This document shows, piece by piece, positions 1 to 64,000 of a stretch of 64,000 nucleotides of DNA. The notes beneath the pieces are model-generated. The model was given only the letters and a program-made list of their open reading frames with translations, did not search any database and was not told where the DNA came from. Numbering within the stretch: position 1 is the stretch's first letter; each line of letters opens with the position of its first letter. The stretch comes from Lentisphaera profundi. GTDB taxonomy: Bacteria > Verrucomicrobiota > Lentisphaeria > Lentisphaerales > Lentisphaeraceae. The position numbers and the translations under genes were made by a program. The stretch spans positions 1,364,001-1,428,000 of the forward strand of contig NZ_CP117811.1 in the NCBI RefSeq assembly GCF_028728065.1, given 5' to 3'.

Positions 1-6
1 CTCATA

Positions 7-1596
7 ATGAAACAAAAAATTATTATATCGACTTTAGCTTTCACCTTATTATTGCTGCTGAATTCTTGTACAAATAAATCTTATACTCCGATTTCTTATT
101 CCTCAGGAATTATATCTCCCTGGGATACACAACAAGTTGAGCTAGAAAAGGAAGTGAAGATGCCAGTGGAGTATCCACAAGTCTTTAGTCGCGAAAGCTC
201 TTTATTCGGCTACAATCCGCGATTTATGCCTGCGTCGGTGACTTTCACTAAAGCCAATCGGCCAGTAATGCGTTTTGGCTTAGAAGGCGAACTAGGTGAA
301 TATCATACACCGCTTGGTCAACGTTCCTATAAAGAAAAAAACTTCATTCAATACCTAGGCAATGATGGTCGCTGGTATACCACTGAATCTCATGTGGAGG
401 CAGTGAGAGAATACCTGAAGCTTAAAGCATCACAAAAACTCGAGATTCATACTGGGAATAGATCCTATCAGCGTGTGGAATTTGATCTTGATGGTCATGC
501 TTATACCATGATAAAATGCCTTGCGAATAAAAAATCCTACATGTTCTTACTCTATTCAGCTGATGAAATGAAGAGCTGGCAAGTTATAGAACCTGCTGAG
601 CATGGTGATTGGAGAATAGAATCCTATCAGACCCATAATCTTAGCGCCAAGCCTCCTGTATTAGTGGCGCCAGCGCGCTCCAAGAGTGAGATTCTCCTTC
701 TTATTCCCCAAAAGAAAAATGGTAAGATTTCCCTTACTCATAGCGTGAAAATACCTGTAGGAAAGCAGATTGGCTTGCATGGAACCATGGCTGGTGCAGG
801 CAATAGTTCGATTAGCCTTGAGGGTAAAACATATATCACTTATTACTCGACGATCGCTCATGCTACGATAGCAGGAACACCACAATATATTGTTAGTTAC
901 GATCATAAAAGCGGCAAAATTGAAGGCCCCGTATTTCTAGGCGTTGGCGGACATCGAGTAGATGGTCATAATAGTCCAGTAATCCTAGCGGATTCCAAAG
1001 CTCATATTCATGTGCTGCTAGGCACTCATTGGCATTCAATGGTTCACTGTGTATCAAAAAATCCGGCTGATATCTCATCGTGGCAAGAAGCGGTATATGT
1101 TGCCGGAAATGGGGATAACTCTTGGAGTCGCAATGGGATTACTTATCCAGGTTTCACTATTGATAAAGATGATACCCTTCACTTAGTTGTACGTGGGCGA
1201 AATAGTCACTGGGTAAAAAGTGATGTTGGATCTGAACGAATCATGCAAGGCTATCCAGAGCATTTAGATTACGCCTTGGTTTACCTCAGGAAAAAGAAAA
1301 ATGGCCTGTGGGAAAAACGCAAAGATCTAGTACGTCCTTCACATATGGCTTACAGTAATTGGTATCATAAAATCTCTATTGATAGGCACGGCATGCCTTA
1401 TCTAACTTATATGTATTATGCTCATAATTTGACCAAAATGGAAAAGGAGCAATACATATCCAAGTGGGGCGGCACAGGTGAGAATGATGCCGTTTCAGCT
1501 CATGATCCCGTACTAATACGCACAAGTGATTGTGGTGACTCGTGGTCAATTGTAAGGACCCCAGAACTTTTCGAAAGTATGGATAAGAATCACTAA
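7..1596 (+). CDS. BNR_4-type beta-propeller lipoprotein, possible polysaccharide lyase or glycan-binding protein
   Basis: 529 aa. The N-terminus is a lipoprotein signal: a hydrophobic stretch of about 15 residues ending LLNSC, with Cys21 as the likely lipidation site. The body resembles BNR_4 (six- or seven-bladed propeller) proteins. The most family-like segment is around residues 300-345, with GHRVDGHNSPVI followed by HIHVLLGTHWHSM, and a second Trp/His-rich blade around 440-470. BNR_4 propellers include ulvan-lyase-like families (PL24/PL25) where His and Tyr residues act in beta-elimination; the His-rich segment would fit, but I cannot place catalytic residues, so the enzyme role is inference. 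The start lies 6 bases from the window edge, so its promoter is not visible. It converges with the DUF1552 gene; no clear terminator is seen in the 41-bp gap. Confidence 0.75.
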   Translation: MKQKIIISTLAFTLLLLLNSCTNKSYTPISYSSGIISPWDTQQVELEKEVKMPVEYPQVFSRESSLFGYNPRFMPASVTFTKANRPVMRFGLEGELGEYHTPLGQRSYKEKNFIQYLGNDGRWYTTESHVEAVREYLKLKASQKLEIHTGNRSYQRVEFDLDGHAYTMIKCLANKKSYMFLLYSADEMKSWQVIEPAEHGDWRIESYQTHNLSAKPPVLVAPARSKSEILLLIPQKKNGKISLTHSVKIPVGKQIGLHGTMAGAGNSSISLEGKTYITYYSTIAHATIAGTPQYIVSYDHKSGKIEGPVFLGVGGHRVDGHNSPVILADSKAHIHVLLGTHWHSMVHCVSKNPADISSWQEAVYVAGNGDNSWSRNGITYPGFTIDKDDTLHLVVRGRNSHWVKSDVGSERIMQGYPEHLDYALVYLRKKKNGLWEKRKDLVRPSHMAYSNWYHKISIDRHGMPYLTYMYYAHNLTKMEKEQYISKWGGTGENDAVSAHDPVLIRTSDCGDSWSIVRTPELFESMDKNH

Positions 1597-1637
1597 ATAA
1601 GAGATCAGGCCTGGCTTCTACTGCGGGCGGATAAAAA

Positions 1638-2978
1638 TCAAAAAAGTGCTTCGTTTGCATAGCCAAAACTAGGTGCATTAATTCCCGCCGCTTGCAGCAT
1701 GGCAAGATGTGCAGAACTCAATGGTTTACGTTCAGCAATATTCGACTTGAGGTGAAGGCCTGTTTTATGTTTGCCTCCACCTTTACCGGCAATGATACAG
1801 GGGAGATCATAGCCTTTGTGGTTTTGTCCATCACCGATACAGGCAGTGAGCATTATTTGACTATTATCGAGGATGGATTTATCACCCTCTTTGATATTAC
1901 TTAAACGCTCAAGGATTTGTGCGTAGAGACCGACTTGATACTGGATGATTTTTGTAAAGGAATCGGTATGTTTGGCTGATGTGCCATAATGAGATGCACC
2001 ATGATGATGGTGAATTCCCGATTCAAGAAAACTATAGCTTTGTCTGGTGGCTTCCTGAGCAAACATATATGTAATGACATTGGTTCGTCGTGTTTGAAAG
2101 GCGAGGACGAAGAGGTCGCAATACATCTGCTGGAGTTCATCAAAGTAGTTTGTATTACGCCAGCTTTGTCCTAAGCCCATGGCAAAGTCTTCTTCGGGTT
2201 TTCTGTAATCTGCGGGAATAGTTTTGCTATAGCCTGAATCCTTATTCATTTTTTCCATTCGCTTCTCTAGTGTTCGAATGGAAGTAAAATATTGATCGAG
2301 CCGACTGCGGTCTTCGCGCCCAGCATATTTCACCAAGCGTTTTAAATCGGATCGAGTGAGATCCAAAACACTCTTCATTTGATTTTCACTAACTCGAGAA
2401 GCACTCGTACTTCCATAGAGTCTTTTAAATGCCATGTAGGGATCACGGTCTTGAACAATATATTCTTTCGAAGATTTCCAAGATATATACTTAAAGTATT
2501 CTGGGTGATCACCGACAGAATCAGGACTACGATTTGAGACGTTTGAGGTACTACTAAAGTGCATGGAGTCAATAAAACTATTGGCGCCGAGGTAGCGAGC
2601 GGCGAGTTGGTCGGCTGAAATTATGTCTTCGGAATTTTCGCTAAAACCAGCTTGTAGGGCAATCTCATCTCGTGAGCGGGTTCCATCTGTTAATAGGGAG
2701 GCGCAATTTTTATGACCACCACCTTTATTCCCTTGAAGCGCCAAACCTGAGTAAATAGAAAATTGACTGCGTAAATCTTTTAGGGGCTCTAAACACGTGG
2801 GAAGAGTGTAATCTTTGCCATCTTCTGTGGGCTTGAAACGATCCGGGATATAACCATTGGGCATGAATATCCAAGCGAGACGTTGATTATTTTTTTGCAT
2901 GACTGAGGCATTGAGCTCTAACCAAGGCAGAGTCATAAAAGCTCCACCAATTCCCTTTAATAATGTACGTCTATTCAT
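1638..2978 (-). CDS. DUF1552 family secreted protein
   Basis: 446 aa. It starts MNRRTLLKGIGGAF, a twin-arginine-like export signal typical of DUF1552 proteins. The core has the family look: RLAWIFMPNGYIPDRF near residue 35, a GGGHKNCASLLTDG segment near 85-100, and SGIHHHHGASHYG near 320. The function of DUF1552 is unknown. In Planctomycetes, Verrucomicrobia and Lentisphaerae these genes sit next to DUF1592/DUF1588/DUF1585 cytochrome-like proteins. Here it starts 8 bp downstream of that partner on the same strand, so the two should be co-transcribed from the promoter motif near 6250. Confidence 0.9.
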   Translation of the reverse strand: MNRRTLLKGIGGAFMTLPWLELNASVMQKNNQRLAWIFMPNGYIPDRFKPTEDGKDYTLPTCLEPLKDLRSQFSIYSGLALQGNKGGGHKNCASLLTDGTRSRDEIALQAGFSENSEDIISADQLAARYLGANSFIDSMHFSSTSNVSNRSPDSVGDHPEYFKYISWKSSKEYIVQDRDPYMAFKRLYGSTSASRVSENQMKSVLDLTRSDLKRLVKYAGREDRSRLDQYFTSIRTLEKRMEKMNKDSGYSKTIPADYRKPEEDFAMGLGQSWRNTNYFDELQQMYCDLFVLAFQTRRTNVITYMFAQEATRQSYSFLESGIHHHHGASHYGTSAKHTDSFTKIIQYQVGLYAQILERLSNIKEGDKSILDNSQIMLTACIGDGQNHKGYDLPCIIAGKGGGKHKTGLHLKSNIAERKPLSSAHLAMLQAAGINAPSFGYANEALF

Positions 2979-2986
2979 CTTCTCTC

Positions 2987-5900
2987 CTAGAATTTATATT
3001 GGAATTGATCACTGAGAATTATGGTGGCCACAATAGCGGAAAAGCGGTTGTCGTTATTGCGCATATTGCTATGACATTTATTCACTAGATAAAAATCATA
3101 GTGATTGAGCTCGCGGTTCATAGCGTAAGAAAGGAATGCGGAAGAAACTTTGCGATAAAAGTGATCGCGATTTTTAACTAAGTAACGGCGCAGTTGTTGA
3201 GGTCCGCGAATTTCTTTGCCATTATTGAGAGTGGCCATATTATCGACATTATCCCTCCATCGACCCATATGATCATAATTTTCCAATGGGAAGCCAAGTG
3301 GATCGATCAGCGAATGACAGCCTTTGCAATTGGGGTTTCTACGATGTTCAACTAAGACTTCGCGCAAACTCATATCTTTTGTTTCACTAGCAGAGGGTAG
3401 TATGCCCGCATCGGGAGGCGGAGGCGGTGTGGGTGTTCCTAAAATAGAGCTTAAGATGAAGTTGCCTCTTAAAATAGGATTCGTACGCTCTCCCGCAGAA
3501 CTAAGAGCCATGAAACCGGCCATGCCGATAATTCCTCCACGTTGATCAGTTTCGAGTGATCGTTTACGGAATACATAGCCCACATCTGTTTTTATATTAT
3601 AGAATTCAGCCATGTGATCATTTAGGAAGGTGAAGTCAGAACTCAGTAAATGTTGCAGGTTGAGGTCATTCTTTATGATGTAATCAAAGTAAGTAATGAT
3701 CTCTTTATACATATCCTCGTAAATCGGATCCTCTTCAGCCATGTCCCGCAAGGCATCCACTTCTAACCACTTATTCAAAAAGGCCTTGAGCATGGCTTGT
3801 GAGCGCTTGTCTCGGAGCATGCTTTGTACTTGCTCTATGAGAACTTGACGATCAAATATTTGTCCAGAAGAAGCCAAATCATAGAGCTCTTGATCGGGCG
3901 GCTGATTCCAAATGAGGTAGGAGAGCCGATTAGCGAGTTCAAAAGCAGAGAGTTTTTTGAACTCGGGTGTTTTTTTCTCAAAGCGAAAAAGGAATTCCGT
4001 CCGCAAAAAACTCTGAGTCATCATCAATTGTACGGCATTATCACTGCCATGCTGATGCGTGAGTTGGAGGAATGAGTTGAGAAATGAGTTTATCTCAGTC
4101 TCTTCAGCTGGGCGTCGCAGCAGTTTCTTTAAAAAGGCTTCACTTTGTCGTTTCATTAAGGCTGTAAGTTGTGGGCTGATTTTTTTATATTCAATAAAGT
4201 GAATAAGTTCTTCCACTTGGGTGTATTTTTCTCTGTTTTCTACACTCAGATTTTCTTGGATTAATTCATTTGGAAGAACAAAGATAGCAGCAATAAGTTG
4301 ATTAAATTTTTGATACTGCTTACGCTTTAGATTAGAGAGTTTTCTATTAGTGTCGAGATCTTCATTCGCCGCTTTCCAATGTTTGATGAAGCTATCAATC
4401 GCGGGCTCTATTAAATCATTTGGGTATTTTTTTATGGAGAGTTTTTTCCAATCTTTTAATCCTTTAGAAATAGTCGTATCAAGGCCATGTTTTTTAAGGA
4501 AAGTCGCTGTCTGTTGAACAAAAATTGCTGATATTTTATGCTTTGAAGAAATTTCATTTAGTTTGGCGCTTTGCTTTTTTCCATCGCGTAAAAACTCAGC
4601 TAAAGCACTCATTGAGCGTCGCAGGGCTTCTTGCTCTTTAAAATCCTTGAAGTAGTGATTGAGTAAGTACTTATATTGAATGGCTTTAAGTCGTTTAATA
4701 AGAATATTTTTAGGCTGTTTGAGAAGAGGTTTTTCATTGAAATAAAACCCCTGTTCTAAGTCGTAAGCAGCATAACGTGAAATGAATTCTGCGGAGGCTA
4801 AAAACTTCTCAAAAGAAACAATTGAAATATCATTGGTATTATCGATTTGGAATTTACTCGAGAAATCGAACTCCAAACCCGTGACAGCTTTTACGGTAGT
4901 ATTATAATTTTTTGAATTGAGACGCTGAATCTTTTGCTTTTTACTGATTTTTCTCGAACGAGTTTCAATTGTAAAAAGAAGCTTCTGCACGAGCTCGGCA
5001 AATTCTTCTCTTTCTCGAGGGGCGATTTCGCCATCTTCGGGTGGAGGCATTTCAGAAGCGCGAATAAAGGATAAAGATTGTTTGAAAATATTATATTTTT
5101 TATAGTAATCTTCAGCGCTCTTGAGGGTTTCAAAATTTAATTCCTCCTCATGAAGGTCGTTACCATGGCATTCATAACAATGAGTTTTTAGTTTCCCAAT
5201 TAAAGTCTTGATCTCTACTTTATTGAGTAAGGCAGAATCGGGAACTTTCATTTCATCAATAATGACAAGTGCCGCGGGTTCTAGTATGCCCTCATCTTTT
5301 ATGAATACGATGGCTTCCGTGATGGGCACTAGCACTGGCTTTGTGGCAACTAAAATGGGTGTTTCACTTTTGGGCGCAGCAATACTTTTACTCGGTTGCT
5401 TTTTATTCATTGCGGGATCAAACATTTTTCTTATCTCAGCGGATTTATAAATCAAGCCAGCTAAGAGTATAGAGCAAACGAGTGCTAAGGGCACTAAGTT
5501 TGCTTTTTTCTGTTTTTTCGGGCGTGGAATTTTGTTGACAGTAGATTTAGAAACTGAGAGGCCTTTACTCTTCTTTCTAGGGAGCTGTTTTTTTGATACT
5601 TTTCTTGCTTTAGGAGCTTTTTGCTTAGGAACTTCTTTGGGAAGATCCAAGCTGGGTTTTACTTCTTGCTTAGAACGAGTAATACCTTGTTTTAGTGATG
5701 CGTTGAAGGAACTACGTATGATTGTTAAAGGTTTCTGATCAGTAATGTCCTTATTACATCCAGGACAAATGATTTGATCAAATTGATCGGGGTTTTCTAA
5801 AATTAATTTTTGCTGGCATGAGTCGCAACAAAGTGTGAGTTCAACTGCTGACACAGAAGAGTTATCTTGAGTATTCTGATCTGCGGAGATAGTAGGGACA

Positions 5901-6196
5901 AGTGGCTTTGAATTAACGGGATCAGCGCTCAGCTCTGAATCAGAGTTTGTTTTGTCTGGAGATTTAGGGCCATTAGTATTTGGGCTAGGGTGGTAGCTTT
6001 CCGGACTTGTATCAATTATAGCTTTCGGGATGCTTGATTGTAAATAGCTCGTTAAATCTTGCTCACATCCGGGGCAGAAAAGTTGTTCAAAATCTTGAGG
6101 GTTTTCCAAGACTAAATGTTGATTACATTGCTCACAATGAATATTGATTTCTGGTGTATGCTTATCTAAATGTGGAGGAGTTTTTGGTGAATCCAT
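2987..6196 (-). CDS. DUF1592/DUF1588/DUF1585 planctomycete-type cytochrome with N-terminal zinc ribbons
   Basis: 1069 aa. Two CxxC...CxxC ribbons lie near residues 20-45 and 120-145; they are tandem copies (LVLENPQDFEQLFCPGC and LILENPDQFDQIICPGC). A Lys/Pro-rich linker is followed by a single membrane segment near 232-249. A CYECHGN c-type heme motif sits near residue 342, after which come DUF1587, DUF1595, DUF1592 (FELANRLSYLIWNQPPD), DUF1588 with a second CxxCH (NCKGCHSLIDPLGFPLENYD near 957) and a C-terminal DUF1585-like segment. The C-terminal domain order is standard for the family; the ribbon-plus-membrane N-terminus is less usual and would place the ribbons in the cytoplasm and the heme part outside. 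It is the first gene of an operon with DUF1552. Confidence 0.9.
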   Translation of the reverse strand: MDSPKTPPHLDKHTPEINIHCEQCNQHLVLENPQDFEQLFCPGCEQDLTSYLQSSIPKAIIDTSPESYHPSPNTNGPKSPDKTNSDSELSADPVNSKPLVPTISADQNTQDNSSVSAVELTLCCDSCQQKLILENPDQFDQIICPGCNKDITDQKPLTIIRSSFNASLKQGITRSKQEVKPSLDLPKEVPKQKAPKARKVSKKQLPRKKSKGLSVSKSTVNKIPRPKKQKKANLVPLALVCSILLAGLIYKSAEIRKMFDPAMNKKQPSKSIAAPKSETPILVATKPVLVPITEAIVFIKDEGILEPAALVIIDEMKVPDSALLNKVEIKTLIGKLKTHCYECHGNDLHEEELNFETLKSAEDYYKKYNIFKQSLSFIRASEMPPPEDGEIAPREREEFAELVQKLLFTIETRSRKISKKQKIQRLNSKNYNTTVKAVTGLEFDFSSKFQIDNTNDISIVSFEKFLASAEFISRYAAYDLEQGFYFNEKPLLKQPKNILIKRLKAIQYKYLLNHYFKDFKEQEALRRSMSALAEFLRDGKKQSAKLNEISSKHKISAIFVQQTATFLKKHGLDTTISKGLKDWKKLSIKKYPNDLIEPAIDSFIKHWKAANEDLDTNRKLSNLKRKQYQKFNQLIAAIFVLPNELIQENLSVENREKYTQVEELIHFIEYKKISPQLTALMKRQSEAFLKKLLRRPAEETEINSFLNSFLQLTHQHGSDNAVQLMMTQSFLRTEFLFRFEKKTPEFKKLSAFELANRLSYLIWNQPPDQELYDLASSGQIFDRQVLIEQVQSMLRDKRSQAMLKAFLNKWLEVDALRDMAEEDPIYEDMYKEIITYFDYIIKNDLNLQHLLSSDFTFLNDHMAEFYNIKTDVGYVFRKRSLETDQRGGIIGMAGFMALSSAGERTNPILRGNFILSSILGTPTPPPPPDAGILPSASETKDMSLREVLVEHRRNPNCKGCHSLIDPLGFPLENYDHMGRWRDNVDNMATLNNGKEIRGPQQLRRYLVKNRDHFYRKVSSAFLSYAMNRELNHYDFYLVNKCHSNMRNNDNRFSAIVATIILSDQFQYKF

Positions 6197-6233
6197 TACA
6201 TCAATCCGAAATTATTATAAGAAGTACTCTTAT

Positions 6234-6265
6234 GGGAGTACCGCTTCTTTGCATGCAATGTGACA
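6234..6265 (-). promoter_or_regulatory. Regulon promoter motif, copy 1 (DUF1592/DUF1552 operon)
   Basis: On the minus strand TGTCAC (6265-6260), a 17-bp spacer, then GGTACTCCC (6242-6234). It lies about 46 bp upstream of the DUF1592-type start and matches eleven other copies in this window. Confidence 0.75.
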
Positions 6266-6286
6266 AATTATTTATTTATTTTCGAT

Positions 6287-7093
6287 TTAATCTCCCGAGT
6301 AGCGTGTCCACATACCTAAAGGTTCGTTAAAAGTCCCGTTACCAATAGTGGACATGTGATACAGAGTATTGACATGGCCATCGGTAAATAGGTAGTTATA
6401 GCGAAAGGCTCGGTGTAAATTTTTAATGTAGAGATCTTGCTCATCTGGAGCATCAATCACGTCTCGATTATTACAACGACCGACTGCGTTGAGATCATAG
6501 GGTTCTTCCGTGAGTGCAATGGTATTGGCATGATCTTCCACATCAGTTATTTTTACAGAACCTCCTGAATGATCACCATAAGCTTCATTTTCGACACCCA
6601 CAACCCAAGCAATGCCATTGTAAAAACGACTCCCTCCGACACGTCCACGATTAAGGCTATATGTTCTACGATAGCGTACAGTGCTGCGTGATGGGATATC
6701 ATCATTGGGGCAAAGAAAGGGGTTGTTTGCTAAGCTATAATCTGCCGTAGGTATTTCATTCTTACTTTTGTCGATATCCGCCCAAGTAAAACCCATGTAG
6801 TCCGAGATGAGGTCATCATAAGCATATTGACTAGCACTGCGATCATCTGCAAAGGGATAATAGCCCTTATTATCTTCAGTATACATCTGCAGAGCGAGAC
6901 CTATTTGTTTCTCTGAATTTGTACATACAATCGTACGAGCTTTCTTTCTCGCTTTACTCAATGCTGGTAACAAAAGCGAAGCTAGGATTGCTATCACTGC
7001 AATTACTACGAGTAGTTCTATCAATGTAAATTTCTTGATCGTAATCTCCTGTTTCTTGGGTATACCAGAGATTTCTTTTATCTGTGACACCAA
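6287..7093 (-). CDS. Type II secretion-like pseudopilin (prepilin N-terminus, H-X9-DG C-terminus)
   Basis: About 268 aa. A short basic leader is followed by [20 protein letters not shown], the prepilin peptidase site (before Phe; Glu at mature position 5) and the hydrophobic spine. The globular part has CPND and the C-terminal FTDGHVNTL typical of DUF1559-like pseudopilins of the Planctomycetes/Lentisphaerae. There is no ATG near the 5' end: the frame opens TTG GTG (7093, 7090) about 6-9 nt after an AAAAGG ribosome-binding site, so a non-AUG start is likely. It ends 90 bp upstream of the DUF1592 gene with that gene's promoter motif in between, so the two are probably separate units. Confidence 0.85.
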
Positions 7094-7179
7094 AAATGAC
7101 CTTTTTTATAACTTAATACCAAATATTCAATAATACTGTAATATTCCCAAGAAAACTCTAGAACAGATCACTGACAAAA

Positions 7180-7470
7180 ATGAATAGAAAGAGAAGATTT
7201 AATTTAATCAAAAGACTCGTCGTGATCATAGTCATGCAATTTGATGAGATCCAAGAAATCAAACAAGTCGCTGAAGGATCACTTTTAATTGGAAAATGGA
7301 AAGTTGATGCAAATTTAGATCTAAGAAAAAAAGCGGGTCTAAAAATCAAAAACCCTCAGCAGAATTTGTACTTTGATAGTGATAATAATCGTGAATCTAG
7401 TGAACTAAAAAATGGAAATAACTCGAACATAATTGAGGATTTTGAGCGAGTCCCAAGAATTTTGAAGTGA
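7180..7470 (+). other. Possible decayed pseudopilin-like reading frame
   Basis: A 96-codon frame whose first residues, RRFNLIKRLVVIIVMQ, line up without gaps with the prepilin pattern [15 protein letters not shown], but the Glu at +5 is Lys and the hydrophobic spine breaks after 10 residues. The rest resembles no pilin. It fills most of the 400-bp gap between a pseudopilin and a kinase. It may be a degenerate pilin start or chance similarity; no clear ribosome-binding site was seen. Confidence 0.2.
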
Positions 7471-7556
7471 TTATCTCATTCATCATCAATAGCAGTTATT
7501 GATAATTAAGTTCTAAAGTGTTAATTGGAGCATCTCCAATTAATACTTTTGCTATT

Positions 7557-9524
7557 ATGTCAATAAACGAAAACCCCAATATTTTACGCGGCTTTTTTAA
7601 AGACGCTATAGCTGAGCCCAAGCAAAGTGGTTTAGAGTTGATTGAAGAACTCAAAGAATTACAGAATGAAGGCAAATTCACCGCAGGCACCAAGCTCGAT
7701 GAAGGTGGAATGAAAGATATCTTTGTTAAAGAAGATAAAATGACAGCGCGGCCCATTGCCATGGCCATTCCTCGTCAAGAAAAACGAGATATCGAATCTT
7801 TGAGTGCCTTCATTCGCGAAGCTCGCATTACCGCTCAGGTAGCTCACCCCAGTGTATTGCCGATTCACGAAATTGGTGTGGGAGAGGATGATATCCCTTT
7901 CTATACGATGAAATATATTCGTGGAGATAATTTTGGAGTCATACTAAAAAAACTTAAAGACGGCGATCCACAAGCTCGAAAAGACTATCCCTTGAGCCGA
8001 TTATTAGCGATATTTAATCGTATATGTGAGGCTATTTCTTTCGCACATTCAAAAGGAATCGTACACCTAGATTTAAAACCGGAGAATGTGCTTATTAATC
8101 CCTATGGGGTGGTTCAGGTTTGCGATTGGGGATTGGCGCAATATATCGATGCAATGGATGAAAGTATTGAAGGTGTGCTCAAAGGCACACCAGGCTATTT
8201 ATCACCGGAACAAATAAATGGAGAGCAACCTAACGTTCAAAGTGATGTCTTTGCCCTAGGAGTCATACTCTATCAAATTTTAACTTATGAATTACCCTTT
8301 GCAGGTCCTACAGTGGATATCATGCTGAAGAATACTTTACTTGGTCAAGCAAGGTCCATACGTCAAGCCAATATAAGTTTTCGTCATCCATCCGCACTTA
8401 GAGCCATTTGCCGAAAAGCAATGGCAAATGAAAAACGAAATCGCTACGAATCAGTACAATTAATGGTCGAGGATTTAGAGGCTTTTCAAGTGTATCGTCC
8501 CACGCTAGCTGAAAGTCCTAGTTTTTTTGGTAAATCTTTACTTTTGCTCAAGAGGCATAAAACAATTTCGATACTCTCAATGATTTCAATAACGCTTATT
8601 TTTTGCATCAGTGCAGTCTTTACCGTAAAAGTTAAAAAAGAAGAAATGCAGCGCATAGAAATATCTAAAAAGGCCGTCACTCATTACAATGATTTAGCAA
8701 ATGAAGCCTTTAAAGAATTTGATTTTGAAGAGGCCAAAAAGAATGCCTTACAATCCTTGACTTATAAGGATAACTTCGCGGCCAATGTATTGATGGCTCA
8801 TTATTATTTAGTTCATGGTGACTTAGCGGAGGCGAGGAAATACGCACTCGAATGTCAGGATGATACGAACCGCTACCTTCAGATCTGTGATGCCTTATTG
8901 CTAAAGACAGAACTTAAAGGCGATGATCTAATCTTAAAAATGCTAGAGGTGGTTTTGAAGTATCATCATCCAGGGATAGCAATAGATATTTGCTATCGTC
9001 GCAATGGTATGAGGCAAGATATTCAAAGTCATTTACCTTTTATCCACCGTTTATTAGAGGTTTTAGCTCCTGAACTTGACGATTATGAATTGAGTTTAAA
9101 AGAGAATGAAATCATTTTTAAAGCGGATGGGCATTTTACTCGACTGGCACTCTTTGCAAATTTACCTATACAAGAATTAGTTTTGAATAATAGCTATGTC
9201 AGAGATTTGAGTGCCCTTAGAAACTTAAAAGAGATTAACCGCCTAGAACTGAATAATACCATGGTCAGTGAACTAGAACCCTTGCGAGGAATGAATATTG
9301 AGTACTTAGATATATCCAATACCATGGTTCATGATCTCAAGGTTTTGGAGGATATTCATTTGGAAAACTTAAGAATGAAGGGTTTAAAAGTTTTAGCCCT
9401 CAGTGTCTTAACCACCAAAGAAGAACTTAAATCACTTACTTTGGATGAAGCTAAATTTACCACACCCCATGACAAGAGACATATCGCCACCTTAAAGAAA
9501 AAAGGCGTATTAATCAATGAATAA
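7557..9524 (+). CDS. Ser/Thr protein kinase, WNK-like lysine arrangement, membrane-anchored with TPR-like and LRR-like tail
   Basis: 655 aa from ATG 7557. An upstream GTG (7518) is also in frame, but the ATG start makes residue numbers identical to the paralogue at 49060-51021. Kinase domain about 45-320: P-loop EGGMK (Lys53 where GGMG-type loops have Gly), RPIAMAIP at the VAIK site (Ala70 in place of Lys), helix C Glu88, catalytic loop HLDLKPEN (Asp172, Asn177), DWG metal site (Asp190) and a GTPGYLSPEQ activation end. A membrane helix follows near 340-358, then a helical TPR-like part (FKEFDFEEAKKNALQSL) and about four leucine-rich units (near 535-630). It overlaps the GNAT gene by 8 bp. Catalytic loop and metal site are intact, so it is probably active. 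Confidence 0.9.
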   Translation: MSINENPNILRGFFKDAIAEPKQSGLELIEELKELQNEGKFTAGTKLDEGGMKDIFVKEDKMTARPIAMAIPRQEKRDIESLSAFIREARITAQVAHPSVLPIHEIGVGEDDIPFYTMKYIRGDNFGVILKKLKDGDPQARKDYPLSRLLAIFNRICEAISFAHSKGIVHLDLKPENVLINPYGVVQVCDWGLAQYIDAMDESIEGVLKGTPGYLSPEQINGEQPNVQSDVFALGVILYQILTYELPFAGPTVDIMLKNTLLGQARSIRQANISFRHPSALRAICRKAMANEKRNRYESVQLMVEDLEAFQVYRPTLAESPSFFGKSLLLLKRHKTISILSMISITLIFCISAVFTVKVKKEEMQRIEISKKAVTHYNDLANEAFKEFDFEEAKKNALQSLTYKDNFAANVLMAHYYLVHGDLAEARKYALECQDDTNRYLQICDALLLKTELKGDDLILKMLEVVLKYHHPGIAIDICYRRNGMRQDIQSHLPFIHRLLEVLAPELDDYELSLKENEIIFKADGHFTRLALFANLPIQELVLNNSYVRDLSALRNLKEINRLELNNTMVSELEPLRGMNIEYLDISNTMVHDLKVLEDIHLENLRMKGLKVLALSVLTTKEELKSLTLDEAKFTTPHDKRHIATLKKKGVLINE

Positions 9525-10359
9525 GTATACTATCAGGAAAATGAGAAAATCTGAAGTAGAGATCGCTTTAAACTGGGCCGCTAAAGAAGGCTGGAATCCG
9601 GGTTTGAACGATGCACAAATCTTTTATGATGCCGATCCCGAAGGTTTTTTTGTGGGGGAATATGAGGGAGAAATTGTGGCAGTAGGAAGTGCCGTTTGCT
9701 ATGATGAGAACTATGCATTTTGCGGACTCTATATTGTCGCCCCTGAGCATCGAGGCAAAGGTTTTGGCCTAGCGTTAACTAAGGCACGCTTAGCCTATTG
9801 CGAAGATCGCAATATTGGTATTGATGGCGTCCTCGAAAATGTCGAGGTTTATCAGAGTGTGGGCTATAAACCTTATTACATGAATCATCGCTTTACGGTC
9901 TTGGCAAAAAGAAATAGAGCTAAAAACCCCTTTGTTCGTGAGTTTAAGGAAAGTGACCTGCAAGAAGTTTTGAGCTATGACCGCCAATGTTTTCCCGCAG
10001 CAAGACAGCACTTCTTAAGATCTTGGATTTATCAAGAAAATGCCCGAGTATTGCTTTATTTTGAGAGAGATCTATTACTCGGTTATGCCGTTCGCCGTAA
10101 GTGTGTAGAAGGATATAAAGTAGGACCACTCTTTGCTGATAATGAAGAAATAGCCAAAGAAATTTTTCTTGCAATTCAAGATGATATAGAGGGCCAGAAA
10201 ATCATCTTGGATGTACCTGGTAATAATTTACCTGCAATGAATTTAGTAAAAGATTTTGCTATGGAAGAAATCTTTGCCACGATGCGTATGTACCAGCGAG
10301 ACCTTCCAGCAATATCCCATGAGAAAATCTTTGCTATCACCACCTTTGAATTAGGATAA
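9517..10359 (+). CDS. GNAT family N-acetyltransferase with second C-terminal acetyltransferase-like domain
   Basis: 280 aa. The N-terminal GNAT domain (about 1-130) shows GFFVGEYEGEIVAVGSAVCY and the acetyl-CoA binding segment VAPEHRGKGFGLALTKARL (RGKGFG matches the Q/RxxGxG/A motif). A diverged C-terminal half, about 145-280, has DRQCFPAARQHFLRSW, which fits the Acetyltransf_18-type second domain of tandem GNATs. No signal peptide, so cytoplasmic; the substrate is unknown. Its ATG overlaps the last codons of the kinase gene, so translation is likely coupled. The kinase paralogue at 49 kb has no such partner. Confidence 0.85.
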   Translation: MNKYTIRKMRKSEVEIALNWAAKEGWNPGLNDAQIFYDADPEGFFVGEYEGEIVAVGSAVCYDENYAFCGLYIVAPEHRGKGFGLALTKARLAYCEDRNIGIDGVLENVEVYQSVGYKPYYMNHRFTVLAKRNRAKNPFVREFKESDLQEVLSYDRQCFPAARQHFLRSWIYQENARVLLYFERDLLLGYAVRRKCVEGYKVGPLFADNEEIAKEIFLAIQDDIEGQKIILDVPGNNLPAMNLVKDFAMEEIFATMRMYQRDLPAISHEKIFAITTFELG

Positions 10360-10548
10360 AAAAAAAAGCCCACAATACATGCGTGCTTGCCTAACGGCAA
10401 GAGCAAGGCTAGTGGAGGGGATTAGGTTTATTTAGCTTATTACTGAATAATAGAGATAATTTAAAGGCAAGATTGCTTGTTAGCAAAAGTTAAGGACGAT
10501 TTAGTGCTCGACGTACCCAGGGCGGGTGTTTGCTGTACCCAGTAGGGA

Positions 10549-13500
10549 CTACTTTTCTTTGACAATGATGTTGATTGGCATTGCAGCGTAGAGTTCGTGG
10601 CGCAGGGCGTAGGCCTCTGCGTCACTTTCGTCGGCTAGTAAGAATCTTAGTTGACTCTGGCCAGTTTTATTATTGCTAATAATGACTTGTTGGCATGGCA
10701 CGGCCTTTTGTTCGGGACCATAAGTCAGATAATTTTGCGTACCCTCGACCAAGTTTTTGTTGATCGTAAGTGTAATTTCTTTTAGTTCATAATCGTGATG
10801 GGGATCCGAGAGTGAGATATGCCATTGATGATTGATTTTTTTGATTTGTACGAGTGCGGGCTGATCAACGGAAATTTTCAAATCGTCAATTTCCACTTCG
10901 CCTGCTTTGAGAAAGGCGGCTTGGAAAATTTGTTGTTCACGATTGTATATAACTTGTACGTCATCATTATTTTTGCGCTTGGTGAGCCGTAATTGCTTGA
11001 GTTTACTATCCATTTCGGCGAGTGTGAGGTGGGGGACAATTGAGTAGTTATAGCTTTCTTGTTTTGGGTCCTTGCCATGATCGAAGGCCAAGAGGAAAAT
11101 GTCTTGTTTAATCTTTGATTTCTTATCGGAGCGATTAATTGCCGAGCCTGCTTTTAAAGTGATTTGCTGATCATTTTTTGGGAAGATGAAGTAGCCAATT
11201 CCTTTGTGATAAAGCCAAGAAGGCTGATTGAGCGTCAATGATTCATCATAAGTGATTCCTTGCTTGATTGTGGACTTTTTCCCATTAAAACTACAATGGA
11301 GATCCTGTAGCCATTCGACTTGCTCAATACTTGTATAGATGGATTTCCCTTGTCCTTGCTTAGTACGAATAATGGAGTTTCCTAAAAAATGAACTTGGTC
11401 ACTTTCAAAGAAGTAAGCTTTGTTGGCAGCTGCGGAAGAATAGGGATCCGTACGGCTATAGCGAAAGGCTGAAAGTCCCGTCAAATTATCGCTCAATGAG
11501 GCACAGTAAGTTTCCTTGCTATAGGCTTTTTTCTCTGAACTTAAAGGAATGCGATCATCGCGAAATTCTTCGGTTAAGCCAGGCATGGCATGCCAGTCCA
11601 TGGCATAACGGGCTTTATCGTATTCACGTCCGCTTACTTTAATTTGGAAAATGCCGGAGCCATTATGAAAACCATAATCACCATTGCCTTTGAAGCCTTC
11701 GGCGCCACAGGCACGAGCCGATTGGGTTTTAACGGACATGAAGTAAGGTTTTTCTCCGCCTTGACGGTGAATCATGTAGTCGTTAACCCAATAGGAGAAA
11801 TTGCCCGATAGTTCTGCTGAGTCATCTTTTAATTGCTCGACATAGTTTTGTAATTTAGCGGAATTAGAGCTTTTATTTTGACCCTGGGTATCAAGTACTT
11901 GTTGAACTCCGGGGATGAAGATTTCTCGACCAAATTGACCTATTTTTGAAGAGTAGTGTGAACGACCAGTGACTTGGTAATCAATGCCGCCTTTATAAAT
12001 CATTTTGGGGTAGTTATAAAGGAAAAAATCTGTGGAGGCCTGAAAGGGAGCCAGCCCCACTTCAAAAGCACTACCCTTGAGCATATTGGCCACTTCACTT
12101 AAACCGATACTCTGCCATTCATAACCATAGGCATAATGAGCCATATCTTGTCTGGTTCCCGTATGATGTGAAATGGAGCCATCGGGTTTGAGACCAGAAT
12201 GATTAAAAAGACATGTGAGTCGACCATTGGTATCCGCCCAAACTTTGAGGTCAGTAAATGAACCGCGGGGTTCCCATTCAGGTAAAATATTGGTCGCTTG
12301 TTGACCCCATTCTTTGTAAGGGAAGTACCAGTAGGGTAAATAGGTGAGCGGTTGATTATAGTCCATTTGCAAAGCCACTTGGCAAATCCATGTGCGCATA
12401 CGGTGATGGCGATTAGCATCTGCCCAAATACCGCTAGATTTACGTAAGGTGCCGGGCTGCTTTAAATAATAACGCTGATTATTGGGGTCACGGTATTTTT
12501 CAGTTAAAGAGAAAGAAGAGAAGAGGTGAAAATTATTCATTGCCTCGAGATTTTCGCGTAAAACTTTGTCATTAGCTAAATCATTTAGCAAATCTGGTAG
12601 GATTAAAATAGAAGCGCCAATTAAGGGATCACCAAAACGCCATTGATGAGTAATGTCATTATGAGGTAAGTTCGTATAAGTATAGAAGTTATCCAAGGGG
12701 AAAGCTCGTGAGTATTCGGCAATAGCTTGGGCAAGTAATTTGGCTCTTTCTCGCCGAAGTTTTGTGTCTTTTTCACGACTATTGTTGAGTGCTAAGCCTG
12801 CTAAGCGTTCGGCTGCAGTGACTAATACTTTGCTATACGCTTTGCGATCAAAAGCCTCGAGGCGTTGCTCGGGAGTTTTGAGATCATAAAAATTGAGGTC
12901 GGAAAAACGGCCTTGGTTTTTTTCGAGATCTACAAATAGCGGCTTGTGAATCTTGCCTTTGAGTTTATAGCGAGCCGCAAGGCGAGTATTGTGATGAACT
13001 AAGGCTTCGGTCTTTTTCATATACTTGGACCACAGGGTCTCTAGCACGATATGTAATTGACAGTCTTTCGTTTCGATGAGTGAGTCACCATCGTAAAGTT
13101 CAACTGAAAAAGCAAGGCTGTCACCATCTTTTAAAAGGCAATCTTGCTTAAGACTGATTTGACCAAAAAGACGGCCATATTGATCGCGGTAATTATTGAG
13201 AGCTAGAGTCTCTTGACCTTTAGTGAGTTGAAATTTAATTTCAGGGGAAATGACTTTGCCTGGAGCTTGGAAGTTATTTCTATAATTGATTCGTCCACTA
13301 ATTTGAGTGCCCTTAGAACTACCGACTTTAATATCGAAGTAGCCAGCTAAAATTTGCTTTATTTGAGCTTCAGATTTTAGAGCGGCAATACCATTGGGGC
13401 TATCTTCTAGATTTAAGAATGAGTAGCTTAGTTGAAAGTCATTATTAGTGGTCTTTGGCTCTGTAAGTTCGCTGCTCTTTTTTTTGGCATGAGAACAGGA

Positions 13501-13557
13501 AAAGAACAGTAAGCCAGATAGGGCCATAGTTGATATATATAAGTTTTTAAAAGTCAT
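10549..13557 (-). CDS. PL8-family polysaccharide lyase (chondroitin/hyaluronan lyase-like) lipoprotein
   Basis: 1002 aa. Lipoprotein signal ending SGLLFFSCS. After an N-terminal beta-sandwich-like region (about 45-180), an alpha/alpha-toroid region carries PL8 landmarks: ITHQWRFGDPLIGA near 300 and LKPDGSISHHTGTRQD near 460, the latter at the site of the catalytic His/Tyr segment of chondroitin lyases. The rest is the C-terminal beta-sandwich part (for example FLGNSIIRTKQG and FDHGKDPKQESYNYSIVPH). Reaction expected from the family: beta-elimination of uronate-containing glycosaminoglycan-like chains. GGAG lies 6-7 bp before the ATG. It follows the sulfatase at 13630-14985 by 72 bp on the same strand, so it probably shares that gene's promoter motif. 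Confidence 0.85.
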   Translation of the reverse strand: MTFKNLYISTMALSGLLFFSCSHAKKKSSELTEPKTTNNDFQLSYSFLNLEDSPNGIAALKSEAQIKQILAGYFDIKVGSSKGTQISGRINYRNNFQAPGKVISPEIKFQLTKGQETLALNNYRDQYGRLFGQISLKQDCLLKDGDSLAFSVELYDGDSLIETKDCQLHIVLETLWSKYMKKTEALVHHNTRLAARYKLKGKIHKPLFVDLEKNQGRFSDLNFYDLKTPEQRLEAFDRKAYSKVLVTAAERLAGLALNNSREKDTKLRRERAKLLAQAIAEYSRAFPLDNFYTYTNLPHNDITHQWRFGDPLIGASILILPDLLNDLANDKVLRENLEAMNNFHLFSSFSLTEKYRDPNNQRYYLKQPGTLRKSSGIWADANRHHRMRTWICQVALQMDYNQPLTYLPYWYFPYKEWGQQATNILPEWEPRGSFTDLKVWADTNGRLTCLFNHSGLKPDGSISHHTGTRQDMAHYAYGYEWQSIGLSEVANMLKGSAFEVGLAPFQASTDFFLYNYPKMIYKGGIDYQVTGRSHYSSKIGQFGREIFIPGVQQVLDTQGQNKSSNSAKLQNYVEQLKDDSAELSGNFSYWVNDYMIHRQGGEKPYFMSVKTQSARACGAEGFKGNGDYGFHNGSGIFQIKVSGREYDKARYAMDWHAMPGLTEEFRDDRIPLSSEKKAYSKETYCASLSDNLTGLSAFRYSRTDPYSSAAANKAYFFESDQVHFLGNSIIRTKQGQGKSIYTSIEQVEWLQDLHCSFNGKKSTIKQGITYDESLTLNQPSWLYHKGIGYFIFPKNDQQITLKAGSAINRSDKKSKIKQDIFLLAFDHGKDPKQESYNYSIVPHLTLAEMDSKLKQLRLTKRKNNDDVQVIYNREQQIFQAAFLKAGEVEIDDLKISVDQPALVQIKKINHQWHISLSDPHHDYELKEITLTINKNLVEGTQNYLTYGPEQKAVPCQQVIISNNKTGQSQLRFLLADESDAEAYALRHELYAAMPINIIVKEK

Positions 13558-13629
13558 ATTGAGCTCCGCATGAAATAATATTGATGGCTAAAAATTTTAA
13601 AGGATATGAAAGTTAAGAATTAAAAGACT

Positions 13630-14985
13630 TTAGTGTGATTTTTTTGTTAGTTCGGGAATGAGAAAGTTGTCTTCGCTTAAGTCACACCATTCTTTTAGCA
13701 ATTTTCGATGTCGAAGAATTTCTAGTAGATGGGCTTTTGATTTGATCAGGTTATTCATTTCCCCTGGGTCTTTTTTGAGATCAAAGAACTGCTCTTTTTT
13801 ATTGCCGACGTCATAGGCGACGTATTTGTAGCGATCTGTTCTGAGCATGCGGCCTTTGATATTATAGGATACATCATAATTGGCAAATTCTGTTTCACTG
13901 ACGACATACTCACGCCCTAGCTTTTTATCATACATAAGTGGTTTGAGCGATTGGCCGATTAAATCATTTGGTGGCTTGATGCCCGCGTAATCACAGAGGG
14001 TGGGGATAAGGTCGAGGCCTGTAGAAATAAGCGCCTCTTTATCAATGTTTTTTTTATTTGAAGAAGCAGGATCTACAATAATAAAAGGGACTCGTACGGA
14101 TTCTTCGTAGAGTACGGATTTTTGATTCCATTGATGACAGGCACAACCATCACCATGGTCAGAGAGAAAAATGACCACGGTATTTTTGGCAAATTTAGAT
14201 TGAGCAATGAATTCACTGAGTTTGCCAATTTCAGTATCAACTTTTTCAATCAGGCGATGATAAGCCCAGACATATTGACGCCAGCGTTTTTCTTCCCAGT
14301 CCTGAGTAGGATAAGTTCTCCAATGAAGGCTTTTTACATAGCGAATGCAATCGGGCTCATCTTCACTGATAGTAAAGTTGTGAGGTAGGGCGGGGAGCTC
14401 AGCTAGATTTTCTGGGGGACTGCCAATCTCTCCTTCGGGAAGTTTATCACCCCGAGCCCATTGGCAGATATCGTGGGGATTGCGATATGAAGCAAGGACA
14501 AAGAAAGGCTTAGGACTTTCTTGCTGAATAAACTCAATTGCGGTGTCAGCAAGTAGGTGATCAACTGCACGGGCTTTGGTGTGACGATAGAGATCAAAGC
14601 CACGGCCGGCACCACCTATGAGGTGAGTTTTTCCCATGTATGCGGTGCGATAACCCGCTTGGCTCATGATTTCACCCATGACCGGGAAGTCATATTCGTA
14701 ATCAAGCTTATCACGATTGACTTGAGCGTCAATTTGATGAGGGATTTTCCCCGTCATCATACTTGTACGTGACGGTACACATATCGGCTGTGTGCAATAG
14801 GCCTTGTCAAAGTATGTACCTCGAGTAGATAATTTATCTAGATTGGGAGTATTGAGGCCTTGGACTCCCATTGAACCCAGAACACCGCCATGATGCTGAT
14901 CGTTCATGATTATAAGAATATTGGGCTTAGTATCTGCGAGGATACTTAAAAGGGGAAGAAGTAAAAAGATTGAGAATCGCAACAT
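13630..14985 (-). CDS. Secreted type I sulfatase (CVPSR)
   Basis: 451 aa. Signal peptide (MLRFSIFLLLPLLSILA). Alkaline-phosphatase fold with the metal-binding start NILIIMNDQHHGG, the TPNLDKLSTRG segment, the formylglycine site C69-V-P-S-R73 followed by TSMMTGKIP, and FLSDHGDGCACHQW later. This is the standard C-x-P-S-R motif, matured to formylglycine by FGE or an anaerobic sulfatase-maturating enzyme; neither is in this window. Head gene of a two-gene unit with a PL8 lyase, which suggests action on a sulfated glycosaminoglycan-like polymer. Preceded by a promoter motif at 15017-15048. Confidence 0.93.
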   Translation of the reverse strand: MLRFSIFLLLPLLSILADTKPNILIIMNDQHHGGVLGSMGVQGLNTPNLDKLSTRGTYFDKAYCTQPICVPSRTSMMTGKIPHQIDAQVNRDKLDYEYDFPVMGEIMSQAGYRTAYMGKTHLIGGAGRGFDLYRHTKARAVDHLLADTAIEFIQQESPKPFFVLASYRNPHDICQWARGDKLPEGEIGSPPENLAELPALPHNFTISEDEPDCIRYVKSLHWRTYPTQDWEEKRWRQYVWAYHRLIEKVDTEIGKLSEFIAQSKFAKNTVVIFLSDHGDGCACHQWNQKSVLYEESVRVPFIIVDPASSNKKNIDKEALISTGLDLIPTLCDYAGIKPPNDLIGQSLKPLMYDKKLGREYVVSETEFANYDVSYNIKGRMLRTDRYKYVAYDVGNKKEQFFDLKKDPGEMNNLIKSKAHLLEILRHRKLLKEWCDLSEDNFLIPELTKKSH

Positions 14986-15016
14986 GAAGTATTCCTAATT
15001 AAATTGAGCTTTATAA

Positions 15017-15048
15017 GGATATACCAGATGAATTGGCTAGATGTGACA
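15017..15048 (-). promoter_or_regulatory. Regulon promoter motif, copy 2 (sulfatase/PL8 unit)
   Basis: Minus strand TGTCAC (15048-15043), 17-bp spacer, GGTATATCC (15025-15017), about 40 bp before the sulfatase ATG. Divergent from the plus-strand copy starting at 15105. Confidence 0.75.
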
Positions 15049-15104
15049 AAGGCAAGTATTTATTTTGAAATCAATAAAAATGATTTATTTAATTGATGGA
15101 GCCT

Positions 15105-15136
15105 TGTCACATTTCAAGTATTTCTACGGTATTCCC
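15105..15136 (+). promoter_or_regulatory. Regulon promoter motif, copy 3 (small protein/DUF1961/sulfatase operon)
   Basis: TGTCAC, 17-bp spacer, GGTATTCCC; the GG is 37 bp before the ATG at 15165. Confidence 0.75.
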
Positions 15137-15164
15137 ACATAAGTGAATTTAACTAGGACTTAAA

Positions 15165-15503
15165 ATGAAACTGATTATAACATTAATAATATTCGTAAGT
15201 GTAAGTGCCTTTGCAGCTGAAACAGCACAATTAAGCGGTGTACTAAAAGTGCGCTTATATGAAGACCATAGCTTTGCCTATTATCTACAAATTAACGATG
15301 AAGAAAAAGTCCACATTGCCAAAAGAACTCATGCAGTGGATATGAGGAAATATGTGAATCAAAACGTCACCTTAGAAGCTGAACTTAGAAAAAAGACGAT
15401 AGATCAGCCCAGTAACTTTATTCGCCGTATTATTCAGCTTAAATCTCTGAATAAAGGGCCAGATAATACGTCGAAAAAAGCTTTGGTAGGGGGCGGTATA
15501 TAA
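15165..15503 (+). CDS. Small secreted protein of unknown function, family member 1
   Basis: 112 aa. Signal peptide (MKLIITLIIFVSVSAFA). The mature part, about 95 aa, is beta-rich by eye and has LSGVLKVRLYEDHSFAYYLQ, a KVHIA turn, VNQNVTLEAELRKKT and FIRRIIQLKSL. It aligns along its whole length with the protein at 34527-34871 (KVR..AYYL...KIHIS...VHQDVKVLARLREKT...FIRQIYSIE). No known domain recognised; the short strand-turn-strand pattern would suit an OB-like or small beta-barrel fold, but that is a guess. Head gene of a four-gene operon ending in a sulfatase; TAATG overlap with the next gene. Confidence 0.75.
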   Translation: MKLIITLIIFVSVSAFAAETAQLSGVLKVRLYEDHSFAYYLQINDEEKVHIAKRTHAVDMRKYVNQNVTLEAELRKKTIDQPSNFIRRIIQLKSLNKGPDNTSKKALVGGGI

Positions 15504-16312
15504 TGATGAAATATTTGACGCTGTTTTTTTATACACTTATGTCGATTCACGCAGGCGAAGTGATTTATGATAAAGCCATTCCGGATTTGAATGATTGGCT
15601 TATAGAGGGCCCCGGCAATGCCGTAGTAGAGGGTGATTCACTGATCTTGAAACCTTTAGTATTTAAAGAAATGCAGCAGGTGATTAAGTCAGGGGAACTT
15701 AAAGCGCATAATTATTTCCCTGATTACGAGGCTTATGCCAAGGACTTCATGAGTCAATATGTGAGTGATCTTACTCAGTATTATATCAAAGGAGAAAAGG
15801 GAAATCAGGAATTTCGCGGTGGGCATTTTAACTTTTGGCTTAAGCAGAAATTACCGGAGAATTTTTCCATCAGTTTTGATTTTGAAACGCTCTCACCGAG
15901 TGCGCTTCACATGATTATGTTTTGTGCTTCTATTCCAGGAAAAAAAGACATCTTTAATCCTCAAAAAGCTCGTCATGGCTTGGCCCAAGAAATCATGTGG
16001 AGTGATATGCAGCAGTACCGGATCTCCTTTTTTGCACCCCATAGAAAGACGGCGAATATGCGTCGAGCACCAGGGCGAAATATGGTAGCCAAGGGCCTTG
16101 ATCCAGCATCGGATAAACCCTTTGTTAAATCCACTCACTTGATTGAAAGGAAGCATGATACGGTGCGATATTTTGTCAATAATAAATTGGTACTTACTTA
16201 TAAGGATAAAAAGCCTTTGAGTGCAGGTCACGCAGGCTTTCGCGTGATGGTTTGTGCAGGCGGTAAATATAGCAATATAAAAATAACTAAATTGGAGAAC
16301 GAAAATGAATAA
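15503..16312 (+). CDS. DUF1961-like secreted protein (lectin/glucanase fold expected)
   Basis: 269 aa. It begins MMKYL with two adjacent ATGs (15503, 15506); the first overlaps the stop of the preceding gene. A short signal peptide ends near SIHAGE. The mature protein shows FRGGHFNFWLKQKLPENFSI, an LHMIMFCASIPG strand and YRISFFAPHRKTANMRRAPG, matching my recollection of DUF1961, which has a concanavalin-like jelly roll and is often encoded with glycan-degrading enzymes. A role in binding or cleaving the polymer is plausible but not shown. Overlaps the next gene by 8 bp, so the operon is translationally coupled. Confidence 0.7.
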   Translation: MMKYLTLFFYTLMSIHAGEVIYDKAIPDLNDWLIEGPGNAVVEGDSLILKPLVFKEMQQVIKSGELKAHNYFPDYEAYAKDFMSQYVSDLTQYYIKGEKGNQEFRGGHFNFWLKQKLPENFSISFDFETLSPSALHMIMFCASIPGKKDIFNPQKARHGLAQEIMWSDMQQYRISFFAPHRKTANMRRAPGRNMVAKGLDPASDKPFVKSTHLIERKHDTVRYFVNNKLVLTYKDKKPLSAGHAGFRVMVCAGGKYSNIKITKLENENE

Positions 16313-16895
16313 ATTAATCGTCTTATTTTTACTATTATCTTTCAGCCTTTTGGGGGGATCTAATCTGATCAAAGATGACAAAATGAAGAAGTTTGAGAAG
16401 TATTGGTACTTCGGGAAAAAGACTGAATTCAAATACGTCACGCCAGAGATAAGAAAGGGTGAGTTTAAGATATCAACTAAACATAGCTCTGAACCCACCT
16501 ACATGGCTTTAAGAACAGCGGTAAAAATTAAATATAAACAGAGCTATAAATTGACCTTTGAAGCGAAAATGGAAGGTGAAGGTCAAATGCAACTCAGAGC
16601 TCAAGTGGGTTATGATAATTACGATGGGAAACGATCAAAAGCAAAGCGATTAAATAATACCATTATTCAGGGCTTGGGTAAAATTTATAAACCCGAAGAT
16701 GGCGAATGGAAAAAAATCACTTGTCACTTCACCGTAGATAAAGAAACACCTCGTGCTTACATCAGCGAAATCGTTTATCGCTTGGGAGCGTTTGAAGGTG
16801 ATATCACCTTAAGGAATTTTGACTTGGTCCTTGCTAAGGATGAGAAAAAAGAAAAAAACGGTAGCATGCAAGTCAGTAATTTAAGTGATAAATAA
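16305..16895 (+). CDS. Secreted jelly-roll-like (carbohydrate-binding-module-like) protein
   Basis: 196 aa. Signal peptide MNKLIVLFLLLSFSLLGG. The mature part, about 175 aa, has the layout of CBM4/9/22-like modules: an N-terminal segment NLIKDDKMKKFEKYW, YKLTFEAKMEGEGQMQLRAQVGYD in the middle, WKKITCHFTVDKETPRAYIS, and DITLRNFDLVLAK as the last strand. Family assignment is by pattern only; no catalytic residues are expected. Third gene of the operon, 12 bp before the sulfatase start, so probably it binds the same polymer the sulfatase acts on. Confidence 0.6.
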   Translation: MNKLIVLFLLLSFSLLGGSNLIKDDKMKKFEKYWYFGKKTEFKYVTPEIRKGEFKISTKHSSEPTYMALRTAVKIKYKQSYKLTFEAKMEGEGQMQLRAQVGYDNYDGKRSKAKRLNNTIIQGLGKIYKPEDGEWKKITCHFTVDKETPRAYISEIVYRLGAFEGDITLRNFDLVLAKDEKKEKNGSMQVSNLSDK

Positions 16896-16907
16896 AGGGT
16901 GTTGCTA

Positions 16908-18659
16908 ATGAATAAATTCTTTTCACTCCATGCCTTAGTCATGATTTTTTCGGTGAGTCTCCTTGGGAACTCAAAGCCCAATATAGTTTTAATTTATGTT
17001 GACGACTTAGATTTTGATCAAGTGTCGGTTTATGATCAGCAAAAATTTCCTTCTTATACGGGAGCCAAAGAAACGGGCAATCTAAAAGAATTAAATCCAA
17101 TTACAGCGAATCAAAATGGGCGTTTTCTAAAAGTTGGTGAAATGCCCTATCATAAAAATGCTCAAGTCTTGACCCCGCACATTGCGTCTTTGGCTGAAGA
17201 GGGTGTGACCTTTAATCGCTTTTATCTTACTTCTTCTACCTGTACGCCGAGTCGTTATTCATTATTAACGGGAAGGTATGCTTCTCGTGCGCCTTTGCTC
17301 TTAAAGGATAATCCACCGGGTTCGGTCCCTTTGATTGCTTGGAATGCCAATATGGACCCATTAGAAAATAATTTGGCTAAGGATTTGAAGTCAGCAGGTT
17401 ATAAAACGGCTTTGGTCGGCAAGTGGCATCTTAGTAATTATGATATTGCAGAAATTGATTTTGAGAAAGGCTTCAAAGGACATCACCTCAATAGTGAGAA
17501 AAGTAAGAAATTACTACCTCATCAATTGGTGGGGTCGTATTTTCCTCTGACGGCTGATTATGGTTCAGGTGAAGTACAAGATGAGCTCGAACGCATTTAT
17601 GGGATTATGCAGCGACGTGTGAAAAGAATCTCTGGCTTTGATGTGGTTGATCGCCTTTATTATGCCAATTATGGTGAGTTGCCCATGCCTAAGCACATGA
17701 AAGTGCATAATTTGGAATGGTTGACTGAAGGGGCCTTGAATTACATAGAAGATAATAAGGATAATCCTTTTTTTCTGTATTTCTCAATCACCGCTCCCCA
17801 TGGCCAGTATTTTGAGGACTGGATGGAGAAAGATTGGCGAGCGACACCAGCGGGAATGCTGAAAGAAAAACCCAAGGGCATGCCATCACGAGAAAGTGTT
17901 TTACAAAGGATTGATAAAGCATGCTTACCACGACAAAATGCGATGGCAACGTGGATAGATGATAGCGTTGGCGCCATTTTGACTAAGCTAAAAAAATCTG
18001 GCCTCGCCGATAATACCATGGTGCTTTTTGTTTCTGATCATCAATCACGCGGAAAATTAACCACCTATGAGGGGCATCGTGCTCCGGCAATTATTCACTG
18101 GCCTAAAATGGTCAATAAGGGTGTGGTAGAAGAAGGGATATTTTCAAATATCGATATCTTGCCAACGCTTTTGGATTTGGCCAAGGGCCAGAGTCCGAAG
18201 GGAAGTCTTTGTGATGGTCAGAGTTTTTTGCCTATGTTAAAGGGAGAAAAACTTGAGGACTGGAGAGAGAGTATCCTTTTGGAGACCTCCTATAGCCGTG
18301 CGATTGTCCACAAAGACTGGAAATATATGGCCAATCGCCCACCCCAGTGGGTTTTGGATAAAATGGAAGAAGATCAATTAGAGACTCAGAAATCCGGTGC
18401 GCGTCGCCATGTGGGTTGGTCGGGTCGTACGACCAATGCGGCTAGCGGCATGGGTATACGCTTCAATGCAGATCAAGATTTCCCTTATTATTTCGATGCC
18501 GATCAATTATATAATTTAGGTGAGGATGTATTTGAGCAAAAGAATATCATTATGAATCCCGAAAATAAAAAACGCCTTGAAGAGCTAAAGAAAAAGCTCG
18601 AGTCACATATCAATGATTTACCGCATCACTTCGGTGAGTTTGGTAGTGTTCACCATTAG
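16908..18659 (+). CDS. Secreted type I sulfatase (CTPSR)
   Basis: 583 aa from ATG 16908; a GTG at 16899 is in frame, but AAAGGG at 16894-16899 suits the ATG. Signal peptide MNKFFSLHALVMIFSVSLLG. Metal site NIVLIYVDDLDFDQVSVYD, a long insertion, TPHIASLAEEGVTFNRF, and the formylglycine site C112-T-P-S-R with YSLLTGRY. VGKWHL and FVSDHQSRGK are the further metal and sulfate-binding stretches; the second departs from the usual SDHG. Last gene of the 15165-18659 operon. The C-terminus (LPHHFGEF) recurs as a 40-bp remnant at 21592-21633. Confidence 0.92.
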   Translation: MNKFFSLHALVMIFSVSLLGNSKPNIVLIYVDDLDFDQVSVYDQQKFPSYTGAKETGNLKELNPITANQNGRFLKVGEMPYHKNAQVLTPHIASLAEEGVTFNRFYLTSSTCTPSRYSLLTGRYASRAPLLLKDNPPGSVPLIAWNANMDPLENNLAKDLKSAGYKTALVGKWHLSNYDIAEIDFEKGFKGHHLNSEKSKKLLPHQLVGSYFPLTADYGSGEVQDELERIYGIMQRRVKRISGFDVVDRLYYANYGELPMPKHMKVHNLEWLTEGALNYIEDNKDNPFFLYFSITAPHGQYFEDWMEKDWRATPAGMLKEKPKGMPSRESVLQRIDKACLPRQNAMATWIDDSVGAILTKLKKSGLADNTMVLFVSDHQSRGKLTTYEGHRAPAIIHWPKMVNKGVVEEGIFSNIDILPTLLDLAKGQSPKGSLCDGQSFLPMLKGEKLEDWRESILLETSYSRAIVHKDWKYMANRPPQWVLDKMEEDQLETQKSGARRHVGWSGRTTNAASGMGIRFNADQDFPYYFDADQLYNLGEDVFEQKNIIMNPENKKRLEELKKKLESHINDLPHHFGEFGSVHH

Positions 18660-18661
18660 GA

Positions 18662-18739
18662 ATGTATGTAGTTCAAGCTTGCATTTAAAATGATAATTAG
18701 TCCTTAATTTCGGCACTCTAAAGAGTGTACTACATACAT
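18662..18739. repeat. Inverted repeat with nested hairpin
   Basis: ATGTATGTAGT (18662-18672) and its exact complement ACTACATACAT (18729-18739) bracket about 56 bp that contains a second perfect hairpin, CACTCT-AA-AGAGTG (18715-18728). It lies just after the sulfatase stop. It may be a small non-autonomous element or a 3' UTR structure; there is no T-tract. Confidence 0.55.
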
Positions 18740-18860
18740 CTTTTAACTAAGGATTGTACGAAAATATAGATCAAGTCGAGTTCGCTTACGGAAGCACAGA
18801 AGGTTTTTAATTAATTATCTGTGAGTCACCGGAATAGACATAAATACAAAATAGTATAAT

Positions 18861-18895
18861 CCTCTCAAGCTTAATCTTGAGGGGATTTTTTTTTT
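18861..18895 (+). terminator. Rho-independent terminator
   Basis: CCTCTCAAG, loop CTTAAT, CTTGAGGGG, then A and ten T. It would end the 15165-18659 operon, or read-through from it, just before the next promoter motif. Confidence 0.8.
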
Positions 18896-18899
18896 GTGC

Positions 18900-18931
18900 T
18901 GTCACATTAGTTCAATATCAGCGGTATTCCC
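18900..18931 (+). promoter_or_regulatory. Regulon promoter motif, copy 4 (DUF4962/heparinase gene)
   Basis: TGTCAC, 17-bp spacer, GGTATTCCC; the GG is 34 bp before the ATG at 18957. The motif directly abuts the upstream terminator. Confidence 0.75.
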
Positions 18932-18956
18932 TATAAATAATAATGAGGATTCATCT

Positions 18957-21590
18957 ATGATAAATACAAAAATAAAAAGCTCAATATTAATGGCTACGGC
19001 TATGTTTTTAAGTGCGCCTCAAGTGCTTAGAGCAGAATTACCAGGCGAAATTAAATTAAGTAAAGATGCCATACACCCACTTCAGCGCACTAGCATAAGT
19101 CCGAGCGATGGTGTGTTGATTAGCGAGAATACCCCGAGTTTTTTATGGCCCGCAAATTATGAAAATGATGTGGAATTTGAAAATATTGCGGGTGCCCTTT
19201 ATCCGACACGTAAGCATGATGTTAAGTACGCATTTAAACTCTCTCAATCAAAACATTTTCCAGAGGGATCCATATCAAAAGCTAAGGGCTGGGCTTTTTA
19301 TAATCAACTTAAACCCTTGGCAGCAGGTAAGTGGTATTGGCAGTATGGCACATCGATCAAGGGGGGCGATTATAAGTGGTCTCCGGTTCATGAATTTACA
19401 ATTGCGGAGCAGAGTGCAAGTTATGCAAAGGCAAGTTTTGAAGAGCTCTTATCAGGTATACCCAAGGAACACCCAAGGCTCTTAGATCAAAGTTCTGAAT
19501 TACAAAAAATACAGTCACTTTATAAGCAACACCCCGATCGTGTAGCCAGTTACCTTACTAAGGCTAAGAAGATTGTAAAAAAGTCGCTTCCTGAAGAAAA
19601 GGATGCTGCAGTTGATCCTAAAAAATTAATCGGGCTCAGCGAAAGAGGTCAATATGTGATGAAGGTGAATAGTTCAAAAGACTTAGCTAATAAAATGAGC
19701 GATGAGATAGGGCAGGTGGTGCATGCCTGGTTATTGACTGGAGATAAGAAGTTCGGTCGTAGTGCCGTTGCCTGGGGCTTGCGCACTGCGAGCTTTGATC
19801 ATCATGGTCCCGCGGGTTTTAGTCACTTTGCGGATGGTCGTCATATGCGCAATATGGCTTTGGTTTATGATTCTTGTTATGCTTTACTCACCGACGACCA
19901 AAAGAAGATTTTACAAAAAGCTATTTCTGTACGAGCTGAAAGTTTGTATAATGAGTGGGTCAATGGCTTAGAAAATATTACCAATAGTGGACACGTCTGG
20001 CAGCAAATTCACATGTATTTTTTATTGTCCTCAGTGGCTATAGTCCATGATGTACCCGAGGCCAAGAAGTGGCTCGAATATGCCTATGGCATCTTTATCG
20101 CGCGGGCTCCAGCTTTGAGTGATAAATCAGATGGTGCCTGGGCCAATGGAACGAGTTATATGTCGGCGAATCAGTTTAGTCTTTTAGTCAATTCGATCGT
20201 CTTGTCCAAAATGACGAGCTACAACTATCTCGAGAATCCCTGGTTTAAAAATAACGCCTGGTACATGCTGTACGCAATTCCCGCAAAAGGCACCATGCCG
20301 GGATTTGCAGATAGCTATGAAAAGTATTCCGGCACAGCAAAATCGATACAACTTAAAATTCTGGGTTATTTAGCGAAATCAGAGACTATGCCTCAGGCCG
20401 CTTGGTATGTGAAGCAAGCGCTGAATCAAAACAAATCATTGAAGCAAAAAGTTTATCGCGGCAATGGTGATTACCTCGATTGGCAGATCAAAGTTGATAA
20501 ACTAAAGAATACAGCAGCTTTAAAAGTGAATGAGTCAATGGATTTTTTAAACTCTAGGTGCTTCAAAGAAGTGGGAATTGTGGCGGCTCACGATAATCTA
20601 AAGGATGTCTCCAAAGGAAATTCACTCTACTTTAAATCGGGTCCTTTTGGTTCGGTGTGTAATCATGCTTTTTCAGCTAATAATAGTTTTAATTTAGCTG
20701 TGGCGGGGAAAAAATTGTTTTATGCAACGGGTTACCGCAACGTGGATGACTTCTATGGTAAAACCTCGGGCTCAAACTCGGTTCTTATCGATGGTAAAGA
20801 GCAATTGCGCGGTGGCGTAGCTTATGGCTGGATAGCACGCTTTATTGGCGGAAATAAACTCAGCTATTCACTTGGTGATGCAAGTAATGCATACAAGGGT
20901 AGTTCGAATCGTATGGTAAAGATTTTAAATCCGGAAGTCGCGGATTATGTCGATCACGGCTTAAAACGCTTCCGTCGTCATGTTGTGTCCTTAGGTGTTG
21001 GACTCTATGTTATTTATGATGAACTAGAAGCGGATCATGCGGCTGAGTGGAGCTGGCTCCTAAATTCCCGAGGTGTACCAATAAAACCTTATGGTGCAAC
21101 TTCAGTTCGTGTTGATCAAGAAACTATGAAAAGCCAGGTGGATGTTTACTCAGGAGTTGATTTCAAGATTAATGTCGCTAGGCATCAGCCGGTGGCTTCA
21201 GTTGATTATCTTGCGAATACAAAGGGCACGCCGCATTTTGAAAAGCAATATCGAGTGGTAGCAAGAAATAAATCAAAGCAAGAAAAGATTCGTTTTATGG
21301 CGATCATTCAAGCGGGACCTAAGGGCTTTGAATTAGTCACACCGCAAGTAATCTCCAGTAATCAATGGAAGTTAAATAATTGGCTTATTAAAGCAGAACT
21401 CGATGCGGAAAAGCCTGCGAATTTACAGCTCATCAATGACTCCAAATCAAGTGCGCTTTCCGCACATGGCCAAGCTTTTGAACTCAATGGCAAATACATG
21501 AGTCATCAACTTGCCGGGAGCTCCTTAGTGATTGAAAATGGCAAGCGACTCGAGGAAGTCGTGGATTCACTACCCAAAGCTGCCCGCTAA
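18957..21590 (+). CDS. DUF4962 plus heparinase II/III-like polysaccharide lyase
   Basis: 877 aa from ATG 18957, which has GAGGA about 8 bp upstream; the in-frame GTG at 18894 is rejected because the promoter motif lies inside that extension. Signal peptide near SAPQVLRA. The N-terminal part (about 30-170) is DUF4962/fibronectin-like (PSFLWP...KWYWQYG); an alpha/alpha toroid follows (HPRLLDQSSELQK, GHVWQQIHMYFLLS, DGAWANGTSYMSANQ), then the beta-rich heparinase II/III domain with HAFSANNSFNLAVAG and GSNSVLIDG. Members cleave uronic-acid polysaccharides by beta-elimination; the substrate here is unknown. It is a paralogue of the enzyme at 51194-53641. Confidence 0.87.
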   Translation: MINTKIKSSILMATAMFLSAPQVLRAELPGEIKLSKDAIHPLQRTSISPSDGVLISENTPSFLWPANYENDVEFENIAGALYPTRKHDVKYAFKLSQSKHFPEGSISKAKGWAFYNQLKPLAAGKWYWQYGTSIKGGDYKWSPVHEFTIAEQSASYAKASFEELLSGIPKEHPRLLDQSSELQKIQSLYKQHPDRVASYLTKAKKIVKKSLPEEKDAAVDPKKLIGLSERGQYVMKVNSSKDLANKMSDEIGQVVHAWLLTGDKKFGRSAVAWGLRTASFDHHGPAGFSHFADGRHMRNMALVYDSCYALLTDDQKKILQKAISVRAESLYNEWVNGLENITNSGHVWQQIHMYFLLSSVAIVHDVPEAKKWLEYAYGIFIARAPALSDKSDGAWANGTSYMSANQFSLLVNSIVLSKMTSYNYLENPWFKNNAWYMLYAIPAKGTMPGFADSYEKYSGTAKSIQLKILGYLAKSETMPQAAWYVKQALNQNKSLKQKVYRGNGDYLDWQIKVDKLKNTAALKVNESMDFLNSRCFKEVGIVAAHDNLKDVSKGNSLYFKSGPFGSVCNHAFSANNSFNLAVAGKKLFYATGYRNVDDFYGKTSGSNSVLIDGKEQLRGGVAYGWIARFIGGNKLSYSLGDASNAYKGSSNRMVKILNPEVADYVDHGLKRFRRHVVSLGVGLYVIYDELEADHAAEWSWLLNSRGVPIKPYGATSVRVDQETMKSQVDVYSGVDFKINVARHQPVASVDYLANTKGTPHFEKQYRVVARNKSKQEKIRFMAIIQAGPKGFELVTPQVISSNQWKLNNWLIKAELDAEKPANLQLINDSKSSALSAHGQAFELNGKYMSHQLAGSSLVIENGKRLEEVVDSLPKAAR

Positions 21591-21591
21591 A

Positions 21592-21633
21592 GATCAATTA
21601 GAGAAACTTCCTCATCACTTCGGTGAGTTTTGA
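21592..21633 (+). pseudogene. Remnant of a sulfatase C-terminus
   Basis: Directly after the heparinase stop, in another frame, the DNA reads DQLEKLPHHFGEF and a stop. LPHHFGEF is identical to the C-terminus of the sulfatase at 16908-18659, and the DNA shares an 18-bp identical stretch (CATCACTTCGGTGAGTTT). It is probably all that remains of a deleted or recombined sulfatase gene. Confidence 0.5.
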
Positions 21634-21852
21634 TAGCGACGACTACGAACAATCACAAGTGAGATTTTCGGGGATTTACAAAGATTATATCTTTGCAGTA
21701 ATTAAACAAGATATCAATGACCTAGATGACTAAATATTTATAAAAATTAATTCAGCGTGGATTCGAGTATATATTGAGTGATAAGAGAGTTAGATTAAGC
21801 TTGATCTTATTTGAGCGTAGTCTATATTTTTTTATCTTTCAAGGAGAATATG

Positions 21853-22458
21853 ATGTCTGATTGGATCACCAACGTAACCCTTTTGCAGCGTGTTAAAAAT
21901 CAACATGACGATCAGTCATGGGAAGAGTTTAATGAATATTATAGGCCCTATATCTATATGATTACGAAGGGCTTAAATATGCAGCACGATGATGCGAAAG
22001 AAATTACTCAGTTGATCATGATCAAAATTTGGAAGAATCTTCCTAAGTTCGATTACGATCCTGATAAAGGCTATTTTCGGGGATGGTTACGTACGGTTAC
22101 AGTCAATATGGTCAGAAACTATATTGCCTCAAAGGCCTTCAAACAGGAGTCGCTTGAAAGTATTCAAGAATCAAATGAATCCCTACCTGATTTAGATCGA
22201 GATTTTTCAAAATCTGAAATAGAGCGAATTGCTGACGAGGAATGGGAAGTTTATATCTGTCGCCTGGCATGGGATAATGTAAAAGAAAACTTTGAGGAAA
22301 ATGCCCAAGAAGTTTATCGATTATTATCCGAGGGTAAGGAATGCGATGTCATTGGTGAGCAATTGGGAATAAAACGCAATACAGTTTATGTCTATCGCAA
22401 GAGGATTCAAGAAAAACTCTACCGTGAAATTCGTCGTTTAAATCACGAGTTGGGCTAA
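21853..22458 (+). CDS. ECF-type RNA polymerase sigma factor
   Basis: 201 aa from ATG 21853 (AAGGAG at 21841-21846; this start matches the paralogue MTDWLTN). Sigma region 2 about 20-95: SWEEFNEYYRPYIYMI, DAKEITQLIMIKIWKNLPKFDYDP, GYFRGWLRTVTVNMVRNYI. An acidic linker, then region 4 about 145-190 with VIGEQLGIKRNTVYVYRKRIQEKLY as the helix-turn-helix. No anti-sigma gene is adjacent. A close paralogue lies at 56145-56747. Candidate reader of the TGTCA-N17-GGTA motif, by co-occurrence only. Its own upstream region has no copy of the motif. Confidence 0.92.
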   Translation: MSDWITNVTLLQRVKNQHDDQSWEEFNEYYRPYIYMITKGLNMQHDDAKEITQLIMIKIWKNLPKFDYDPDKGYFRGWLRTVTVNMVRNYIASKAFKQESLESIQESNESLPDLDRDFSKSEIERIADEEWEVYICRLAWDNVKENFEENAQEVYRLLSEGKECDVIGEQLGIKRNTVYVYRKRIQEKLYREIRRLNHELG

Positions 22459-22508
22459 AATTATGGAAGCTAAAAACTCAGTGGGAGCTTGCTCTAGAAT
22501 AATTGTTT

Positions 22509-22529
22509 TAAACCCCGAGTACGGGTTTA
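22509..22529. terminator. Hairpin between convergent genes
   Basis: TAAACCC, 7-nt loop, GGGTTTA, between the ends of the ECF sigma gene (plus) and the pseudopilin (minus). It could serve as a bidirectional terminator; T-tracts are short. Confidence 0.45.
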
Positions 22530-22536
22530 GGTTCTA

Positions 22537-23187
22537 CTAAAGTTCGAGCCGCTGAACCAAGACTTTGACACGACCATCAAAGTAGAGTTGTACCCTTAAA
22601 GCACCAAAGCCTTTGTAACCATGTCTTACATCGACAGAAATATTGCCTCCAGCTTTCCCTGGCTCATAGACATCATCTGTTTCAAAATGTGCAACTGTTG
22701 AAGACGGTTCTAGAACGGAGTTAAGACTTACGGATGAATAGGAGTTTGTATAGCCGAAATATTGACGTGAGCTACCATCTGTATCGGTATAAGTTCCCGC
22801 AGTTCTTCCTTGAATAGCAACACCTTCACTTACGCCAGTAAGGGTTTTCGTGAAACTCGGGCAAAGGAATGAAGCATTATTCACATAGGTATTAGAGGGC
22901 GCAGCTTCTCCCATATAAATGGCTAAGCGACCAGAGAGCTTATCCGAATCATCTCTATATTGAGCATTGCTGCCGTAGCGCAGGTCACCTGGCAAGATAT
23001 CATTGGAATCCGTAACATATTGGAACATGCCTAAGCCAATTTGTTTGTACTGAGATATACAGACCGTCATACGACTCGTTTTTCTCGCTTTACTTAAAAC
23101 CGGAAGCAGAAACGAGGCGAGGATGCCAATTATGGCAATAAGGACTAAGAGCTCAATGAGCGTGAATTTTTTGTTTATTTTTTTCAT
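22537..23187 (-). CDS. Type II secretion-like pseudopilin
   Basis: 216 aa. Leader MKKINKK, then [29 protein letters not shown], with cleavage before Phe and Glu at +5. ICISQYKQIGLGMFQY-type segment, CPSF near 110. The C-terminus ends VQLYFDGRVKVLVQRLEL, a diverged form of the DG(H)V ending. An AGG ribosome-binding site lies 8 bp before the ATG, and a GAAA-tetraloop hairpin (TTTGGT-GAAA-ACCAAA, 23220-23235) sits in the leader. No regulon promoter motif upstream. It converges with the ECF sigma gene. Confidence 0.87.
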   Translation of the reverse strand: MKKINKKFTLIELLVLIAIIGILASFLLPVLSKARKTSRMTVCISQYKQIGLGMFQYVTDSNDILPGDLRYGSNAQYRDDSDKLSGRLAIYMGEAAPSNTYVNNASFLCPSFTKTLTGVSEGVAIQGRTAGTYTDTDGSSRQYFGYTNSYSSVSLNSVLEPSSTVAHFETDDVYEPGKAGGNISVDVRHGYKGFGALRVQLYFDGRVKVLVQRLEL

Positions 23188-23253
23188 ATGGCTTACCTAT
23201 TCAATAATCTATAGTTTTATTTGGTGAAAACCAAACACAAATAATTTATATAT

Positions 23254-23420
23254 TAGCAGCCTGTCGGACTTCTCTCCGTTCGACTGCAAAACAGCGATAC
23301 TTCGACGGATTATCACCCGGAAATCGTTAAATATGCTCGATATTCTCCTCATTTCGGATAATAACCGACTTTGTTTAGCTCGTTTTTCGCTGCGAAGCTC
23401 AAAGTCCGAAAGGCTGCTAG
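23254..23420. mobile_element. MITE-like element with 18-bp terminal inverted repeats
   Basis: 167 bp, ends TAGCAGCCTGTCGGACTT (23254-23271) and the complement of TAGCAGCCTTTCGGACTT (within 23401-23420), one mismatch. No coding capacity. The same end sequence occurs singly at 60518-60537, and its core GCAGCCTG marks the junction of the transposase remnant at 41262. Confidence 0.65.
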
Positions 23421-23540
23421 GGGATACCGAAGCTTAAGAATAGATGTATCAGGGAACTGATAATAAAAATGATTTTATGATGAAGTATAAAATAAGGTCA
23501 TGATGACACCCGTATGAGAGGGTCCTTCCTAGTGGTAGGG

Positions 23541-23750
23541 AACTTAAGGGGTTTTTATACGTGCTTCTACCTTTTTTAGTATGGACCAGAGGACTCATCG
23601 GCCACCGGAGGTATTTATACTGGGGCTCCGCCCCAAGTTTGACTAAATGAGGGACGAGTCCCTCACACTCCCACCAAGGACTTGCCAGCCCTTGACCCGG
23701 CGAATGGTGCGGAGCCCCATATATTTTTATCCGCCGGAGGTTTTTATAGG
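23541..23750. repeat. Dispersed GC-rich intergenic repeat, copy R1
   Basis: Contains TTTATACGTGC, CTTTTTTAGTA and CCGGAGGTATTTATA (23605-23619), which align closely with copy R2 at 60530-60620. Its right half, GACTTGCCAGCC...GA, aligns with copy R3 near 29980. A second CCGGAGGTTTTTATAG lies near 23730. With the MITE it fills the 608-bp gap before the PL8 gene; I see no gene there. Confidence 0.6.
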
Positions 23751-23795
23751 GATATTAGCCAAGCTGGTGCTTGGCGCACCCTGGGTAAGATGAAT

Positions 23796-26471
23796 CTACT
23801 CTTGTATGAGCTTTAAATTGCGAGAGAGGCCATCTTGGCATTGTATTAGGATCTGGGTTTTGTCTTCGGTGTGAGTGATCGTTACATCTGCAGTCACTGA
23901 ATCTAAAGACCATTTTCCCTGAATAAGAACTTTGACAATGACAGGAGCACTACCGTAAAAAATTGCGCCTTTTTTCTTGATGCCGAGTCCTGTATCATAA
24001 GCTTGTCGTAAGCGTAGGTCGAGAAAGCTGAGTGCTAAATCCATTTGCTTTGGAAACTTATCTTTGATGAGGATAGCGTAGCCGGGGTGAGCATCCACTT
24101 TTTCATGTTCATGGGGTAAGGCTTGATGAATATTGACTTGTTTGAGTGGCCCTTTGTCACCGGCTTGAAAGTCGTTATAGAGTGCGTAGGCCCAGAGCTG
24201 ATTTTCTTTATCGTGAAGGATATGAGCGCCAGCTGATTTTTCTTTGAACTCGTAGATTAATTTTTCATCCTGTTTTTGCTGAAATTCCTTAAGATCAGTG
24301 AAATTCGTAGCGGGTAATACGGCGTATTCATAGGAGGCATTTTGAGGGTGATGACCATGGTCGATCCAGGCTAGGGCGCGATAAGAGCTTTCCTTCTTGA
24401 GTGCCAAGGCGGCTTTTTGGCGAACTAGAATGCCCTTTTTACTTCTGTCCTTGGGTAGCATGCTCATGGGAGCCCAGTTTACGTTCTTGCGTTCAAGTTG
24501 GATGTCTTGTCCTGCGGGTAGGTAATAAGCAGTGCCATCGGCATCGATCAACAGGCTAGTGGATGAGTTCGCTAGCTTATTAGAGTAAGGAACAGCAGTG
24601 ATTTTCTGGGCCAAGTGATCGACGATGGGACTTTTTTCAGGTTCTTCTTGATTGAGGTGATTTTGAAAGAGCGTGGTGTGAATGGGATATTTATCTGAAT
24701 CAGAATTAATTCCCGTGCCGAGCAAAACAATTTTATCACCGAGGAAGAAGTAACTCTTCTTGGCCGTAAAACCGGGATCTTTCATTTCCTTAGGTGTGTT
24801 TTTTAAATCAAACATGAAGAGTCCAAACTTATCGCTGAGGCTAGCACCGCCAACCGAAGTCGAATTGATTTTTAAACGTGAGCCAATGACATCATTGATC
24901 ATATCGTCACTGCTTCTAGCAGGTGCGGTGATCCCGGGAAGGTGCGCCATATCCATACCCTTGCGAATCGAGGGATTGAGTGTTTTACCACCTGTGGGAT
25001 CTACAGGGTTACGATAGGTGATTTCTAAGGAACCGTGACTCTTATAGATCCCATAAACCGCCTGCGGGTTGGAGGCCGTTATTCCACCTTCGTAAGACCA
25101 CCACCATTTGCTCATGCCTTTAGCAAAAGCCGTCCAGTTATTCTTTTGCATGGCCATGGATGGGCTATAGGGATAGGAGCTTACTTTCTCAAAAGTTTTC
25201 GGTTTTAGCTGGAGTTTTTTTACTTTATCCAGGGTTTGAGCGTAGGCAGATGCGTAAGCTGGAAAGCCTTGTTGATTTAAGCGACTGAGGGGCGAATACT
25301 GAGTACCAATAGCCTTGCGGTAGGTATTGCAAAAAGTTTGTAGTAGAGCCAAATCGTCTTCTTGGCCGGCGATGGAGGCTAAGGGAAGTAGCGAGTAGCT
25401 TTGAGCCAACATGTCATTACTAAACATGCGACCGGTGAGACCCAGGGGGACAGAATCGTGATGAGCGTAAAAATGCAATTCACGGGCGGCGCCTCTCAAG
25501 TACTTCAATTGATCATCACTGAATTGCCAGGGAGAATTTCTCATAAAACTCGCCATGGCTGCCAATGAGGAAAGACCCTGAGGTGTATAAGCTGATACGT
25601 AGTTATACATATGGTGGCTGGCGGTAAAATCGGGCTTGAGAAAACCATAAACGCCTTTGGAGGGAGTGAGCCCGAGTAAAAGTGCTTTGTGGGACATTTC
25701 GAAAGAGGCTAATTTATGAGCTTTTTCTTCTGCGGTATTATCGGGAAGAAGAAAGACCGCACAGAGTAATGATTCGCTTCGTCCACGTAAGACGTCATTT
25801 TGGCGGTAGCCAATTTCTTTGTCGAGCGGGCCATGTTCAGCAATGTACAAAGCCTTAGCAACGCCAGCTTTGCCGGGATCTGAAACTTTCCCAAAGAGGA
25901 AGTCTAGAGCAAAATCGCGATCTTGTTTATCCATAACTGAGTTACAGAGGAAAAAGGCTCTACCGAGGCCTCCGAGGTAGTACTCCTGTTTGCGATCAAG
26001 TTCTGAGCTCTTAAGATCGGTCCAACGAAGCCATTTCAGGAAGCTACGAACTTTGCTTTGATTCTCCTGCTTAGGATAAAAGTGAAGTGCTAAACCCAAG
26101 CCATAGAAGTCCTCTATTAATTGATCAAAATTGAGCTTTTGCCAATCGTTACCCTTGATGACGGAGCCTGAGTCATTCAATTCGATTTTATAATTAGGGT
26201 AGTTTTTCAAAGCCTTTTGAGCCAGTTTTTTAGCCTGTTTCACTGAGTCGGCATAAATTTCATGACCCGCACTCGCTTTGGAAACGGTAAACTCACCGCC
26301 ACCACTGTGCTTGTGAATCATTCTTTGTTCGAGTTGTTGAAGCCATTGCAGCTTCTCTTGATGGGAATAAGTTTTTTTTGAATTATTAGCCTTTGCCGAT
26401 TCCGTATTTGTTTGGCAAGAATTAAGGCATATTAGAAGACTAAATAAAAATAGGTATCTTAATGGTTTCAT
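23796..26471 (-). CDS. PL8-family lyase, chondroitinase-ABC-like, lipoprotein
   Basis: 891 aa. Lipoprotein signal ending SLLICLNSC. An alpha/alpha toroid occupies about 60-420, with KPDFTASHHMYNYVSAY near 285 at the place of the catalytic His/Tyr segment; the usual Gly after KPD is Phe. Then the chondroitinase-ABC-like beta domains: KKSYFFLGDKIVLLGTGINS near 570 and WIDHGHHPQNASYEYAVLP near 720. It is shorter at the N-terminus than its neighbour at 26564-29758, lacking the N-terminal lyase sandwich. Same strand as that gene, 92 bp downstream with a terminator between them, so expression may depend on read-through or a separate promoter I cannot identify. Confidence 0.85.
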   Translation of the reverse strand: MKPLRYLFLFSLLICLNSCQTNTESAKANNSKKTYSHQEKLQWLQQLEQRMIHKHSGGGEFTVSKASAGHEIYADSVKQAKKLAQKALKNYPNYKIELNDSGSVIKGNDWQKLNFDQLIEDFYGLGLALHFYPKQENQSKVRSFLKWLRWTDLKSSELDRKQEYYLGGLGRAFFLCNSVMDKQDRDFALDFLFGKVSDPGKAGVAKALYIAEHGPLDKEIGYRQNDVLRGRSESLLCAVFLLPDNTAEEKAHKLASFEMSHKALLLGLTPSKGVYGFLKPDFTASHHMYNYVSAYTPQGLSSLAAMASFMRNSPWQFSDDQLKYLRGAARELHFYAHHDSVPLGLTGRMFSNDMLAQSYSLLPLASIAGQEDDLALLQTFCNTYRKAIGTQYSPLSRLNQQGFPAYASAYAQTLDKVKKLQLKPKTFEKVSSYPYSPSMAMQKNNWTAFAKGMSKWWWSYEGGITASNPQAVYGIYKSHGSLEITYRNPVDPTGGKTLNPSIRKGMDMAHLPGITAPARSSDDMINDVIGSRLKINSTSVGGASLSDKFGLFMFDLKNTPKEMKDPGFTAKKSYFFLGDKIVLLGTGINSDSDKYPIHTTLFQNHLNQEEPEKSPIVDHLAQKITAVPYSNKLANSSTSLLIDADGTAYYLPAGQDIQLERKNVNWAPMSMLPKDRSKKGILVRQKAALALKKESSYRALAWIDHGHHPQNASYEYAVLPATNFTDLKEFQQKQDEKLIYEFKEKSAGAHILHDKENQLWAYALYNDFQAGDKGPLKQVNIHQALPHEHEKVDAHPGYAILIKDKFPKQMDLALSFLDLRLRQAYDTGLGIKKKGAIFYGSAPVIVKVLIQGKWSLDSVTADVTITHTEDKTQILIQCQDGLSRNLKLIQE

Positions 26472-26523
26472 GTATACGGACTCATATTGATAATCATTGA
26501 TGTATTGGGCGAAGAAAACTCAT

Positions 26524-26556
26524 AAAAATACTCTGCCTGTGGACAGAGTATTTTTT
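26524..26556 (-). terminator. Strong rho-independent terminator
   Basis: Perfect 12-bp stem AAAAATACTCTG / CAGAGTATTTTT around an 8-nt loop. Lies 8 bp after the stop of the minus-strand PL8 gene at 26564, between the two PL8 genes. Confidence 0.85.
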
Positions 26557-26563
26557 AGTCTAA

Positions 26564-29500
26564 TTATTTTGAAACTTGTCGTTTATCCGCAATGGGACTT
26601 AATGATAATTCTCTACTTAGACCATGTTTAACTCTGAGAGTAATTAAAGTGTTCGCTCCTTTAAGTTCAACTTTTTTGATGTCAGCATGTGCAGCAACTT
26701 GCCATAAACCACGGACTTCAAAATGGACAAAATGTTCTGCTGCAGGAGTATTGGTGATATCCAAGGGCATGTGACTCATGTTATGATTCCATTTTGCTAA
26801 ACGTAAGTCAGGATCAGTTAAACTAATCAAGAGCTCATCACCACTTTCTTGCGCCATAAAAAGCACCGGTGTGTCTGAACGTAATAAGGGACCTGCCACA
26901 GTCTGGTTCGCTTGAAACAGAGCATAAGCAGTGGTGTTTTGTCCAAATTTCAAAATGTGAGCTATGGCATCTTTTTGGAGGATTTTATAATTAGGTTTCT
27001 GGGCAATTTTATTTGCTTGTTTAGAATTACTTTTGACTAAGATCGAATACTCATAATTTGCATTGTTGGGTGCCTTGCCATGGTCGATCCAAGATTTCAC
27101 TGCGGGGTGTTCTTGTACCGCTGCGAAGGATTTTGAACGAAAGTGTTCTTTAGCAACAGCTTGCTGTTGACCCAAGTTAGTTTTCACTGTGTATTGCTGA
27201 GGGACGATATAAAAATTCTCTTGAGTATCCCTGAGGATGGCACCGTGGCCCTTTGAATTTTCTTTTATGATTTTCCCATTCAAAGAAGCACTTACAGGGA
27301 CCTCACTACTTAATACATTTTGAAATAGGGTAGTGATGGTATTGTACCTTGAATCTGAGCTATTAATTCCACTGCCTAAGCAGATGATTTGATTATCAAA
27401 AAAGAAATAGGATTTTTTAGCACTGAAGCCTTTTTCGAAAAGAGCTTCATCGCCATCAGCGGGAACCGTATCAAGCAAATCAAGTGAAAAGATACCATTA
27501 GCTCCTAGTGTGGTAGCTCCGCAGAAAGTTTGCTCTGTATAGTTGCGGTGCTTACCCTCAGCATAAATAGGATGAGCTTGAACAAAGTAAGCGGCTTTCT
27601 CAATAGGGAGTTCTTTGGTGGTGGCACCAGGCATGTAGGACCAATTAAATTTATTGAGATCCATGGCAGAAGCCTTGAGGCTGAGAAGACCTTTTTTATC
27701 TGTTCCAGTGAAAAGTTTTAGTGCTCCGAAAGAAGCATAACGTCCGAAAGGATTAGCGCCTTTATGACCTGATTCGAAATCCCAAACATACTTACTAAAA
27801 CCCTTGACGGAAGCGGCGAAATTACTGCGTTTATGATTTGCGAAGCCCGCATACGGGAAGGCGTAGAATCCATTGGCTCCAATACGATTTGATTCTTTTT
27901 TCTCAATTGAATCCGCAAGTATTTCCATGCGCTCGAGAGTACCAAAGGTACCATAGTAGGTTAAACTAGGGAAGTGGTAGCTATCGCTATCATCAAATTC
28001 GGCCTTGTGATAAATCTTCGCAAAAGTATTAGCCATTTCTTGATCACAGATTTCGTCGCCATTTAAAGCCATGAAAGCAAAGGCCTGGACCATCATCCGA
28101 CTTAAACCATTATTAGTGTAGGGGAAGCGGCCACAGATCCCTGGGTGAAGCTCAAAGTCAGCGGCAAAGTTGATTTGAGCTTTTAAGGCTTTCCTTACTT
28201 GCTTCTGAGAAACTCTAGAGAGTTCGTATGAAGTTCCTTTTAAAAGATGATTAAACAAGGCAAAACTTGTCAGCGCTTGAACACCATAACTATTTTGATA
28301 TGCCCCTCGGTGGTGAAAGATACTGCCATCGGGTTTAATCGTGTCAATATAACCAGGCGCATCCATGGTAGCCCACTCGACATACTCTTTGAGAGCGATC
28401 ATTTTACGATGTTTTTGCTGAGTGTTTTCGAGTAGCAATACGGCAATGAGTTTGGGGATAAGTCCACCACGAATAAGGTCGGAGTTTTCCCCTTGGCTTT
28501 TATTCCAGCCACTGAGTTTGCCGAAGCGCGTGTGCCATTCTAATGTTTTTTGTTTTTCATCGAGAGTTTGCTGCTCAGCGAGAACATCCCTCATCAGAAA
28601 AACACTATTAGCATAAGCATTAAGACGAATGATATGGTCAGTTGTTCCTAGAGAAGAACCATAAGAAAAACCTTGGTCGCTATAGTAGTCGAAGAGGTCA
28701 ATTAAATCTTGTTTTTTCTTAGCATTTGGTTCTAGAGCATAATCCATTGCCATGGGAAAAAATATTTCGTGGCCGAGTTCTTGAAAAGTTTTGCGTTTTT
28801 CGGCACCTTGTTCATCACGGCTACTGAAAAGACTAAGTCCACTTATGGCTCCATCATGACGTCGAATATTTAATTGCTTAAACAGTGTCTTCGATTTACG
28901 AATCATAGAAGATAGTTTTCTATTAAGTAAAGCTGTATTAGCACCAGTGTTTTTCCCGAAATGATTGCCCTTGATTAAAAATTCGAGATTGGCTTCGATC
29001 TGAGCTAAATTTTGCACTTGGGATGGTGTCAACTGATGTTTCTCGGGACCAAATTTTGATAAGTTATTCCAGTGACTTAGGATTTCGTACGAATCTGTAC
29101 GATCGAGTGTTTTATTATTAGAATACTGTAGATCTGAATGACGCTTACGTGAAATGAAAGTGAGGAACTGTAGCATATCTAGATATACACGATCACCCGT
29201 CATGTCGGCCGAAGGGGTGATTTTTATGGCCTTCATTAGATCCGGACCACTATAATTTTCCACTTTGGCATCTTCTTCAAAGTGAACCCAAAAGGCGCGC
29301 CAACCCGTGAAATTTTGTTTCATTGAAAAACGATATTTAGGATTGTCATTGAGAGAACTTTTATTTGCGGCCACAGCAAAATGTAATTCTCCAGTGGGAT
29401 TGGGACTTTCGCGATAAAGCCAAAGCTTGATTCCGCCATGACGTGCGGCTTTAAAAAAACTGGGCTCAAAGTTTTCTGGCTGACCACCAGGCCATAATTT

Positions 29501-29758
29501 AGAAGCTTCTACTAAACCAGGAAGTTCTTTGTCAGTGAGGCTAATACTTTGATGAGCAGAAATATCCCATTGCAATGATTGGCTCCCATCTTTCGAATGG
29601 CGGCTACTCAAAATCATATTTGAATTTTTCGGCCACTCAGCAATTTCTTGCGTATTTTCAAAGCTTATTTTTTGCGTGATTATATCATCTTTGAGTACGC
29701 TTGTACCAGCCCAGATTAATTGGCTGAAGAGAATAGAGGATATTAAAATTTTATTCAT
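26564..29758 (-). CDS. PL8-family lyase, full-length chondroitinase-ABC-like, secreted
   Basis: 1064 aa, close to the usual length of chondroitin ABC lyases. Signal peptide MNKILISSILFSQLIWAG. The N-terminal lyase domain (about 20-230) has WDISAHQSISL and TGWRAFWVHFEEDAK; the catalytic toroid has IKPDGSIFHHRGAYQNSYG near 465; the C-terminal beta-sandwich has KKSYFFFDNQIICLGSGINS near 780 and SWIDHGKAPNNANYEYSI. The family cleaves chondroitin and dermatan sulfates by beta-elimination; marine sulfated fucosylated or glucuronan-like substrates cannot be excluded. It has its own regulon promoter motif, 58 bp upstream, and is followed by a strong terminator. Confidence 0.9.
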   Translation of the reverse strand: MNKILISSILFSQLIWAGTSVLKDDIITQKISFENTQEIAEWPKNSNMILSSRHSKDGSQSLQWDISAHQSISLTDKELPGLVEASKLWPGGQPENFEPSFFKAARHGGIKLWLYRESPNPTGELHFAVAANKSSLNDNPKYRFSMKQNFTGWRAFWVHFEEDAKVENYSGPDLMKAIKITPSADMTGDRVYLDMLQFLTFISRKRHSDLQYSNNKTLDRTDSYEILSHWNNLSKFGPEKHQLTPSQVQNLAQIEANLEFLIKGNHFGKNTGANTALLNRKLSSMIRKSKTLFKQLNIRRHDGAISGLSLFSSRDEQGAEKRKTFQELGHEIFFPMAMDYALEPNAKKKQDLIDLFDYYSDQGFSYGSSLGTTDHIIRLNAYANSVFLMRDVLAEQQTLDEKQKTLEWHTRFGKLSGWNKSQGENSDLIRGGLIPKLIAVLLLENTQQKHRKMIALKEYVEWATMDAPGYIDTIKPDGSIFHHRGAYQNSYGVQALTSFALFNHLLKGTSYELSRVSQKQVRKALKAQINFAADFELHPGICGRFPYTNNGLSRMMVQAFAFMALNGDEICDQEMANTFAKIYHKAEFDDSDSYHFPSLTYYGTFGTLERMEILADSIEKKESNRIGANGFYAFPYAGFANHKRSNFAASVKGFSKYVWDFESGHKGANPFGRYASFGALKLFTGTDKKGLLSLKASAMDLNKFNWSYMPGATTKELPIEKAAYFVQAHPIYAEGKHRNYTEQTFCGATTLGANGIFSLDLLDTVPADGDEALFEKGFSAKKSYFFFDNQIICLGSGINSSDSRYNTITTLFQNVLSSEVPVSASLNGKIIKENSKGHGAILRDTQENFYIVPQQYTVKTNLGQQQAVAKEHFRSKSFAAVQEHPAVKSWIDHGKAPNNANYEYSILVKSNSKQANKIAQKPNYKILQKDAIAHILKFGQNTTAYALFQANQTVAGPLLRSDTPVLFMAQESGDELLISLTDPDLRLAKWNHNMSHMPLDITNTPAAEHFVHFEVRGLWQVAAHADIKKVELKGANTLITLRVKHGLSRELSLSPIADKRQVSK

Positions 29759-29807
29759 GAAAACTCCTTGGGAAGATATTTATTTCTTAGTTCGCAGTGA
29801 CTTAAGA

Positions 29808-29839
29808 GGGAGTACCGAAGAATAAAGTGGGATGTGACA
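29808..29839 (-). promoter_or_regulatory. Regulon promoter motif, copy 5 (PL8 lyase)
   Basis: Minus strand TGTCAC (29839-29834), 17-bp spacer, GGTACTCCC (29816-29808), about 58 bp before the start at 29758. Confidence 0.75.
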
Positions 29840-29867
29840 GCAGGGGGCAAATTCTTTTGTTGAATTT

Positions 29868-30030
29868 TTGCGAAGCTAGTCCGCTCGCGGAGGTATTTAT
29901 AGATTTTAATATGTAGGGACTCCGCGCCAAACCCCATTAGGGGCTTCGCCACGAGGGAGCTCTGCCCCTCGAGCACCCCGCAAAGACTTGCCAGCCTTTG
30001 ATCCGACGATAAGGGGCTTCGCCCAGCTCA
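29868..30030. repeat. Dispersed GC-rich intergenic repeat, copy R3
   Basis: TTGCGAA...AGTCCGC..GCGGAGGTATTTATAG..TTTTAATAT.TAGGGACTCCGC aligns with copy R4 at 56041-56130; the right half GACTTGCCAGCC aligns with R1. Together with the promoter motif it accounts for most of the 323-bp gap between 29759 and 30081; nothing else is seen there. Confidence 0.6.
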
Positions 30031-30081
30031 AACAGCGAATTGAGTACTTCGTACTCATATTACAGCGAAATTATTGCAGCA

Positions 30082-31566
30082 CTATTTAATATATACCGGT
30101 GAACTCCAAGCTACGTGACCATTCTCTTGCTCAACTTTGAGGTAGTAATAGTCACCACTCTGACAAGCTTCAGAATAAGTATTATTGAGCTTGTAATGCT
30201 GCGGATCAATCGTGCTATGGATCTTGATTTTAGGCGCAGCAAAGCAATCGTAGATAGGTGTATGGATATCTTTATCAATGAGCTCGTCGAGGTGAACTTC
30301 ATTGGATAAGTGATACTTGCTACCATCTTCTAATTCCGCATCAGTCTCAATGATGATGGTGGTATCCTTGGCTTGATTGAACTCGAGGGTTACTGCAGAA
30401 GTAGCTTCAATATTGCCTCGTGAAGTATAGGAATCAATTTGAGCTGAATCACTTGTCCAAGAATAGATATTTTCTTCTACTAGAGAACCATCACCACCAC
30501 AGAGACAGGGATTGAAATCGTCAATTGATCCACCCTTGATAGTAATTTTGTGATTCCATTTAGTGACTTCAGTATGAGTCTGACCTGGATCAAAACGATC
30601 CCAGCCCCATTCGAGTTTTAGGAGTTTCTTATGGCAAGTAATCTTTTCAGAAGTATAGGGGGTCCAGAATTTGATGGGTTCGCTATTTTTTACGAGTGTA
30701 ACCATCTTGATGGGAGAGAGACCTGAGGTCTTGAAGTCGAGATTAATCTTATCAGTCTCAATGATATCACCCATGAGGTAATCTTCGTTAACCGCGAGGT
30801 CAATCTTGATACGATCGCCAGTCACCGCATAGCAATGACGTGCACGTAGGGCCTCAATCATGCTGGGACGATTGAGCTTTGGTGCCACAATACAAGTCAA
30901 GCCCTCACCATAATTACCTGGGTAACCACAATGATCATCGGTATCGGCAATGAAGCCAATTTTGAGACCCGATTTGAGGTTTTCATTTACGGTTTGCTGC
31001 TTGGAGACGCCGCCCATGCTATGGCTCATCATAGTCTTATGTGAATGATACTCAAGTGAGTTGCCGTGCTCGGAGAAGATTTCAACTACAGGAGAAACCT
31101 TGTAGTCGAGTTCAGCCCAGTTGAGGCTACGACAATGCTGATAATAACCCACGTGGTGAGGAAGAATGAAGCAGCCCTTATCCAAAGCAAACTCTTTGAG
31201 TGAATCGAGGTCAGTAGCGCGGCAGATTTCGCCGTTTTCATCAGGGAAATAAACGCAATAATCACCCCAAGTATTGGAATGCCATTCATAAGCCAAGAAA
31301 GTAACAAATTCATCTTCGACATTATAGTCGCGTACAATACCGCGAACCTTTTCCCAGTTCTGACGAGTTCTATTAAATCCAGCAATATGGTAATCGCGTG
31401 TCTTTTGATCATTCTTGGGCATATCAGACCAAAAAGCGTGAGGAGTGAAGCCATAGAAGTCGAGTGAGTTTTGGGCTATACGAAATGAGCGTTCAACCGT
31501 GCCTTCACCATAGCCGATTTCATTGTGATTGTGGAGGTCGCCCCAATAAAAGTTATTTTTACTCAT
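30082..31566 (-). CDS. DUF3604 / PHP-like metal-dependent hydrolase family protein, cytoplasmic
   Basis: 494 aa. It starts MSKNNFYWGDLHNHN, the DUF3604/PHP-like metal-binding entry (GDLHxH type), with later His/Asp-rich stretches TPHAFWSD, FLAYEWHSN, FILPHHVGYY and GFIADTDDHCGYPG that would complete a multi-metal site. A C-terminal beta-rich part (about 260-490) follows. No signal peptide, so it should act in the cytoplasm. Reaction unknown; PHP-fold proteins are often phosphoesterases. It starts 10 bp after the stop of a sulfatase that also lacks a signal peptide, so the two form an intracellular pair under one regulon promoter. AAGGATC precedes the ATG. Confidence 0.8.
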   Translation of the reverse strand: MSKNNFYWGDLHNHNEIGYGEGTVERSFRIAQNSLDFYGFTPHAFWSDMPKNDQKTRDYHIAGFNRTRQNWEKVRGIVRDYNVEDEFVTFLAYEWHSNTWGDYCVYFPDENGEICRATDLDSLKEFALDKGCFILPHHVGYYQHCRSLNWAELDYKVSPVVEIFSEHGNSLEYHSHKTMMSHSMGGVSKQQTVNENLKSGLKIGFIADTDDHCGYPGNYGEGLTCIVAPKLNRPSMIEALRARHCYAVTGDRIKIDLAVNEDYLMGDIIETDKINLDFKTSGLSPIKMVTLVKNSEPIKFWTPYTSEKITCHKKLLKLEWGWDRFDPGQTHTEVTKWNHKITIKGGSIDDFNPCLCGGDGSLVEENIYSWTSDSAQIDSYTSRGNIEATSAVTLEFNQAKDTTIIIETDAELEDGSKYHLSNEVHLDELIDKDIHTPIYDCFAAPKIKIHSTIDPQHYKLNNTYSEACQSGDYYYLKVEQENGHVAWSSPVYIK

Positions 31567-31576
31567 AATAAGATCC

Positions 31577-33025
31577 TTAAATTATGTTTTGTAATCCCCG
31601 ATTAATACGCTCGGGAACACCGCCATGATGGCAGCGATTTGGGTTGAGAGATGCAGTTTTATAATGTTGCTGATAAATCCATTCAGAAGGGTGCGGAGGG
31701 CTTGTGACGGCAATGCGCTGGAGCAATGCCTTTCTCATTTTGTCGGCAATTTGCGTTTCTCGCAAAATGATATTTTCACCTTCGTGGGGGTCATTTTTTA
31801 AATCAAAGAGCAACTCGCTCTGATCTTCGGGGTAATAAATAAACTTATAATCTTGATCAGCCAAAAGATAAAAAGGCGCTTTGAATTGTCCACCTAACTC
31901 AGAAAAGGCATACTGCCTTTGAAAGTCGCCTCCCTGCCAAAGTTTGAGCAATGATTGAGAAGGTGAGTTAGGAAGTTCTTCTTGTAGATTTGCGGAGCCC
32001 GCAAGTTCAATGAAAGTGGCACAGACATCGCTGATTTCAGTCGCCTGCTTATAAACGCCTGCTTTGATTAATTGCGGGTGGTGAGCAAGAAAAGGAACGC
32101 GAGTGGCACCATCGAAGGCTTGGGTTTTTGCAAACAACCCAAAATCACCCATCATATCGCCATGATCAGAAGTAAAGACAATTAAAGTATTCTCAAATTG
32201 ACCATTGCGCTTAAGGGTAGCAATGATTTCACCAACATAAGTATCGACTTGTTCAATCATGGCAAAATAGGCACGGTAATACTCTTGGAAATAACTGATT
32301 TTATCAGGAGGGCACTGAAAGGGAAGGGGCATGTCCTCTAAACGATATTTATCTAAGTATTTTTTAGGTGGATCAAAAGGAAAGTGTGGGTTGCAAAAAG
32401 AAGTCCAGAGAAAAAAGGGTGATGCTTGTTCATTTAGAAAATCAATTGATTTTTCTTTGACTAAGTGATCGACATAATCATCTTCATTTAAATGAGTGGG
32501 ACTCGCTTCGCAAATCCCTTGGCGCCTTTTGTCCATCCGCGAAGTGAGGTCCTGCATGTGTGTATCATATAGTCCCTTCTCTTTTAAGTGATGGGTCCAT
32601 TCATCCTGAGATCCCTCAATCATCGATTTTCCTGCCACGGACCAAAAATGATCAAAACCAAAAGTCGTTTTTGTGGTCTCAGCCATTTCTTTTAAGTCGC
32701 AAAAGCCTTCAAAAAAGTGTTCTTTGCCAACTAGCGCAGTGGTATAGCCTTGTTTCTGTAAGGCTTGAGGCATGGTTTTAAGTGAGGGATTTAAGTCACC
32801 ACGATTATTCATGATACCGTGCTGATGCGAGTAAAGCCCTGTAAGTAAAGAGCAGCGTGCGGGCATGCATACGCAATTGACTGTGTATGTATGTGGGTGA
32901 TAAGCTCCGTTAGCTGCGAGTGAATCTAAATGCGGAGTATTGACTTTGTACTTATTAAAGCAGCCAATAGCATCGAAACGTTGTTCGTCAGTGGTGATTA
33001 ATAGGATATTAGTTTTTTGCGACAT
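31577..33025 (-). CDS. Type I sulfatase without signal peptide (CMPAR)
   Basis: 482 aa. Begins MSQKTNILLITTDEQRFDAIG: the metal site starts at residue 6, with no room for an export signal, unlike the other complete sulfatases here. Formylglycine site C53-M-P-A-R57, CSLLTGLYSHQHGIMNN, GKEHFF, and the second metal site FTSDHGDMMGDFGLFAKTQAFDGATRVPFLAHHP. C-x-P-A-R is an accepted variant. Probably desulfates an imported oligosaccharide or monosaccharide in the cytoplasm. First gene of a unit with the DUF3604 protein; promoter motif 27 bp upstream. Confidence 0.92.
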   Translation of the reverse strand: MSQKTNILLITTDEQRFDAIGCFNKYKVNTPHLDSLAANGAYHPHTYTVNCVCMPARCSLLTGLYSHQHGIMNNRGDLNPSLKTMPQALQKQGYTTALVGKEHFFEGFCDLKEMAETTKTTFGFDHFWSVAGKSMIEGSQDEWTHHLKEKGLYDTHMQDLTSRMDKRRQGICEASPTHLNEDDYVDHLVKEKSIDFLNEQASPFFLWTSFCNPHFPFDPPKKYLDKYRLEDMPLPFQCPPDKISYFQEYYRAYFAMIEQVDTYVGEIIATLKRNGQFENTLIVFTSDHGDMMGDFGLFAKTQAFDGATRVPFLAHHPQLIKAGVYKQATEISDVCATFIELAGSANLQEELPNSPSQSLLKLWQGGDFQRQYAFSELGGQFKAPFYLLADQDYKFIYYPEDQSELLFDLKNDPHEGENIILRETQIADKMRKALLQRIAVTSPPHPSEWIYQQHYKTASLNPNRCHHGGVPERINRGLQNII

Positions 33026-33043
33026 GGGGCTCTCCGGTTTTTA

Positions 33044-33075
33044 GGTATTACCAGAGAAAAAGTATTGATGTGACA
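33044..33075 (-). promoter_or_regulatory. Regulon promoter motif, copy 6 (cytoplasmic sulfatase/DUF3604 unit)
   Basis: Minus strand TGTCAC (33075-33070), 17-bp spacer, GGTAATACC (33052-33044), 27 bp before the sulfatase ATG. Confidence 0.75.
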
Positions 33076-33167
33076 GTGGCGAATGAAATATATTTGTGTA
33101 AATGAACTTTGGGATATTAATTATTTTATATTGAGATGCATACAGTTTTAAAGATTTTTTTATCATT

Positions 33168-33199
33168 TGTCATGAATAAGGTTTTTCGCCGGTACTACC
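33168..33199 (+). promoter_or_regulatory. Regulon promoter motif, copy 7 (pseudopilin)
   Basis: TGTCAT, 17-bp spacer, GGTACTACC; the GG is 39 bp before the pseudopilin ATG. Divergent from copy 6. Confidence 0.72.
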
Positions 33200-33229
33200 T
33201 ATTGATTGATAAATAAAAGGATTTAACAA

Positions 33230-33943
33230 ATGAAGAAAATATGGATAGGTAAAAAAAGATTTACGCTGATTGAACTCTTAGTTGTAATTGCCATTATTGG
33301 AATTCTCGGCTCACTTCTTCTTCCTACACTTGGTCAAGCACGTGCTAAAGCACGATCAGCACAATGTAAAAACAATTTAAAATCTATTGTAACAGCTTCC
33401 TATATGTATTTAGACGATAACAAAGGCTATCTTCCCATGTCTGTTTATACGGGTGGAGTAGGGGGCCAAAATTTCACTACGGAAACGGCGACTTATTTAG
33501 GTTTAGATGGCCAAGTGGGCGTTGGCCTATCAGCACCAGATTACTGGCATGTAGAAAATGCAGGCGAACCTCTAGATCCACCAGCAGTTTTTCAGTGCCC
33601 TTCAAAAGATGAAAGAGAATTGGGTTACGGGTGGAATTGGGGCTCAGCGGGAATCGGAACAGCTTGGAGTACTTATGTGAAACTTGGAGAAAATCATCAT
33701 GGTGAAGCGGTAGATGTTAGCCAATTTGGCTTAGGTGGTTGTAATGGTGATGATGTTGATGCTCGTAAGACTTATTACTGGGGTCGCAGCGGCGGCGGTG
33801 GAGGTGGCACGATTTATGTATCAGATCGCCACAATCAGGGTTCTAATGTGTTTTTCATGGATGGCCATGTGGGCTTTGTTTCATCAACTATTCTTTTTAA
33901 TGATTCTTTAGCAGAAAATATTCTTTTCAATCCCTTGAATTAA
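33230..33943 (+). CDS. Type II secretion-like pseudopilin under the regulon promoter
   Basis: 237 aa. Leader [10 protein letters not shown], then [33 protein letters not shown]. Globular part with [16 protein letters not shown] near 125, a Gly-rich run SGGGGGGT near 187 and the H-X9-DG ending [23 protein letters not shown] is placed about 9 bp before the ATG. This is the only pseudopilin in the window directly preceded by the TGTCA-N17-GGTA motif, so it is likely expressed together with the lyases and sulfatases. Confidence 0.88.
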
Positions 33944-34010
33944 AATATAAAGGTTCGCTCTCACTTTCTGTTGAAGCGGAGCACAAAAACTAGTATCACA
34001 CAGAGTTCAA

Positions 34011-34330
34011 GCTTTAGAGCCTGTGTGAAAAATAAATAAAAGGCTGAATTAGGGCCGATAGATTTTAGCATGTACCGAAAGGTAGATGGGTACCGATGTC
34101 TAAATCCCCAGGGCTCACGTGTGAGTTCACTAGAATGTAGCGTACACCGTCAGGTGTATGAAAACTCGATTATAATTAATCTAGGGCCCAGGCTTGGGTC
34201 CGACAGATGCCGGACTCACATCCGCGAGCCCTAATTTTCATCAAATAATTATTCGTGTGGCTCACGCCACACGCTATTTTATGCCGGTACCTTGTACCTT
34301 AAAAAGTGTTTTTTACACAGGCTCTAAAGC
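34011..34330. repeat. 320-bp non-coding element with long inverted-repeat ends
   Basis: Left end GCTTTAGAGCCTGTGT (34011-34026) and its exact complement at 34315-34330, extended by an A/T-rich arm with one mismatch. The interior is rich in small palindromes: GGTACC-type repeats near 34075-34100, GTGTGGC-TCAC-GCCACAC (34256-34273), TGCCGGTACC near 34280. A local stem CACACAG/CTGTGTG also spans the left end. No plausible gene in the 583-bp gap 33944-34526. Looks like a MITE or a highly structured RNA. Confidence 0.6.
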
Positions 34331-34470
34331 GTGGACTAGATACGTGAGCTATGAGAGTAGGGGAAGCTTGAGATTCGGTACTCTATAGGGTTTCCTTTGT
34401 CGAACGGAAAGTGTTTTCAAGTATTGATTAAAACCCAATTCTTGTCCCTTGAAAGTGAGAGAGAAGCAAT

Positions 34471-34501
34471 AAAAATCCCCCGAAAGTATAGCTTTTGGGG
34501 G
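34471..34501 (-). terminator. Rho-independent terminator for the small secreted protein gene
   Basis: Stem CCCCCGAAAG / CTTTTGGGGG with loop TATAG and five T (minus strand) at 34475-34471. A (TTTG)n run of about five units lies between it and the gene's stop. Confidence 0.75.
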
Positions 34502-34526
34502 CTTTTGTTTGTTTGTTTGTTTGTAT

Positions 34527-34871
34527 TTAGATAGCAGTTTTTTGAGCTTCGATAGAGTAGATTTGACGAATGAAGTCATTTTTATGAGTCGTTTTTTCTC
34601 TTAGCCTAGCGAGTACTTTAACATCTTGATGCACTAGTTTTTTGAGAGCTTCAGCATCAACACTAGTGGAGATATGGATTTTTGAGCCATCCTTTAATTC
34701 TAAGTAATAAGCTTTTTGCTCAGCACTTCGATTACGGACTTTCAAAATGCCGATAAATTCTGTTTTCTCAGTATCAGCTAACTTTTGAAAAATAGCACTA
34801 TTCTGAAAATCAGAAGGCGTGAGAGCGTAAACTTGAGTGGCTACACAAGCCAAGATAATGAATGATTTCAT
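34527..34871 (-). CDS. Small secreted protein of unknown function, family member 2
   Basis: 114 aa. Signal peptide MKSFIILACVATQVYA. The mature part has FIGILKVRNRSAEQKAYYLE, DGSKIHIS, VHQDVKVLARLREKTTHKNDFIRQIYSIE, and aligns over its whole length with the protein at 15165-15503. No known domain. It is monocistronic: its own promoter motif (34907-34938) upstream and terminator downstream. That both copies of this family carry the regulon promoter suggests a role in the same degradative response. Confidence 0.72.
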   Translation of the reverse strand: MKSFIILACVATQVYALTPSDFQNSAIFQKLADTEKTEFIGILKVRNRSAEQKAYYLELKDGSKIHISTSVDAEALKKLVHQDVKVLARLREKTTHKNDFIRQIYSIEAQKTAI

Positions 34872-34906
34872 TGGTATTCCCTTATTTATTTTATAGTTGG
34901 AGACTA

Positions 34907-34938
34907 GGGAGTACCGGGGAACTTATGAAAACATGACA
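34907..34938 (-). promoter_or_regulatory. Regulon promoter motif, copy 8 (small secreted protein 2)
   Basis: Minus strand TGTCAT (34938-34933), 17-bp spacer, GGTACTCCC (34915-34907), 44 bp before the ATG. Confidence 0.75.
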
Positions 34939-35038
34939 GTGAGAGGCTATTTAATGAATTTTTGATCAATCTAAAATTCTACTTATCCGTCCGTCCGAGT
35001 ACAGTCACCAGAGGACATATTATTTGGTGATTATCGTA

Positions 35039-36460
35039 TTAATGCTGATCAGATACTAGGGAATCAATATGATTTTTGAGTGCTAAACTAAGTTTTTTAA
35101 CGAGCGCATGACTTTCGGGCTTATTAGCAATATTAAAGTTTTCTTCAGGATCACGGTGATGATCGTAGAGCATACGTGCGGTGATCTTGCCTGAATCATT
35201 GCGCCACTCAGTATAAAGGTAGCGATCCGTGTGAATCGAGTCACCAGCATGATAACGACTGAAGACAGCTTTTTTCCAATCTTGATTAGGCTTAAGTAAG
35301 AGGGGTGCAAAACTCTTGCCCTGTAAGTGGCTAGGTTTTTCAATATTCGATAAGTCACAGAGGGTGGGATATATATCAACAAACTCTACGAGCGCTTGGC
35401 TAGCTTTAGTAGCGTTATGGCCTGCAGCAGAAATGATGAGTGGAGTATTGAGCGAGGTTTCGAAGTTGGCATGTTTACACCAAAGCCCGTGCTCACCGAG
35501 TTGCCAGCCATGGTCACCCCAAAGAATGATGGTGGTGTTTTTACGTTTGTCTGTTTGATCGAGATGTTTTAAAATACGACCGATATTAGAATCAGTAAAA
35601 CTTAATGAAGCGTAATAACCATGCTTAAGTTCCAATGCTTTTTCATCTGATATGGGGCCATCTTTAGGGATATCATTATACATACCTCTGAGTTCTTGCC
35701 AATTATGTTTTGCCTGAGAGGGAGCATCCTGAGGCATTTGAGGATTTTTAGCGAGCTCTAAGTCATTGCGATCATAAAGATCCCAGTATTTTTTGGGAGC
35801 AACAAAAGGAAGGTGGGGCTTGGTGAAACCAACTGCCATAAACCAGGGCTTATCATTTGATTTTTGGATATAGTCTATAGCGGCAGAAGCGAGCTGATGA
35901 GTGAAATATTTCTCATCAGGAATATCGGCACACTCGGTGGCTGGGCCAAGAGCCTCAAAGCTATACTTGCCCCGACCTGCCTGATTTTCTGGTAGATGAT
36001 AATCACGCATAGATGGACTCGTGATCAGTGGGCTATCTTTAATGTCCCATGATTCGCGATAATCATTGTGCTCGTGATAAACTTTGCCGATACTAATGGT
36101 TTTGAAGCCATTGCTTTGGAAAGTTCCTGCGAGATCCGGGACACCACCAGATTCTTTTTTTGCTTGAGCATTATAGGATATAAAGCGACTTTTGTGGGGT
36201 CGTAAACCGGTCATAACACTTGAGCGTGATGCTCCGCAGACGGGGACGTTACAGTAAGCTCGCTGAAAGAGTGTCCCTTCTCGGGCAATGCGGTCAATAT
36301 TGGGCGAAATAATTTGCTTGTTACCATAGCAATTTAGGTCGGGTCGTAGATCATCAACAATGATGAAGAGTACGTTATTGGCTTTTTGGTCTGCGGCATT
36401 ACTTAAACCGATTAAGGTAAAGCTAGAAAATAGTAAGTAGATGAGTCGGATTTTAATCAT
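35039..36460 (-). CDS. Secreted sulfatase, iduronate-2-sulfatase-like (CGASR)
   Basis: 473 aa. Signal peptide ending GLSNAA. Metal site NVLFIIVDDLRPDLNCYGN, SPNIDRIAREGTLF, and formylglycine site C75-G-A-S-R79, SSVMTGLRPHKS. Ala replaces the Pro of the standard motif; this C-x-A-S-R form is common in iduronate-sulfatase-like bacterial enzymes. GKVYHEHNDY, KPWFMAVGFTKPHLPFVAP and LWGDHGWQLGEHGLWCKH complete the family pattern. Last gene of a five-gene minus-strand operon (40991 to 35039), 2 bp after the preceding sulfatase. Confidence 0.92.
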   Translation of the reverse strand: MIKIRLIYLLFSSFTLIGLSNAADQKANNVLFIIVDDLRPDLNCYGNKQIISPNIDRIAREGTLFQRAYCNVPVCGASRSSVMTGLRPHKSRFISYNAQAKKESGGVPDLAGTFQSNGFKTISIGKVYHEHNDYRESWDIKDSPLITSPSMRDYHLPENQAGRGKYSFEALGPATECADIPDEKYFTHQLASAAIDYIQKSNDKPWFMAVGFTKPHLPFVAPKKYWDLYDRNDLELAKNPQMPQDAPSQAKHNWQELRGMYNDIPKDGPISDEKALELKHGYYASLSFTDSNIGRILKHLDQTDKRKNTTIILWGDHGWQLGEHGLWCKHANFETSLNTPLIISAAGHNATKASQALVEFVDIYPTLCDLSNIEKPSHLQGKSFAPLLLKPNQDWKKAVFSRYHAGDSIHTDRYLYTEWRNDSGKITARMLYDHHRDPEENFNIANKPESHALVKKLSLALKNHIDSLVSDQH

Positions 36461-36462
36461 GC

Positions 36463-37803
36463 TTAATGTCCTTTCTTAGTTGATTTCTGACGTTTTTTCA
36501 CGCTGAGCTCAGCAATCATACCCGTGTCATTCTGTTGTGACATCCAAGTCTGCAGTTGTATTTTTAAATTATTTTTGATAGAGTCAAGTTTTGAGTCATT
36601 TGCTAAATTGTTTAATTCCCATGGGTCATTAGCGAGATCATAAAGTTCTTCCGCAGGGCGTTTAAGAATGAGCTTGTGGCGCTGGGCCCAAAAATCATCA
36701 GTCTCACCAATCTTAGCCCAGCTTGTCATCCAACCACCTCCGTACGCTTGGAAGCTTTGATTATGAGTCATGATATTACTTGAAATTCCCTCTGGATTTA
36801 GATTTTGGATATACTTGTATCGTTTATCGCGAACTGATCGAATTGGGAAGGGTAAGCCGGACATAATACCTTGGTTTGTGTGAGTACCAAAGATGTAGTC
36901 ACGATGATGATTTTGTTGTTCTGTGAGACAGTTTAGAAAACTTTTCCCATCTATATTGTCGAGCTTCTTTTCAGTAGCTGCTTGGTATACCGTGGGTAGA
37001 ATATCAATTAAATTGATCATGGCTTGTTGGCTTGTGTGAGCTTTGATGTGTTTTGGCCAACGAATGATCATGGGAACGCGTAGACCAATTTCATAACAGG
37101 TCCACTTAGCGAGTCGGCTAGAACCATGATCACTTAAAAAAATAGTGATGGTATTATCTTTTTTACCAGAATCATCGAGTACTTTAAGGTAAGAGGCAAA
37201 AGCTTTATCCATGAGTTCAATATCGGTGTAATAACCTTCTCGTGACTTGCGGATTTCGGGCGTATCGGGTAGATAAGGTGGGAGAGGAATGGCTTGAGCA
37301 TCAAAAGCGCCGCTTTCATGAGGTGTATGAGGATCATGTGATGCAATAATTAAACAGAAAGGGTCTGCACCATTGATCACCTCTGAAATATCAGCAAGGG
37401 TTTCTTTTTTGCGTTCCATGGTGAATACACTCTCGGGTTGAATATGTCCTTTCCCAGCGAGAACAACCTTGTATCCCAAAGGTTGAAAGTATTGACCGAA
37501 ACTTTTGACGCCTTTGTTTGTACTACCATGATTCATGTGTGCGCCATTGTGATGAGGATAGAGACCCGTGTAGAGCATACTGCGAGCGGGGGTACACATG
37601 GCGGTACTAGTGAAGGCCATTTCGAAACGACATCCTTCAGTAGCGAGGGCATCGATTGCGGGAGTTCGCACAATTTTATTGCCATAGCAACCGACATCGA
37701 AAGTGCTGAGGTCATCGGCTAGGAAGATGAGGATATTTAGTTTTTTAGCTGCTAAAGCGAAATGACTTAGAATAGTCAATACAATGAATATATATTTGAT
37801 CAT
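36463..37803 (-). CDS. Secreted sulfatase, heparan N-sulfatase-like (CTPAR)
   Basis: 446 aa. Signal peptide MIKYIFIVLTILSHFALA. Metal site NILIFLADDLSTFDVGCYGN, TPAIDALATEGCRF, formylglycine site C70-T-P-A-R74, SMLYTGLYPHHNGAHMNHG, then GKGHIQPE, SHDPHTPH and FLSDHGSSRLAKWTCYE; the last part resembles sulfamidase-type enzymes. It overlaps the GH10 stop by 4 bp and is followed at 2 bp by the second sulfatase. Placing two sulfatases behind a xylanase suggests the operon target is a sulfated or mixed polymer, or that the operon joins two functions; this is inference. Confidence 0.92.
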   Translation of the reverse strand: MIKYIFIVLTILSHFALAAKKLNILIFLADDLSTFDVGCYGNKIVRTPAIDALATEGCRFEMAFTSTAMCTPARSMLYTGLYPHHNGAHMNHGSTNKGVKSFGQYFQPLGYKVVLAGKGHIQPESVFTMERKKETLADISEVINGADPFCLIIASHDPHTPHESGAFDAQAIPLPPYLPDTPEIRKSREGYYTDIELMDKAFASYLKVLDDSGKKDNTITIFLSDHGSSRLAKWTCYEIGLRVPMIIRWPKHIKAHTSQQAMINLIDILPTVYQAATEKKLDNIDGKSFLNCLTEQQNHHRDYIFGTHTNQGIMSGLPFPIRSVRDKRYKYIQNLNPEGISSNIMTHNQSFQAYGGGWMTSWAKIGETDDFWAQRHKLILKRPAEELYDLANDPWELNNLANDSKLDSIKNNLKIQLQTWMSQQNDTGMIAELSVKKRQKSTKKGH

Positions 37804-38924
37804 TTAGTAACTCCTTTTGACTGGATTGAAGGGCTTTGAAGAATGCGAAAGTAGGCGGGCTTGGGATCATTGTTACGATCAAAGAGCAAGGGGTGATTCT
37901 TGCGATTGGCGATGGGCCATTGGTTTTTCCAGGTGAATTGATCATTGAGTCCCCAGAAGTTGACGCGATCGATTTTGTCGGCGTGCTTCAAGAAGGTTCT
38001 GAAAATATTTGCGTAGCGTGCAGCGAGTTCCTCCTGTTTAGCTTTAGGGAATTCTTTGCGGTAGGGATCCATACTCTGTTTGTAGCTATGGTTTTCGGTA
38101 ATTTCAGCGCCGCCGCTAAAAGATTTTGGCATGGGTAATACATCGATATCTAATTCAGATATATCAATTTTGAGACCTCGCGAGGAGATTTGGCCGATCA
38201 AGTTCTCGATAGATTTATCGGAGGGGTAGTCGAGCGCCCAATGAGCTTGGACTCCGATGGCATCGATGCGAATTCCCGCAGCTAAAAGCTGATCAACCAT
38301 AGATACGATGCCCGTAAGTTTTTTCTTATTGAAGACATTGAAGTCATTATAGATGAGCTTTGTTGAACTGGGAAAAACTTCCTCTGCCATTTGAAAAGCC
38401 TGTAGGATCCAGTCGTCACCAAGGATTTTTTTCCAAGGTGTGTTTTTCACGGAGCCATCTTCATCGATAGCCTCATTAACTACATCCCATGATTGAATTT
38501 TATTGCCATAACGCTTGTGTAATGTGGTGAGATGAAAACGCATGCGTTTGAGCAATTCATCCTTGCTTACAGCTTCACCCTGATCATCTTTAAATAACCA
38601 ATCAGGATTCTGGCTGTGCCAAAACAAGACATGTCCCACGACTTGCATATTATTTTTCTGGGCAAAATTGACGAGGGCATCGGCGAACTTAAAATCATAG
38701 ACGCCTTTTTGTGGATTGATGGCCTCCCATTTCATGGCATTTTCCGCAACTAGGCTATTGAATTCTTTTTTTATAAGAGCTTCAAATTTTTCTGGGTGTT
38801 GAATAAGTTGTTCTTGGATATTTATGGCACTGCCGATACGAAATTTATCTTTAAAAGCTTCTTTGAGGGAACTTGCGGTTAAACAAAAACTTAAATTTAA
38901 AAGTAATAGAGTACGTATAAGCAT
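37800..38924 (-). CDS. GH10 endo-1,4-beta-xylanase, secreted
   Basis: 374 aa from ATG 38924, which directly follows the pseudopilin stop; a longer in-frame extension would run through the pseudopilin gene and is rejected. Signal peptide MLIRTLLLLNLSFCLTA. The GH10 barrel is complete: HVLFWHSQNPDW near 98-109, WDVVNEAID with acid/base Glu151, QAHWALD, and IDISELDIDV with nucleophile Glu257, ending FWGLNDQFTW. Reaction: hydrolysis of beta-1,4-xylan. Fits the GPH transporter two genes upstream, and the XylR-like regulator and GH43 at 44.6-47.2 kb. Confidence 0.95.
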   Translation of the reverse strand: MLIRTLLLLNLSFCLTASSLKEAFKDKFRIGSAINIQEQLIQHPEKFEALIKKEFNSLVAENAMKWEAINPQKGVYDFKFADALVNFAQKNNMQVVGHVLFWHSQNPDWLFKDDQGEAVSKDELLKRMRFHLTTLHKRYGNKIQSWDVVNEAIDEDGSVKNTPWKKILGDDWILQAFQMAEEVFPSSTKLIYNDFNVFNKKKLTGIVSMVDQLLAAGIRIDAIGVQAHWALDYPSDKSIENLIGQISSRGLKIDISELDIDVLPMPKSFSGGAEITENHSYKQSMDPYRKEFPKAKQEELAARYANIFRTFLKHADKIDRVNFWGLNDQFTWKNQWPIANRKNHPLLFDRNNDPKPAYFRILQSPSIQSKGVTK

Positions 38925-38925
38925 T

Positions 38926-39660
38926 CTAATAATTTCCTTTCCAATAATCATTACCATAAGCTTCATACTTAGCAAAAGCACTCGATTCTCTTTGCCATGA
39001 AATATGACCATCGATAAATAAACTATTGCCGCCATTATCATGTCGAATACGATCAAATATATAAAATTCATTTAAATTAGAACTTGATAAATCATTACTA
39101 AAGCCCAAAACAGTTGTGCGTGCATCGGCGTTTAAAGTCGTGAGCGTAGGCTTGATAATAGTGTTTGGATCAGGGTAGGTGATATAGAGTTCTTTCCAAT
39201 CTAAGGTGCCATCGTCAGCAAGAAAGAGGTTCATACCGTAACCATAAACATTATTTTTATCAGCGCCGTACAACATCTGATCAATATCCGCATTGTTACA
39301 GTGTAAGATATTGGTTTCAGCCATTGGGTTATTATTAACTTCAGTAGATTTATTATAACCCCAATCTGCTTGGCCTATATAAGGACCTAGAGGTGACCAC
39401 CAACGAGCAGCAAAATTGTAGTTACCACCGAAAGAACTTTTCCTATCCCAAGGTGCGGGGTAAGTTCCCCAGTCATCATTATACATGGAAAAGGCAATGG
39501 ACTGTTGTTTTAGATTGGATTGACAGACTGCAGTCATGCCTTTTTGGCGCGCCTTGCCTAGACTGGGGAGTAAAAGAGATGCTAAGATCCCAATGATTGC
39601 GATAACAACTAAAAGTTCTATAAGGGTGAATCGTTGTTTAGTATTGTAAGTAGACTTCAT
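38926..39660 (-). CDS. Type II secretion-like pseudopilin inside the xylan operon
   Basis: 244 aa. Leader MKSTYNTKQR, then [31 protein letters not shown]. Globular part with NNADIDQM and the H-X9-DG ending RHDNGGNSLFIDGHISWQ. It overlaps the transporter stop by 4 bp and its own stop abuts the xylanase ATG, so it is firmly embedded in the operon between transporter and xylanase. This suggests a surface or secretion role tied to xylan use rather than a general pilus part. Confidence 0.88.
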   Translation of the reverse strand: MKSTYNTKQRFTLIELLVVIAIIGILASLLLPSLGKARQKGMTAVCQSNLKQQSIAFSMYNDDWGTYPAPWDRKSSFGGNYNFAARWWSPLGPYIGQADWGYNKSTEVNNNPMAETNILHCNNADIDQMLYGADKNNVYGYGMNLFLADDGTLDWKELYITYPDPNTIIKPTLTTLNADARTTVLGFSNDLSSSNLNEFYIFDRIRHDNGGNSLFIDGHISWQRESSAFAKYEAYGNDYWKGNY

Positions 39661-40991
39661 GATTTATCCTCTTTAGATGAAAGTTCAGTGATAATCTTTT
39701 TGTAGAGTGGGCCATCAATTTTATAGAATAAAAGTACGATGAAACAGAGGGTGGAGTAAACCGCTGGTACAATATTGAAGAGCCAGCGTATAGTTCTATC
39801 CGCACTTGCAGTGAGTACCGTATTGGCTTCATAGCCACTTAGAAACATAGCGTAAGCCGCCACGCTACCTGCTAATGCCATGGCAGATTTTTGCATAAAG
39901 GAGAAAAAGGCAAAGGGAATACCTTCTGAACGTTGACCGGTTTTCCAATGGCCATACTCTACTGTGTCAGGTAACATACCCCATTGAGCGATAGAGCAAA
40001 ACATCATAGCAAATGAACTTATTCCCGAAACGGCAAAAATAAGTGTGAGTTGATCATCGGGAATGAAATGACGTGATAAAGAGAAGATAGCGACTCCAAG
40101 ACTGGCCCACATAAAAGTTTTGAGCTTGCCAAAACGCTTGGTTATAAAAGGGGTGACCAAGGCACCTAACATATTGGCGGGAAGCATCACCATAAAGAAA
40201 GTGGATTGTAGATCGGCGTTACCCAGAACGTATTTAAAGTAATAGAGTGCGACCGCGTTGCCTGTAACCCAAACTGCGGTATTTAGCAGCATCGCACCAG
40301 CCAAAACGAGTAAGGCATCATTTTTAAAGATGATGGGAATGATATCTTTGAGATGGTACTTCTCCGCGGGTACTTCGACACGTTCTTTAGAGAAGAAAAA
40401 CGAAATCCATAAGAGGATGACCGAACTCGCTCCCAATACACAAGCTGCGACAAAGAAACCTTGCTGTTCAGTGGCAAATAGATTGACGAAGGGTTTGACA
40501 CCAACGCCAATGATCCCGAGGGCAATGACTACAGCAAAAAACATTCGATAGGTAGAGATAACGGCGCGTTCTTGTTGATCTTGGGTCATAACAGCACTTA
40601 TGGATGAATAGGGCAATGCTACGAGGGTAAAACAGATACCGTGGGTTATGTAGGTTACATAGGCGTAAATTACCTTGCCAGTATCAGAGAGCTCGGGAGT
40701 GTAAAAACAGGCGAGTAAAATGAGATTGAGTGGGATAGCACCAAATAATATGTAGGGTCTAAAACGACCCCAACGAGATTTGGTATGATCGGCAATGAAG
40801 CCCATGATGGGGTCATTGATCGCATCCCAGATTCGAGCTACTAAAAAGAGTCCTGCCACATGAGCGGCTGAAATTCCAAAGACATCAGTATAAAAATAGG
40901 CGAGATAAAAGCCAATGAGTTGAAAGTTGAGGTTAATCCCCAAATCACCTAGGCTATAGCGAAATATATCTTTTTGTTTTAAAGCTAACAT
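39657..40991 (-). CDS. GPH (glycoside-pentoside-hexuronide) family sugar:cation symporter
   Basis: 444 aa, twelve hydrophobic segments expected. The N-terminus has the family signature: YSLGDLGINLNFQLIGFYLAYFYTD, ARIWDAINDPIMGFIADHTKSRWGRFRPYIL (Asp pair for cation coupling and the R-x-G-R-F-R-P loop), and the last third carries GMLPDTVEYGHWKTGQRSEGIPFA. Probable substrate: xylo-oligosaccharides or uronosides imported with Na+ or H+. First gene of the operon down to 35039. Its 5' end plus upstream region is duplicated at 43453-43820. A candidate XylR-type operator lies 203-226 bp upstream. Confidence 0.92.
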   Translation of the reverse strand: MLALKQKDIFRYSLGDLGINLNFQLIGFYLAYFYTDVFGISAAHVAGLFLVARIWDAINDPIMGFIADHTKSRWGRFRPYILFGAIPLNLILLACFYTPELSDTGKVIYAYVTYITHGICFTLVALPYSSISAVMTQDQQERAVISTYRMFFAVVIALGIIGVGVKPFVNLFATEQQGFFVAACVLGASSVILLWISFFFSKERVEVPAEKYHLKDIIPIIFKNDALLVLAGAMLLNTAVWVTGNAVALYYFKYVLGNADLQSTFFMVMLPANMLGALVTPFITKRFGKLKTFMWASLGVAIFSLSRHFIPDDQLTLIFAVSGISSFAMMFCSIAQWGMLPDTVEYGHWKTGQRSEGIPFAFFSFMQKSAMALAGSVAAYAMFLSGYEANTVLTASADRTIRWLFNIVPAVYSTLCFIVLLFYKIDGPLYKKIITELSSKEDKS

Positions 40992-41262
40992 AGAACTCTC
41001 CTAATTAGAGGAAACTAAGGGTTGATAGAGCCGAATACTATTTTTTTTAGTGAAAGCAGGCCTTTTATTTGAGGCATCAAATTCGACGAGCATGAATACA
41101 TTTTTCCACATGAATAATCCTTATGTTTAGTTATCTCAATATTGATAAACATATAGCTATTCAAAAAGATCATCAATTATAATAAATGGTTAGTTTATTA
41201 ATCAAAATGAAACATCGATTAGGATTGACTTACTAAATTATCTTCATCGTTTAGCAGGCTGC
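40895..41262. repeat. 368-bp direct repeat, copy A
   Basis: Covers the first 97 bp of the transporter gene, its leader and upstream region, ending at AGCAGGCTGC. Copy B (43453-43820) has the same length and roughly 94% identity by eye. The two bracket about 2.2 kb holding a transposase remnant, an AraC remnant and a glycoside hydrolase gene. Confidence 0.9.
41194..41217 (+). promoter_or_regulatory. Candidate XylR-type operator, site A
   Basis: TTAATCAAAATGAAACATCG, sharing AATGAAACA and the T/A-rich left arm with sites at 44463, 45796 and 45954 and with copy B of the direct repeat (about 43754-43776). Upstream of the transporter operon. Function inferred from position only. Confidence 0.4.
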
Positions 41263-41506
41263 TTTCCGTACAGAGTCCACGCATTGATTTTACAACAGGG
41301 TTAAAAAGCGTAAACAGAATTGCTGACGCGTACTCGAGGTAGTGTAATTTACGACGTGGATCATCTTCCGATGTATGTCGAGGGTGATGCTTAAGTTCCT
41401 TCGTCACAGACTTCCGGAACTCGCCAAGTAAACACCCGCGCTTCAGCTCACGTTCTTCTATTTTATTTATCTTACTCATAGTCAAGAAGATAAGATGGCA
41501 CCACAA
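41263..41506 (-). pseudogene. N-terminal fragment of an IS4-like transposase
   Basis: About 80 codons: MSKINKIEERELKRG, FRKSVTKELKHHPRH, RRKLHYLEYASAILFTLFNPVVKSMRGLC. This resembles the N-terminus of IS4-type transposases, where the FNPVVxSxRxLxxAS segment leads into the catalytic part. The frame then runs into direct repeat copy A at the GCAGCCTGC junction and stops after 15 unrelated codons. No catalytic residues remain. Family name by recollection only. Confidence 0.6.
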
Positions 41507-41810
41507 TAATCAAAGTTGTTGTTTGTCACTGTTAATCAAGGATTTGCATCCGGAGTGACCTAGGCTACCACAGGGTCACATAGAGCTATGTTTTGGTTTT
41601 GAAGCCAGCCGACACCCTTGTTTAGGCAATATGGATAACTACGGCGCAATAGGAGGCTCGATAGGTTTTCTAATAAGAAAATCGCGAATTTTGACTCTCT
41701 TATCGCAGCGCTGAAAAACATTCATGTTTTTTCTCTGTGACTCCTCTGATTAGAGCATTTTAGATGCCGAACACTTCTGAGAGTCAAGCATTCAAAGGGT
41801 GATCCGTTAA

Positions 41811-42002
41811 TTTAAAAAATTTCTAAAAACTACACCTCACCAATACATCAACGATATTCGCATTAATAAGGCCTGTGGATACCTACATCACTCAGAGTTA
41901 AATATAGAAGAAATTGCAAGCATGACGGGCTTTCAAAACAGATATCACTTCTCTAGAGTTTTTAAGAAATTCATTAAAGCATCATCTTCAAAATTTAAAT
42001 AA
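41811..42002 (+). pseudogene. C-terminal fragment of an AraC-family regulator
   Basis: Translation gives FKKFLKTTPHQYINDIRINK, then ELNIEEIASMTGFQNRYHFS and RVFKKFIKASSSKF before a stop: the second helix-turn-helix of AraC proteins with its GF.....FSR.FKK signature. A stop lies directly upstream and no start or sensor domain precedes it, so it is a remnant. The rest of 41507-42043 shows only AT-rich sequence and small palindromes. Confidence 0.75.
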
Positions 42003-42043
42003 ACCATCAATGTCTATGGAGACGATCGATGAAATCAACCAAA

Positions 42044-43285
42044 TCATTGCTTTAAAAAGTATTGATGATTCTGCCAGTTTAAGCCTTTTAATTTGTTCAC
42101 CATTTCTTCATAAGGCGTGCCATCATCTCGGATAAGACCTTGTTTTAAAGTCCCCCCGCCCTTATTTTTCTTAAACCGATCGATGTATTGACATCGGTTA
42201 TAACCAATCATAAAAGGTAGTTTCATCGCCTCGAGATAACTGAGATGACTTTGAGAGGCAATCTCTTCATTTTCTACTGTTTTCCACATGATTTTTTTAA
42301 AATCTTTTGTCTTAAAACTAACAGCGTGATCACAAATGACAATCGGTTTTTTCATTTCTTTGTACAGGTGCTCAAATTTGGCTTGATTAAAATGTTCTTC
42401 ACTTGGTTGTACTGATATTACATCAATATACGGCAAAGCCTCTTTAATCACATCATAGACCAGCGACCTTCCTGCATAACGTTCACCAAAAATGAGTGAA
42501 TTGGGATAAAGTTTTCTGGTAATAGGTCCAATATGAGAATAAACTTCTCTTGCGATCATCACTAAAAACTCCTGATCATTGGCGGCATCCCCCCTGTTTT
42601 TTAAGTACTTTTCATATTCTCTTTTGCCTGCGCTCCCCTCTGGTAGACTCCGTATGGCATCTACCCAAGTACGGCCCGCCACCTTTTTCGTATCCTTCAA
42701 ATCCCAACTAGGCATATCTGACCAGTAAATCCCAATCATAAATGGATTTTCCCCATAATTTCTTTTCATTCTTTCAAGGATAGCTGTTGATTGTTTCTTC
42801 CACTCTGAACTAAAAACGTCTGGAAACTCAACGCTCTTTCCTCTCCAGTAACTTACCTTACCCGTTGGATAGGAACTGGCCATAAAGGGAATCCTGACTC
42901 TCGTACTTGAATCGTGATCATAGTTCAAGCTATTAAAACCCCAATCATTAAAATTTTTAAATATTTCATTATTTGCACAATCCATACTTCCACTACAATG
43001 ATGTTCCAGATAATCAACTTTTGAGTCCTGTTTACTGCTTACATTCATCGTGTGAGTCAATCCAATATTTAAGAAAGCATGACCATCAGGAGTGATTAAA
43101 AAAGACTTCCCTTTGTATTTATCCAAATAAAAGTATCCCTTTGCCTTCTTTTTAATATTTAGGTAACCACCATATTTATCAAAGCTCTTTGTTTTTGAAA
43201 AAAGTTGTTCATCAGTTGAATGAAGATTAATAGACATAAATATTACTAGTGCTATAATTGAAATTTTTTTATTTAAAGTTCCCAT
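42044..43285 (-). CDS. Secreted TIM-barrel glycoside hydrolase-like protein (agarase/GH42-like pattern)
   Basis: 413 aa. Hydrophobic signal near 8-22. The pattern suggests a (beta/alpha)8 glycosidase: FLITPDGHAFLNIGLTHTMN near 62-80 as in GH50/GH86-type agarases, WGFNSLNYD, PFMIGIYWSDMPSW near 177, LIFGERYAGR near 260 (a Glu well placed to be catalytic), YIDVISVQPS, and KPIVICDHAVS near 310. I cannot assign a GH family. The gene is in the 2.2-kb segment between the two 368-bp direct repeats and may have arrived or been trapped there. No regulon promoter motif upstream. Confidence 0.65.
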   Translation of the reverse strand: MGTLNKKISIIALVIFMSINLHSTDEQLFSKTKSFDKYGGYLNIKKKAKGYFYLDKYKGKSFLITPDGHAFLNIGLTHTMNVSSKQDSKVDYLEHHCSGSMDCANNEIFKNFNDWGFNSLNYDHDSSTRVRIPFMASSYPTGKVSYWRGKSVEFPDVFSSEWKKQSTAILERMKRNYGENPFMIGIYWSDMPSWDLKDTKKVAGRTWVDAIRSLPEGSAGKREYEKYLKNRGDAANDQEFLVMIAREVYSHIGPITRKLYPNSLIFGERYAGRSLVYDVIKEALPYIDVISVQPSEEHFNQAKFEHLYKEMKKPIVICDHAVSFKTKDFKKIMWKTVENEEIASQSHLSYLEAMKLPFMIGYNRCQYIDRFKKNKGGGTLKQGLIRDDGTPYEEMVNKLKGLNWQNHQYFLKQ

Positions 43286-43452
43286 TTGACGTCCTTATAT
43301 TGTTTAGTTCAAGGTCATATATTTTATTATAAGACTAAGTGTTAAGTCTAGAAATAGCCGAGACTATCAAAGCTGTATCTAGAACTGTCATTGCTTTTTT
43401 TTCTAAAGCCAGGTAGTGTGATTCTACAATCTCTCTAAAGGCCGCAGGTGAT

Positions 43453-43820
43453 AATAGGCGAGATAAAAGCCAATGAGTTGAAAGTTAAGGTTAACCCCAA
43501 AATTACCTAGGCAATAGCGAAATATATCTTTTTGTTTTAAAGCTAACATAGAACTCTCCTAATTAGAGGGAACTAAGGGTTGATAGAGCCGAATACTATT
43601 TTTTGTAGTGAAAGCAGGCCCTTTATTTGAGGTATCAAATTCGACGAGCGTGAATACATTTTCCCGCATGAATAATCCTTATGTTTAGTTATCTCAATAT
43701 TGATAAACATATAGCTATTCAAAAAGATCACCAATTATAATAAATGATTGGTTAATTAATCAAAGTGAAACATCGATTAGGATTGACTTGCTAAATTATC
43801 TTCATCGTTAAGCAGGCTGC
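43453..43820. repeat. 368-bp direct repeat, copy B
   Basis: Second copy of 40895-41262. It carries the first codons of a transporter gene (reading left from about 43549) with no downstream body, so the transporter start here is a non-functional duplicate. It also contains a diverged operator-like site, TTAATCAAAGTGAAACATCG (about 43757-43776). With the short A/T-rich sequence at 43286-43452 it fills the 540-bp gap before the flavodoxin gene. Confidence 0.9.
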
Positions 43821-43825
43821 CATTT

Positions 43826-44386
43826 TTACTCCTTATGATTGAAGCGCTTGTAGTCTTGTTTGAGCGGATGATGGTCCTGGCGACCATTAATGAGAGTTGA
43901 AGCCCATTCGGCAAGTCGACGACCGAGGCGGTGGCATGATTTTTGTACACGTTCTTCATCAGGTGAGCTAGCCGAGATACTACCGTAGTGAGGTGAAAAT
44001 TGTTGATCGACGTAGTCAGTGACACCAAAGGTGAGGAAGCCGTAATTCATTAAAATAGTCATTAAGGTCATGCAAGTCAGTTCAGCACCTCCGCCCCAAG
44101 CGCCAGAAGAACTGAAAGCACAGCCAATTTTGCCATCTATACTACCCCAGCCTGAGGGAGGGAGCTCGTCCCACCAGCATTTCATCTTGCCGGAAATAGT
44201 GCCGTAGTTGGTTGGCGAACCAAGTGCGATGCCATCGCACCATTTGAGGTCATCGAAACTAGCTTCATCAGTAGATAGAACACGAACTGTAGTTCCTTCG
44301 AGTTCAGAAGCGCCCGCGGCGATTGTATTCGCCATGATTTTTGTGTTACCGCCACGAGAGTGGTAAAGTACGAGTATATTGCTCAT
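43826..44386 (-). CDS. Flavodoxin-like / WrbA-type NAD(P)H:quinone oxidoreductase family protein
   Basis: 186 aa. N-terminal FMN phosphate loop ILVLYHSRGGNTKIMANTIA, the GSPTNYGTISGKMKCWWDE segment and GCAFSSSGAWGGGAELTC match flavodoxin-fold NADPH-dependent FMN/quinone reductases. Cytoplasmic, probably reduces quinones with two electrons. The C-terminal 30 residues are polar and may be family-specific. Context with the xylan genes is not explained; a candidate operator site lies 77-100 bp upstream. Copy B of the direct repeat ends 6 bp after its stop. Confidence 0.87.
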   Translation of the reverse strand: MSNILVLYHSRGGNTKIMANTIAAGASELEGTTVRVLSTDEASFDDLKWCDGIALGSPTNYGTISGKMKCWWDELPPSGWGSIDGKIGCAFSSSGAWGGGAELTCMTLMTILMNYGFLTFGVTDYVDQQFSPHYGSISASSPDEERVQKSCHRLGRRLAEWASTLINGRQDHHPLKQDYKRFNHKE

Positions 44387-44462
44387 CTTATAATACCTAT
44401 TATAAATATATATATACTATATATAACTGGAATAAAGTGTTTAATCTATTGCGATAATTGAA

Positions 44463-44486
44463 TTTTAATTCATATAAATGAAACAC
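44463..44486 (+). promoter_or_regulatory. Candidate XylR-type operator, site E
   Basis: TAATTCATATAAATGAAACA, sharing the AAATGAAACA core with the other sites. It lies between the regulator stop and the flavodoxin start. Confidence 0.35.
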
Positions 44487-44634
44487 ACTATTTCAAGATG
44501 AACTGCAGAGTGATTAGCCTTTAGATGGCAAAGTTGCATCGTGTTCTGATTATTCTTGACCCTGGATTATAAGCGAACCGCATTTTTAATCTTCTGGGAT
44601 TTTAGTCAGAAATCCGAGTTTCACCGAAAGTTAG

Positions 44635-45785
44635 TTAGGATGGGGATATTTTTAAGCGCTTATAGGCACCCGGAGTTATACCTGTTTCTCGTTTGAAAAA
44701 TAGGTGGAGTGCCTGAATTGAGTAAAAGCCCGTTTGACGGGATATGTCCTCACTGCTCATCTTACTGTGGATGAGTAAGTATTTGACACGTCGCAGTCGC
44801 AACTGACGAATAATCTGTCCGGGTGACATGTGGAAATGGCCCCGAAAAGAGCGCTGTAGACCCTGTACAGACATCTCCATTTTTTGAGCTAAGCCTGATG
44901 CATTAATCGTGATATCATCATAAATGATGGCTAGTGCACGGTTCACTACAGGATTGGAAGAAGCAATGACATCGGTACTTGCGCGAGTTATAGTATTGAG
45001 AGGGTCATGTTTTATCAATAATAGAGAGCCTGACTGAGCTTGACTGATCAACACTTCCAGAGCTTCGGCAGCCCTGACACCGAGTCCGTGTTGATCGGTA
45101 TCAATACTACTAAGGGAAATATGTGAGGCGGTAGAAATAAGTGGATCGTTATCTGCACCTAAAATAGCAACTTCTGAGGGTATCTTGTAACCAATGGATT
45201 CGAGCAGAGCTAACCATTGTGCTGCCCAGCTATCTTCAAAGGCAAAAAGTGCAGCGGGGAATTGTAGTTGGGGAAGTTTCTTTTTCCACCAATCGGAGGA
45301 GTGATTGAAGAGGTGTTCATCGTAGATGTTTGGCGAGTTTAAGACTTGGCATTCGTAGCCGGCTTTTTTGAGTGTATTTTTAAAAGATTCGCTACGTTCT
45401 TCAAACATAGGAAGGCCACATTCGAAAGGGACGTAAAAATTTGTAAATCCTCGTTCTAAAAAATGATTAGCGGCCATTTCTCCGATCATCTTATTATTGG
45501 TCACCACACGAGGCACCCGCAATCCGTGTTGTTCCAAACCCAAGTCGATGACCGGGATTTTGTGGTCGTTAAAAAACTGTGCCGTTTCTTTATGACTAAT
45601 CAGGGTGATAGCACCATCTCCACGCCAGCAAGCTGGAATGCCTTGCTGATTTTGGGTTTTATGTAAACAAAGTAAGTCCCAGCCATACTTTTGGGCAACT
45701 TTAGCAACTCCTTGATGGATTCTGTTATCATACCAGTCCAATGCTAGAAGAATTTTTTTGTATTCACCTGTGTATTACTGTCCAT
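44635..45785 (-). CDS. XylR-like regulator (LacI-type sensor plus AraC-type DNA-binding domain), apparent frameshift near the start
   Basis: About 382 aa if restored; the uninterrupted frame is 44635-45741 and begins with TTG. LacI/periplasmic-binding-like sensor about 1-265: LDWYDNRIHQGVAKVAQKYGWDL, VVTNNKMIGEMAANHFLERGF, ALFAFEDSWAAQWLALLESIGY, VAILGADNDPL. Then two AraC helix-turn-helices about 285-375: INASGLAQKMEMSVQGLQRSF and SSEDISRQTGFYSIQALHLF. XylR homologues begin M..K.ILLAL. Here ILLAL is in frame but has no start codon before it; an ATG at 45785 with GGGG upstream reads MDSNTQVNTKK and would join ILLAL if the seven-A tract (45753-45759) had one more A. Expected sensor of xylose. 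Confidence 0.85.
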
Positions 45786-45795
45786 TGAAGTGCCC

Positions 45796-45817
45796 CGATG
45801 TTTCATTTATGATTAAA
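45796..45817 (-). promoter_or_regulatory. Candidate XylR-type operator, site C
   Basis: Minus strand AATCATAAATGAAACATCG, just upstream of the regulator ATG at 45785, suggesting autoregulation. Confidence 0.4.
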
Positions 45818-45953
45818 CTATAGCTTAATATTTTAATTTACGAATCACTATTACCATTTTTATTAGTGTGATTTAGCTTGATTTTAATCATCATCGCAAG
45901 CCTTATTATAAATAAATCTGGAGATGGGATGAGCAGCTATAGACTTATGTTAA

Positions 45954-45972
45954 GTGTTTCATTTTTATTAAA
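45954..45972 (-). promoter_or_regulatory. Candidate XylR-type operator, site D
   Basis: Minus strand TTTAATAAAAATGAAACAC, in the 351-bp gap between the regulator and GH43 genes, which are divergent. Nothing else is seen in that gap apart from A/T-rich stretches that may hold promoters. Confidence 0.4.
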
Positions 45973-46136
45973 TTTTTGATCATTTATATATATTGTGTGT
46001 TTTGCGGATAGGGCTTAGCTTTAGATCAATAAGAAAAATGATGATGAACGAGACGGCCTATTATAGACCAAAATACAGGCCTTAGTCAAAGGGTGCTGAA
46101 TCGGAGCTCACCAGAAAAAGAAAAAGGAATTAAACT

Positions 46137-47200
46137 ATGAATGATCTAGTCCATGAAAATGACTTAAATATACAAAAGAGTGATGCCGAGTTGGTGACTG
46201 AAAAGGATTTGCTTAGGGCCTCCACACTGAAGCCAAAATCAGCACCTTTAGTGGAGCATATGTATACAGCAGATCCCTCTGCACATGTCTTTAATGATAA
46301 GATTTATATATACCCCTCACATGATGTTGAAACAAATCAACCGCTCAATGATGATGGTGATCATTTTGATATGAAAGACTACCACGTTTTTTCACTTGAG
46401 AAGCCCTTTGCTAAAGTGACTGATCATGGTGTAGCGCTCGATGTTAAAGATGTGAAATGGGCAGATCGTCAAATGTGGGCTCCAGACGCAGCGGAGAAGA
46501 ATGGTAAATACTATCTCTATTTTCCAGCGAGGCGTAATGATGGTGTGTTTTCGATTGGCGTTGCGGTCGGAGATGATCCAGCAGGGCCATTTATACCTGA
46601 AGAGAATCATATCAAGGGAGCTTATAGTATTGACCCAGCAATACTTCAGGATGATGATGCCAGTTATTATATGTACTTTGGCGGCTTATGGGGGGGCAAC
46701 TACAGCAGTGGCGTAATAATGAACGTGGTGAAGATATTTACCCCGCAGATGATGAGCCAGCACTCAATCCCCGTGTAGCAAAATTAGCAGATGATATGAT
46801 AAGTTTTGACGAAGAGGTCAAGGAAATCGAAATTCTCGATCAAGAAGAGAATCCCTTATTGGCGGGAGATACCGATCGCCGTTACTTTGAAGGTCCCTGG
46901 GTACATAAACACAAGGATAAATATTACTTCTCTTACTCAACTGGTGAAACGCATAAGATTGTCTATGCCACAGGTGATTCACCTTACGGCCCCTTTATTT
47001 ATCAGGGCGTTATTTTAGAGCCGGTCTTGGGCTGGACAACACATCATTCAATCGCTCAATTTGAAGGTAAGTGGTATCTTTTTTATCACGACTGCATGCT
47101 TTCTGGTGGTCAGACCCATCTGCGCAATATAAAAATGACTGAACTTCTTCATGATGAAGATGGCTCAATCACAACAATAAGCCCTTACTATAATAGTTAA
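46137..47200 (+). pseudogene. GH43 family glycosidase (beta-xylosidase/arabinofuranosidase type), frameshifted
   Basis: Two overlapping frames (46137-46778 and 46688-47200) together give one GH43 protein of about 355 aa. Frame 1 has the catalytic base in YTADPSAHVF near residue 43, WADRQMWAPDAAEKNGKYYLYFPA and SIDPAIL (the pKa-tuning Asp). It then reads FGGLWGG. Frame 2 continues QLQQWRNNERGEDIYPADDEPALNPRV and RRYFEGPW (the acid Glu). The break is at the seven-G tract 46690-46696; one extra G, or a -1 slip, restores the frame as GGLWGGQLQQW. No signal peptide, so cytoplasmic, acting on imported oligosaccharides. Real mutation, slippage and assembly error are all possible. Confidence 0.85.
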
Positions 47201-47316
47201 TTCAAGACTTGTTAAACGTAGTGCTCCCGTTTTTCTGTGATTTCACCAAATCATTTACTCTTGTTTTTATAGAGTCTAATCACTTTCAAAAGATAAAAAA
47301 TTAGGGTTGTAAAAAT

Positions 47317-48861
47317 ATGAGGATTTCAATAAAGACAGTGACCTATAGCTTGCTATTAATAATGCTGACTCAATGGGGCGTTGCTGCAGACTTGTCAAAA
47401 AAAATGAATGTTTTGTTCATTCCAGTGGATGATTTTAAGCCCCTTATTAATAGCTTCGGTGAAAAACATATTCATACTCCTAACCTCGATCGTTTAGCGG
47501 CACGGGGCGTGAGTTTTAATAATGCCCATTGTCAGTATGCAATTTGCGGATCCTCACGAGTGAGCGTGATGAGTGGACTTTATATTGATTCGGCGCGAGT
47601 ATTTCACTTCTCGCCCAAAATGCGAGTAGCTAATCCAGGTGTACTAACTCTTCCTCAGCATTTTAAAAATAATGGCTATATTACGACGGGTATTGGCAAG
47701 ACATTTGATAGTCGAACGGTGGATGGAAAAAGAGATGAGCTCTCGTGGTCGATTCCTTATAGAGAATATGTCATGCCCTACAAAAAATATGGACATCAAA
47801 AAGGTGGTTATCGAAATAGTGATAGGACAAAGAAAATAGCTGAACTCGAAGAAAAATATAAAAATAACAAAGATGAGCTCAAGAAAGCTTTGGCTACACA
47901 AGGCTTACGTCCCTTGACGGAAAAGGAAGATTACCCAGATATCGCTTATTCAGATGGTCAGAAAGCTATTGTGGCAATGCGTATGCTCGCAGAGTTTTCC
48001 CGCCAGGATAAGCCTTTTTTCTATTCAGTTGGCTTTCAAAAACCTCACCTTCCTTTTGTCGCGCCTAAAAAGTATTGGGATATGTATTCTCGTGAGGGTA
48101 TTAAATTAGCTTATCAGCAAAAAGGGCAGGGTATCCCCAAACATGCTTTTGGAGTTATGGGTGAATTACATGGGTATTCCCTAAAAGAAAAGTTGCCTTT
48201 TTCGGATGACTATCAACGAGAAATTATTCATGGATATTTTGCCTGTGTTTCTTTCATAGATGCTCAGGTCGGACTGATTCTTGATAAGTTAGATCAACTC
48301 AAATTGACCGAGAGTACAATCATATGTCTTTGGGGTGACCATGGCTTTCATCTAGGTGACCATGGTCTCTGGTGTAAACATTCTAACTTTGAACAAGCGG
48401 TACGTTCGCCGCTGATTATTGCAGCTCCCCATACCAAAGAAGCGGGGGAAAGTTCAAATGCTCCGGTAGGCTTAATTGATATGTATCCCACGCTATGTGA
48501 TTTAGCAGGTATTGAAAAACCCAAGCATCTACAGGGGAAAAGTCTGGTTCCGATACTCAATGATATAAAGGCTACAGTAAAGTCTATAGAGATGGCCCAG
48601 TATCCTCGACAAATTAACGGTAAGCATGTGATGGGCTATACCGCGCGTTCCAAGCGTTATCGCTATACGTTATGGAAAGCCCTAGATCACAAGAAAGCTG
48701 AAATGGACGGGCCGGTCATCGATGAGGAACTTTATGATTACGAAAAAGATCCCGAGGAAACCATTAATTTCGTAAAAACCCCTGAATATAAGCAAATTAA
48801 GGAAGACTTACGTCGTGAGCTCGAGGCAATGATTAAAGTAGGACAAAATCGTTTTAAATAA
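47317..48861 (+). CDS. Secreted sulfatase, iduronate-2-sulfatase-like, unusual CGSSR site
   Basis: 514 aa. Signal peptide MRISIKTVTYSLLLIMLTQWGVAA. Metal site NVLFIPVDDFKPLINSFGE, TPNLDRLAARGVSF, then C77-G-S-S-R81 VSVMSGLY at the formylglycine position: Ser replaces the Pro (or Ala) of C-x-(P/A)-x-R. GKTFDSR, KPFFYSVGFQKPHLPFVAPKKYW and LWGDHGFHLGDHGLWCKH are conserved and align with the CGASR enzyme at 35039-36460. Whether the site is matured by FGE or by a radical-SAM enzyme is unknown. No regulon promoter motif upstream. It lies 116 bp after the GH43 gene and may belong to the xylan island. Confidence 0.9.
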   Translation: MRISIKTVTYSLLLIMLTQWGVAADLSKKMNVLFIPVDDFKPLINSFGEKHIHTPNLDRLAARGVSFNNAHCQYAICGSSRVSVMSGLYIDSARVFHFSPKMRVANPGVLTLPQHFKNNGYITTGIGKTFDSRTVDGKRDELSWSIPYREYVMPYKKYGHQKGGYRNSDRTKKIAELEEKYKNNKDELKKALATQGLRPLTEKEDYPDIAYSDGQKAIVAMRMLAEFSRQDKPFFYSVGFQKPHLPFVAPKKYWDMYSREGIKLAYQQKGQGIPKHAFGVMGELHGYSLKEKLPFSDDYQREIIHGYFACVSFIDAQVGLILDKLDQLKLTESTIICLWGDHGFHLGDHGLWCKHSNFEQAVRSPLIIAAPHTKEAGESSNAPVGLIDMYPTLCDLAGIEKPKHLQGKSLVPILNDIKATVKSIEMAQYPRQINGKHVMGYTARSKRYRYTLWKALDHKKAEMDGPVIDEELYDYEKDPEETINFVKTPEYKQIKEDLRRELEAMIKVGQNRFK

Positions 48862-49059
48862 GGCCATTAATATTGTGTTCTCTACCATTCGCTTATAAAT
48901 CAAATCGCAGAGAAATCACCATGATTTATTTACAACTTAGTTAAAGACTTACCGGAGGACAGGCTTTTACGACAAGAGCAGTCAAGTTACTTTATGAGCT
49001 TAGATTGTAGTTGCTTGAGCATAAAAACAACCCTTGCTAATAGTGTTTAAAATGAGAGA

Positions 49060-51021
49060 CTATTTAATGATATTCATTTGTTTTAATTCTTTAATGGCTC
49101 TCAAGTCATGGGAGGTATGATACAGATCTTCATCAATTTTGAGTTCTTTTAAGCTAGGGATTTGTTGAAGAAGTTTGAGGTCGATGACTTTAATTCCTAT
49201 GAATTCCAAAGATTCAAGTTCGCAATTCAGTAGTGGTTTTATCGAGCTCACAGTTGTGTAAGAAAAACTTAAATGTTTGATCTTTAAATCAGCTAGAGGA
49301 GAAAGGTCATTGACCATAGTCTTATTAATTTCTAAACGATTGAGACTTTTAAGAGAACTCAATGGCTCCAAAGTTCTGACGTAGCTATTATTGACAATGA
49401 TATTTTCCATGGGTAAGTCCACAAAGGGACTCAAACGACTTAAGCCTTCACCACTAGTAAAAGAAAGTTTTTCATTGTCTAAATGTAAATCATAATCATT
49501 GACTTCTGGGTTAGCCGCTTTAATGATTTCTTCGAGTAAAGGAAGATAAGTCTTCAGATTTTTGCGCTTTTTATTTCTATCCTGTATGACAAACATGCTC
49601 ATGCCGGGGTAATGCAAGGTATTTAAGTTTTTAATCAGTTCGAGTAAAAAACTATCGGTATATTTGTTTTTAAAATGCTTCATATTATTCTTAAGTGTAG
49701 TAAATCGTCCGGCATTATCAATAGAAAGTAAGCCGTACTTCTCGGCCTCTTCAAGATCTCGGTGAACCACAAGGATTTGAGCTTTAATCCAGTTGGCTTC
49801 AGCGCTATTTTTGTATTTGAGAGAGGTATTAATATTTTTGAGTGCTTCCTGAAAATTAAAATCAGATAAGTTGTATTTAGCAAGCTCTGTGTAGTGGAGA
49901 TAGGTCTTTTCGGCGACTAATTTTCTTTTGAATTCTTCTTCTTTAACTTTGACTCTATAAAAGGAACTGATGGCCATAATAATCATGAGTGCAATCATCG
50001 TTAAAATAGAAAGAGTTTTATGACGTTTGAGTACAAGTAAAGATTTTTGTAAAGGACCTGGTTTTTGTGCTTGAGTGGGGAAATTATTCTGATAGGCCTC
50101 TAAATCTAAGAGCAGTTCACTCACACTAACGTAACGCTTTTCTTTTTCTAAATTCAAACATTTTTGACAAATGAGTTCTAAAACCTCGGGCAATTCATTC
50201 TTTGGGCGGGCTATTTTCATAGCAACAGTAATAGCACTTAAAGTTTGGCTAAGGACTTCCTTAACTGTATGACCACTAAAAGGAGCTTCGTAGGTCATAA
50301 TAGCATAAAGAATTGCTCCTAAGGCAAAAATATCACTTCTCGTATCTAGTTCTACACCTAAGATTTGTTCAGGAGCAAGATAGCCTGGTGTACCACTTAG
50401 TTTACCTTCTAATTCTTCGTAAGTTAGATTGATATTTCGTGCTAAACCCCAATCGCAAACTTGGACTTCTCCATAGGAACTCACGAGGATGTTATCAGGT
50501 TTTAAGTCTAAATGAATAAAGTTTTTGGAATGTGAAAAATCCATAGCTTCACAGATTTTAATAAAGATATTTAATAGTCGGTTAAGAGAATATTTTTGGA
50601 GGTATATTTCATTCTCATTGTAGAGTTTTTTTAAGATGGAACCTAAACTTTCACCCTGAATATACTTCATTGTATAATAAGGTATGCCTTTGTCATCAAG
50701 TGCAATTTCATGAATGGGAACAATATTTGGGTGTTCGAGCTGAGCTATGATTCGTGCTTCGTTTAAAAATAGTTCAAGAGATTCTTTGTCTTGCTTTGCT
50801 GCTTTTGGACGAGCAATGACCACATCACGTTCAGCAATCTGATCTTGACTGATATGAATGGATTTCATACCCCCCTCAGCTAAATGACGTGACTGAGAAT
50901 AACGACCCGTTTCTTGTAATTCTGCCAATTCTTTGAACAAGTCATCCCTCACCTTATCCGGTTCAGCTAGAGCCTCTTGGAAAAATAATGATTTAGATGA
51001 TGGTGTGTCTTTGTCCGTCAT
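49060..51021 (-). CDS. Ser/Thr protein kinase paralogue, WNK-like lysine arrangement, LRR-like tail
   Basis: 653 aa. Same plan and residue numbers as the kinase at 7557-9524: P-loop EGGMK with Lys53, RDVVIARP at the VAIK site with Ala70 instead of Lys, helix C Glu88, HLDLKPDN (Asp172, Asn177), DWG (Asp190), GTPGYLAPEQ. A membrane segment lies near 333-352 (HKTLSILTMIALMIIMAISS), then a helical TPR-like region (FNFQEALKNINTSLKYKN) and leucine-rich units about 525-625 (VDLPMENIIVNNSYVRTLEPL, LNRLEINKTMVNDLSPL). The LRR-like part would be on the other side of the membrane from the kinase. Monocistronic; a TGTCAT occurs upstream but without the GGTA half of the regulon motif. Confidence 0.9.
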   Translation of the reverse strand: MTDKDTPSSKSLFFQEALAEPDKVRDDLFKELAELQETGRYSQSRHLAEGGMKSIHISQDQIAERDVVIARPKAAKQDKESLELFLNEARIIAQLEHPNIVPIHEIALDDKGIPYYTMKYIQGESLGSILKKLYNENEIYLQKYSLNRLLNIFIKICEAMDFSHSKNFIHLDLKPDNILVSSYGEVQVCDWGLARNINLTYEELEGKLSGTPGYLAPEQILGVELDTRSDIFALGAILYAIMTYEAPFSGHTVKEVLSQTLSAITVAMKIARPKNELPEVLELICQKCLNLEKEKRYVSVSELLLDLEAYQNNFPTQAQKPGPLQKSLLVLKRHKTLSILTMIALMIIMAISSFYRVKVKEEEFKRKLVAEKTYLHYTELAKYNLSDFNFQEALKNINTSLKYKNSAEANWIKAQILVVHRDLEEAEKYGLLSIDNAGRFTTLKNNMKHFKNKYTDSFLLELIKNLNTLHYPGMSMFVIQDRNKKRKNLKTYLPLLEEIIKAANPEVNDYDLHLDNEKLSFTSGEGLSRLSPFVDLPMENIIVNNSYVRTLEPLSSLKSLNRLEINKTMVNDLSPLADLKIKHLSFSYTTVSSIKPLLNCELESLEFIGIKVIDLKLLQQIPSLKELKIDEDLYHTSHDLRAIKELKQMNIIK

Positions 51022-51133
51022 GAAGTAAGCCGTTTTTCGGTAAATTGATCGAGCAAATAAAAGTCTTTGGTCTAATTACAGTTCATGACAAAGCGAAATA
51101 GTTCAAGAATCATTAGTGAAATAATTTAGCATT

Positions 51134-51165
51134 TGTCACAAAGTTAATACTTCACCGGTAATTCC
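51134..51165 (+). promoter_or_regulatory. Regulon promoter motif, copy 9 (heparinase/esterase operon)
   Basis: TGTCAC, 17-bp spacer, GGTAATTCC; the GG is 37 bp before the ATG at 51194. Confidence 0.75.
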
Positions 51166-51193
51166 TATTAAATCAAAATAGAAAGGTGAGTTT

Positions 51194-53641
51194 ATGAAGT
51201 TTTTCCAATGCTGTGTTTTGTTTTTAAGTTTGAGCTTATGGGCAGAACCCTATAGTCCATTTCCCAAATATCGTAGTCAAGCATTTCCTAATCAGGATAC
51301 GGTACATATAAATCCACCACCCTTTCTTTGGCCAGCAAAAACGAGAACAAGTTCTTATGTAGTAGAGATAAGTCGCGATGAAAACTTTACTAAAATTGAA
51401 AAAATATCAAAGCAGCTACTACAAGCCTGTTATATCAATGATGAAAAGTTCTCACCAGGGAAATGGTTTTGGCGCCTGGTGCATGAAGATGGTCAAGTGG
51501 CAGGGCCATATTCATTTAAAATTACTGATCAGCCAGTTTTTGTAACGCCCAGCTATGAAGTATTTGAAAATAATATTCCTAGCTCACATCCGCGTTTTCT
51601 CACGCAAAAATCTGAACTGGAGCAAAAGCAGATTTTATTAAAAGATAGTACTTTTCAAGAGGAAATTCTCAGCCAATCAAAAATATTTATCAATCAAGCT
51701 GTACCTTCGCCTCAAGCAATGAATATTCCCAAAGGGGAACTGAAGCCACATGAACACAAACGCTTACTTATTAACAAAGCTAAATCATTTTTAGGGAGAC
51801 GTTTATTACAGTGCTCTTATTTAAGTAGCGCCTATCTCATAAATCGAGATGAAAAGTTTGCTGAGAAAGCAGTTGAGAATGCTCTTTTTATTGCAAATCT
51901 AGATAAAAAGTATCAGCATTTAAATGACTTTACCGAGTCCATGTGTCTCAACTCCTTAGTCATTGTCTTTGATAACTGTTATGATTATTTAAATGAACAG
52001 CAAAAGCAAAAGATGCTGGAGAAAATCCAAGATTTCTCTAGTAATTATTATGCTCACATGCGCAACAATGTGGAAATGAGAGTTTTTGATAATCATGCTT
52101 GGCAAAAAACGATTAACACACTTTTCAAGAGTGCTCTAGTTAGCAAGGGTCACCTTCCCGAAGCCAATGAATGGCTAGAATTTTGTTATGAAATATGGCG
52201 AGCTCGTGCACCGGCATCCGGTTTTAATTTAGATGGAGCATGGGTAAATGGCTCAGGGTATTTCACCGCCAATATTGTTACTTTGATTCAAATGCCAACA
52301 CTACTAAGCCGATATACAGGAGTGAACTTCTTTGAGCATCCTTGGTTTAAAAATGCCCCTTATGCTTTAATGATGACTTGGCCGGCAAATTCTTATTCAA
52401 GTGGCTTTGGTGATGGCCATGGCAGTCCTACTAATCCGCGATGGAAACAAGCGATGTTAGTGAAGGCTATTGCTTCAGAAACTCAAAATGGTGAAGCGCA
52501 ATGGTTTTATGAAGAAATGAAAAGTGATCCTCAGTGCAATAAGCAGCTTCATGCGAAAAATAATCCAAAGCACCCTTTAGATGTAGAATTTATTGAATGG
52601 TTTGCGGTAGTAGAAAATAACAAAGAACCCCAAGTGAAAATCCCCCGTGATTTGACCGCGGCGCTATTCCCTAATAGTGGCTTTGCCAGTCTTCATAGCA
52701 ATTACTTAGAACCGGATAAGAATATCTTTATCAGTTTGAGATCCAGTTTGTATGGTTCAGGGAGTCATACTTCTTGTGATCAAAATGCCTTTAATATTAT
52801 AGCTGGTGGCGAAGCCTTATTTTTAGGTGCAGGGCACTACACCAACTTCTCTGATAAGCATAATTTATTGCAGTACCGTCACACTCGTGGAGCTAATAGT
52901 ATTTTAGCCGATAAGATCGGACAAAGTATAGGAACTCACTCCTATGGAGAAATTATTCACTTTGAAGATAAAGAGGATTATACTTATGTAGTTGCCGATG
53001 CGAGTGCAGCTTACAGTGGTAAAATCACCGACCCAATGTGGCACAAAAAAATGAAAGAGGCTGGTGTTGAAGCGAGTCGTGAAAATGCCTATGGTGAAAC
53101 CGGACTTAAAAAATTCATTCGCCACCTCATCTATATCAAACCATCAACGCTCATTATTTATGATGACCTCGAAGCCGATAAGCCCATTACTTGGACTTGG
53201 ATGCTGCATAGTCCCCAGGAAATGACTCTGGATGACAATTTCTTGTATGCCAGTAATTCGCAATTCAAAAGTCGAGTCAGTACTTTTTCAGAACAAGCTT
53301 TGGCGAAAGAATTAAGCGATAAATTTTATAGCCCTGCAATTAATTGGAGTCAGAGAAAAATACATGGTGAAATTGTGGAATATGATAATCAATGGCATTT
53401 TGAAGCAAGTACACCGAAACTTAGGAAGACGGCTTTCTTATCAATCATTCAACTTAAGCCTAAAAATCAAAAGTTTCAGGAATTGAAAATAAAAACAGCG
53501 GGTAAGGTGATCTTTGGAGACTGGAAAATCATTGCCGATCTAAGTGCGAAAAATGGTATAAAACTCATCAAAAATAATCAATTGTTACTGAGTAGTTTTC
53601 AAAAATCAGAAAATAATCACGTGGCAAAACTAGAGGAGTAA
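51194..53641 (+). CDS. DUF4962 plus heparinase II/III-like polysaccharide lyase
   Basis: 815 aa. Signal peptide MKFFQCCVLFLSLSLWA. A DUF4962-like N-terminus (PPPFLWPAKTRTSSYVVEIS, GKWFWRLV) is followed by the toroid (HPRFLTQKSELEQKQ, DNHAWQKTINTLFKSAL, DGAWVNGSGYFTANI) and the heparinase II/III beta domain (GSHTSCDQNAFNIIAGGEALFLGAGHYTNF, TRGANSILAD). Paralogue of the enzyme at 18957-21590, differing by a shorter N-terminus. It heads an operon with two SGNH esterases, so the substrate is probably an acylated uronic-acid polymer. 2-bp gap to the next gene. Confidence 0.87.
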   Translation: MKFFQCCVLFLSLSLWAEPYSPFPKYRSQAFPNQDTVHINPPPFLWPAKTRTSSYVVEISRDENFTKIEKISKQLLQACYINDEKFSPGKWFWRLVHEDGQVAGPYSFKITDQPVFVTPSYEVFENNIPSSHPRFLTQKSELEQKQILLKDSTFQEEILSQSKIFINQAVPSPQAMNIPKGELKPHEHKRLLINKAKSFLGRRLLQCSYLSSAYLINRDEKFAEKAVENALFIANLDKKYQHLNDFTESMCLNSLVIVFDNCYDYLNEQQKQKMLEKIQDFSSNYYAHMRNNVEMRVFDNHAWQKTINTLFKSALVSKGHLPEANEWLEFCYEIWRARAPASGFNLDGAWVNGSGYFTANIVTLIQMPTLLSRYTGVNFFEHPWFKNAPYALMMTWPANSYSSGFGDGHGSPTNPRWKQAMLVKAIASETQNGEAQWFYEEMKSDPQCNKQLHAKNNPKHPLDVEFIEWFAVVENNKEPQVKIPRDLTAALFPNSGFASLHSNYLEPDKNIFISLRSSLYGSGSHTSCDQNAFNIIAGGEALFLGAGHYTNFSDKHNLLQYRHTRGANSILADKIGQSIGTHSYGEIIHFEDKEDYTYVVADASAAYSGKITDPMWHKKMKEAGVEASRENAYGETGLKKFIRHLIYIKPSTLIIYDDLEADKPITWTWMLHSPQEMTLDDNFLYASNSQFKSRVSTFSEQALAKELSDKFYSPAINWSQRKIHGEIVEYDNQWHFEASTPKLRKTAFLSIIQLKPKNQKFQELKIKTAGKVIFGDWKIIADLSAKNGIKLIKNNQLLLSSFQKSENNHVAKLEE

Positions 53642-53643
53642 AA

Positions 53644-54789
53644 ATGAGAATAATTTTACTAAGTCTTATTCTAATATATAGCAGCGCGAGCTATGCAAAG
53701 GATACTTTAGATATCACAAAAATCGATCGTAATATGACGGTGAAAAAAGTAGATTTATCAGGGATAAAGTGGTATTCCCCCAAAGCAGAACCTTTCCGTT
53801 TACTTGGCTTCAAATGGATAGCACAAGATGGGCTTTATCGGCGCTTACCCTTGAAGTCCACGGTGACAATACCTGCGAAAGTTAATCTTTTGGCCAATCA
53901 TAGTGCAGGCGGCCAAATTCACTTTAAGAGCAATAGCAAAAGACTTATGATTCGGGTAAAACTAAGTCAGGGGCGTCCCATGTATCACATGACTCAAGTG
54001 GCTAAGTGTGGCTTTGATTTGTATACGGGATCGGGCTTAAATAAAGTCTTTGAGACCTCAGCGAAGTTTGACTACAACGCGACTGAATATGTAGCGAGCC
54101 TCTATTATAATAAGAGTCGTGAAATGATGGAATATACATTAAATTTCCCTCTTTATAACGGCGTTGAATCGGTGGAGATTGGGCTTGATGACAAAGCGCA
54201 AGTCAGCGAAGCCTCAGCTTTAAGCTCGAAGCAGACTGTGGTCATTTATGGTACTTCCATTACTCATGGTGGTTGCGCCTCACGTCCCGGGATGGCTTAC
54301 CCTAATATTTTGAGTAGAAAACTGGATTGTGAAGTGATTAATCTTGGTTTTTCAGGCTCGGGAAAAGGAGAGCCCGAAATAGCGCATTTAATGACTGCAA
54401 TTCCTAATAAAAGTTTAGTGATTTTGGATTTTGAATGCAATACACATGAGCAGCTGCGGGTGCTACTTAAACCCTTTATTCAAACATTTCGGTCAAAGGA
54501 AGCACAAACACCTTTGTTGATTTTATCACGTATTGCTTTAGCCAGAGACAAAAATCCTGATGCTTTTAAAAAACGTCTTTCTCTAAGGGCTTTTCAGCAG
54601 GACTTAGTGAATGAATTTAAGCTTGCAGGGGATGAGAATATCTATTTTATTGATGGTGGCACATTGCTTGACCCTCGCTGGGCCTCGGAAGCTACTGTAG
54701 ATGGAACCCATCCCACTGATCTTGGTTTTTTAATGATGGCGGAATCATTGGAACCAACAATAAGAAAAATTATAGGTTTAAAAAAATGA
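53644..54789 (+). CDS. SGNH hydrolase with N-terminal beta domain (carbohydrate esterase-like)
   Basis: 381 aa. Signal peptide MRIILLSLILIYSSASYA. N-terminal jelly-roll-like domain about 40-185 (SGNH_hydro_N type), then the SGNH domain: block I GTSITHGG with nucleophile Ser205, NLGFSGSGKGEPEIA as block II (Gly), DFECN in block III position, and DGTHPTD with Asp353/His356. Expected to remove ester groups such as acetate from sugars outside the cytoplasm. Middle gene of the operon 51194-55940; its end overlaps the next start by 4 bp (ATGA). Confidence 0.87.
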   Translation: MRIILLSLILIYSSASYAKDTLDITKIDRNMTVKKVDLSGIKWYSPKAEPFRLLGFKWIAQDGLYRRLPLKSTVTIPAKVNLLANHSAGGQIHFKSNSKRLMIRVKLSQGRPMYHMTQVAKCGFDLYTGSGLNKVFETSAKFDYNATEYVASLYYNKSREMMEYTLNFPLYNGVESVEIGLDDKAQVSEASALSSKQTVVIYGTSITHGGCASRPGMAYPNILSRKLDCEVINLGFSGSGKGEPEIAHLMTAIPNKSLVILDFECNTHEQLRVLLKPFIQTFRSKEAQTPLLILSRIALARDKNPDAFKKRLSLRAFQQDLVNEFKLAGDENIYFIDGGTLLDPRWASEATVDGTHPTDLGFLMMAESLEPTIRKIIGLKK

Positions 54790-55940
54790 AATATTCTTTA
54801 TTACTCTATTTATGCATCAGTTTGAATTTGTTCGCAGAGTTTCAAGTTATTACGGCTAAAGGCAGTCCTGAATTAGTCATTGAACAAAACAAAAAAACGA
54901 CAAGTTTTCGTTCAATCGACAAGCAAGAAAATGCCAATGCCGTTTCTTATGCTTGGCGAAATATCGATAAAAATGATGGTCAAGGAAATACTTTGTGTTT
55001 TGAAGTCAAAGGTGATGGCAGTGACTTTTTAGCCAGTATCTTTTTGGGGACTAATAAATTTTTGCTTGATGCCCATGAAGCCACTTTTTCATTGTCATCT
55101 ACTCACTGGAAGCAAGTGAGTATAAATTTGAATGACTTTGTCCAAAATCAAAAGCCCTGGTCAGTAAAATCAATGGATGGAACAAATCTATCTCCACAAA
55201 TGGATAAGATAAGTACCATAGCGTTTGGACGTGGTTTCCATTATCATCGTTTTAATGCACCGTCTTATTTCTTTGAAATCCGCAATATCAAATTTAACGA
55301 GTGTACTCAAGACCCAAAACTAGCCCTTAATAAGGGCATTGATAAGTTTGCAAAGAAGCTAAAAAATCATCAGCTGGTAAAAGTATTATTGCTCGGAGAT
55401 TCCATTACCGAAATGGGGGCAGAGCAAAGCCATTTTTTTCATGCTATGAATGAAGTCAAAGCAAAGGCCTCAATTGTCAATGCAGCCATTGGTGGGCATT
55501 CAGTTAGAGGAGGGGATTTAGTTCTGAAACGTTCATTGAAGAAAATGCCTCAGCCCGATTTGATTGTGATTATGTATGGCGCTAATGATTGCAAAGCAAT
55601 GACTGCAACAAGTGGTTTTAATGATCGTGTCTTTGAGCAACAATTATTAAAATTAATTCACAAAGTCAATGATTTAACACAGGGAAAAAGTGAGTTTTTA
55701 CTCATCAATGGCGTTCCCCGTATCGATGCAGAAACGGGTGTGAGCCAAAAAAGTGTTGAAGAACTGACACCAGCTTATAAAAGAATTGCAGAGCAGTATG
55801 GTTTAGTCTTGTGCGATAGCATGAGTAGCTACTTAAAACTCAGTAGGGAGGATCAAAAAAAGTATTACAGGGATAGCGTGCATCAAAATCAAGTAGGCTT
55901 GCAGTTTATGGGCCAATTGATCTCACAAAAACTTAAATAG
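54786..55940 (+). CDS. SGNH/GDSL hydrolase with N-terminal CBM-like domain
   Basis: 384 aa. Signal peptide MKYSLLLYLCISLNLFA. A beta-rich domain about 20-170 (WRNIDKNDGQGNTLCFEVKG, THWKQVSINLNDF) resembles carbohydrate-binding modules. The C-terminal SGNH domain has LLGDSIT with Ser206, NAAIGGHSVRGGD, MYGANDCKA and DSVHQNQVG with Asp363/His366. Different subfamily from its neighbour, so the two esterases probably act at different positions of the same glycan. Last gene of the operon; a terminator follows. Confidence 0.87.
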   Translation: MKYSLLLYLCISLNLFAEFQVITAKGSPELVIEQNKKTTSFRSIDKQENANAVSYAWRNIDKNDGQGNTLCFEVKGDGSDFLASIFLGTNKFLLDAHEATFSLSSTHWKQVSINLNDFVQNQKPWSVKSMDGTNLSPQMDKISTIAFGRGFHYHRFNAPSYFFEIRNIKFNECTQDPKLALNKGIDKFAKKLKNHQLVKVLLLGDSITEMGAEQSHFFHAMNEVKAKASIVNAAIGGHSVRGGDLVLKRSLKKMPQPDLIVIMYGANDCKAMTATSGFNDRVFEQQLLKLIHKVNDLTQGKSEFLLINGVPRIDAETGVSQKSVEELTPAYKRIAEQYGLVLCDSMSSYLKLSREDQKKYYRDSVHQNQVGLQFMGQLISQKLK

Positions 55941-55948
55941 TAAGCTCC

Positions 55949-55991
55949 AATAAACCGGTCGTGATCTGAATTGCGGCTGGTTTATTTATTT
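55949..55991 (+). terminator. Terminator after the heparinase/esterase operon
   Basis: Outer stem AATAAACC / GGTTTATT followed by TATTT, with a 22-nt loop that can fold further (GGTCG/CGGCT). Confidence 0.65.
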
Positions 55992-56040
55992 CAAAATTTA
56001 ATACGATTATCGATAATAAGCTAATGGCTGGGGTTTAAGG

Positions 56041-56130
56041 TTGTTGCGAAATTAGTCCGCCCGCGGATGCTCTCCGCCCGCCGGAGGTATTTATAGGTTT
56101 TAATATATAGGGACTCCGCCCCTCATGACC
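56041..56130. repeat. Dispersed GC-rich intergenic repeat, copy R4
   Basis: TTGCGAAATTAGTCCGCCCG, then CCGGAGGTATTTATAGG and TAGGGACTCCGCCCC; aligns with R3 at 29868 except for a 14-bp insertion before the CCGGAGG core. Confidence 0.6.
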
Positions 56131-56144
56131 TGCTTGAGATTTAT

Positions 56145-56747
56145 TTAGCCGAGTTCACGATTGAGGCGGCGGATTTCTTTGTAAAGTTTTTCTTGGATGC
56201 GTTTGCGATAGATATAAACAGTATTGCACTTAATACCGATGTTTTCGGCAATAGTTTCACACTTGGTACCAGTGCTGAGTTGAGCGTAAACTTCTTGGAC
56301 ATTGTCGTTAAAATCAGCTTTTACATTATTCCAGGCTAAGTCACAGATATAATGCTCCCATTCACGATCGGCAATCGCTTCGATTTCGGCATCAGTTACT
56401 TTATTATTAAAGCCTTTGCCTTCTTCCACTTCCTCCAAACCTTCGATAGATTCATGACTATAAGCTTTCTTAGCAATATAGTTCCGGACAGTATTGACTG
56501 TAACGGTACGCAACCAGCCGCGAAAATAACCCTTGTCGGGATCATAGTTGAATTCGGGGAGATGTTTCCAGATTTTAATAATAATCATTTGGGTAATTTC
56601 TAAGGCATCATGATGACGTATATTTAGACCTTTGGTGATCATATAAATATAAGGACGGTAATACTCATTGAACTCATCCCAGGAAGAATCATCATGAGTG
56701 TTTTTTACTCGCTGTAATAAAGTCGCATTAGTTAACCAATCAGTCAT
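56145..56747 (-). CDS. ECF-type RNA polymerase sigma factor, paralogue of 21853-22458
   Basis: 200 aa. MTDWLTNATLLQRVKN, SWDEFNEYYRPYIYMITKGLN, ALEITQMIIIKIWKHLPEFNYDP, GYFRGWLRTVTVNTVRNYIA (region 2), an acidic linker, then TIAENIGIKCNTVYIYRKRIQEKLYKEIRRLNRELG (region 4, start and end of the helix-turn-helix). More than half the residues match the other copy, most strongly in the DNA-binding helix (NTVY(V/I)YRKRIQEKLY), so both may recognise similar promoters. No anti-sigma gene beside it. Downstream of a heparinase gene on the same strand, 54 bp away. Confidence 0.92.
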   Translation of the reverse strand: MTDWLTNATLLQRVKNTHDDSSWDEFNEYYRPYIYMITKGLNIRHHDALEITQMIIIKIWKHLPEFNYDPDKGYFRGWLRTVTVNTVRNYIAKKAYSHESIEGLEEVEEGKGFNNKVTDAEIEAIADREWEHYICDLAWNNVKADFNDNVQEVYAQLSTGTKCETIAENIGIKCNTVYIYRKRIQEKLYKEIRRLNRELG

Positions 56748-56801
56748 GTCATCTCCTAGCTATGATTTAATATATGTATCAGAGTGGGTGCTTCAAGGTT
56801 T

Positions 56802-58850
56802 TTATTGAATGACTTGAGTATCTGCCATGAAGGAAATTATTTTTTTGATACCATTTTTGTAGATAGTATATGAGTGCTTACCTTCAGACTTATCGTAAAT
56901 GACTTTGAATTTTGAAGCTTTTTGACCTTCTTTTAGGGGTTCAAGAATATGAAAAAACTGGGGTTCATGATTCGATTTTTTTATGGTTTGTAGGGCCCAG
57001 GCAGGACGTCCCTGCATTTTTTTCTGTTCGTAGGAAATGAGACCTTTTTCTTTTTCTAGTTGAACGCCTTTTTCAATATTGAGTTGGTGAATATGCAGGT
57101 TGGGACCCGTTTTAAATTTGGTTTTAATAAAGGATTGATTCATTTCGATTTCACTTGGTGTGAGTTGGAAATGAAGACGTAATTCTCCCTTGGCAGAACC
57201 AAGTGCCTTGTCGTGAATGAGGAAATATTCTTGATCAATAAAAGCAATGGTACGTTGGTGTGTGAGCTCGGGATATGACTGATTCTCAATGGTGAGAATG
57301 CTAAGACTAGGTTCATTTTCCCAATGAGTCATTTTAGCTTTGAGCTGAATGTTTTTTCTATCGAGTGTCATGGTTTGGTGGGCTACGCTACTTCTAAACC
57401 AGGCTCTCAAGGCTTGTTCTTTGGGGTCATCACTATTGTAGATATAGCTACCTGAATCATTCATGAAATTACGTCCATAAGCATATAAACCGAAAGTGCC
57501 GTTGTCGATATTATTATGCCAAGCACCTGAAGTGTCATTCGCTTTTATAGGCATGAAAATTGATTGTTCATCCCAGCCAGAACGTAAGAAGTAAAAACCA
57601 CTGACAGGATAAGCTTTGGATAACTCTTTGGGAGCTTTACCTTTTTTGCCAGAACTCGCAAGGTACTGATAGAAAGTATTCTCTGGATAAGCTTTCAAAT
57701 GATGCTTAATAAGCATGCGTCGCACAGTGCCAGCTTTCTTTTTCCATGCATCACCAAATTGGCAATAAGTCATATCAGGATAGGCTTGATAAGCATAAAT
57801 CTCATACATTTTTTCAAGTCTTTCATGAAAGCTTTGTGGTAGGCGATCAGCCAAATTTTGTGCTTCAAGTTTTTTATAGAAATCAGTAAAAAGGTGGATG
57901 TACATGAGGTGATAAGAAAAAACTAATTCTTTATTCATGCCATCTTCAAAAATTTCCGTATCCATTAATTGAGGATACTTCGCTAAGACTTCATCGGTCC
58001 ATTCAGCTGACTTTTTGAATTCAGGGAAAGTAATGGCGGAAGTTAAAACACCATCTAAATCAGCTAAGAGGTGATTGCCTTTAGCGGCATGAACTTTGCG
58101 AATTTGTTCAGTTTGATGATGCTGCATATAGAGCACATTGAGTAAGAGTTCCGGAGTGAATTCCTTGGAGTGAATGAAATAAGGAAATACATAAATGAGG
58201 TTGCGATTGCGATTCTCGCATTCCATTCCTCGACGAATGAACCAGGGGTGACTTTTCTCTATAGGAAAAAGCTTAGTGATATATGAATTGAGTTCACTTT
58301 GCCATTCATCAAAATAGCGAGTGTCACCTGTGTTATAATAGCTCCTCGCTAAGGCCGGCCACCAATTAAATCGATGAAATTGGAAAAGCCACTCGGCATC
58401 ATGTACCATTTTTCCTTGATAAGTGGCTTTACTCACCCAATCAATTTCTTCGCCACGACAGAGTTCTGGATAAGATTTATTTCCCTTTAAATAATGCTTG
58501 AGGCTGAGATTGGCAGATCTTAAATCTAGCTCTGAAAGAGTTTCTTTTTTAGGACGAGGGAATTGCAAACGATAATATTCTAAGAGTGCTAGACTCGCTT
58601 GCTGATAATGCTGTTGTTCAAAATGAGCTTTGACTTGCTTTAAGGCTTCTTGATCAAGATCTAAAAAACTGAGGATTTCTTGAGGTTCTAAAGCAATCTT
58701 GTTGATATCCCAATCAAGAGATTTGTCCAAAGATTTTAAAGGGAGGTCTACATTTCCCTTGCTTACAGGATTAGAGCTCTCGCTCTGACATGAAGACAAG
58801 AACAGGGCGGCACAAAAAGTGAGGGAAATGATTGAAATATTTTTTCTCAT
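56802..58850 (-). CDS. Heparinase II/III family lyase (PL12-like), lipoprotein
   Basis: 682 aa from ATG 58850. A longer frame starting at 58877 would begin inside the promoter motif and is rejected. Lipoprotein signal ending ALFLSSC. Toroid about 90-400 (WPALARSYYNTGDTRYFDEW, RRGMECENRNRNLIYVFPYF, GNHLLADLDGVLT, GMNKELVFSYHLMYIHLF), then the beta domain with SGFYFLRSGWDEQSI, WHNNIDNGTFGLYAYGRNFM and SSVAHQTMTLD. This is the layout of heparinase III-like enzymes. Paralogue of 61110-63125. Divergent from a sulfatase, each with its own regulon promoter in a 128-bp gap. Confidence 0.88.
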   Translation of the reverse strand: MRKNISIISLTFCAALFLSSCQSESSNPVSKGNVDLPLKSLDKSLDWDINKIALEPQEILSFLDLDQEALKQVKAHFEQQHYQQASLALLEYYRLQFPRPKKETLSELDLRSANLSLKHYLKGNKSYPELCRGEEIDWVSKATYQGKMVHDAEWLFQFHRFNWWPALARSYYNTGDTRYFDEWQSELNSYITKLFPIEKSHPWFIRRGMECENRNRNLIYVFPYFIHSKEFTPELLLNVLYMQHHQTEQIRKVHAAKGNHLLADLDGVLTSAITFPEFKKSAEWTDEVLAKYPQLMDTEIFEDGMNKELVFSYHLMYIHLFTDFYKKLEAQNLADRLPQSFHERLEKMYEIYAYQAYPDMTYCQFGDAWKKKAGTVRRMLIKHHLKAYPENTFYQYLASSGKKGKAPKELSKAYPVSGFYFLRSGWDEQSIFMPIKANDTSGAWHNNIDNGTFGLYAYGRNFMNDSGSYIYNSDDPKEQALRAWFRSSVAHQTMTLDRKNIQLKAKMTHWENEPSLSILTIENQSYPELTHQRTIAFIDQEYFLIHDKALGSAKGELRLHFQLTPSEIEMNQSFIKTKFKTGPNLHIHQLNIEKGVQLEKEKGLISYEQKKMQGRPAWALQTIKKSNHEPQFFHILEPLKEGQKASKFKVIYDKSEGKHSYTIYKNGIKKIISFMADTQVIQ

Positions 58851-58866
58851 GAAAACCTTTTTCTTT

Positions 58867-58898
58867 GGTAATACCAATCAAATACTTTAAACATGACA
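58867..58898 (-). promoter_or_regulatory. Regulon promoter motif, copy 10 (heparinase lipoprotein)
   Basis: Minus strand TGTCAT (58898-58893), 17-bp spacer, GGTATTACC (58875-58867), 25 bp before the ATG at 58850. It decides that start. Confidence 0.75.
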
Positions 58899-58924
58899 AA
58901 TGCTAGACCTTTTTATTAGGCAAG

Positions 58925-58956
58925 TGTCACAAGTATTGAAAATTCATGGTATCACC
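58925..58956 (+). promoter_or_regulatory. Regulon promoter motif, copy 11 (sulfatase)
   Basis: TGTCAC, 17-bp spacer, GGTATCACC; the GG is 31 bp before ATG 58979. The ATG at 58946 overlaps this motif and is therefore not the start. Confidence 0.75.
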
Positions 58957-58978
58957 TAAGAAAGGAAAATCTTATTTT

Positions 58979-60520
58979 ATGAAAATATTACTATTGCTGA
59001 CTTTATACTTTTTTGCGTTCACCCATGTTTATGCGGAGCGTCCCAATATAATAATGATCGTGGGAGACGATATCGGCTTTTCTGATATAGGTGCTTATGG
59101 TTCAGAAATCTCAACACCCAATTTGGATAAGCTCGCAGACAAAGGCATGCGCTTTCGTCAATTTAATAATATGTCAAAATGTAACCCGACGCGTTCTTCT
59201 TTAATGACGGGTCTCTACACAGAGCAGCCAGGTGCGTATTGCTTCGTACAAAAAATGCGTGAAGCGGGCTATCACACCATGTTTGCAGGCAAACAACATT
59301 TGGATCCTTGGGTTCCTAAAAAAGTCTTCGCTAAAAATAGTTTTGATCGTTGGTTCGAGAGTCCCTTTTCAGCTTTTATGATTAAAAAAGATGGTGGCTA
59401 CCCACAGTATAATCGCGATGATCGAAGAGCCTTATTTGAGCTCAATGGAACCATGCTTGATGTGACTGAGCTAGAAACGACTCAGCCCTTTCATAAAACA
59501 GATGCTACAAGTGATTACGCCCTTAAGTTTTTAGACGAAGCAAAAACACTAGACAAGCCATTTTTCATGTACGTAGCCTATCATGCGGCGCATTTTCCTT
59601 TGCATGCGACGCCAAAGGATATTGCCAAATATCGCGATGTGTATCGCGAGGGATGGGATGAAATCCGTAAGCAACGTTTTGCCAAACAGCAGCGTTTAGG
59701 AATCGTCAAAAATCAGACTCGTTTGAGTGAAGTGAGTCGTAATATTAATCAAACCCGCCAGCCAAGTAAAGAAGATTTTTTAGAGAAACGCAAGCAGAGC
59801 ATGTACCATCGCCCTTGGAAAGATCTCACTGAACTTGAAAGAGATGACTTGAGTTTAGAAATGGCCGTCTTTGCTGCGATGGTTGACCGTATGGATCAGA
59901 ATATTGGTCGAGTTATTGATAAACTTGAAGAAATGGGCGTACGAGAAAATACACTCATTTTGTTTTTTTCAGATAATGGTTCATGTCCCTATGACTTTAA
60001 TCGCAGTTATGAGTATCCACCCGGCGTCCCCGAGGGCTATCGCTCACTTTCAGCCGCTTGGGCCAATGTGGGAAATACACCTTTTCGATATTATAAACAA
60101 TATGGCCACCGTGGAGGTATGAGTACTCATTTGATTGCTAATTGGCCCCATGAAATTAAAGCAGGGATTTTTTCAGATAGACTGAGCCATGTCATTGACT
60201 TAGCACCAACAATGATGGACTTAGCTAGGATAGATAAGAAGCAATACCAAGATTTACCCGGTTTAAGCCTCGTCAAAGAATTTAAGTCAGAGCCCAGTCC
60301 TCAACATGAATTTATTTTTGGTGGTTATGAAGGTTTCTATGCGTATCAGGAGGGAGACTGGAAAATTATCCAAGTGAATAGCGAAGTCGATAAGTGGCAA
60401 CTCTATAATATAAAAAATGACCCCACAGAAATCGAGAATTTAGCAAGCAAATTCCCTCAGCGCGTACAAGACTTATTGATCAATATGAAACAGCGCCAAG
60501 AACTTCCAGAAATACTTTAG
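58979..60520 (+). CDS. Secreted sulfatase (CNPTR), arylsulfatase A-like
   Basis: 513 aa from ATG 58979, with AAAGGA about 10 bp upstream. Signal peptide MKILLLLTLYFFAFTHVYA. NIIMIVGDDIGFSDIGAYGS, TPNLDKLADKGMRF, formylglycine site C68-N-P-T-R72 SSLMTGLYTEQ, AGKQHLDPW, YVAYHAAHFPLHA, FFSDNGSCPYD, YGHRGGMSTHLIANWP. C-x-P-T-R is the arylsulfatase-type variant. The stop codon TAG is the first three bases of the repeat end TAGCAGCCTG, so the 3' end of the gene may have been set by insertion of that element. Divergent from the heparinase gene. Confidence 0.9.
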   Translation: MKILLLLTLYFFAFTHVYAERPNIIMIVGDDIGFSDIGAYGSEISTPNLDKLADKGMRFRQFNNMSKCNPTRSSLMTGLYTEQPGAYCFVQKMREAGYHTMFAGKQHLDPWVPKKVFAKNSFDRWFESPFSAFMIKKDGGYPQYNRDDRRALFELNGTMLDVTELETTQPFHKTDATSDYALKFLDEAKTLDKPFFMYVAYHAAHFPLHATPKDIAKYRDVYREGWDEIRKQRFAKQQRLGIVKNQTRLSEVSRNINQTRQPSKEDFLEKRKQSMYHRPWKDLTELERDDLSLEMAVFAAMVDRMDQNIGRVIDKLEEMGVRENTLILFFSDNGSCPYDFNRSYEYPPGVPEGYRSLSAAWANVGNTPFRYYKQYGHRGGMSTHLIANWPHEIKAGIFSDRLSHVIDLAPTMMDLARIDKKQYQDLPGLSLVKEFKSEPSPQHEFIFGGYEGFYAYQEGDWKIIQVNSEVDKWQLYNIKNDPTEIENLASKFPQRVQDLLINMKQRQELPEIL

Positions 60521-60665
60521 CAGCCTGTCCGACCTTGAGGGTATTTATACGTGCGCCCCCTTTTTTAGTAGGGCCCCGAGGGCTCCTCGCCCACCGGAGG
60601 TATTTATACTGGGGTTTCACCCCAGGCTAAGTACATTCACCCTCGCCGAGGGTGTGAAATCATGC
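60518..60665. repeat. MITE end joined to dispersed repeat copy R2
   Basis: Starts TAGCAGCCTGTCCGACCTT (end sequence of the 23254 element), then TATTTATACGTGC, CTTTTTTAGTA, CCGGAGGTATTTATA (60594-60608) and an ACTGGGG...CCCCAGG hairpin, aligning with R1 at 23541-23640. The region 60666-61109 holds no gene that I can support. Confidence 0.6.
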
Positions 60666-60832
60666 TCCATTTTTTCAAATACAATGATTTTCATGACTTT
60701 AAGCTATTATGTGTAAATGAATTAGATATATGTGATGACCTTTAATTTGACTCATAGGTTTAATCTATCTTGTCGCCAAACTAAAGGCAATTCTTTGTAG
60801 GGAGCTCGAAGAGCTTAGGGATTTAGCCATTG

Positions 60833-60995
60833 ACTTAAGTCCGTGGTTTTTGAATAACCGCATCGTGCGTGCCGAAGGTACGCTGCAGAGCTTTAGTTTC
60901 ATACCTTCGGCATGAATCTCATTTTTCAACAATAGCCACCGGATAAATCAGGTGGCTACCATAACTACATACCTTCGGTATATACTTAAGTCCCC
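60833..60995. repeat. Array of three hairpins between ACTTAAGTCC direct repeats
   Basis: TGCCGAAGGTA (60870-60880) pairs with TACCTTCGGCA (60902-60912); TAGCCACC (60933-60940) pairs with GGTGGCTA (60951-60958); ATACC-TTCG-GTAT (60969-60981) is a UUCG tetraloop hairpin. ACTTAAGTCC occurs near both edges. The pattern resembles REP/BIME-type extragenic elements or a structured RNA. Confidence 0.5.
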
Positions 60996-61109
60996 CTACC
61001 ATTAAAGGGCCTTCGTCAGATGGGAAATTACTATTTTTCCGTACAACAAAGTGTTGACCACGCGACATTCTTTTCGAACTGATCTTACGGATTTAAGAGC
61101 TTAATTAAC

Positions 61110-63125
61110 TTAGAACTTAAGTTTTAGCGTTTTGTCTTTTTCAGTGACAATAATTTCCTTTCCTTGGATAGAAATTTGCGGCGGGTTTTTAAGGTTTTTC
61201 TGTGGCACTAAAAGAGTCAAAAAACGTACAGGCTTATCGGTGGTTTTATGTAAACTATAATTCCAGGCAGACCGTGCTTCTTTGTGAGTGATGAAATAAG
61301 ACACCCATCCTTCTTCGGTATTCATCGAGGGTCTTGTGTTTGTCATGGGTATGCCCTGTACGAGCAGGTTATTTCCATCTTTGTATGTGGTTGCTGCCGT
61401 CAGTTCAGCAGTGCTGATTTTGACCGGTGCAGGATTGAGTTGGTAGTGAACTTGTACTTCGCCAGCGGCACTACCAGTAGCTTCGTCCATAATCAAGAAA
61501 TATTTCTGATCGATAAACCATATCGTGCGGTCGTGACGAAGGCCAGGGTAGGATTGATTAGCGACCTTGAGCTTAGCCCAGTTTTCAGTTTCAAGGTATT
61601 CGGGGGAGTAGGGCTTTGAATCCACATCTTTCCCATTGAGCGTTAAGGTTTGGTGATTTCGGCTAGCTTGAAACCATTGGCGCCAAGCTTGGTCATCGGG
61701 ATTGGAACTGCCGTAGATATAGGATCCAGAATCTGACATGAAATTACGGCCGTTGGAATAGAGCAGGAAAGTTCCGTTGTCCGGCTGATTGTGCCATGGT
61801 CCACCGATAGAGTTTTTGAGAATCAGGATGCTTGAATCTTCGTCCCAGCCATTGCGAAAGGAATAAAAACCGCTTTCCGGATATTGGGCATTGCGAGCGG
61901 CAGGTGGAGTCGCGGGCTGGCCCTGAAAGCGTTTAGCAAAGTAGTTGAGGCTATCAAGGTTGGGGTAACGCTGGGCGTAAGTATCGAGCAGGTAGCCATA
62001 GCGGGATTCAGCAAGACCATTAAGGATTTTGCGGTATTTCCAGGCATCACCAAACTGGGGCACAGTGAAGTCGGGCAGCATAAACTCAGCAAAGGCGCCA
62101 TGCATACGTTTTACGAGTGGGGCGAAATCTTCGGGAAGCTGATTTTCGATACCGTGCTTTTTGGTGATTTCATAAACACGGGAAAAGAGCTCGATATACA
62201 TGGTATGATAACTGAAGACCATTTCACGATTGATGCCGTCATTATAGATGGTTTTGAAAAGCTGACCAGGCAAGCGACTCATGGGCTCTGCTCTCCATTC
62301 ACTAGCTTTTTTGAATTCGGGCATTTCAACACCGTTGACTAGAACCTGAGTTAATTCGCCGATTAAGTGATTGCCTTTTTTTGAGTAAGCGCGGCGGATA
62401 TGCTCGGCATTTTTGTGAAAAGTTCCTAAGAAAAAGAGCAGGGTTTCTGCATCAAAAGCTGACGATTTGATCATGAAAGGGATACTCTTGATATAATTTG
62501 CGCAACGATTGTCCGTTTCCATTCCACGACGTGCACACCAGGGGGCCTTGGACAGCTCTGGAAAGCTTCTATGGTGCGTAATCATTTCATAGAGCCATTC
62601 ATTGAAGTAACTTTCGTCTTTGGTGTCGGAGTATCTTTTGGCCAGTTGATTCCACCAATTGAGGCGTTGGTACTGAAAGAGCCATTCTTTGGAATGAATG
62701 ACTTGACCCTTGATGACGGCCTTGCCGATCCAATCAAGATCGAGACCCCTAAAAGCGGGTGGGTAGTTTTTGTTACCCTTGATGATATGTGCTAATGCTT
62801 GATCGGCAATTTTTATTTGTTCTTGGTCCAGAGCTTCGTAGGCAGGCATTTGACTAAATTTGTCTTGGTAATAACGCAGTAATTCACTCTTTGCTTTGGC
62901 GTAGTTTTTTTCCTCTATGGCAGCTTTAAGCTGATTAAGGCCCGGTAGGTTAAGGTCCAAAAGTTTAGCGATTTGCTGGATGCTATAATTATCCTGATGT
63001 TTATCGTATTCATTTCGCCAATTTTCAAGATAGTCATTTACGTGCCTTTTGACTTGCATCGGAGTCTCCGCCGCAGTCAAAGATGTCATAGTTAGACCGA
63101 TTAGTATTAATAAAATTTTATTCAT
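61110..63125 (-). CDS. Heparinase II/III family lyase (PL12-like), secreted
   Basis: 671 aa from ATG 63125; an in-frame TTG lies at 63131, but AAGGG is 8 bp before the ATG. Signal peptide MNKILLILIGLTMTSLTAA. Toroid about 60-390 with WWNQLAKRYSDTKDESYFNEW, RRGMETDNRCANYIKSIPF, KGNHLIGELTQVLVNG, GINREMVFSYHTMYIELF; beta domain with SGFYSFRNGWDEDSS, WHNQPDNGTFLLYSNGRNFM, SRNHQTLTLNGKD. Paralogue of 56802-58850, but exported freely rather than as a lipoprotein. Downstream of a sulfatase on the same strand, though with its own promoter motif 81 bp upstream. The leader carries a CAGGGCG/CGCCCTG hairpin (about 63156-63175). Confidence 0.88.
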   Translation of the reverse strand: MNKILLILIGLTMTSLTAAETPMQVKRHVNDYLENWRNEYDKHQDNYSIQQIAKLLDLNLPGLNQLKAAIEEKNYAKAKSELLRYYQDKFSQMPAYEALDQEQIKIADQALAHIIKGNKNYPPAFRGLDLDWIGKAVIKGQVIHSKEWLFQYQRLNWWNQLAKRYSDTKDESYFNEWLYEMITHHRSFPELSKAPWCARRGMETDNRCANYIKSIPFMIKSSAFDAETLLFFLGTFHKNAEHIRRAYSKKGNHLIGELTQVLVNGVEMPEFKKASEWRAEPMSRLPGQLFKTIYNDGINREMVFSYHTMYIELFSRVYEITKKHGIENQLPEDFAPLVKRMHGAFAEFMLPDFTVPQFGDAWKYRKILNGLAESRYGYLLDTYAQRYPNLDSLNYFAKRFQGQPATPPAARNAQYPESGFYSFRNGWDEDSSILILKNSIGGPWHNQPDNGTFLLYSNGRNFMSDSGSYIYGSSNPDDQAWRQWFQASRNHQTLTLNGKDVDSKPYSPEYLETENWAKLKVANQSYPGLRHDRTIWFIDQKYFLIMDEATGSAAGEVQVHYQLNPAPVKISTAELTAATTYKDGNNLLVQGIPMTNTRPSMNTEEGWVSYFITHKEARSAWNYSLHKTTDKPVRFLTLLVPQKNLKNPPQISIQGKEIIVTEKDKTLKLKF

Positions 63126-63203
63126 ACGCAATTCCCTTAAAGAGTTAGTTTAAGCAGGTCAGGGCGGAAGTTCGCCCTGTTTTAGTCCCGCAAGTTTTCT
63201 CTT

Positions 63204-63235
63204 GGTATTACTGATGAAACTGAGCATAAATGACA
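63204..63235 (-). promoter_or_regulatory. Regulon promoter motif, copy 12 (heparinase)
   Basis: Minus strand TGTCAT (63235-63230), 17-bp spacer, AGTAATACC (63212-63204). The first G of GGTA is A, the only deviation among the twelve copies at that place. Confidence 0.65.
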
Positions 63236-63252
63236 AAAGTTATAGAGTTAAT

Positions 63253-64000
63253 CTATTTTTTTGTAAAGTTTAACTCGGGGAAGCGTTCGATAATATCGGA
63301 TTCGAAGGGGGGATAACCATCATTGGCTTGCACAGGGCCATTTGTAATACGCCCATCTTTGATTTCTTTAGTGAGAATCGTGATTAGCTTATGCACTGTT
63401 TCAGGATTTTTATCATGTAGGTTATGCTCTTCTTTGGGATCATCTTTCATATTGTAGAGCTGAATGAGGGGCAGGTCTTTGATGGCTTCTTTATCACGAT
63501 CAATATGGGGGAATCCGCGGCCTCCTGAGTGAGCACAGAGTACGAGTTTCCAATCACCCTTGCGGATCGCAAAATAACCTGAGCTACTATGATGAATAGT
63601 TGTTAAACGTTGGGTTTTTCCGCTGGCGGTCAATTCGGATAAAAATGAGAAGCTATCTTCGGCGGTATTGGCGGGGATTTCTGAAAGGGCACCAGTGGCA
63701 TCAGCAGCGGTGGCAAAGAAATCTGTTGTGCAGATTGTGCTATCAGAAAGAGAACCGGCCTTGATTTGAGCGGGCCAGCGCACGATGAAGGGCACGCGAT
63801 GGCCACCCTCGAAGATATCGCTCTTGGCACCACGCCAGGGAGCATTGGGGAAATGCCCCTTGCTCTGCAAGTCGTCAATATCCGCATCGGGTGAGCAACC
63901 GTTATCAGCAGTAAAAATGACCATGGTATTTTCACTTAAACCCTGATGCTGTAGTTCGCTTAAAACTTCGCCTACGACCCAATCAGTCTCCATAAGGAAA
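63253..64000 (-). CDS. Sulfatase, C-terminal part (cut by window edge)
   Basis: About 249 codons visible; the frame stays open to the last base, so the metal-binding start and formylglycine site lie outside. METDWVVGEVL, ENTMVIFTADNGCSPDADID (second metal site, DNG type), APWRGAKSDIFEGGHRVPFIVRWPAQIKAGSLSDS, then WKLVLCAHSGGRGFPH and LYNMKDDPKEEHNL, the standard arylsulfatase A-like C-terminus. Probably associated with the heparinase gene that follows at 63125. Confidence 0.88.
   Translation of the reverse strand, partial: FLMETDWVVGEVLSELQHQGLSENTMVIFTADNGCSPDADIDDLQSKGHFPNAPWRGAKSDIFEGGHRVPFIVRWPAQIKAGSLSDSTICTTDFFATAADATGALSEIPANTAEDSFSFLSELTASGKTQRLTTIHHSSSGYFAIRKGDWKLVLCAHSGGRGFPHIDRDKEAIKDLPLIQLYNMKDDPKEEHNLHDKNPETVHKLITILTKEIKDGRITNGPVQANDGYPPFESDIIERFPELNFTKK

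Follow-up and report, generated by a model that had tools for sequence, protein, structure and literature searches.

Planctomycete-specific cytochrome families (PSCyt1-3 and PSD1-5) with DUF1552-type neighbours have been described by He et al. (2017, PMC5615132), where PSCyt3-type genes are reported usually to adjoin a conserved gene of no assigned function, sulfatase genes are said often to lie beside them in some freshwater Verrucomicrobia, and the role of the families is stated to be unknown. The gene pair analysed here shares its domains with those families. Unlike here, the accessible text of that paper associates them with carbohydrate-binding or protein-interaction domains (Big_2, WD40, F5/F8) and mentions neither FHA or zinc-ribbon/membrane-helix N-termini nor a promoter common to cytochromes and lyases. 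A second parallel is the ECF sigma factor RB10049 of Rhodopirellula baltica, proposed to regulate the PSD1/PSC2 protein RB10051 (PMC2754498), in that an ECF factor is proposed for a planctomycete-type cytochrome gene; that case, however, concerns the sister family DUF1549/DUF1553 in a stress context, and the accessible part of the article mentions no promoter motif. The EcfP/PknT and EcfK/PknS systems (group ECF43; PMC8999054, PMC13147305) resemble the window, i.e. the whole stretch of 64,000 nucleotides that was analysed, in combining an ECF factor with a transmembrane Ser/Thr kinase in its vicinity; in the window, the distance between kinase and ECF genes is about 5-12 kb. We propose, with roughly even confidence, that the pair studied here would be an ECF-controlled, inner-membrane-anchored periplasmic redox pair for the catabolism of sulfated (glycosaminoglycan-type) glycans, equipped with cytoplasmic docking or regulatory modules.

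The DUF1592/DUF1552 cytochrome pair recognised in the initial annotation is real and its coordinates are right, Pfam confirming both genes and two haem motifs being present. The operon comprises the following features:

2987..6196, minus strand: DUF1592-type protein, 1069 aa, two haem motifs (Pfam)
6065..6136, minus strand: zinc ribbon 1, residues 21-44, CEQC..CPGC (CxxC-N16-CxxC)
5756..5827, minus strand: zinc ribbon 2, residues 124-147, CDSC..CPGC (CxxC-N16-CxxC)
5432..5506, minus strand: membrane helix, residues 231-255, preceded by a basic segment (hydropathy and charge)
5165..5179, minus strand: haem motif CYECH at residues 340-344, with columns that do not vary across sets of 21 and 40 homologues (sequence)
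3314..3328, minus strand: haem motif CKGCH at residues 957-961, with columns that do not vary across sets of 21 and 40 homologues (sequence)
1638..2978, minus strand: DUF1552 protein, 446 aa, Tat-like leader MNRRTLLKG (Pfam; sequence)
1989..2003, minus strand: HxxSH motif (HGASH), residues 326-330, H326 and H330 invariant in 42 homologues

The two genes are separated by 8 nt. The DUF1592 protein matches, in order and above the Pfam cut-offs, PSD4/DUF1592 (105 bits), PSCyt3/DUF1588 (104 bits) and PSD2/DUF1585 (55 bits), while its DUF1595 and PSCyt1 matches fall under the cut-offs. Both CxxCH motifs and the Met-Pro that follows the first are invariant (C339, C342, H343, M382, P383, C956, C959 and H960 in 21 homologues, numbered without the first Met), and the two motifs support haem binding by the protein. 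A fold search with a confident model (pLDDT 86.8) returned no match of the DUF1592 core to solved folds, and sequence searches of both families against solved structures gave nothing significant. No close relatives of the window DUF1592 protein were found among genome contigs; the 40-sequence core profile proved too diverse to pick out such relatives; a plasmid search yielded partial, distant matches only, and no orthologue with both the protein and the regulon promoter described below was found elsewhere.

The DUF1552 assignment (HXXSHH, PF07586) reaches 222.5 bits against a cut-off of 30. The eponymous region reads HGASHY in the window protein; of this signature only H326 and H330 are constant among the 42 homologues, the last His of the name being often replaced. 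D123 and D223 are invariant, and H387 is nearly so. Foldseek aligned the DUF1552 model with sulfatases (probability 0.99, E 1.3e-3, TM about 0.38, a weak likeness), and hhalign related its C-terminal region to the window's own sulfatases (E 2e-4, probability 47%). The likeness to the sulfatase/alkaline phosphatase superfamily lies in the model and the C-terminal profile, whereas the DD metal pair, CxPSR and DHG of that superfamily have no counterparts in the conserved columns and blocks of DUF1552, which instead has HxxSH, D123, D223 and H387. DUF1552 may be regarded as weakly sulfatase/AlkP-like, lacking the sulfatase catalytic residues.

The initial annotation had placed the operon in a polysaccharide regulon on account of a perfect promoter copy, and that copy is indeed present: every fixed position of TGTCA-N18-GGTANTNCC is found, with the 18-nt spacer, 38 nt upstream of the ATG. 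The regulon sites in the window are:

6234..6265, minus strand: promoter of the DUF1592-DUF1552 operon, TGTCACATTGCATGCAAAGAAGCGGTACTCCC (TGTCA at 6261-6265, 18-nt spacer, GGTACTCCC at 6234-6242)
7058..7089, minus strand: promoter of the pseudopilin gene (regulon motif)
15013..15050, minus strand: before sulfatase 13630-14985
15103..15140, plus strand: before genes 15503-18659 (DUF1961, CBM, sulfatase)
18898..18935, plus strand: at the start of DUF4962/heparinase-type gene 18894-21590, whose true start lies downstream
29804..29841, minus strand: before PL8 lyase 26564-29758
33040..33077, minus strand: before sulfatase 31577-33025
33166..33203, plus strand: before pseudopilin 33230-33943
34903..34940, minus strand: no gene of at least 150 aa assigned directly downstream
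51132..51169, plus strand: before DUF4962/heparinase-type gene 51194-53641
58863..58900, minus strand: at the listed start of heparinase II/III gene 56802-58877
58923..58960, plus strand: at the listed start of sulfatase 58946-60520
63200..63237, minus strand: before heparinase II/III gene 61110-63131

With the spacer fixed at 18, the motif occurs nine times in 5.46 Mb, always inside the window and in most cases ahead of genes for lyases, sulfatases and pseudopilins. Allowing spacers of 14-18 gives ten genome sites, nine of them in the window and the tenth with a spacer of 17; the reversed pattern, scanned as a control, gives four (spacer 14-18) and none (spacer 18). A weight matrix scores 13 window sites at 24.6 or above, these being the sites from which it was built, and 100 shuffled windows pooled contain a single match of at least 19. 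Promoter identity, exclusivity to the window and matrix scores strongly support membership of the regulon at the sequence level, and co-regulation of the operon with the local lyases and sulfatases is well supported. A hairpin overlapping the DUF1592 promoter lies outside the shared motif and was taken as incidental.

The regulon contains PL8 and heparinase-type lyases, sulfatases and pseudopilins, to which the flanks add two genes, one symporter-like and one resembling glucosamine-6-phosphate deaminase. The regulon promoter also stands, in a congeneric genome, before decayed remnants of this deaminase-like gene and of the next gene. Among the regulon sites, a span of 46 kb contains three ECF paralogues that share 68-70% identity; in the two window ECF factors the DAED-motif region reads DAKE and DALE. 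The neighbours and candidate regulators are:

6287..7039, minus strand: pseudopilin (DUF1559-type) just upstream of the operon and in the same regulon, with a revised start (ATC at 7039)
7518..9524, plus strand: transmembrane Ser/Thr kinase, helix 348-373, divergent neighbour (Pfam)
49060..51021, minus strand: second transmembrane Ser/Thr kinase
21811..22458, plus strand: ECF sigma factor, candidate regulator, 215 aa as listed, homologous part starting 14 codons in
56145..56747, minus strand: ECF sigma factor, candidate regulator, 69% identical to ECF 21811-22458

At its N-terminus the DUF1592 protein has two ribbons related by internal duplication, and after them come a basic linker and a single membrane helix. 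The paired CxxC spacing fits a zinc ribbon, and no Pfam ribbon model matched this region at E<=0.001. The ribbons had been described as tandem, but stand about 80 residues apart. Since the basic linker and the single helix follow them, the ribbons should face the cytoplasm, and a basic segment precedes the helix in all 17 proteins carrying a cytoplasmic module. With this helix, the cytochrome part would sit on the periplasmic side of the inner membrane rather than at the outer surface, whereas the initial annotation had hypothesised haem-linked redox chemistry on the glycan or its products at the cell surface. Anchoring might be the entire purpose of these extensions, with no regulatory role for the ribbons, an alternative that we consider doubtful though worth serious weight: unrelated and differing modules occupy the same place, and in some close relatives a plain signal peptide stands there. 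For anchoring, however, one helix alone would suffice, and the cysteines are retained in all ribbon versions, both ribbons being kept in the window protein.

An N-terminal extension with a membrane helix occurs in 12 of the 24 DUF1592 proteins of the genome (zinc ribbon in seven, FHA in two, unidentified in three). On the tree, the modules have been exchanged repeatedly at one position, and their signalling-type character (ribbons, FHA and one doubtful kinase-like module) would suit a transmembrane sensor, in which the periplasmic pair detects redox state or a glycan product and signals through the helix to the ribbons and on to a kinase/ECF circuit. ECF and Ser/Thr kinase genes also adjoin two of the closest DUF1592/DUF1552 pairs, and the divergent neighbour of the window operon is itself a kinase. 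FHA matches exceed the Pfam cut-off in the relatives L088 and L132/L046 (58.5 and 65.8 bits) and in the two FHA-type proteins of this genome (63.9 and 59 bits). Yet the phosphothreonine-contact Arg after the IG motif is Ser in all three FHA-DUF1592 fusions (IGS, versus IGR in most other FHA proteins of the genome), and phosphothreonine signalling by these forms was dropped for that reason. The kinase-like module of L131 looked convincing on inspection, but its scores (Pkinase E=0.009, below the Pfam cut-off; hhalign probability 4%) mark it as weak, and it lacks HRD and DFG, and the other 12 DUF1592 proteins have no cytoplasmic module. We thus regard a sensor as unlikely. The cytoplasmic sensing part suggested at the outset holds as far as cytoplasmic ribbons on a membrane helix, seen in further DUF1592 proteins too, but sensing is not borne out because of the lost Arg and the weak kinase-like version; the FHA and kinase-like features would fit docking at least as well.

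The genome encodes 24 DUF1592 genes (54-57 matches in two relatives), each with a DUF1552 gene within 3.3 kb. Among the 150 sulfatase matches listed genome-wide, proximity to DUF1592 genes was not significant (p about 0.11-0.16), nor was proximity to ECF genes, with the exception of the 20-kb distance (p=0.016 in one test out of six). The survey of other DUF1592 loci suggested by the initial annotation came out negative: none of 19 neighbourhoods carries the regulon promoter, the best matrix score being 17.2. Given this and the lack of significant sulfatase proximity, the link, judged from this genome, belongs to this locus and not to the DUF1592 family, which is found in many other contexts too. 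On the other hand, 11 of 20 DUF1592 loci have a pseudopilin gene no further than 5 kb away, where 3.8 would be expected (p=0.0007). Pseudopilin genes also stand next to the pair in L131, L132, L133 and L135, and the gene just upstream of the window operon, which has its own promoter copy, is one of this type. The pair could accordingly serve an envelope or pseudopilin-based surface or export system and owe its regulon membership to the pseudopilins; this is less probable again, as no physical link to the pair is known, nine of the loci are without a pseudopilin at that distance, and pseudopilins are very numerous (129 matches in the genome). Finally, a chance match or decayed site before an operon that is not co-regulated is very improbable: although a single genome offers no orthologous site for comparison and the operon site, scoring 23.9 when left out of the matrix, falls slightly below the highest of 100 shuffled windows (24.6), the site before the start codon deviates at no fixed position and has the exact spacer, and the best score per shuffled window averages 12.5.

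The proposal of an ECF-controlled periplasmic redox pair is favoured by the identity and exclusivity of the promoter, the regulon content, the ECF paralogues and the remnants in the congeneric genome, together with the basic-segment topology, the invariant haem motifs, the constant presence of DUF1552 nearby, its sulfatase likeness and the IGS of the FHA forms. Counted against it are the absence of sulfatase clustering, the many other contexts of the family and the weakness of the AlkP likeness. The chemistry and sensing roles that we infer for the pair would run as follows. A glycan signal would activate a local ECF sigma factor, possibly by way of a transmembrane Ser/Thr kinase encoded nearby, on the pattern of EcfP/PknT and EcfK/PknS. 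With the cytochrome part of DUF1592 facing the periplasm, DUF1552 would bind a glycan-derived product or cofactor there, and the haems would pass electrons to or from this ligand. The cytoplasmic ribbons would serve for docking or regulation, linking the pair to a partner in the cytoplasm, rather than as a catalytic sensor.

A broader suggestion, which we consider unlikely, is that some DUF1592 cytochromes form a hitherto undescribed class of membrane-spanning receptors, or of redox enzymes under regulation, that report on or respond to extracellular glycan breakdown. In its members a periplasmic two-haem cytochrome, with a core matching no solved fold, would be joined by one helix to swappable cytoplasmic modules (zinc ribbon, FHA and others). 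In this bacterial family, DUF1592/DUF1552 pairs have multiplied strongly; few open papers mention the domains, and those consulted assign them no function. The promoter shared with the lyases and sulfatases suggests a candidate inducing condition for a member of the DUF1592/DUF1552 family, and the interchangeable cytoplasmic modules in half of the genome's DUF1592 proteins point to partners at the inner membrane.

The window spans positions 1364001-1428000 on contig 1; the genome has two contigs and totals 5.46 Mb. It carries a gene for a DUF1592-type protein, whose closest relatives among named records belong to Lentisphaeraceae, followed after a gap of 8 nt by a DUF1552 gene, with the following features:

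6196-2987, minus strand: DUF1592-type protein gene (1069 residues)
residues 21-44 of this protein: first CxxC-N16-CxxC unit
residues 124-147: second CxxC-N16-CxxC unit
residues 231-255: membrane helix
residues 340-344: haem motif CYECH
residues 957-961: haem motif CKGCH, inside the DUF1595-DUF1592-DUF1588-DUF1585 part
2978-1638, minus strand: DUF1552 protein gene (446 residues)

The two CxxC units, about half identical to each other, are joined by a long basic linker to the membrane helix, which is followed by CYECH and the DUF1595-DUF1592-DUF1588-DUF1585 part. A second membrane helix, for which a weaker hydrophobic stretch at residues 280-299 was considered, would turn the cytochrome part towards the cytoplasm; this candidate was set aside, the stretch being absent from homologues. 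The DUF1552 protein starts with MNRRTLLKG, the kind of leader that Tat export would require. At the level of sequence, the operon, the promoter, the domain content and the conservation of the haem motifs are established, and the pair with its promoter and ribbons, as described in the initial annotation, was confirmed.

Comparison of the window genes revealed TGTCA-N18-GGTANTNCC as an element common to upstream regions. With a spacer of exactly 18, it has nine matches in the genome, all nine inside the window, and the reversed-pattern control with the same spacer had none in the whole genome; with spacers of 14 to 18 there are ten genome matches, of which nine fall within the 64-kb window and the tenth has a spacer of 17. 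A weight matrix was made from 13 window sites, all scoring at least 24.6, which precede PL8 and heparinase-type lyases, sulfatases and two pseudopilin genes. The copy before the DUF1592 gene, 38 nt from the ATG, had been called perfect, and rightly so: every fixed position is matched, and it scores 23.9 when left out of the matrix. Top scores of shuffled windows averaged 12.5, with a maximum of 24.6 reached once in 100. One promoter lies inside a pseudopilin ORF listed as 6287-7093; there, within 7037-7060, AGGAG stands 6 nt ahead of an in-frame ATC, so that translation probably begins at a rare codon, ATC (or ATT).

Promoter variants also occur in the 20 kb on each side of the window, before symporter-like, pseudopilin, fucosidase-like and glucosamine-6-phosphate-deaminase-like genes (products assigned by eye from translations, pseudopilins excepted). 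A flanking stretch (L144, 2763-18786) carries an ECF paralogue, a kinase and pseudopilins of its own, and several of its promoter sites read CTGTATT instead of CGGTATT, suggesting diverged sigma-promoter pairs. In a congeneric genome, the promoter is kept ahead of what remains of two decayed genes, the deaminase-like one and the gene next to it, arranged as beyond the window; the motif has no other cross-species support. In L128 (9000-9671) of that genome the intact promoter precedes decayed glucosamine-6-phosphate-deaminase-like and hydroxyacid-dehydrogenase-like genes, and a second copy lies at L129 10227-10264. Also in the window are a 300-nt direct repeat, 95% identical (40895-41194 and 43453-43752, 2.6 kb apart), an intergenic repeat family sharing CGGAGGT(A/T)TTTATA (23570-23750, 29885-29928, 56052-56122 and 60559-60624), and a GH43 gene (46137-47200) whose coding sequence is divided between two overlapping frames, which may reflect a frameshift or a pseudogene.

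Two candidate regulators are encoded in the window:

21811-22458: ECF sigma gene
56145-56747: ECF sigma gene

Their products share 69% identity, and a third paralogue (68%) lies 3 kb past the window end; the next-nearest relative within the genome, which has 86 sigma-70 region 2 matches in 5.46 Mb, shows 53%. Each of the three has a transmembrane Ser/Thr kinase in its neighbourhood. By analogy with EcfP/PknT and EcfK/PknS, in which ECF factors are under the control of Ser/Thr kinases of this transmembrane type (PMC8999054, PMC13147305), these factors may be kinase-controlled.

All 24 DUF1592 genes of the genome have a DUF1552 gene within 3.3 kb. The survey of promoter copies at other DUF1592 loci, proposed in the initial annotation, covered 19 neighbourhoods holding all 23 remaining genes and found none (0/19; top score 17.2). 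Sulfatases lie within 10 kb of 9 of 20 DUF1592 loci (6.2 expected, p=0.12, not significant, among the sulfatase matches listed), and pseudopilin genes within 5 kb of 11 of 20 (3.8 expected, p=0.0007); in related genomes, too, several of the closest pairs have pseudopilins next to them. The polysaccharide link is thus a property of the window locus: the proposed interpretation is supported in part, for its promoter copy, and this genome gives no ground for widening it to the family. This link is compatible with, and no proof of, the wider sulfatase neighbourhood that one source reports for freshwater Verrucomicrobia (PMC5615132). In the genome as a whole, sulfatase matches number at least 151, and matches to the pseudopilin N-terminus 129. 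At another locus (L084, 5123-9477 and 11485-15839), two near-identical ribbon-bearing pairs lie close together, a recent duplication.

The N-terminal module is no peculiarity of the window protein. Twelve of the 24 DUF1592 proteins have one (seven zinc-ribbon-like cysteine units, two FHA, three unassigned helical-looking extensions), always followed by a membrane helix and then the cytochrome part. The unassigned extensions, of ~165-190 residues before the helix, belong to three proteins:

L090 5728-8949
L090 13405-16548
L092 7745-10984

A 59-protein family sample, drawn without these three, contains 13 zinc-ribbon modules, 3 FHA modules and one ribbon with a doubtful kinase-like region. The 40 residues ahead of the helix are strongly basic in 17/17 module-bearing proteins, which by the positive-inside rule argues for an N-in topology. 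N-in topology, a periplasmic cytochrome part and co-induction with the lyases are strong inferences from the sequence. On a quick tree, with several long branches including the window protein, plain signal peptides and cytoplasmic modules must have replaced one another at least seven times, or at least nine times if four states are distinguished, and FHA modules stand in three separate positions. In 486 kb of this genome, sampled mainly around DUF1592 loci, 7/7 ribbon-plus-helix proteins are DUF1592 proteins; in a broader sample of 80 loci, L186 and L195, both from Planctomycetota, also start with a ribbon and helix. In a relative, a ribbon-like N-terminus on a PSCyt1-DUF1549-DUF1553 protein (L132, 816-5573), followed by DUF1501 and a pseudopilin and adjoined by an FHA-bearing DUF1592-DUF1552 pair, indicates that the sister family may share the device.

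The ribbons may serve in docking, in regulation, in sensing or simply as anchors. Docking is preferred over phospho-signalling, because FHA versions have Ser at the phosphothreonine-contact Arg position, an Arg kept in most other FHA proteins of the genome. The rival readings of the pair overlap in part, anchoring alone being one that concerns only the ribbons.

The DUF1552 model (pLDDT 82) most resembles sulfatases and further enzymes of the AlkP superfamily. In its C-terminal region the protein can be aligned with sulfatases encoded in the window, but it lacks the catalytic residues of sulfatases. HxxSH, D123 and D223 do not vary, and H387 hardly does. No solved structure matched the DUF1592 core model (pLDDT 87). 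The pair might transfer electrons in a reaction on a product derived from the glycan, in which DUF1552 would perhaps be the substrate or cofactor partner. The locus thus opens a single representative of a very large, uncharacterised protein family to direct testing.

Follow-up and report, generated by a model that had tools for sequence, protein, structure and literature searches.

A Putative ECF Sigma Factor-Kinase System and Its Repeated Promoters in a Sulfated-Polysaccharide Cluster of Lentisphaera profundi

Genes and Repeated Motif of the Cluster

We analyzed a 64-kb window of the Lentisphaera profundi genome; coordinates of sites and genes are positions within this window, unless prefixed by C1: or C2:. 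In this marine Lentisphaera, genes for the digestion of sulfated polysaccharides were packed in a single cluster of ~83 kb, in which a promoter-like motif was repeated. The motif had the form TGTCAY-N17-GGTANNNCC and was present in the window in 12 exact copies and one copy with a single mismatch, which are given here together with a weaker match:

6234..6265, minus strand, exact motif; before a DUF1592/DUF1588 protein (2987-6196) and a DUF1552 protein (1638-2978)
7058..7089, minus strand, exact motif; before a pseudopilin-like DUF1559 protein (6287-7093)
15017..15048, minus strand, exact motif; before a sulfatase (13630-14985) and a PL8 lyase (10549-13557)
15105..15136, plus strand, exact motif; before a small secreted protein (15165), DUF1961, a CBM-like protein and a sulfatase (16899-18659)
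18900..18931, plus strand, exact motif; before a DUF4962/heparinase-like lyase, possibly also serving the ECF gene at 21853
23420..23451, minus strand, weaker motif (2 mismatches, 19.3 bits); 237 nt before a pseudopilin-like protein (22537-23187)
29808..29839, minus strand, exact motif; before two PL8-type lyases (26564-29758 and 23796-26471)
33044..33075, minus strand, exact motif; before a sulfatase (31577-33025) and 30082-31566, whose orthologs in a relative also have a site
33168..33199, plus strand, exact motif; before a pseudopilin-like protein (33230-33943)
34907..34938, minus strand, exact motif; before a small secreted protein (34527-34871)
51134..51165, plus strand, exact motif; before a DUF4962/heparinase-like lyase (51194-53641) and two GDSL esterases
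58867..58898, minus strand, exact motif; before a heparinase II/III (56802-58877), with the ECF gene 56145-56747 next downstream
58925..58956, plus strand, exact motif; before a sulfatase (58946-60520)
63204..63235, minus strand, motif with one mismatch (AGTA for GGTA); before a heparinase II/III (61110-63131)

One module of the window had no copy of the motif and is an internal negative control:

34950..48861, xylan-like module (GH10, GH43, MFS_2 transporter, AraC/XylR-type regulator, sulfatases)
44635..45741, AraC/XylR-type regulator gene, inside this module

Twelve sites had been listed in the original prediction. Positions and strands were right for all twelve (11 exact, and the AGTA copy at 63235), and the list lacked the exact copy at 7058-7089 and the weaker one at 23420-23451. 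The fixed 17-bp spacer that it had claimed was borne out, as every TGTCAY-N17-GGTANNNCC copy in the window had a spacer of 17. A scan of TGTCA[CT]-N(g)-GGTA with g from 11 to 23 gave 12 matches in the window at g=17 and at most one at each other value. When up to 2 mismatches were allowed, 18 matches were found in the window versus 4.5 +/- 2.0 in shuffled sequences. The end of GGTA was 21-54 nt from the start codon at most sites, 83 nt at 63235 and, for the 23451 site, as far as 237 nt; at the 7089 site this distance is uncertain, as a standard start codon is lacking where one would be required. The CC at motif positions 31-32 was strict, conserved as strongly as the -35 element, and missing at related loci. 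ECF promoters do not usually have such a strict CC, which counts against the explanation that we prefer below.

In the whole 5.46-Mb genome, we detected 15 exact matches (reversed control, 0), and all 15 were upstream of a gene in the correct orientation, in agreement with the expectation, now examined genome-wide, that the motif is more common before genes than inside them. Twelve of these sites were in the window, which represents 1.2% of the genome (binomial P ~3e-21); only 3 exact sites were outside, one of them 19 kb to the right of the window. A weight matrix (>9 bits) gave 22 matches in 144 kb around the window versus 11 in 840 kb elsewhere; all 22 were aimed at a gene and nearly all were no more than ~110 bp away from it. 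With only 15 exact matches in 5.46 Mb, the regulon is local. A genome-wide regulon was rejected, since the exact sites are few and concentrated in the window.

These features also bear on whether the motif is a promoter at all or is instead bound by an activator or repressor, such as a one- or two-component regulator. Bipartite operators are known to exist, an AraC/XylR-type regulator gene is present in the window, and the CC matches the -35 element in conservation. However, the two halves of the motif are dissimilar and form neither a dyad nor a direct repeat, the spacer and orientation are fixed at a short distance from most start codons, and the regulator gene is located in the sole module that has no motif site. 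In addition, the motif letters change in step with a clade of ECF sigma factors over loci and genomes. An operator is thus very unlikely.

ECF Sigma Factors and Kinases of the Cluster

The cluster contained three ECF sigma factor genes, two of them in the window, which also encoded two Ser/Thr kinases, each with a repeat region at its C terminus and what appears to be a single membrane span:

21853..22458, plus strand, ECF sigma factor 2 (TIGR02937, 62 bits, above cutoff); ATG at 21853 taken as the start in place of 21811
56145..56747, minus strand, ECF sigma factor 1 (TIGR02937, 55 bits, above cutoff)
C1:1431089, third ECF sigma factor gene of the cluster, 3 kb beyond the window
7518..9524, plus strand, Ser/Thr kinase (Pkinase, 8e-33)
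49060..51021, minus strand, Ser/Thr kinase (Pkinase, 2e-40)

The two ECF proteins in the window (200 and 201 aa) matched both Sigma70_r2 and TIGR02937 above cutoff and had a C-terminal HTH. These proteins consisted of the sigma2 and sigma4 regions only, ending after sigma4, and their profile matched the solved SigE, SigW and SigH. The acidic residues of sigma2.2 were largely retained (DALE, DAKE), and members of the clade had L, K, Q, S or E at the third position of this DAED-like motif. Among ~60 ECF paralogs in the genome, the three of the cluster were the nearest kin of each other; the cluster also housed the three mutually closest kinase paralogs of the genome, and the fourth-closest ECF and the fourth-closest kinase were found together in another cluster. 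A Ser/Thr kinase that lies near an ECF gene and is co-inherited with it, as found here, characterizes kinase-associated ECF systems. No anti-sigma family was matched among 40 window proteins scanned, and a Pfam match to SusC/SusD was likewise absent among these 40 proteins.

Motif Variants at Other ECF Loci and in Relatives

A blind two-block motif search covered ~90 ECF loci: 36 stretches (33 ECF neighborhoods) and 60 stretches in relatives. All loci of one ECF clade (support 100) yielded the two-block geometry of the window motif, with letters specific for each locus, as did one more distant paralog outside this clade (C2:2618265). The remaining ECF loci of this search showed no such geometry, which is weak evidence because of the low power in stretches of 10-20 kb; other high scores were repeats or coding GC-rich patterns. 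The variant of the window's cluster was TGTCAC-N17-GGTA, that beside the third ECF gene, in the right-hand part of the cluster, was TGTCAC-N17-TGTA, and that of C1:154911 was TGTCACTT-N15-GGTAA.

Contig scans of relatives revealed a close ECF only in G005, a relative from a different genus. Its orthologous ECF locus had the variant TGTCCC-N17-TGTA, with sites upstream of orthologous sulfatases (59-66% identical) and of the ECF gene, whose own site was 95 bp upstream (33103). The cognate kinase of G005 was on a separate contig that carried TGTCAC-N17-TGTA, and this kinase ortholog had the motif of the ECF clade both 40 bp upstream and alongside. The pattern TGTCACAT-N14-CTGTA had 8 matches in five genomes, 3 on the G005 kinase contig and 5 in the window's cluster; controls had 0, and a control pattern with a spacer one base longer had 1 match in the five genomes. 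Same-genus relatives, which lacked a close ECF, had 0-2 exact sites, as expected. One of them, G002, contained two identical sites, which count against our preferred explanation.

The distribution of sites is informative about which sigma factor would read them. The numerous ECF paralogs of the genome offer alternative readers, and the ECF genes of the cluster might be bystanders of promoters served by another or the housekeeping sigma factor. Nevertheless, sites were almost absent outside clusters carrying this ECF clade, relatives without the close ECF were nearly devoid of them, and the relative with an ECF ortholog had its own motif variant around and before that gene, which makes a different reader extremely unlikely. 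Comparison of sequences thus points to a strong link between the promoter motif and the local ECF clade. Autoregulation is also suggested at this level, as a site precedes the ECF gene in G005 and, in the window, the ECF gene 56145-56747 follows the motif-driven heparinase gene at a distance of 54 bp.

Comparison with Known Systems

In Bacteroides polysaccharide utilization loci, ECF factors activate glycan-degradation clusters, and these ECF/anti-sigma loci combine an anti-sigma factor in the membrane with a receptor of the TonB/SusC type. The Lentisphaera cluster resembles them in the predicted activation of such a cluster by an ECF and differs in that neither SusC/SusD nor an anti-sigma factor was found among the 40 scanned window proteins.

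The ECF41 promoter TGTCACA-n16-CGTC was tested experimentally in work on B. licheniformis and R. sphaeroides (PMC3426412). Its -35 letters and the distance between its elements are equal to those of the window motif (PMC3426412), whereas its -10 element is CGTC rather than GGTA or TGTA, and its targets are COE genes rather than polysaccharide genes. A fused C-terminal regulatory domain is the defining feature of ECF41; the window ECFs (~200 aa) end after sigma4 without it, and membership in ECF41 was rejected.

ECF43 systems include EcfP-PknT of Vibrio parahaemolyticus and EcfK-PknS of Xanthomonas citri (PMC13147305). As in these systems, an ECF and a membrane Ser/Thr kinase are encoded together, with no anti-sigma factor among the window genes (PMC13147305). 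ECF43 factors have lost the acidic DAED of sigma2.2 in favor of a phospho-Thr; in contrast, the window ECFs keep DALE/DAKE, and no conserved Thr was present at the ECF43 position in the clade, so membership in ECF43 was also rejected. A further difference is the occurrence of three ECF genes and three kinases in one polysaccharide cluster. The kinase-associated groups of Planctomycetes, ECF59, ECF61, ECF62 and ECF217, resemble the window ECFs in belonging to the PVC superphylum, in having a DAED-like motif and in having Ser/Thr kinases encoded nearby (PMC8999054). We found no promoter motif or regulon for these four groups in the literature searched.

Proposed Mechanism and Implications

An ECF-type promoter, as suggested in the original prediction, is favored because of the fixed spacer, the single orientation, the ECF41-like geometry, the ECF genes within the cluster, and the matching motifs that surround their whole clade in two genomes; the ECF genes and kinases themselves had not been spotted. 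From these sequence features, we consider it very probable that an ECF-kinase system drives the sulfated-polysaccharide cluster via the repeated promoters. TGTCAC would be the -35 element and GGTA (TGTA in the right-hand part) the -10 element, read by the small ECF clade of the cluster (21853-22458, 56145-56747 and C1:1431089). RNA polymerase with these factors would turn on sulfatases, PL8 and heparinase-like lyases, fucosidases and esterases, as well as pseudopilin-like proteins and a glucosamine-6-phosphate-isomerase-like operon. Since at least one sigma gene (56145) is directly downstream of a motif-driven gene, positive feedback is expected.

The three membrane Ser/Thr kinases of the cluster may act as sensors of the polymer or of its degradation products and would in turn activate the ECFs, standing in for the usual anti-sigma factor. 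With the ECF43 phospho-Thr signature missing, such control by in-cluster kinases rests on gene neighborhood and co-descent. The local ECFs could also read the motif with the kinases uninvolved, control being exerted through their own transcription or an unseen anti-sigma factor, an alternative that contests only the kinase step. The acidic residues on which core binding depends are largely retained in sigma2.2, implying that these ECFs could work without phosphorylation, and the clade has no Thr at the ECF43 position. Nevertheless, the kinase and ECF paralogs of the cluster are each nearest kin in the genome, the G005 kinase ortholog has the clade motif before and beside it, and ECF-kinase neighborhoods are a hallmark of six ECF groups (PMC8999054); we regard uninvolved kinases as rather unlikely.

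Marine PVC bacteria possess hundreds of sulfatases. We found no description in the literature of how their sulfatase clusters are switched on, and for one cluster there is now a concrete answer, with named promoters, named sigma factors and candidate sensor kinases. Tentatively, the ~60 ECFs and at least as many kinases could form an address system, in which each pair or small family would drive its own polysaccharide cluster and no other. It is conceivable, if somewhat doubtful, that promoter geometry stayed fixed in such a system while the letters drifted with the sigma factor, thereby insulating neighboring regulons. Promoters of relatives can now be predicted letter by letter, and the variants (TGTCAC/TGTCCC, GGTA/TGTA) provide a natural sigma/promoter series for the evolution of ECF specificity and of insulation among ~60 paralogs.

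Distribution of the Putative Promoter Motif

A pattern search of the window identified 12 exact matches to the putative promoter TGTCAY-N17-GGTANNNCC and one additional site, at 63235, with a single mismatch. Of the twelve sites in the original prediction, 11 were exact and the one at 63235 was not, and its list lacked an exact copy at 7058-7089 and a weaker copy at 23420-23451 (both minus strand). The fixed spacing was borne out: the spacer was 17 at every site, and any other length from 11 to 23 gave no more than one match. When up to two mismatches were allowed, the window contained 18 matches compared to 4.5 in shuffled windows. The whole genome had 15 exact matches, 12 of which were inside the window (1.2% of the genome), and none to the reversed control pattern. 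All 15 were located upstream of a gene and oriented toward it, so the motif is not as frequent inside genes as upstream, the comparison set beforehand in the original prediction.

Scored with a weight matrix built from the sites in the window, the 144 kb surrounding the window gave 22 matches over 9 bits versus 11 in 840 kb of other genome loci; over 17 bits, the counts were 18 and 3. The looser TGTCAC-N18-GTA had 36 genome matches versus 17 for its reversed control; 17 of the 36 fell within 83 kb (C1:1363616-1446784) and 4 adjoined the fourth-closest ECF gene described below. Two promoter copies on different contigs (L021, C2:1171034, and L018, C1:1446753) differed at only 1 of 32 bases, which suggests a duplicated promoter and gene.

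ECF Sigma Factors and Kinases

The window contains two ECF sigma genes, both absent from the original prediction, and two kinases:

21853-22458, plus strand, ECF sigma gene
56145-56747, minus strand, ECF sigma gene
7518-9524, plus strand, Ser/Thr kinase with one apparent membrane span
49060-51021, minus strand, Ser/Thr kinase with one apparent membrane span

Among about 60 ECF paralogues in the genome, the window's pair ranked in the top three by similarity (100, 70 and 68%) together with a gene 3 kb beyond the window's right edge, and the three kinases most similar within the genome were all in this same cluster. The fourth-closest ECF and fourth-closest kinase occurred together in another cluster (C1:155-169 kb). 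About 100 kinase matches were detected in this genome, and many of the ECF and kinase genes form adjacent pairs.

Judged by its sequence, the motif has the geometry of ECF promoters. ECF41 factors recognize TGTCACA-n16-CGTC (PMC3426412), whose CGTC falls exactly at the GGTA position of the window motif. A CC dinucleotide four bases after GGTA, the last two bases of each copy (e.g., 15135-15136), was invariant in 13/13 window sites; it was absent at related ECF loci and is not accounted for by an ECF promoter.

In 36 stretches (33 of them ECF neighborhoods) and 60 further stretches in relatives, we searched blindly for two-block patterns that recur in front of genes, using shuffled sequence as the baseline for scoring; stretches of 10-20 kb gave little power to detect local regulons of other ECF paralogues. 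The window motif was recovered (91.5 vs 79 in shuffles), as were TGTCAC-N17-TGTA around the third ECF (87 vs 77), TGTCACTT-N15-GGTAA at C1:154911 (84 vs 77) and, in G005, a relative of another genus, TGTCCC-N17-TGTA at the locus of the ECF orthologue (94 vs 78). In a 112-member tree, the ECF factors of these four loci grouped as a single clade (support 100). A weaker locus, C2:2618265, whose ECF was outside this clade, gave AGTCAC-N17-TGTA (82.6 vs 75.5). In Pontiellaceae bacterium B12227 (L177), TGTCC[CT]-N17-ATCAT, common to up to three genes, is possibly the site of another local regulator.

Both the sigma4 recognition helix (RNTVYxYRKR or close) and the -35 were nearly invariant across the clade. 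The G005 factor has RNSVYKYRKR and TGTCCC, and the C2:2618265 factor has ERNTIYVYKKR and AGTCAC; these few cases are suggestive of covariation between helix and -35 letters.

ECF factors, ECF-kinase pairs and glycan clusters under ECF control are known kinds. In the papers searched, we found no description of this promoter or its ECF factors, and no account of sulfatase-cluster control in Lentisphaera or Kiritimatiellota.

Related Genomes

The neighborhood of the G005 ECF included counterparts of several window genes: two sulfatases (orthologues at 59 and 66%), 30082-31566 (69%) and the DUF1961 protein (49%). Sites preceded these sulfatases and the ECF gene itself. The variant TGTCCCAT-N16-GTA had 9 matches in G005, 0-2 in each of three other relatives and none in the window's genome. 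The closest G005 kinase was on a different contig from the ECF, together with three TGTCACAT-N14-CTGTA sites, one of them 40 bp before the kinase gene. In five genomes this pattern had 8 matches, 5 in the window's cluster and 3 on the G005 kinase contig, and its reversed controls had none. The operon adjoining the kinase (glucosamine-6-phosphate-isomerase-like protein, 2-hydroxyacid dehydrogenase and ThuA) was orthologous between G005 and the window's genome (51, 62 and 53%) and preceded by a site in both.

A close ECF was absent from two same-genus relatives, which had 0 and 2 exact sites. One same-genus relative lacking it, G002, carried two identical exact copies on different contigs (C4:54668, L100; C14:62228, L101).

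Targets and Proposed Control

The predicted targets in the cluster are sulfatases, lyases (PL8 and heparinase-like), GH29 fucosidases and esterases, along with pseudopilin-like and small secreted proteins. This set would suit a sulfated glycosaminoglycan, perhaps fucosylated, as the substrate. A xylan-like module midway through the window had no site and carries its own AraC/XylR-type regulator. The GH43 gene at 46137-47200 (plus strand) is broken into two ORFs that overlap in different frames, and each ORF matches a different half of the Pfam profile; this is a frameshift, either real or a sequencing error.

Two small secreted proteins predicted to be motif-controlled (15165-15503 and 34527-34871) show mutual homology (37% over 76 aa, E 5e-14), and neither matched any Pfam or NCBIfam family. 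The 7089 site would drive the pseudopilin-like gene 6287-7093 (minus strand), in which none of ATG, GTG or TTG occupies the predicted start position near 7050; ATT or ATC after GGAG would yield a normal prepilin leader.

The phospho-threonine signature of ECF43, a kinase-activated group, was looked for in the window's ECF factors and was absent, which sets them apart from that group. From co-descent and gene neighborhood, we infer that the cluster kinases may control these ECF factors. Positive feedback through ECF 56145-56747 also appears likely, because this gene begins 54 bp downstream of a gene predicted to be motif-driven.
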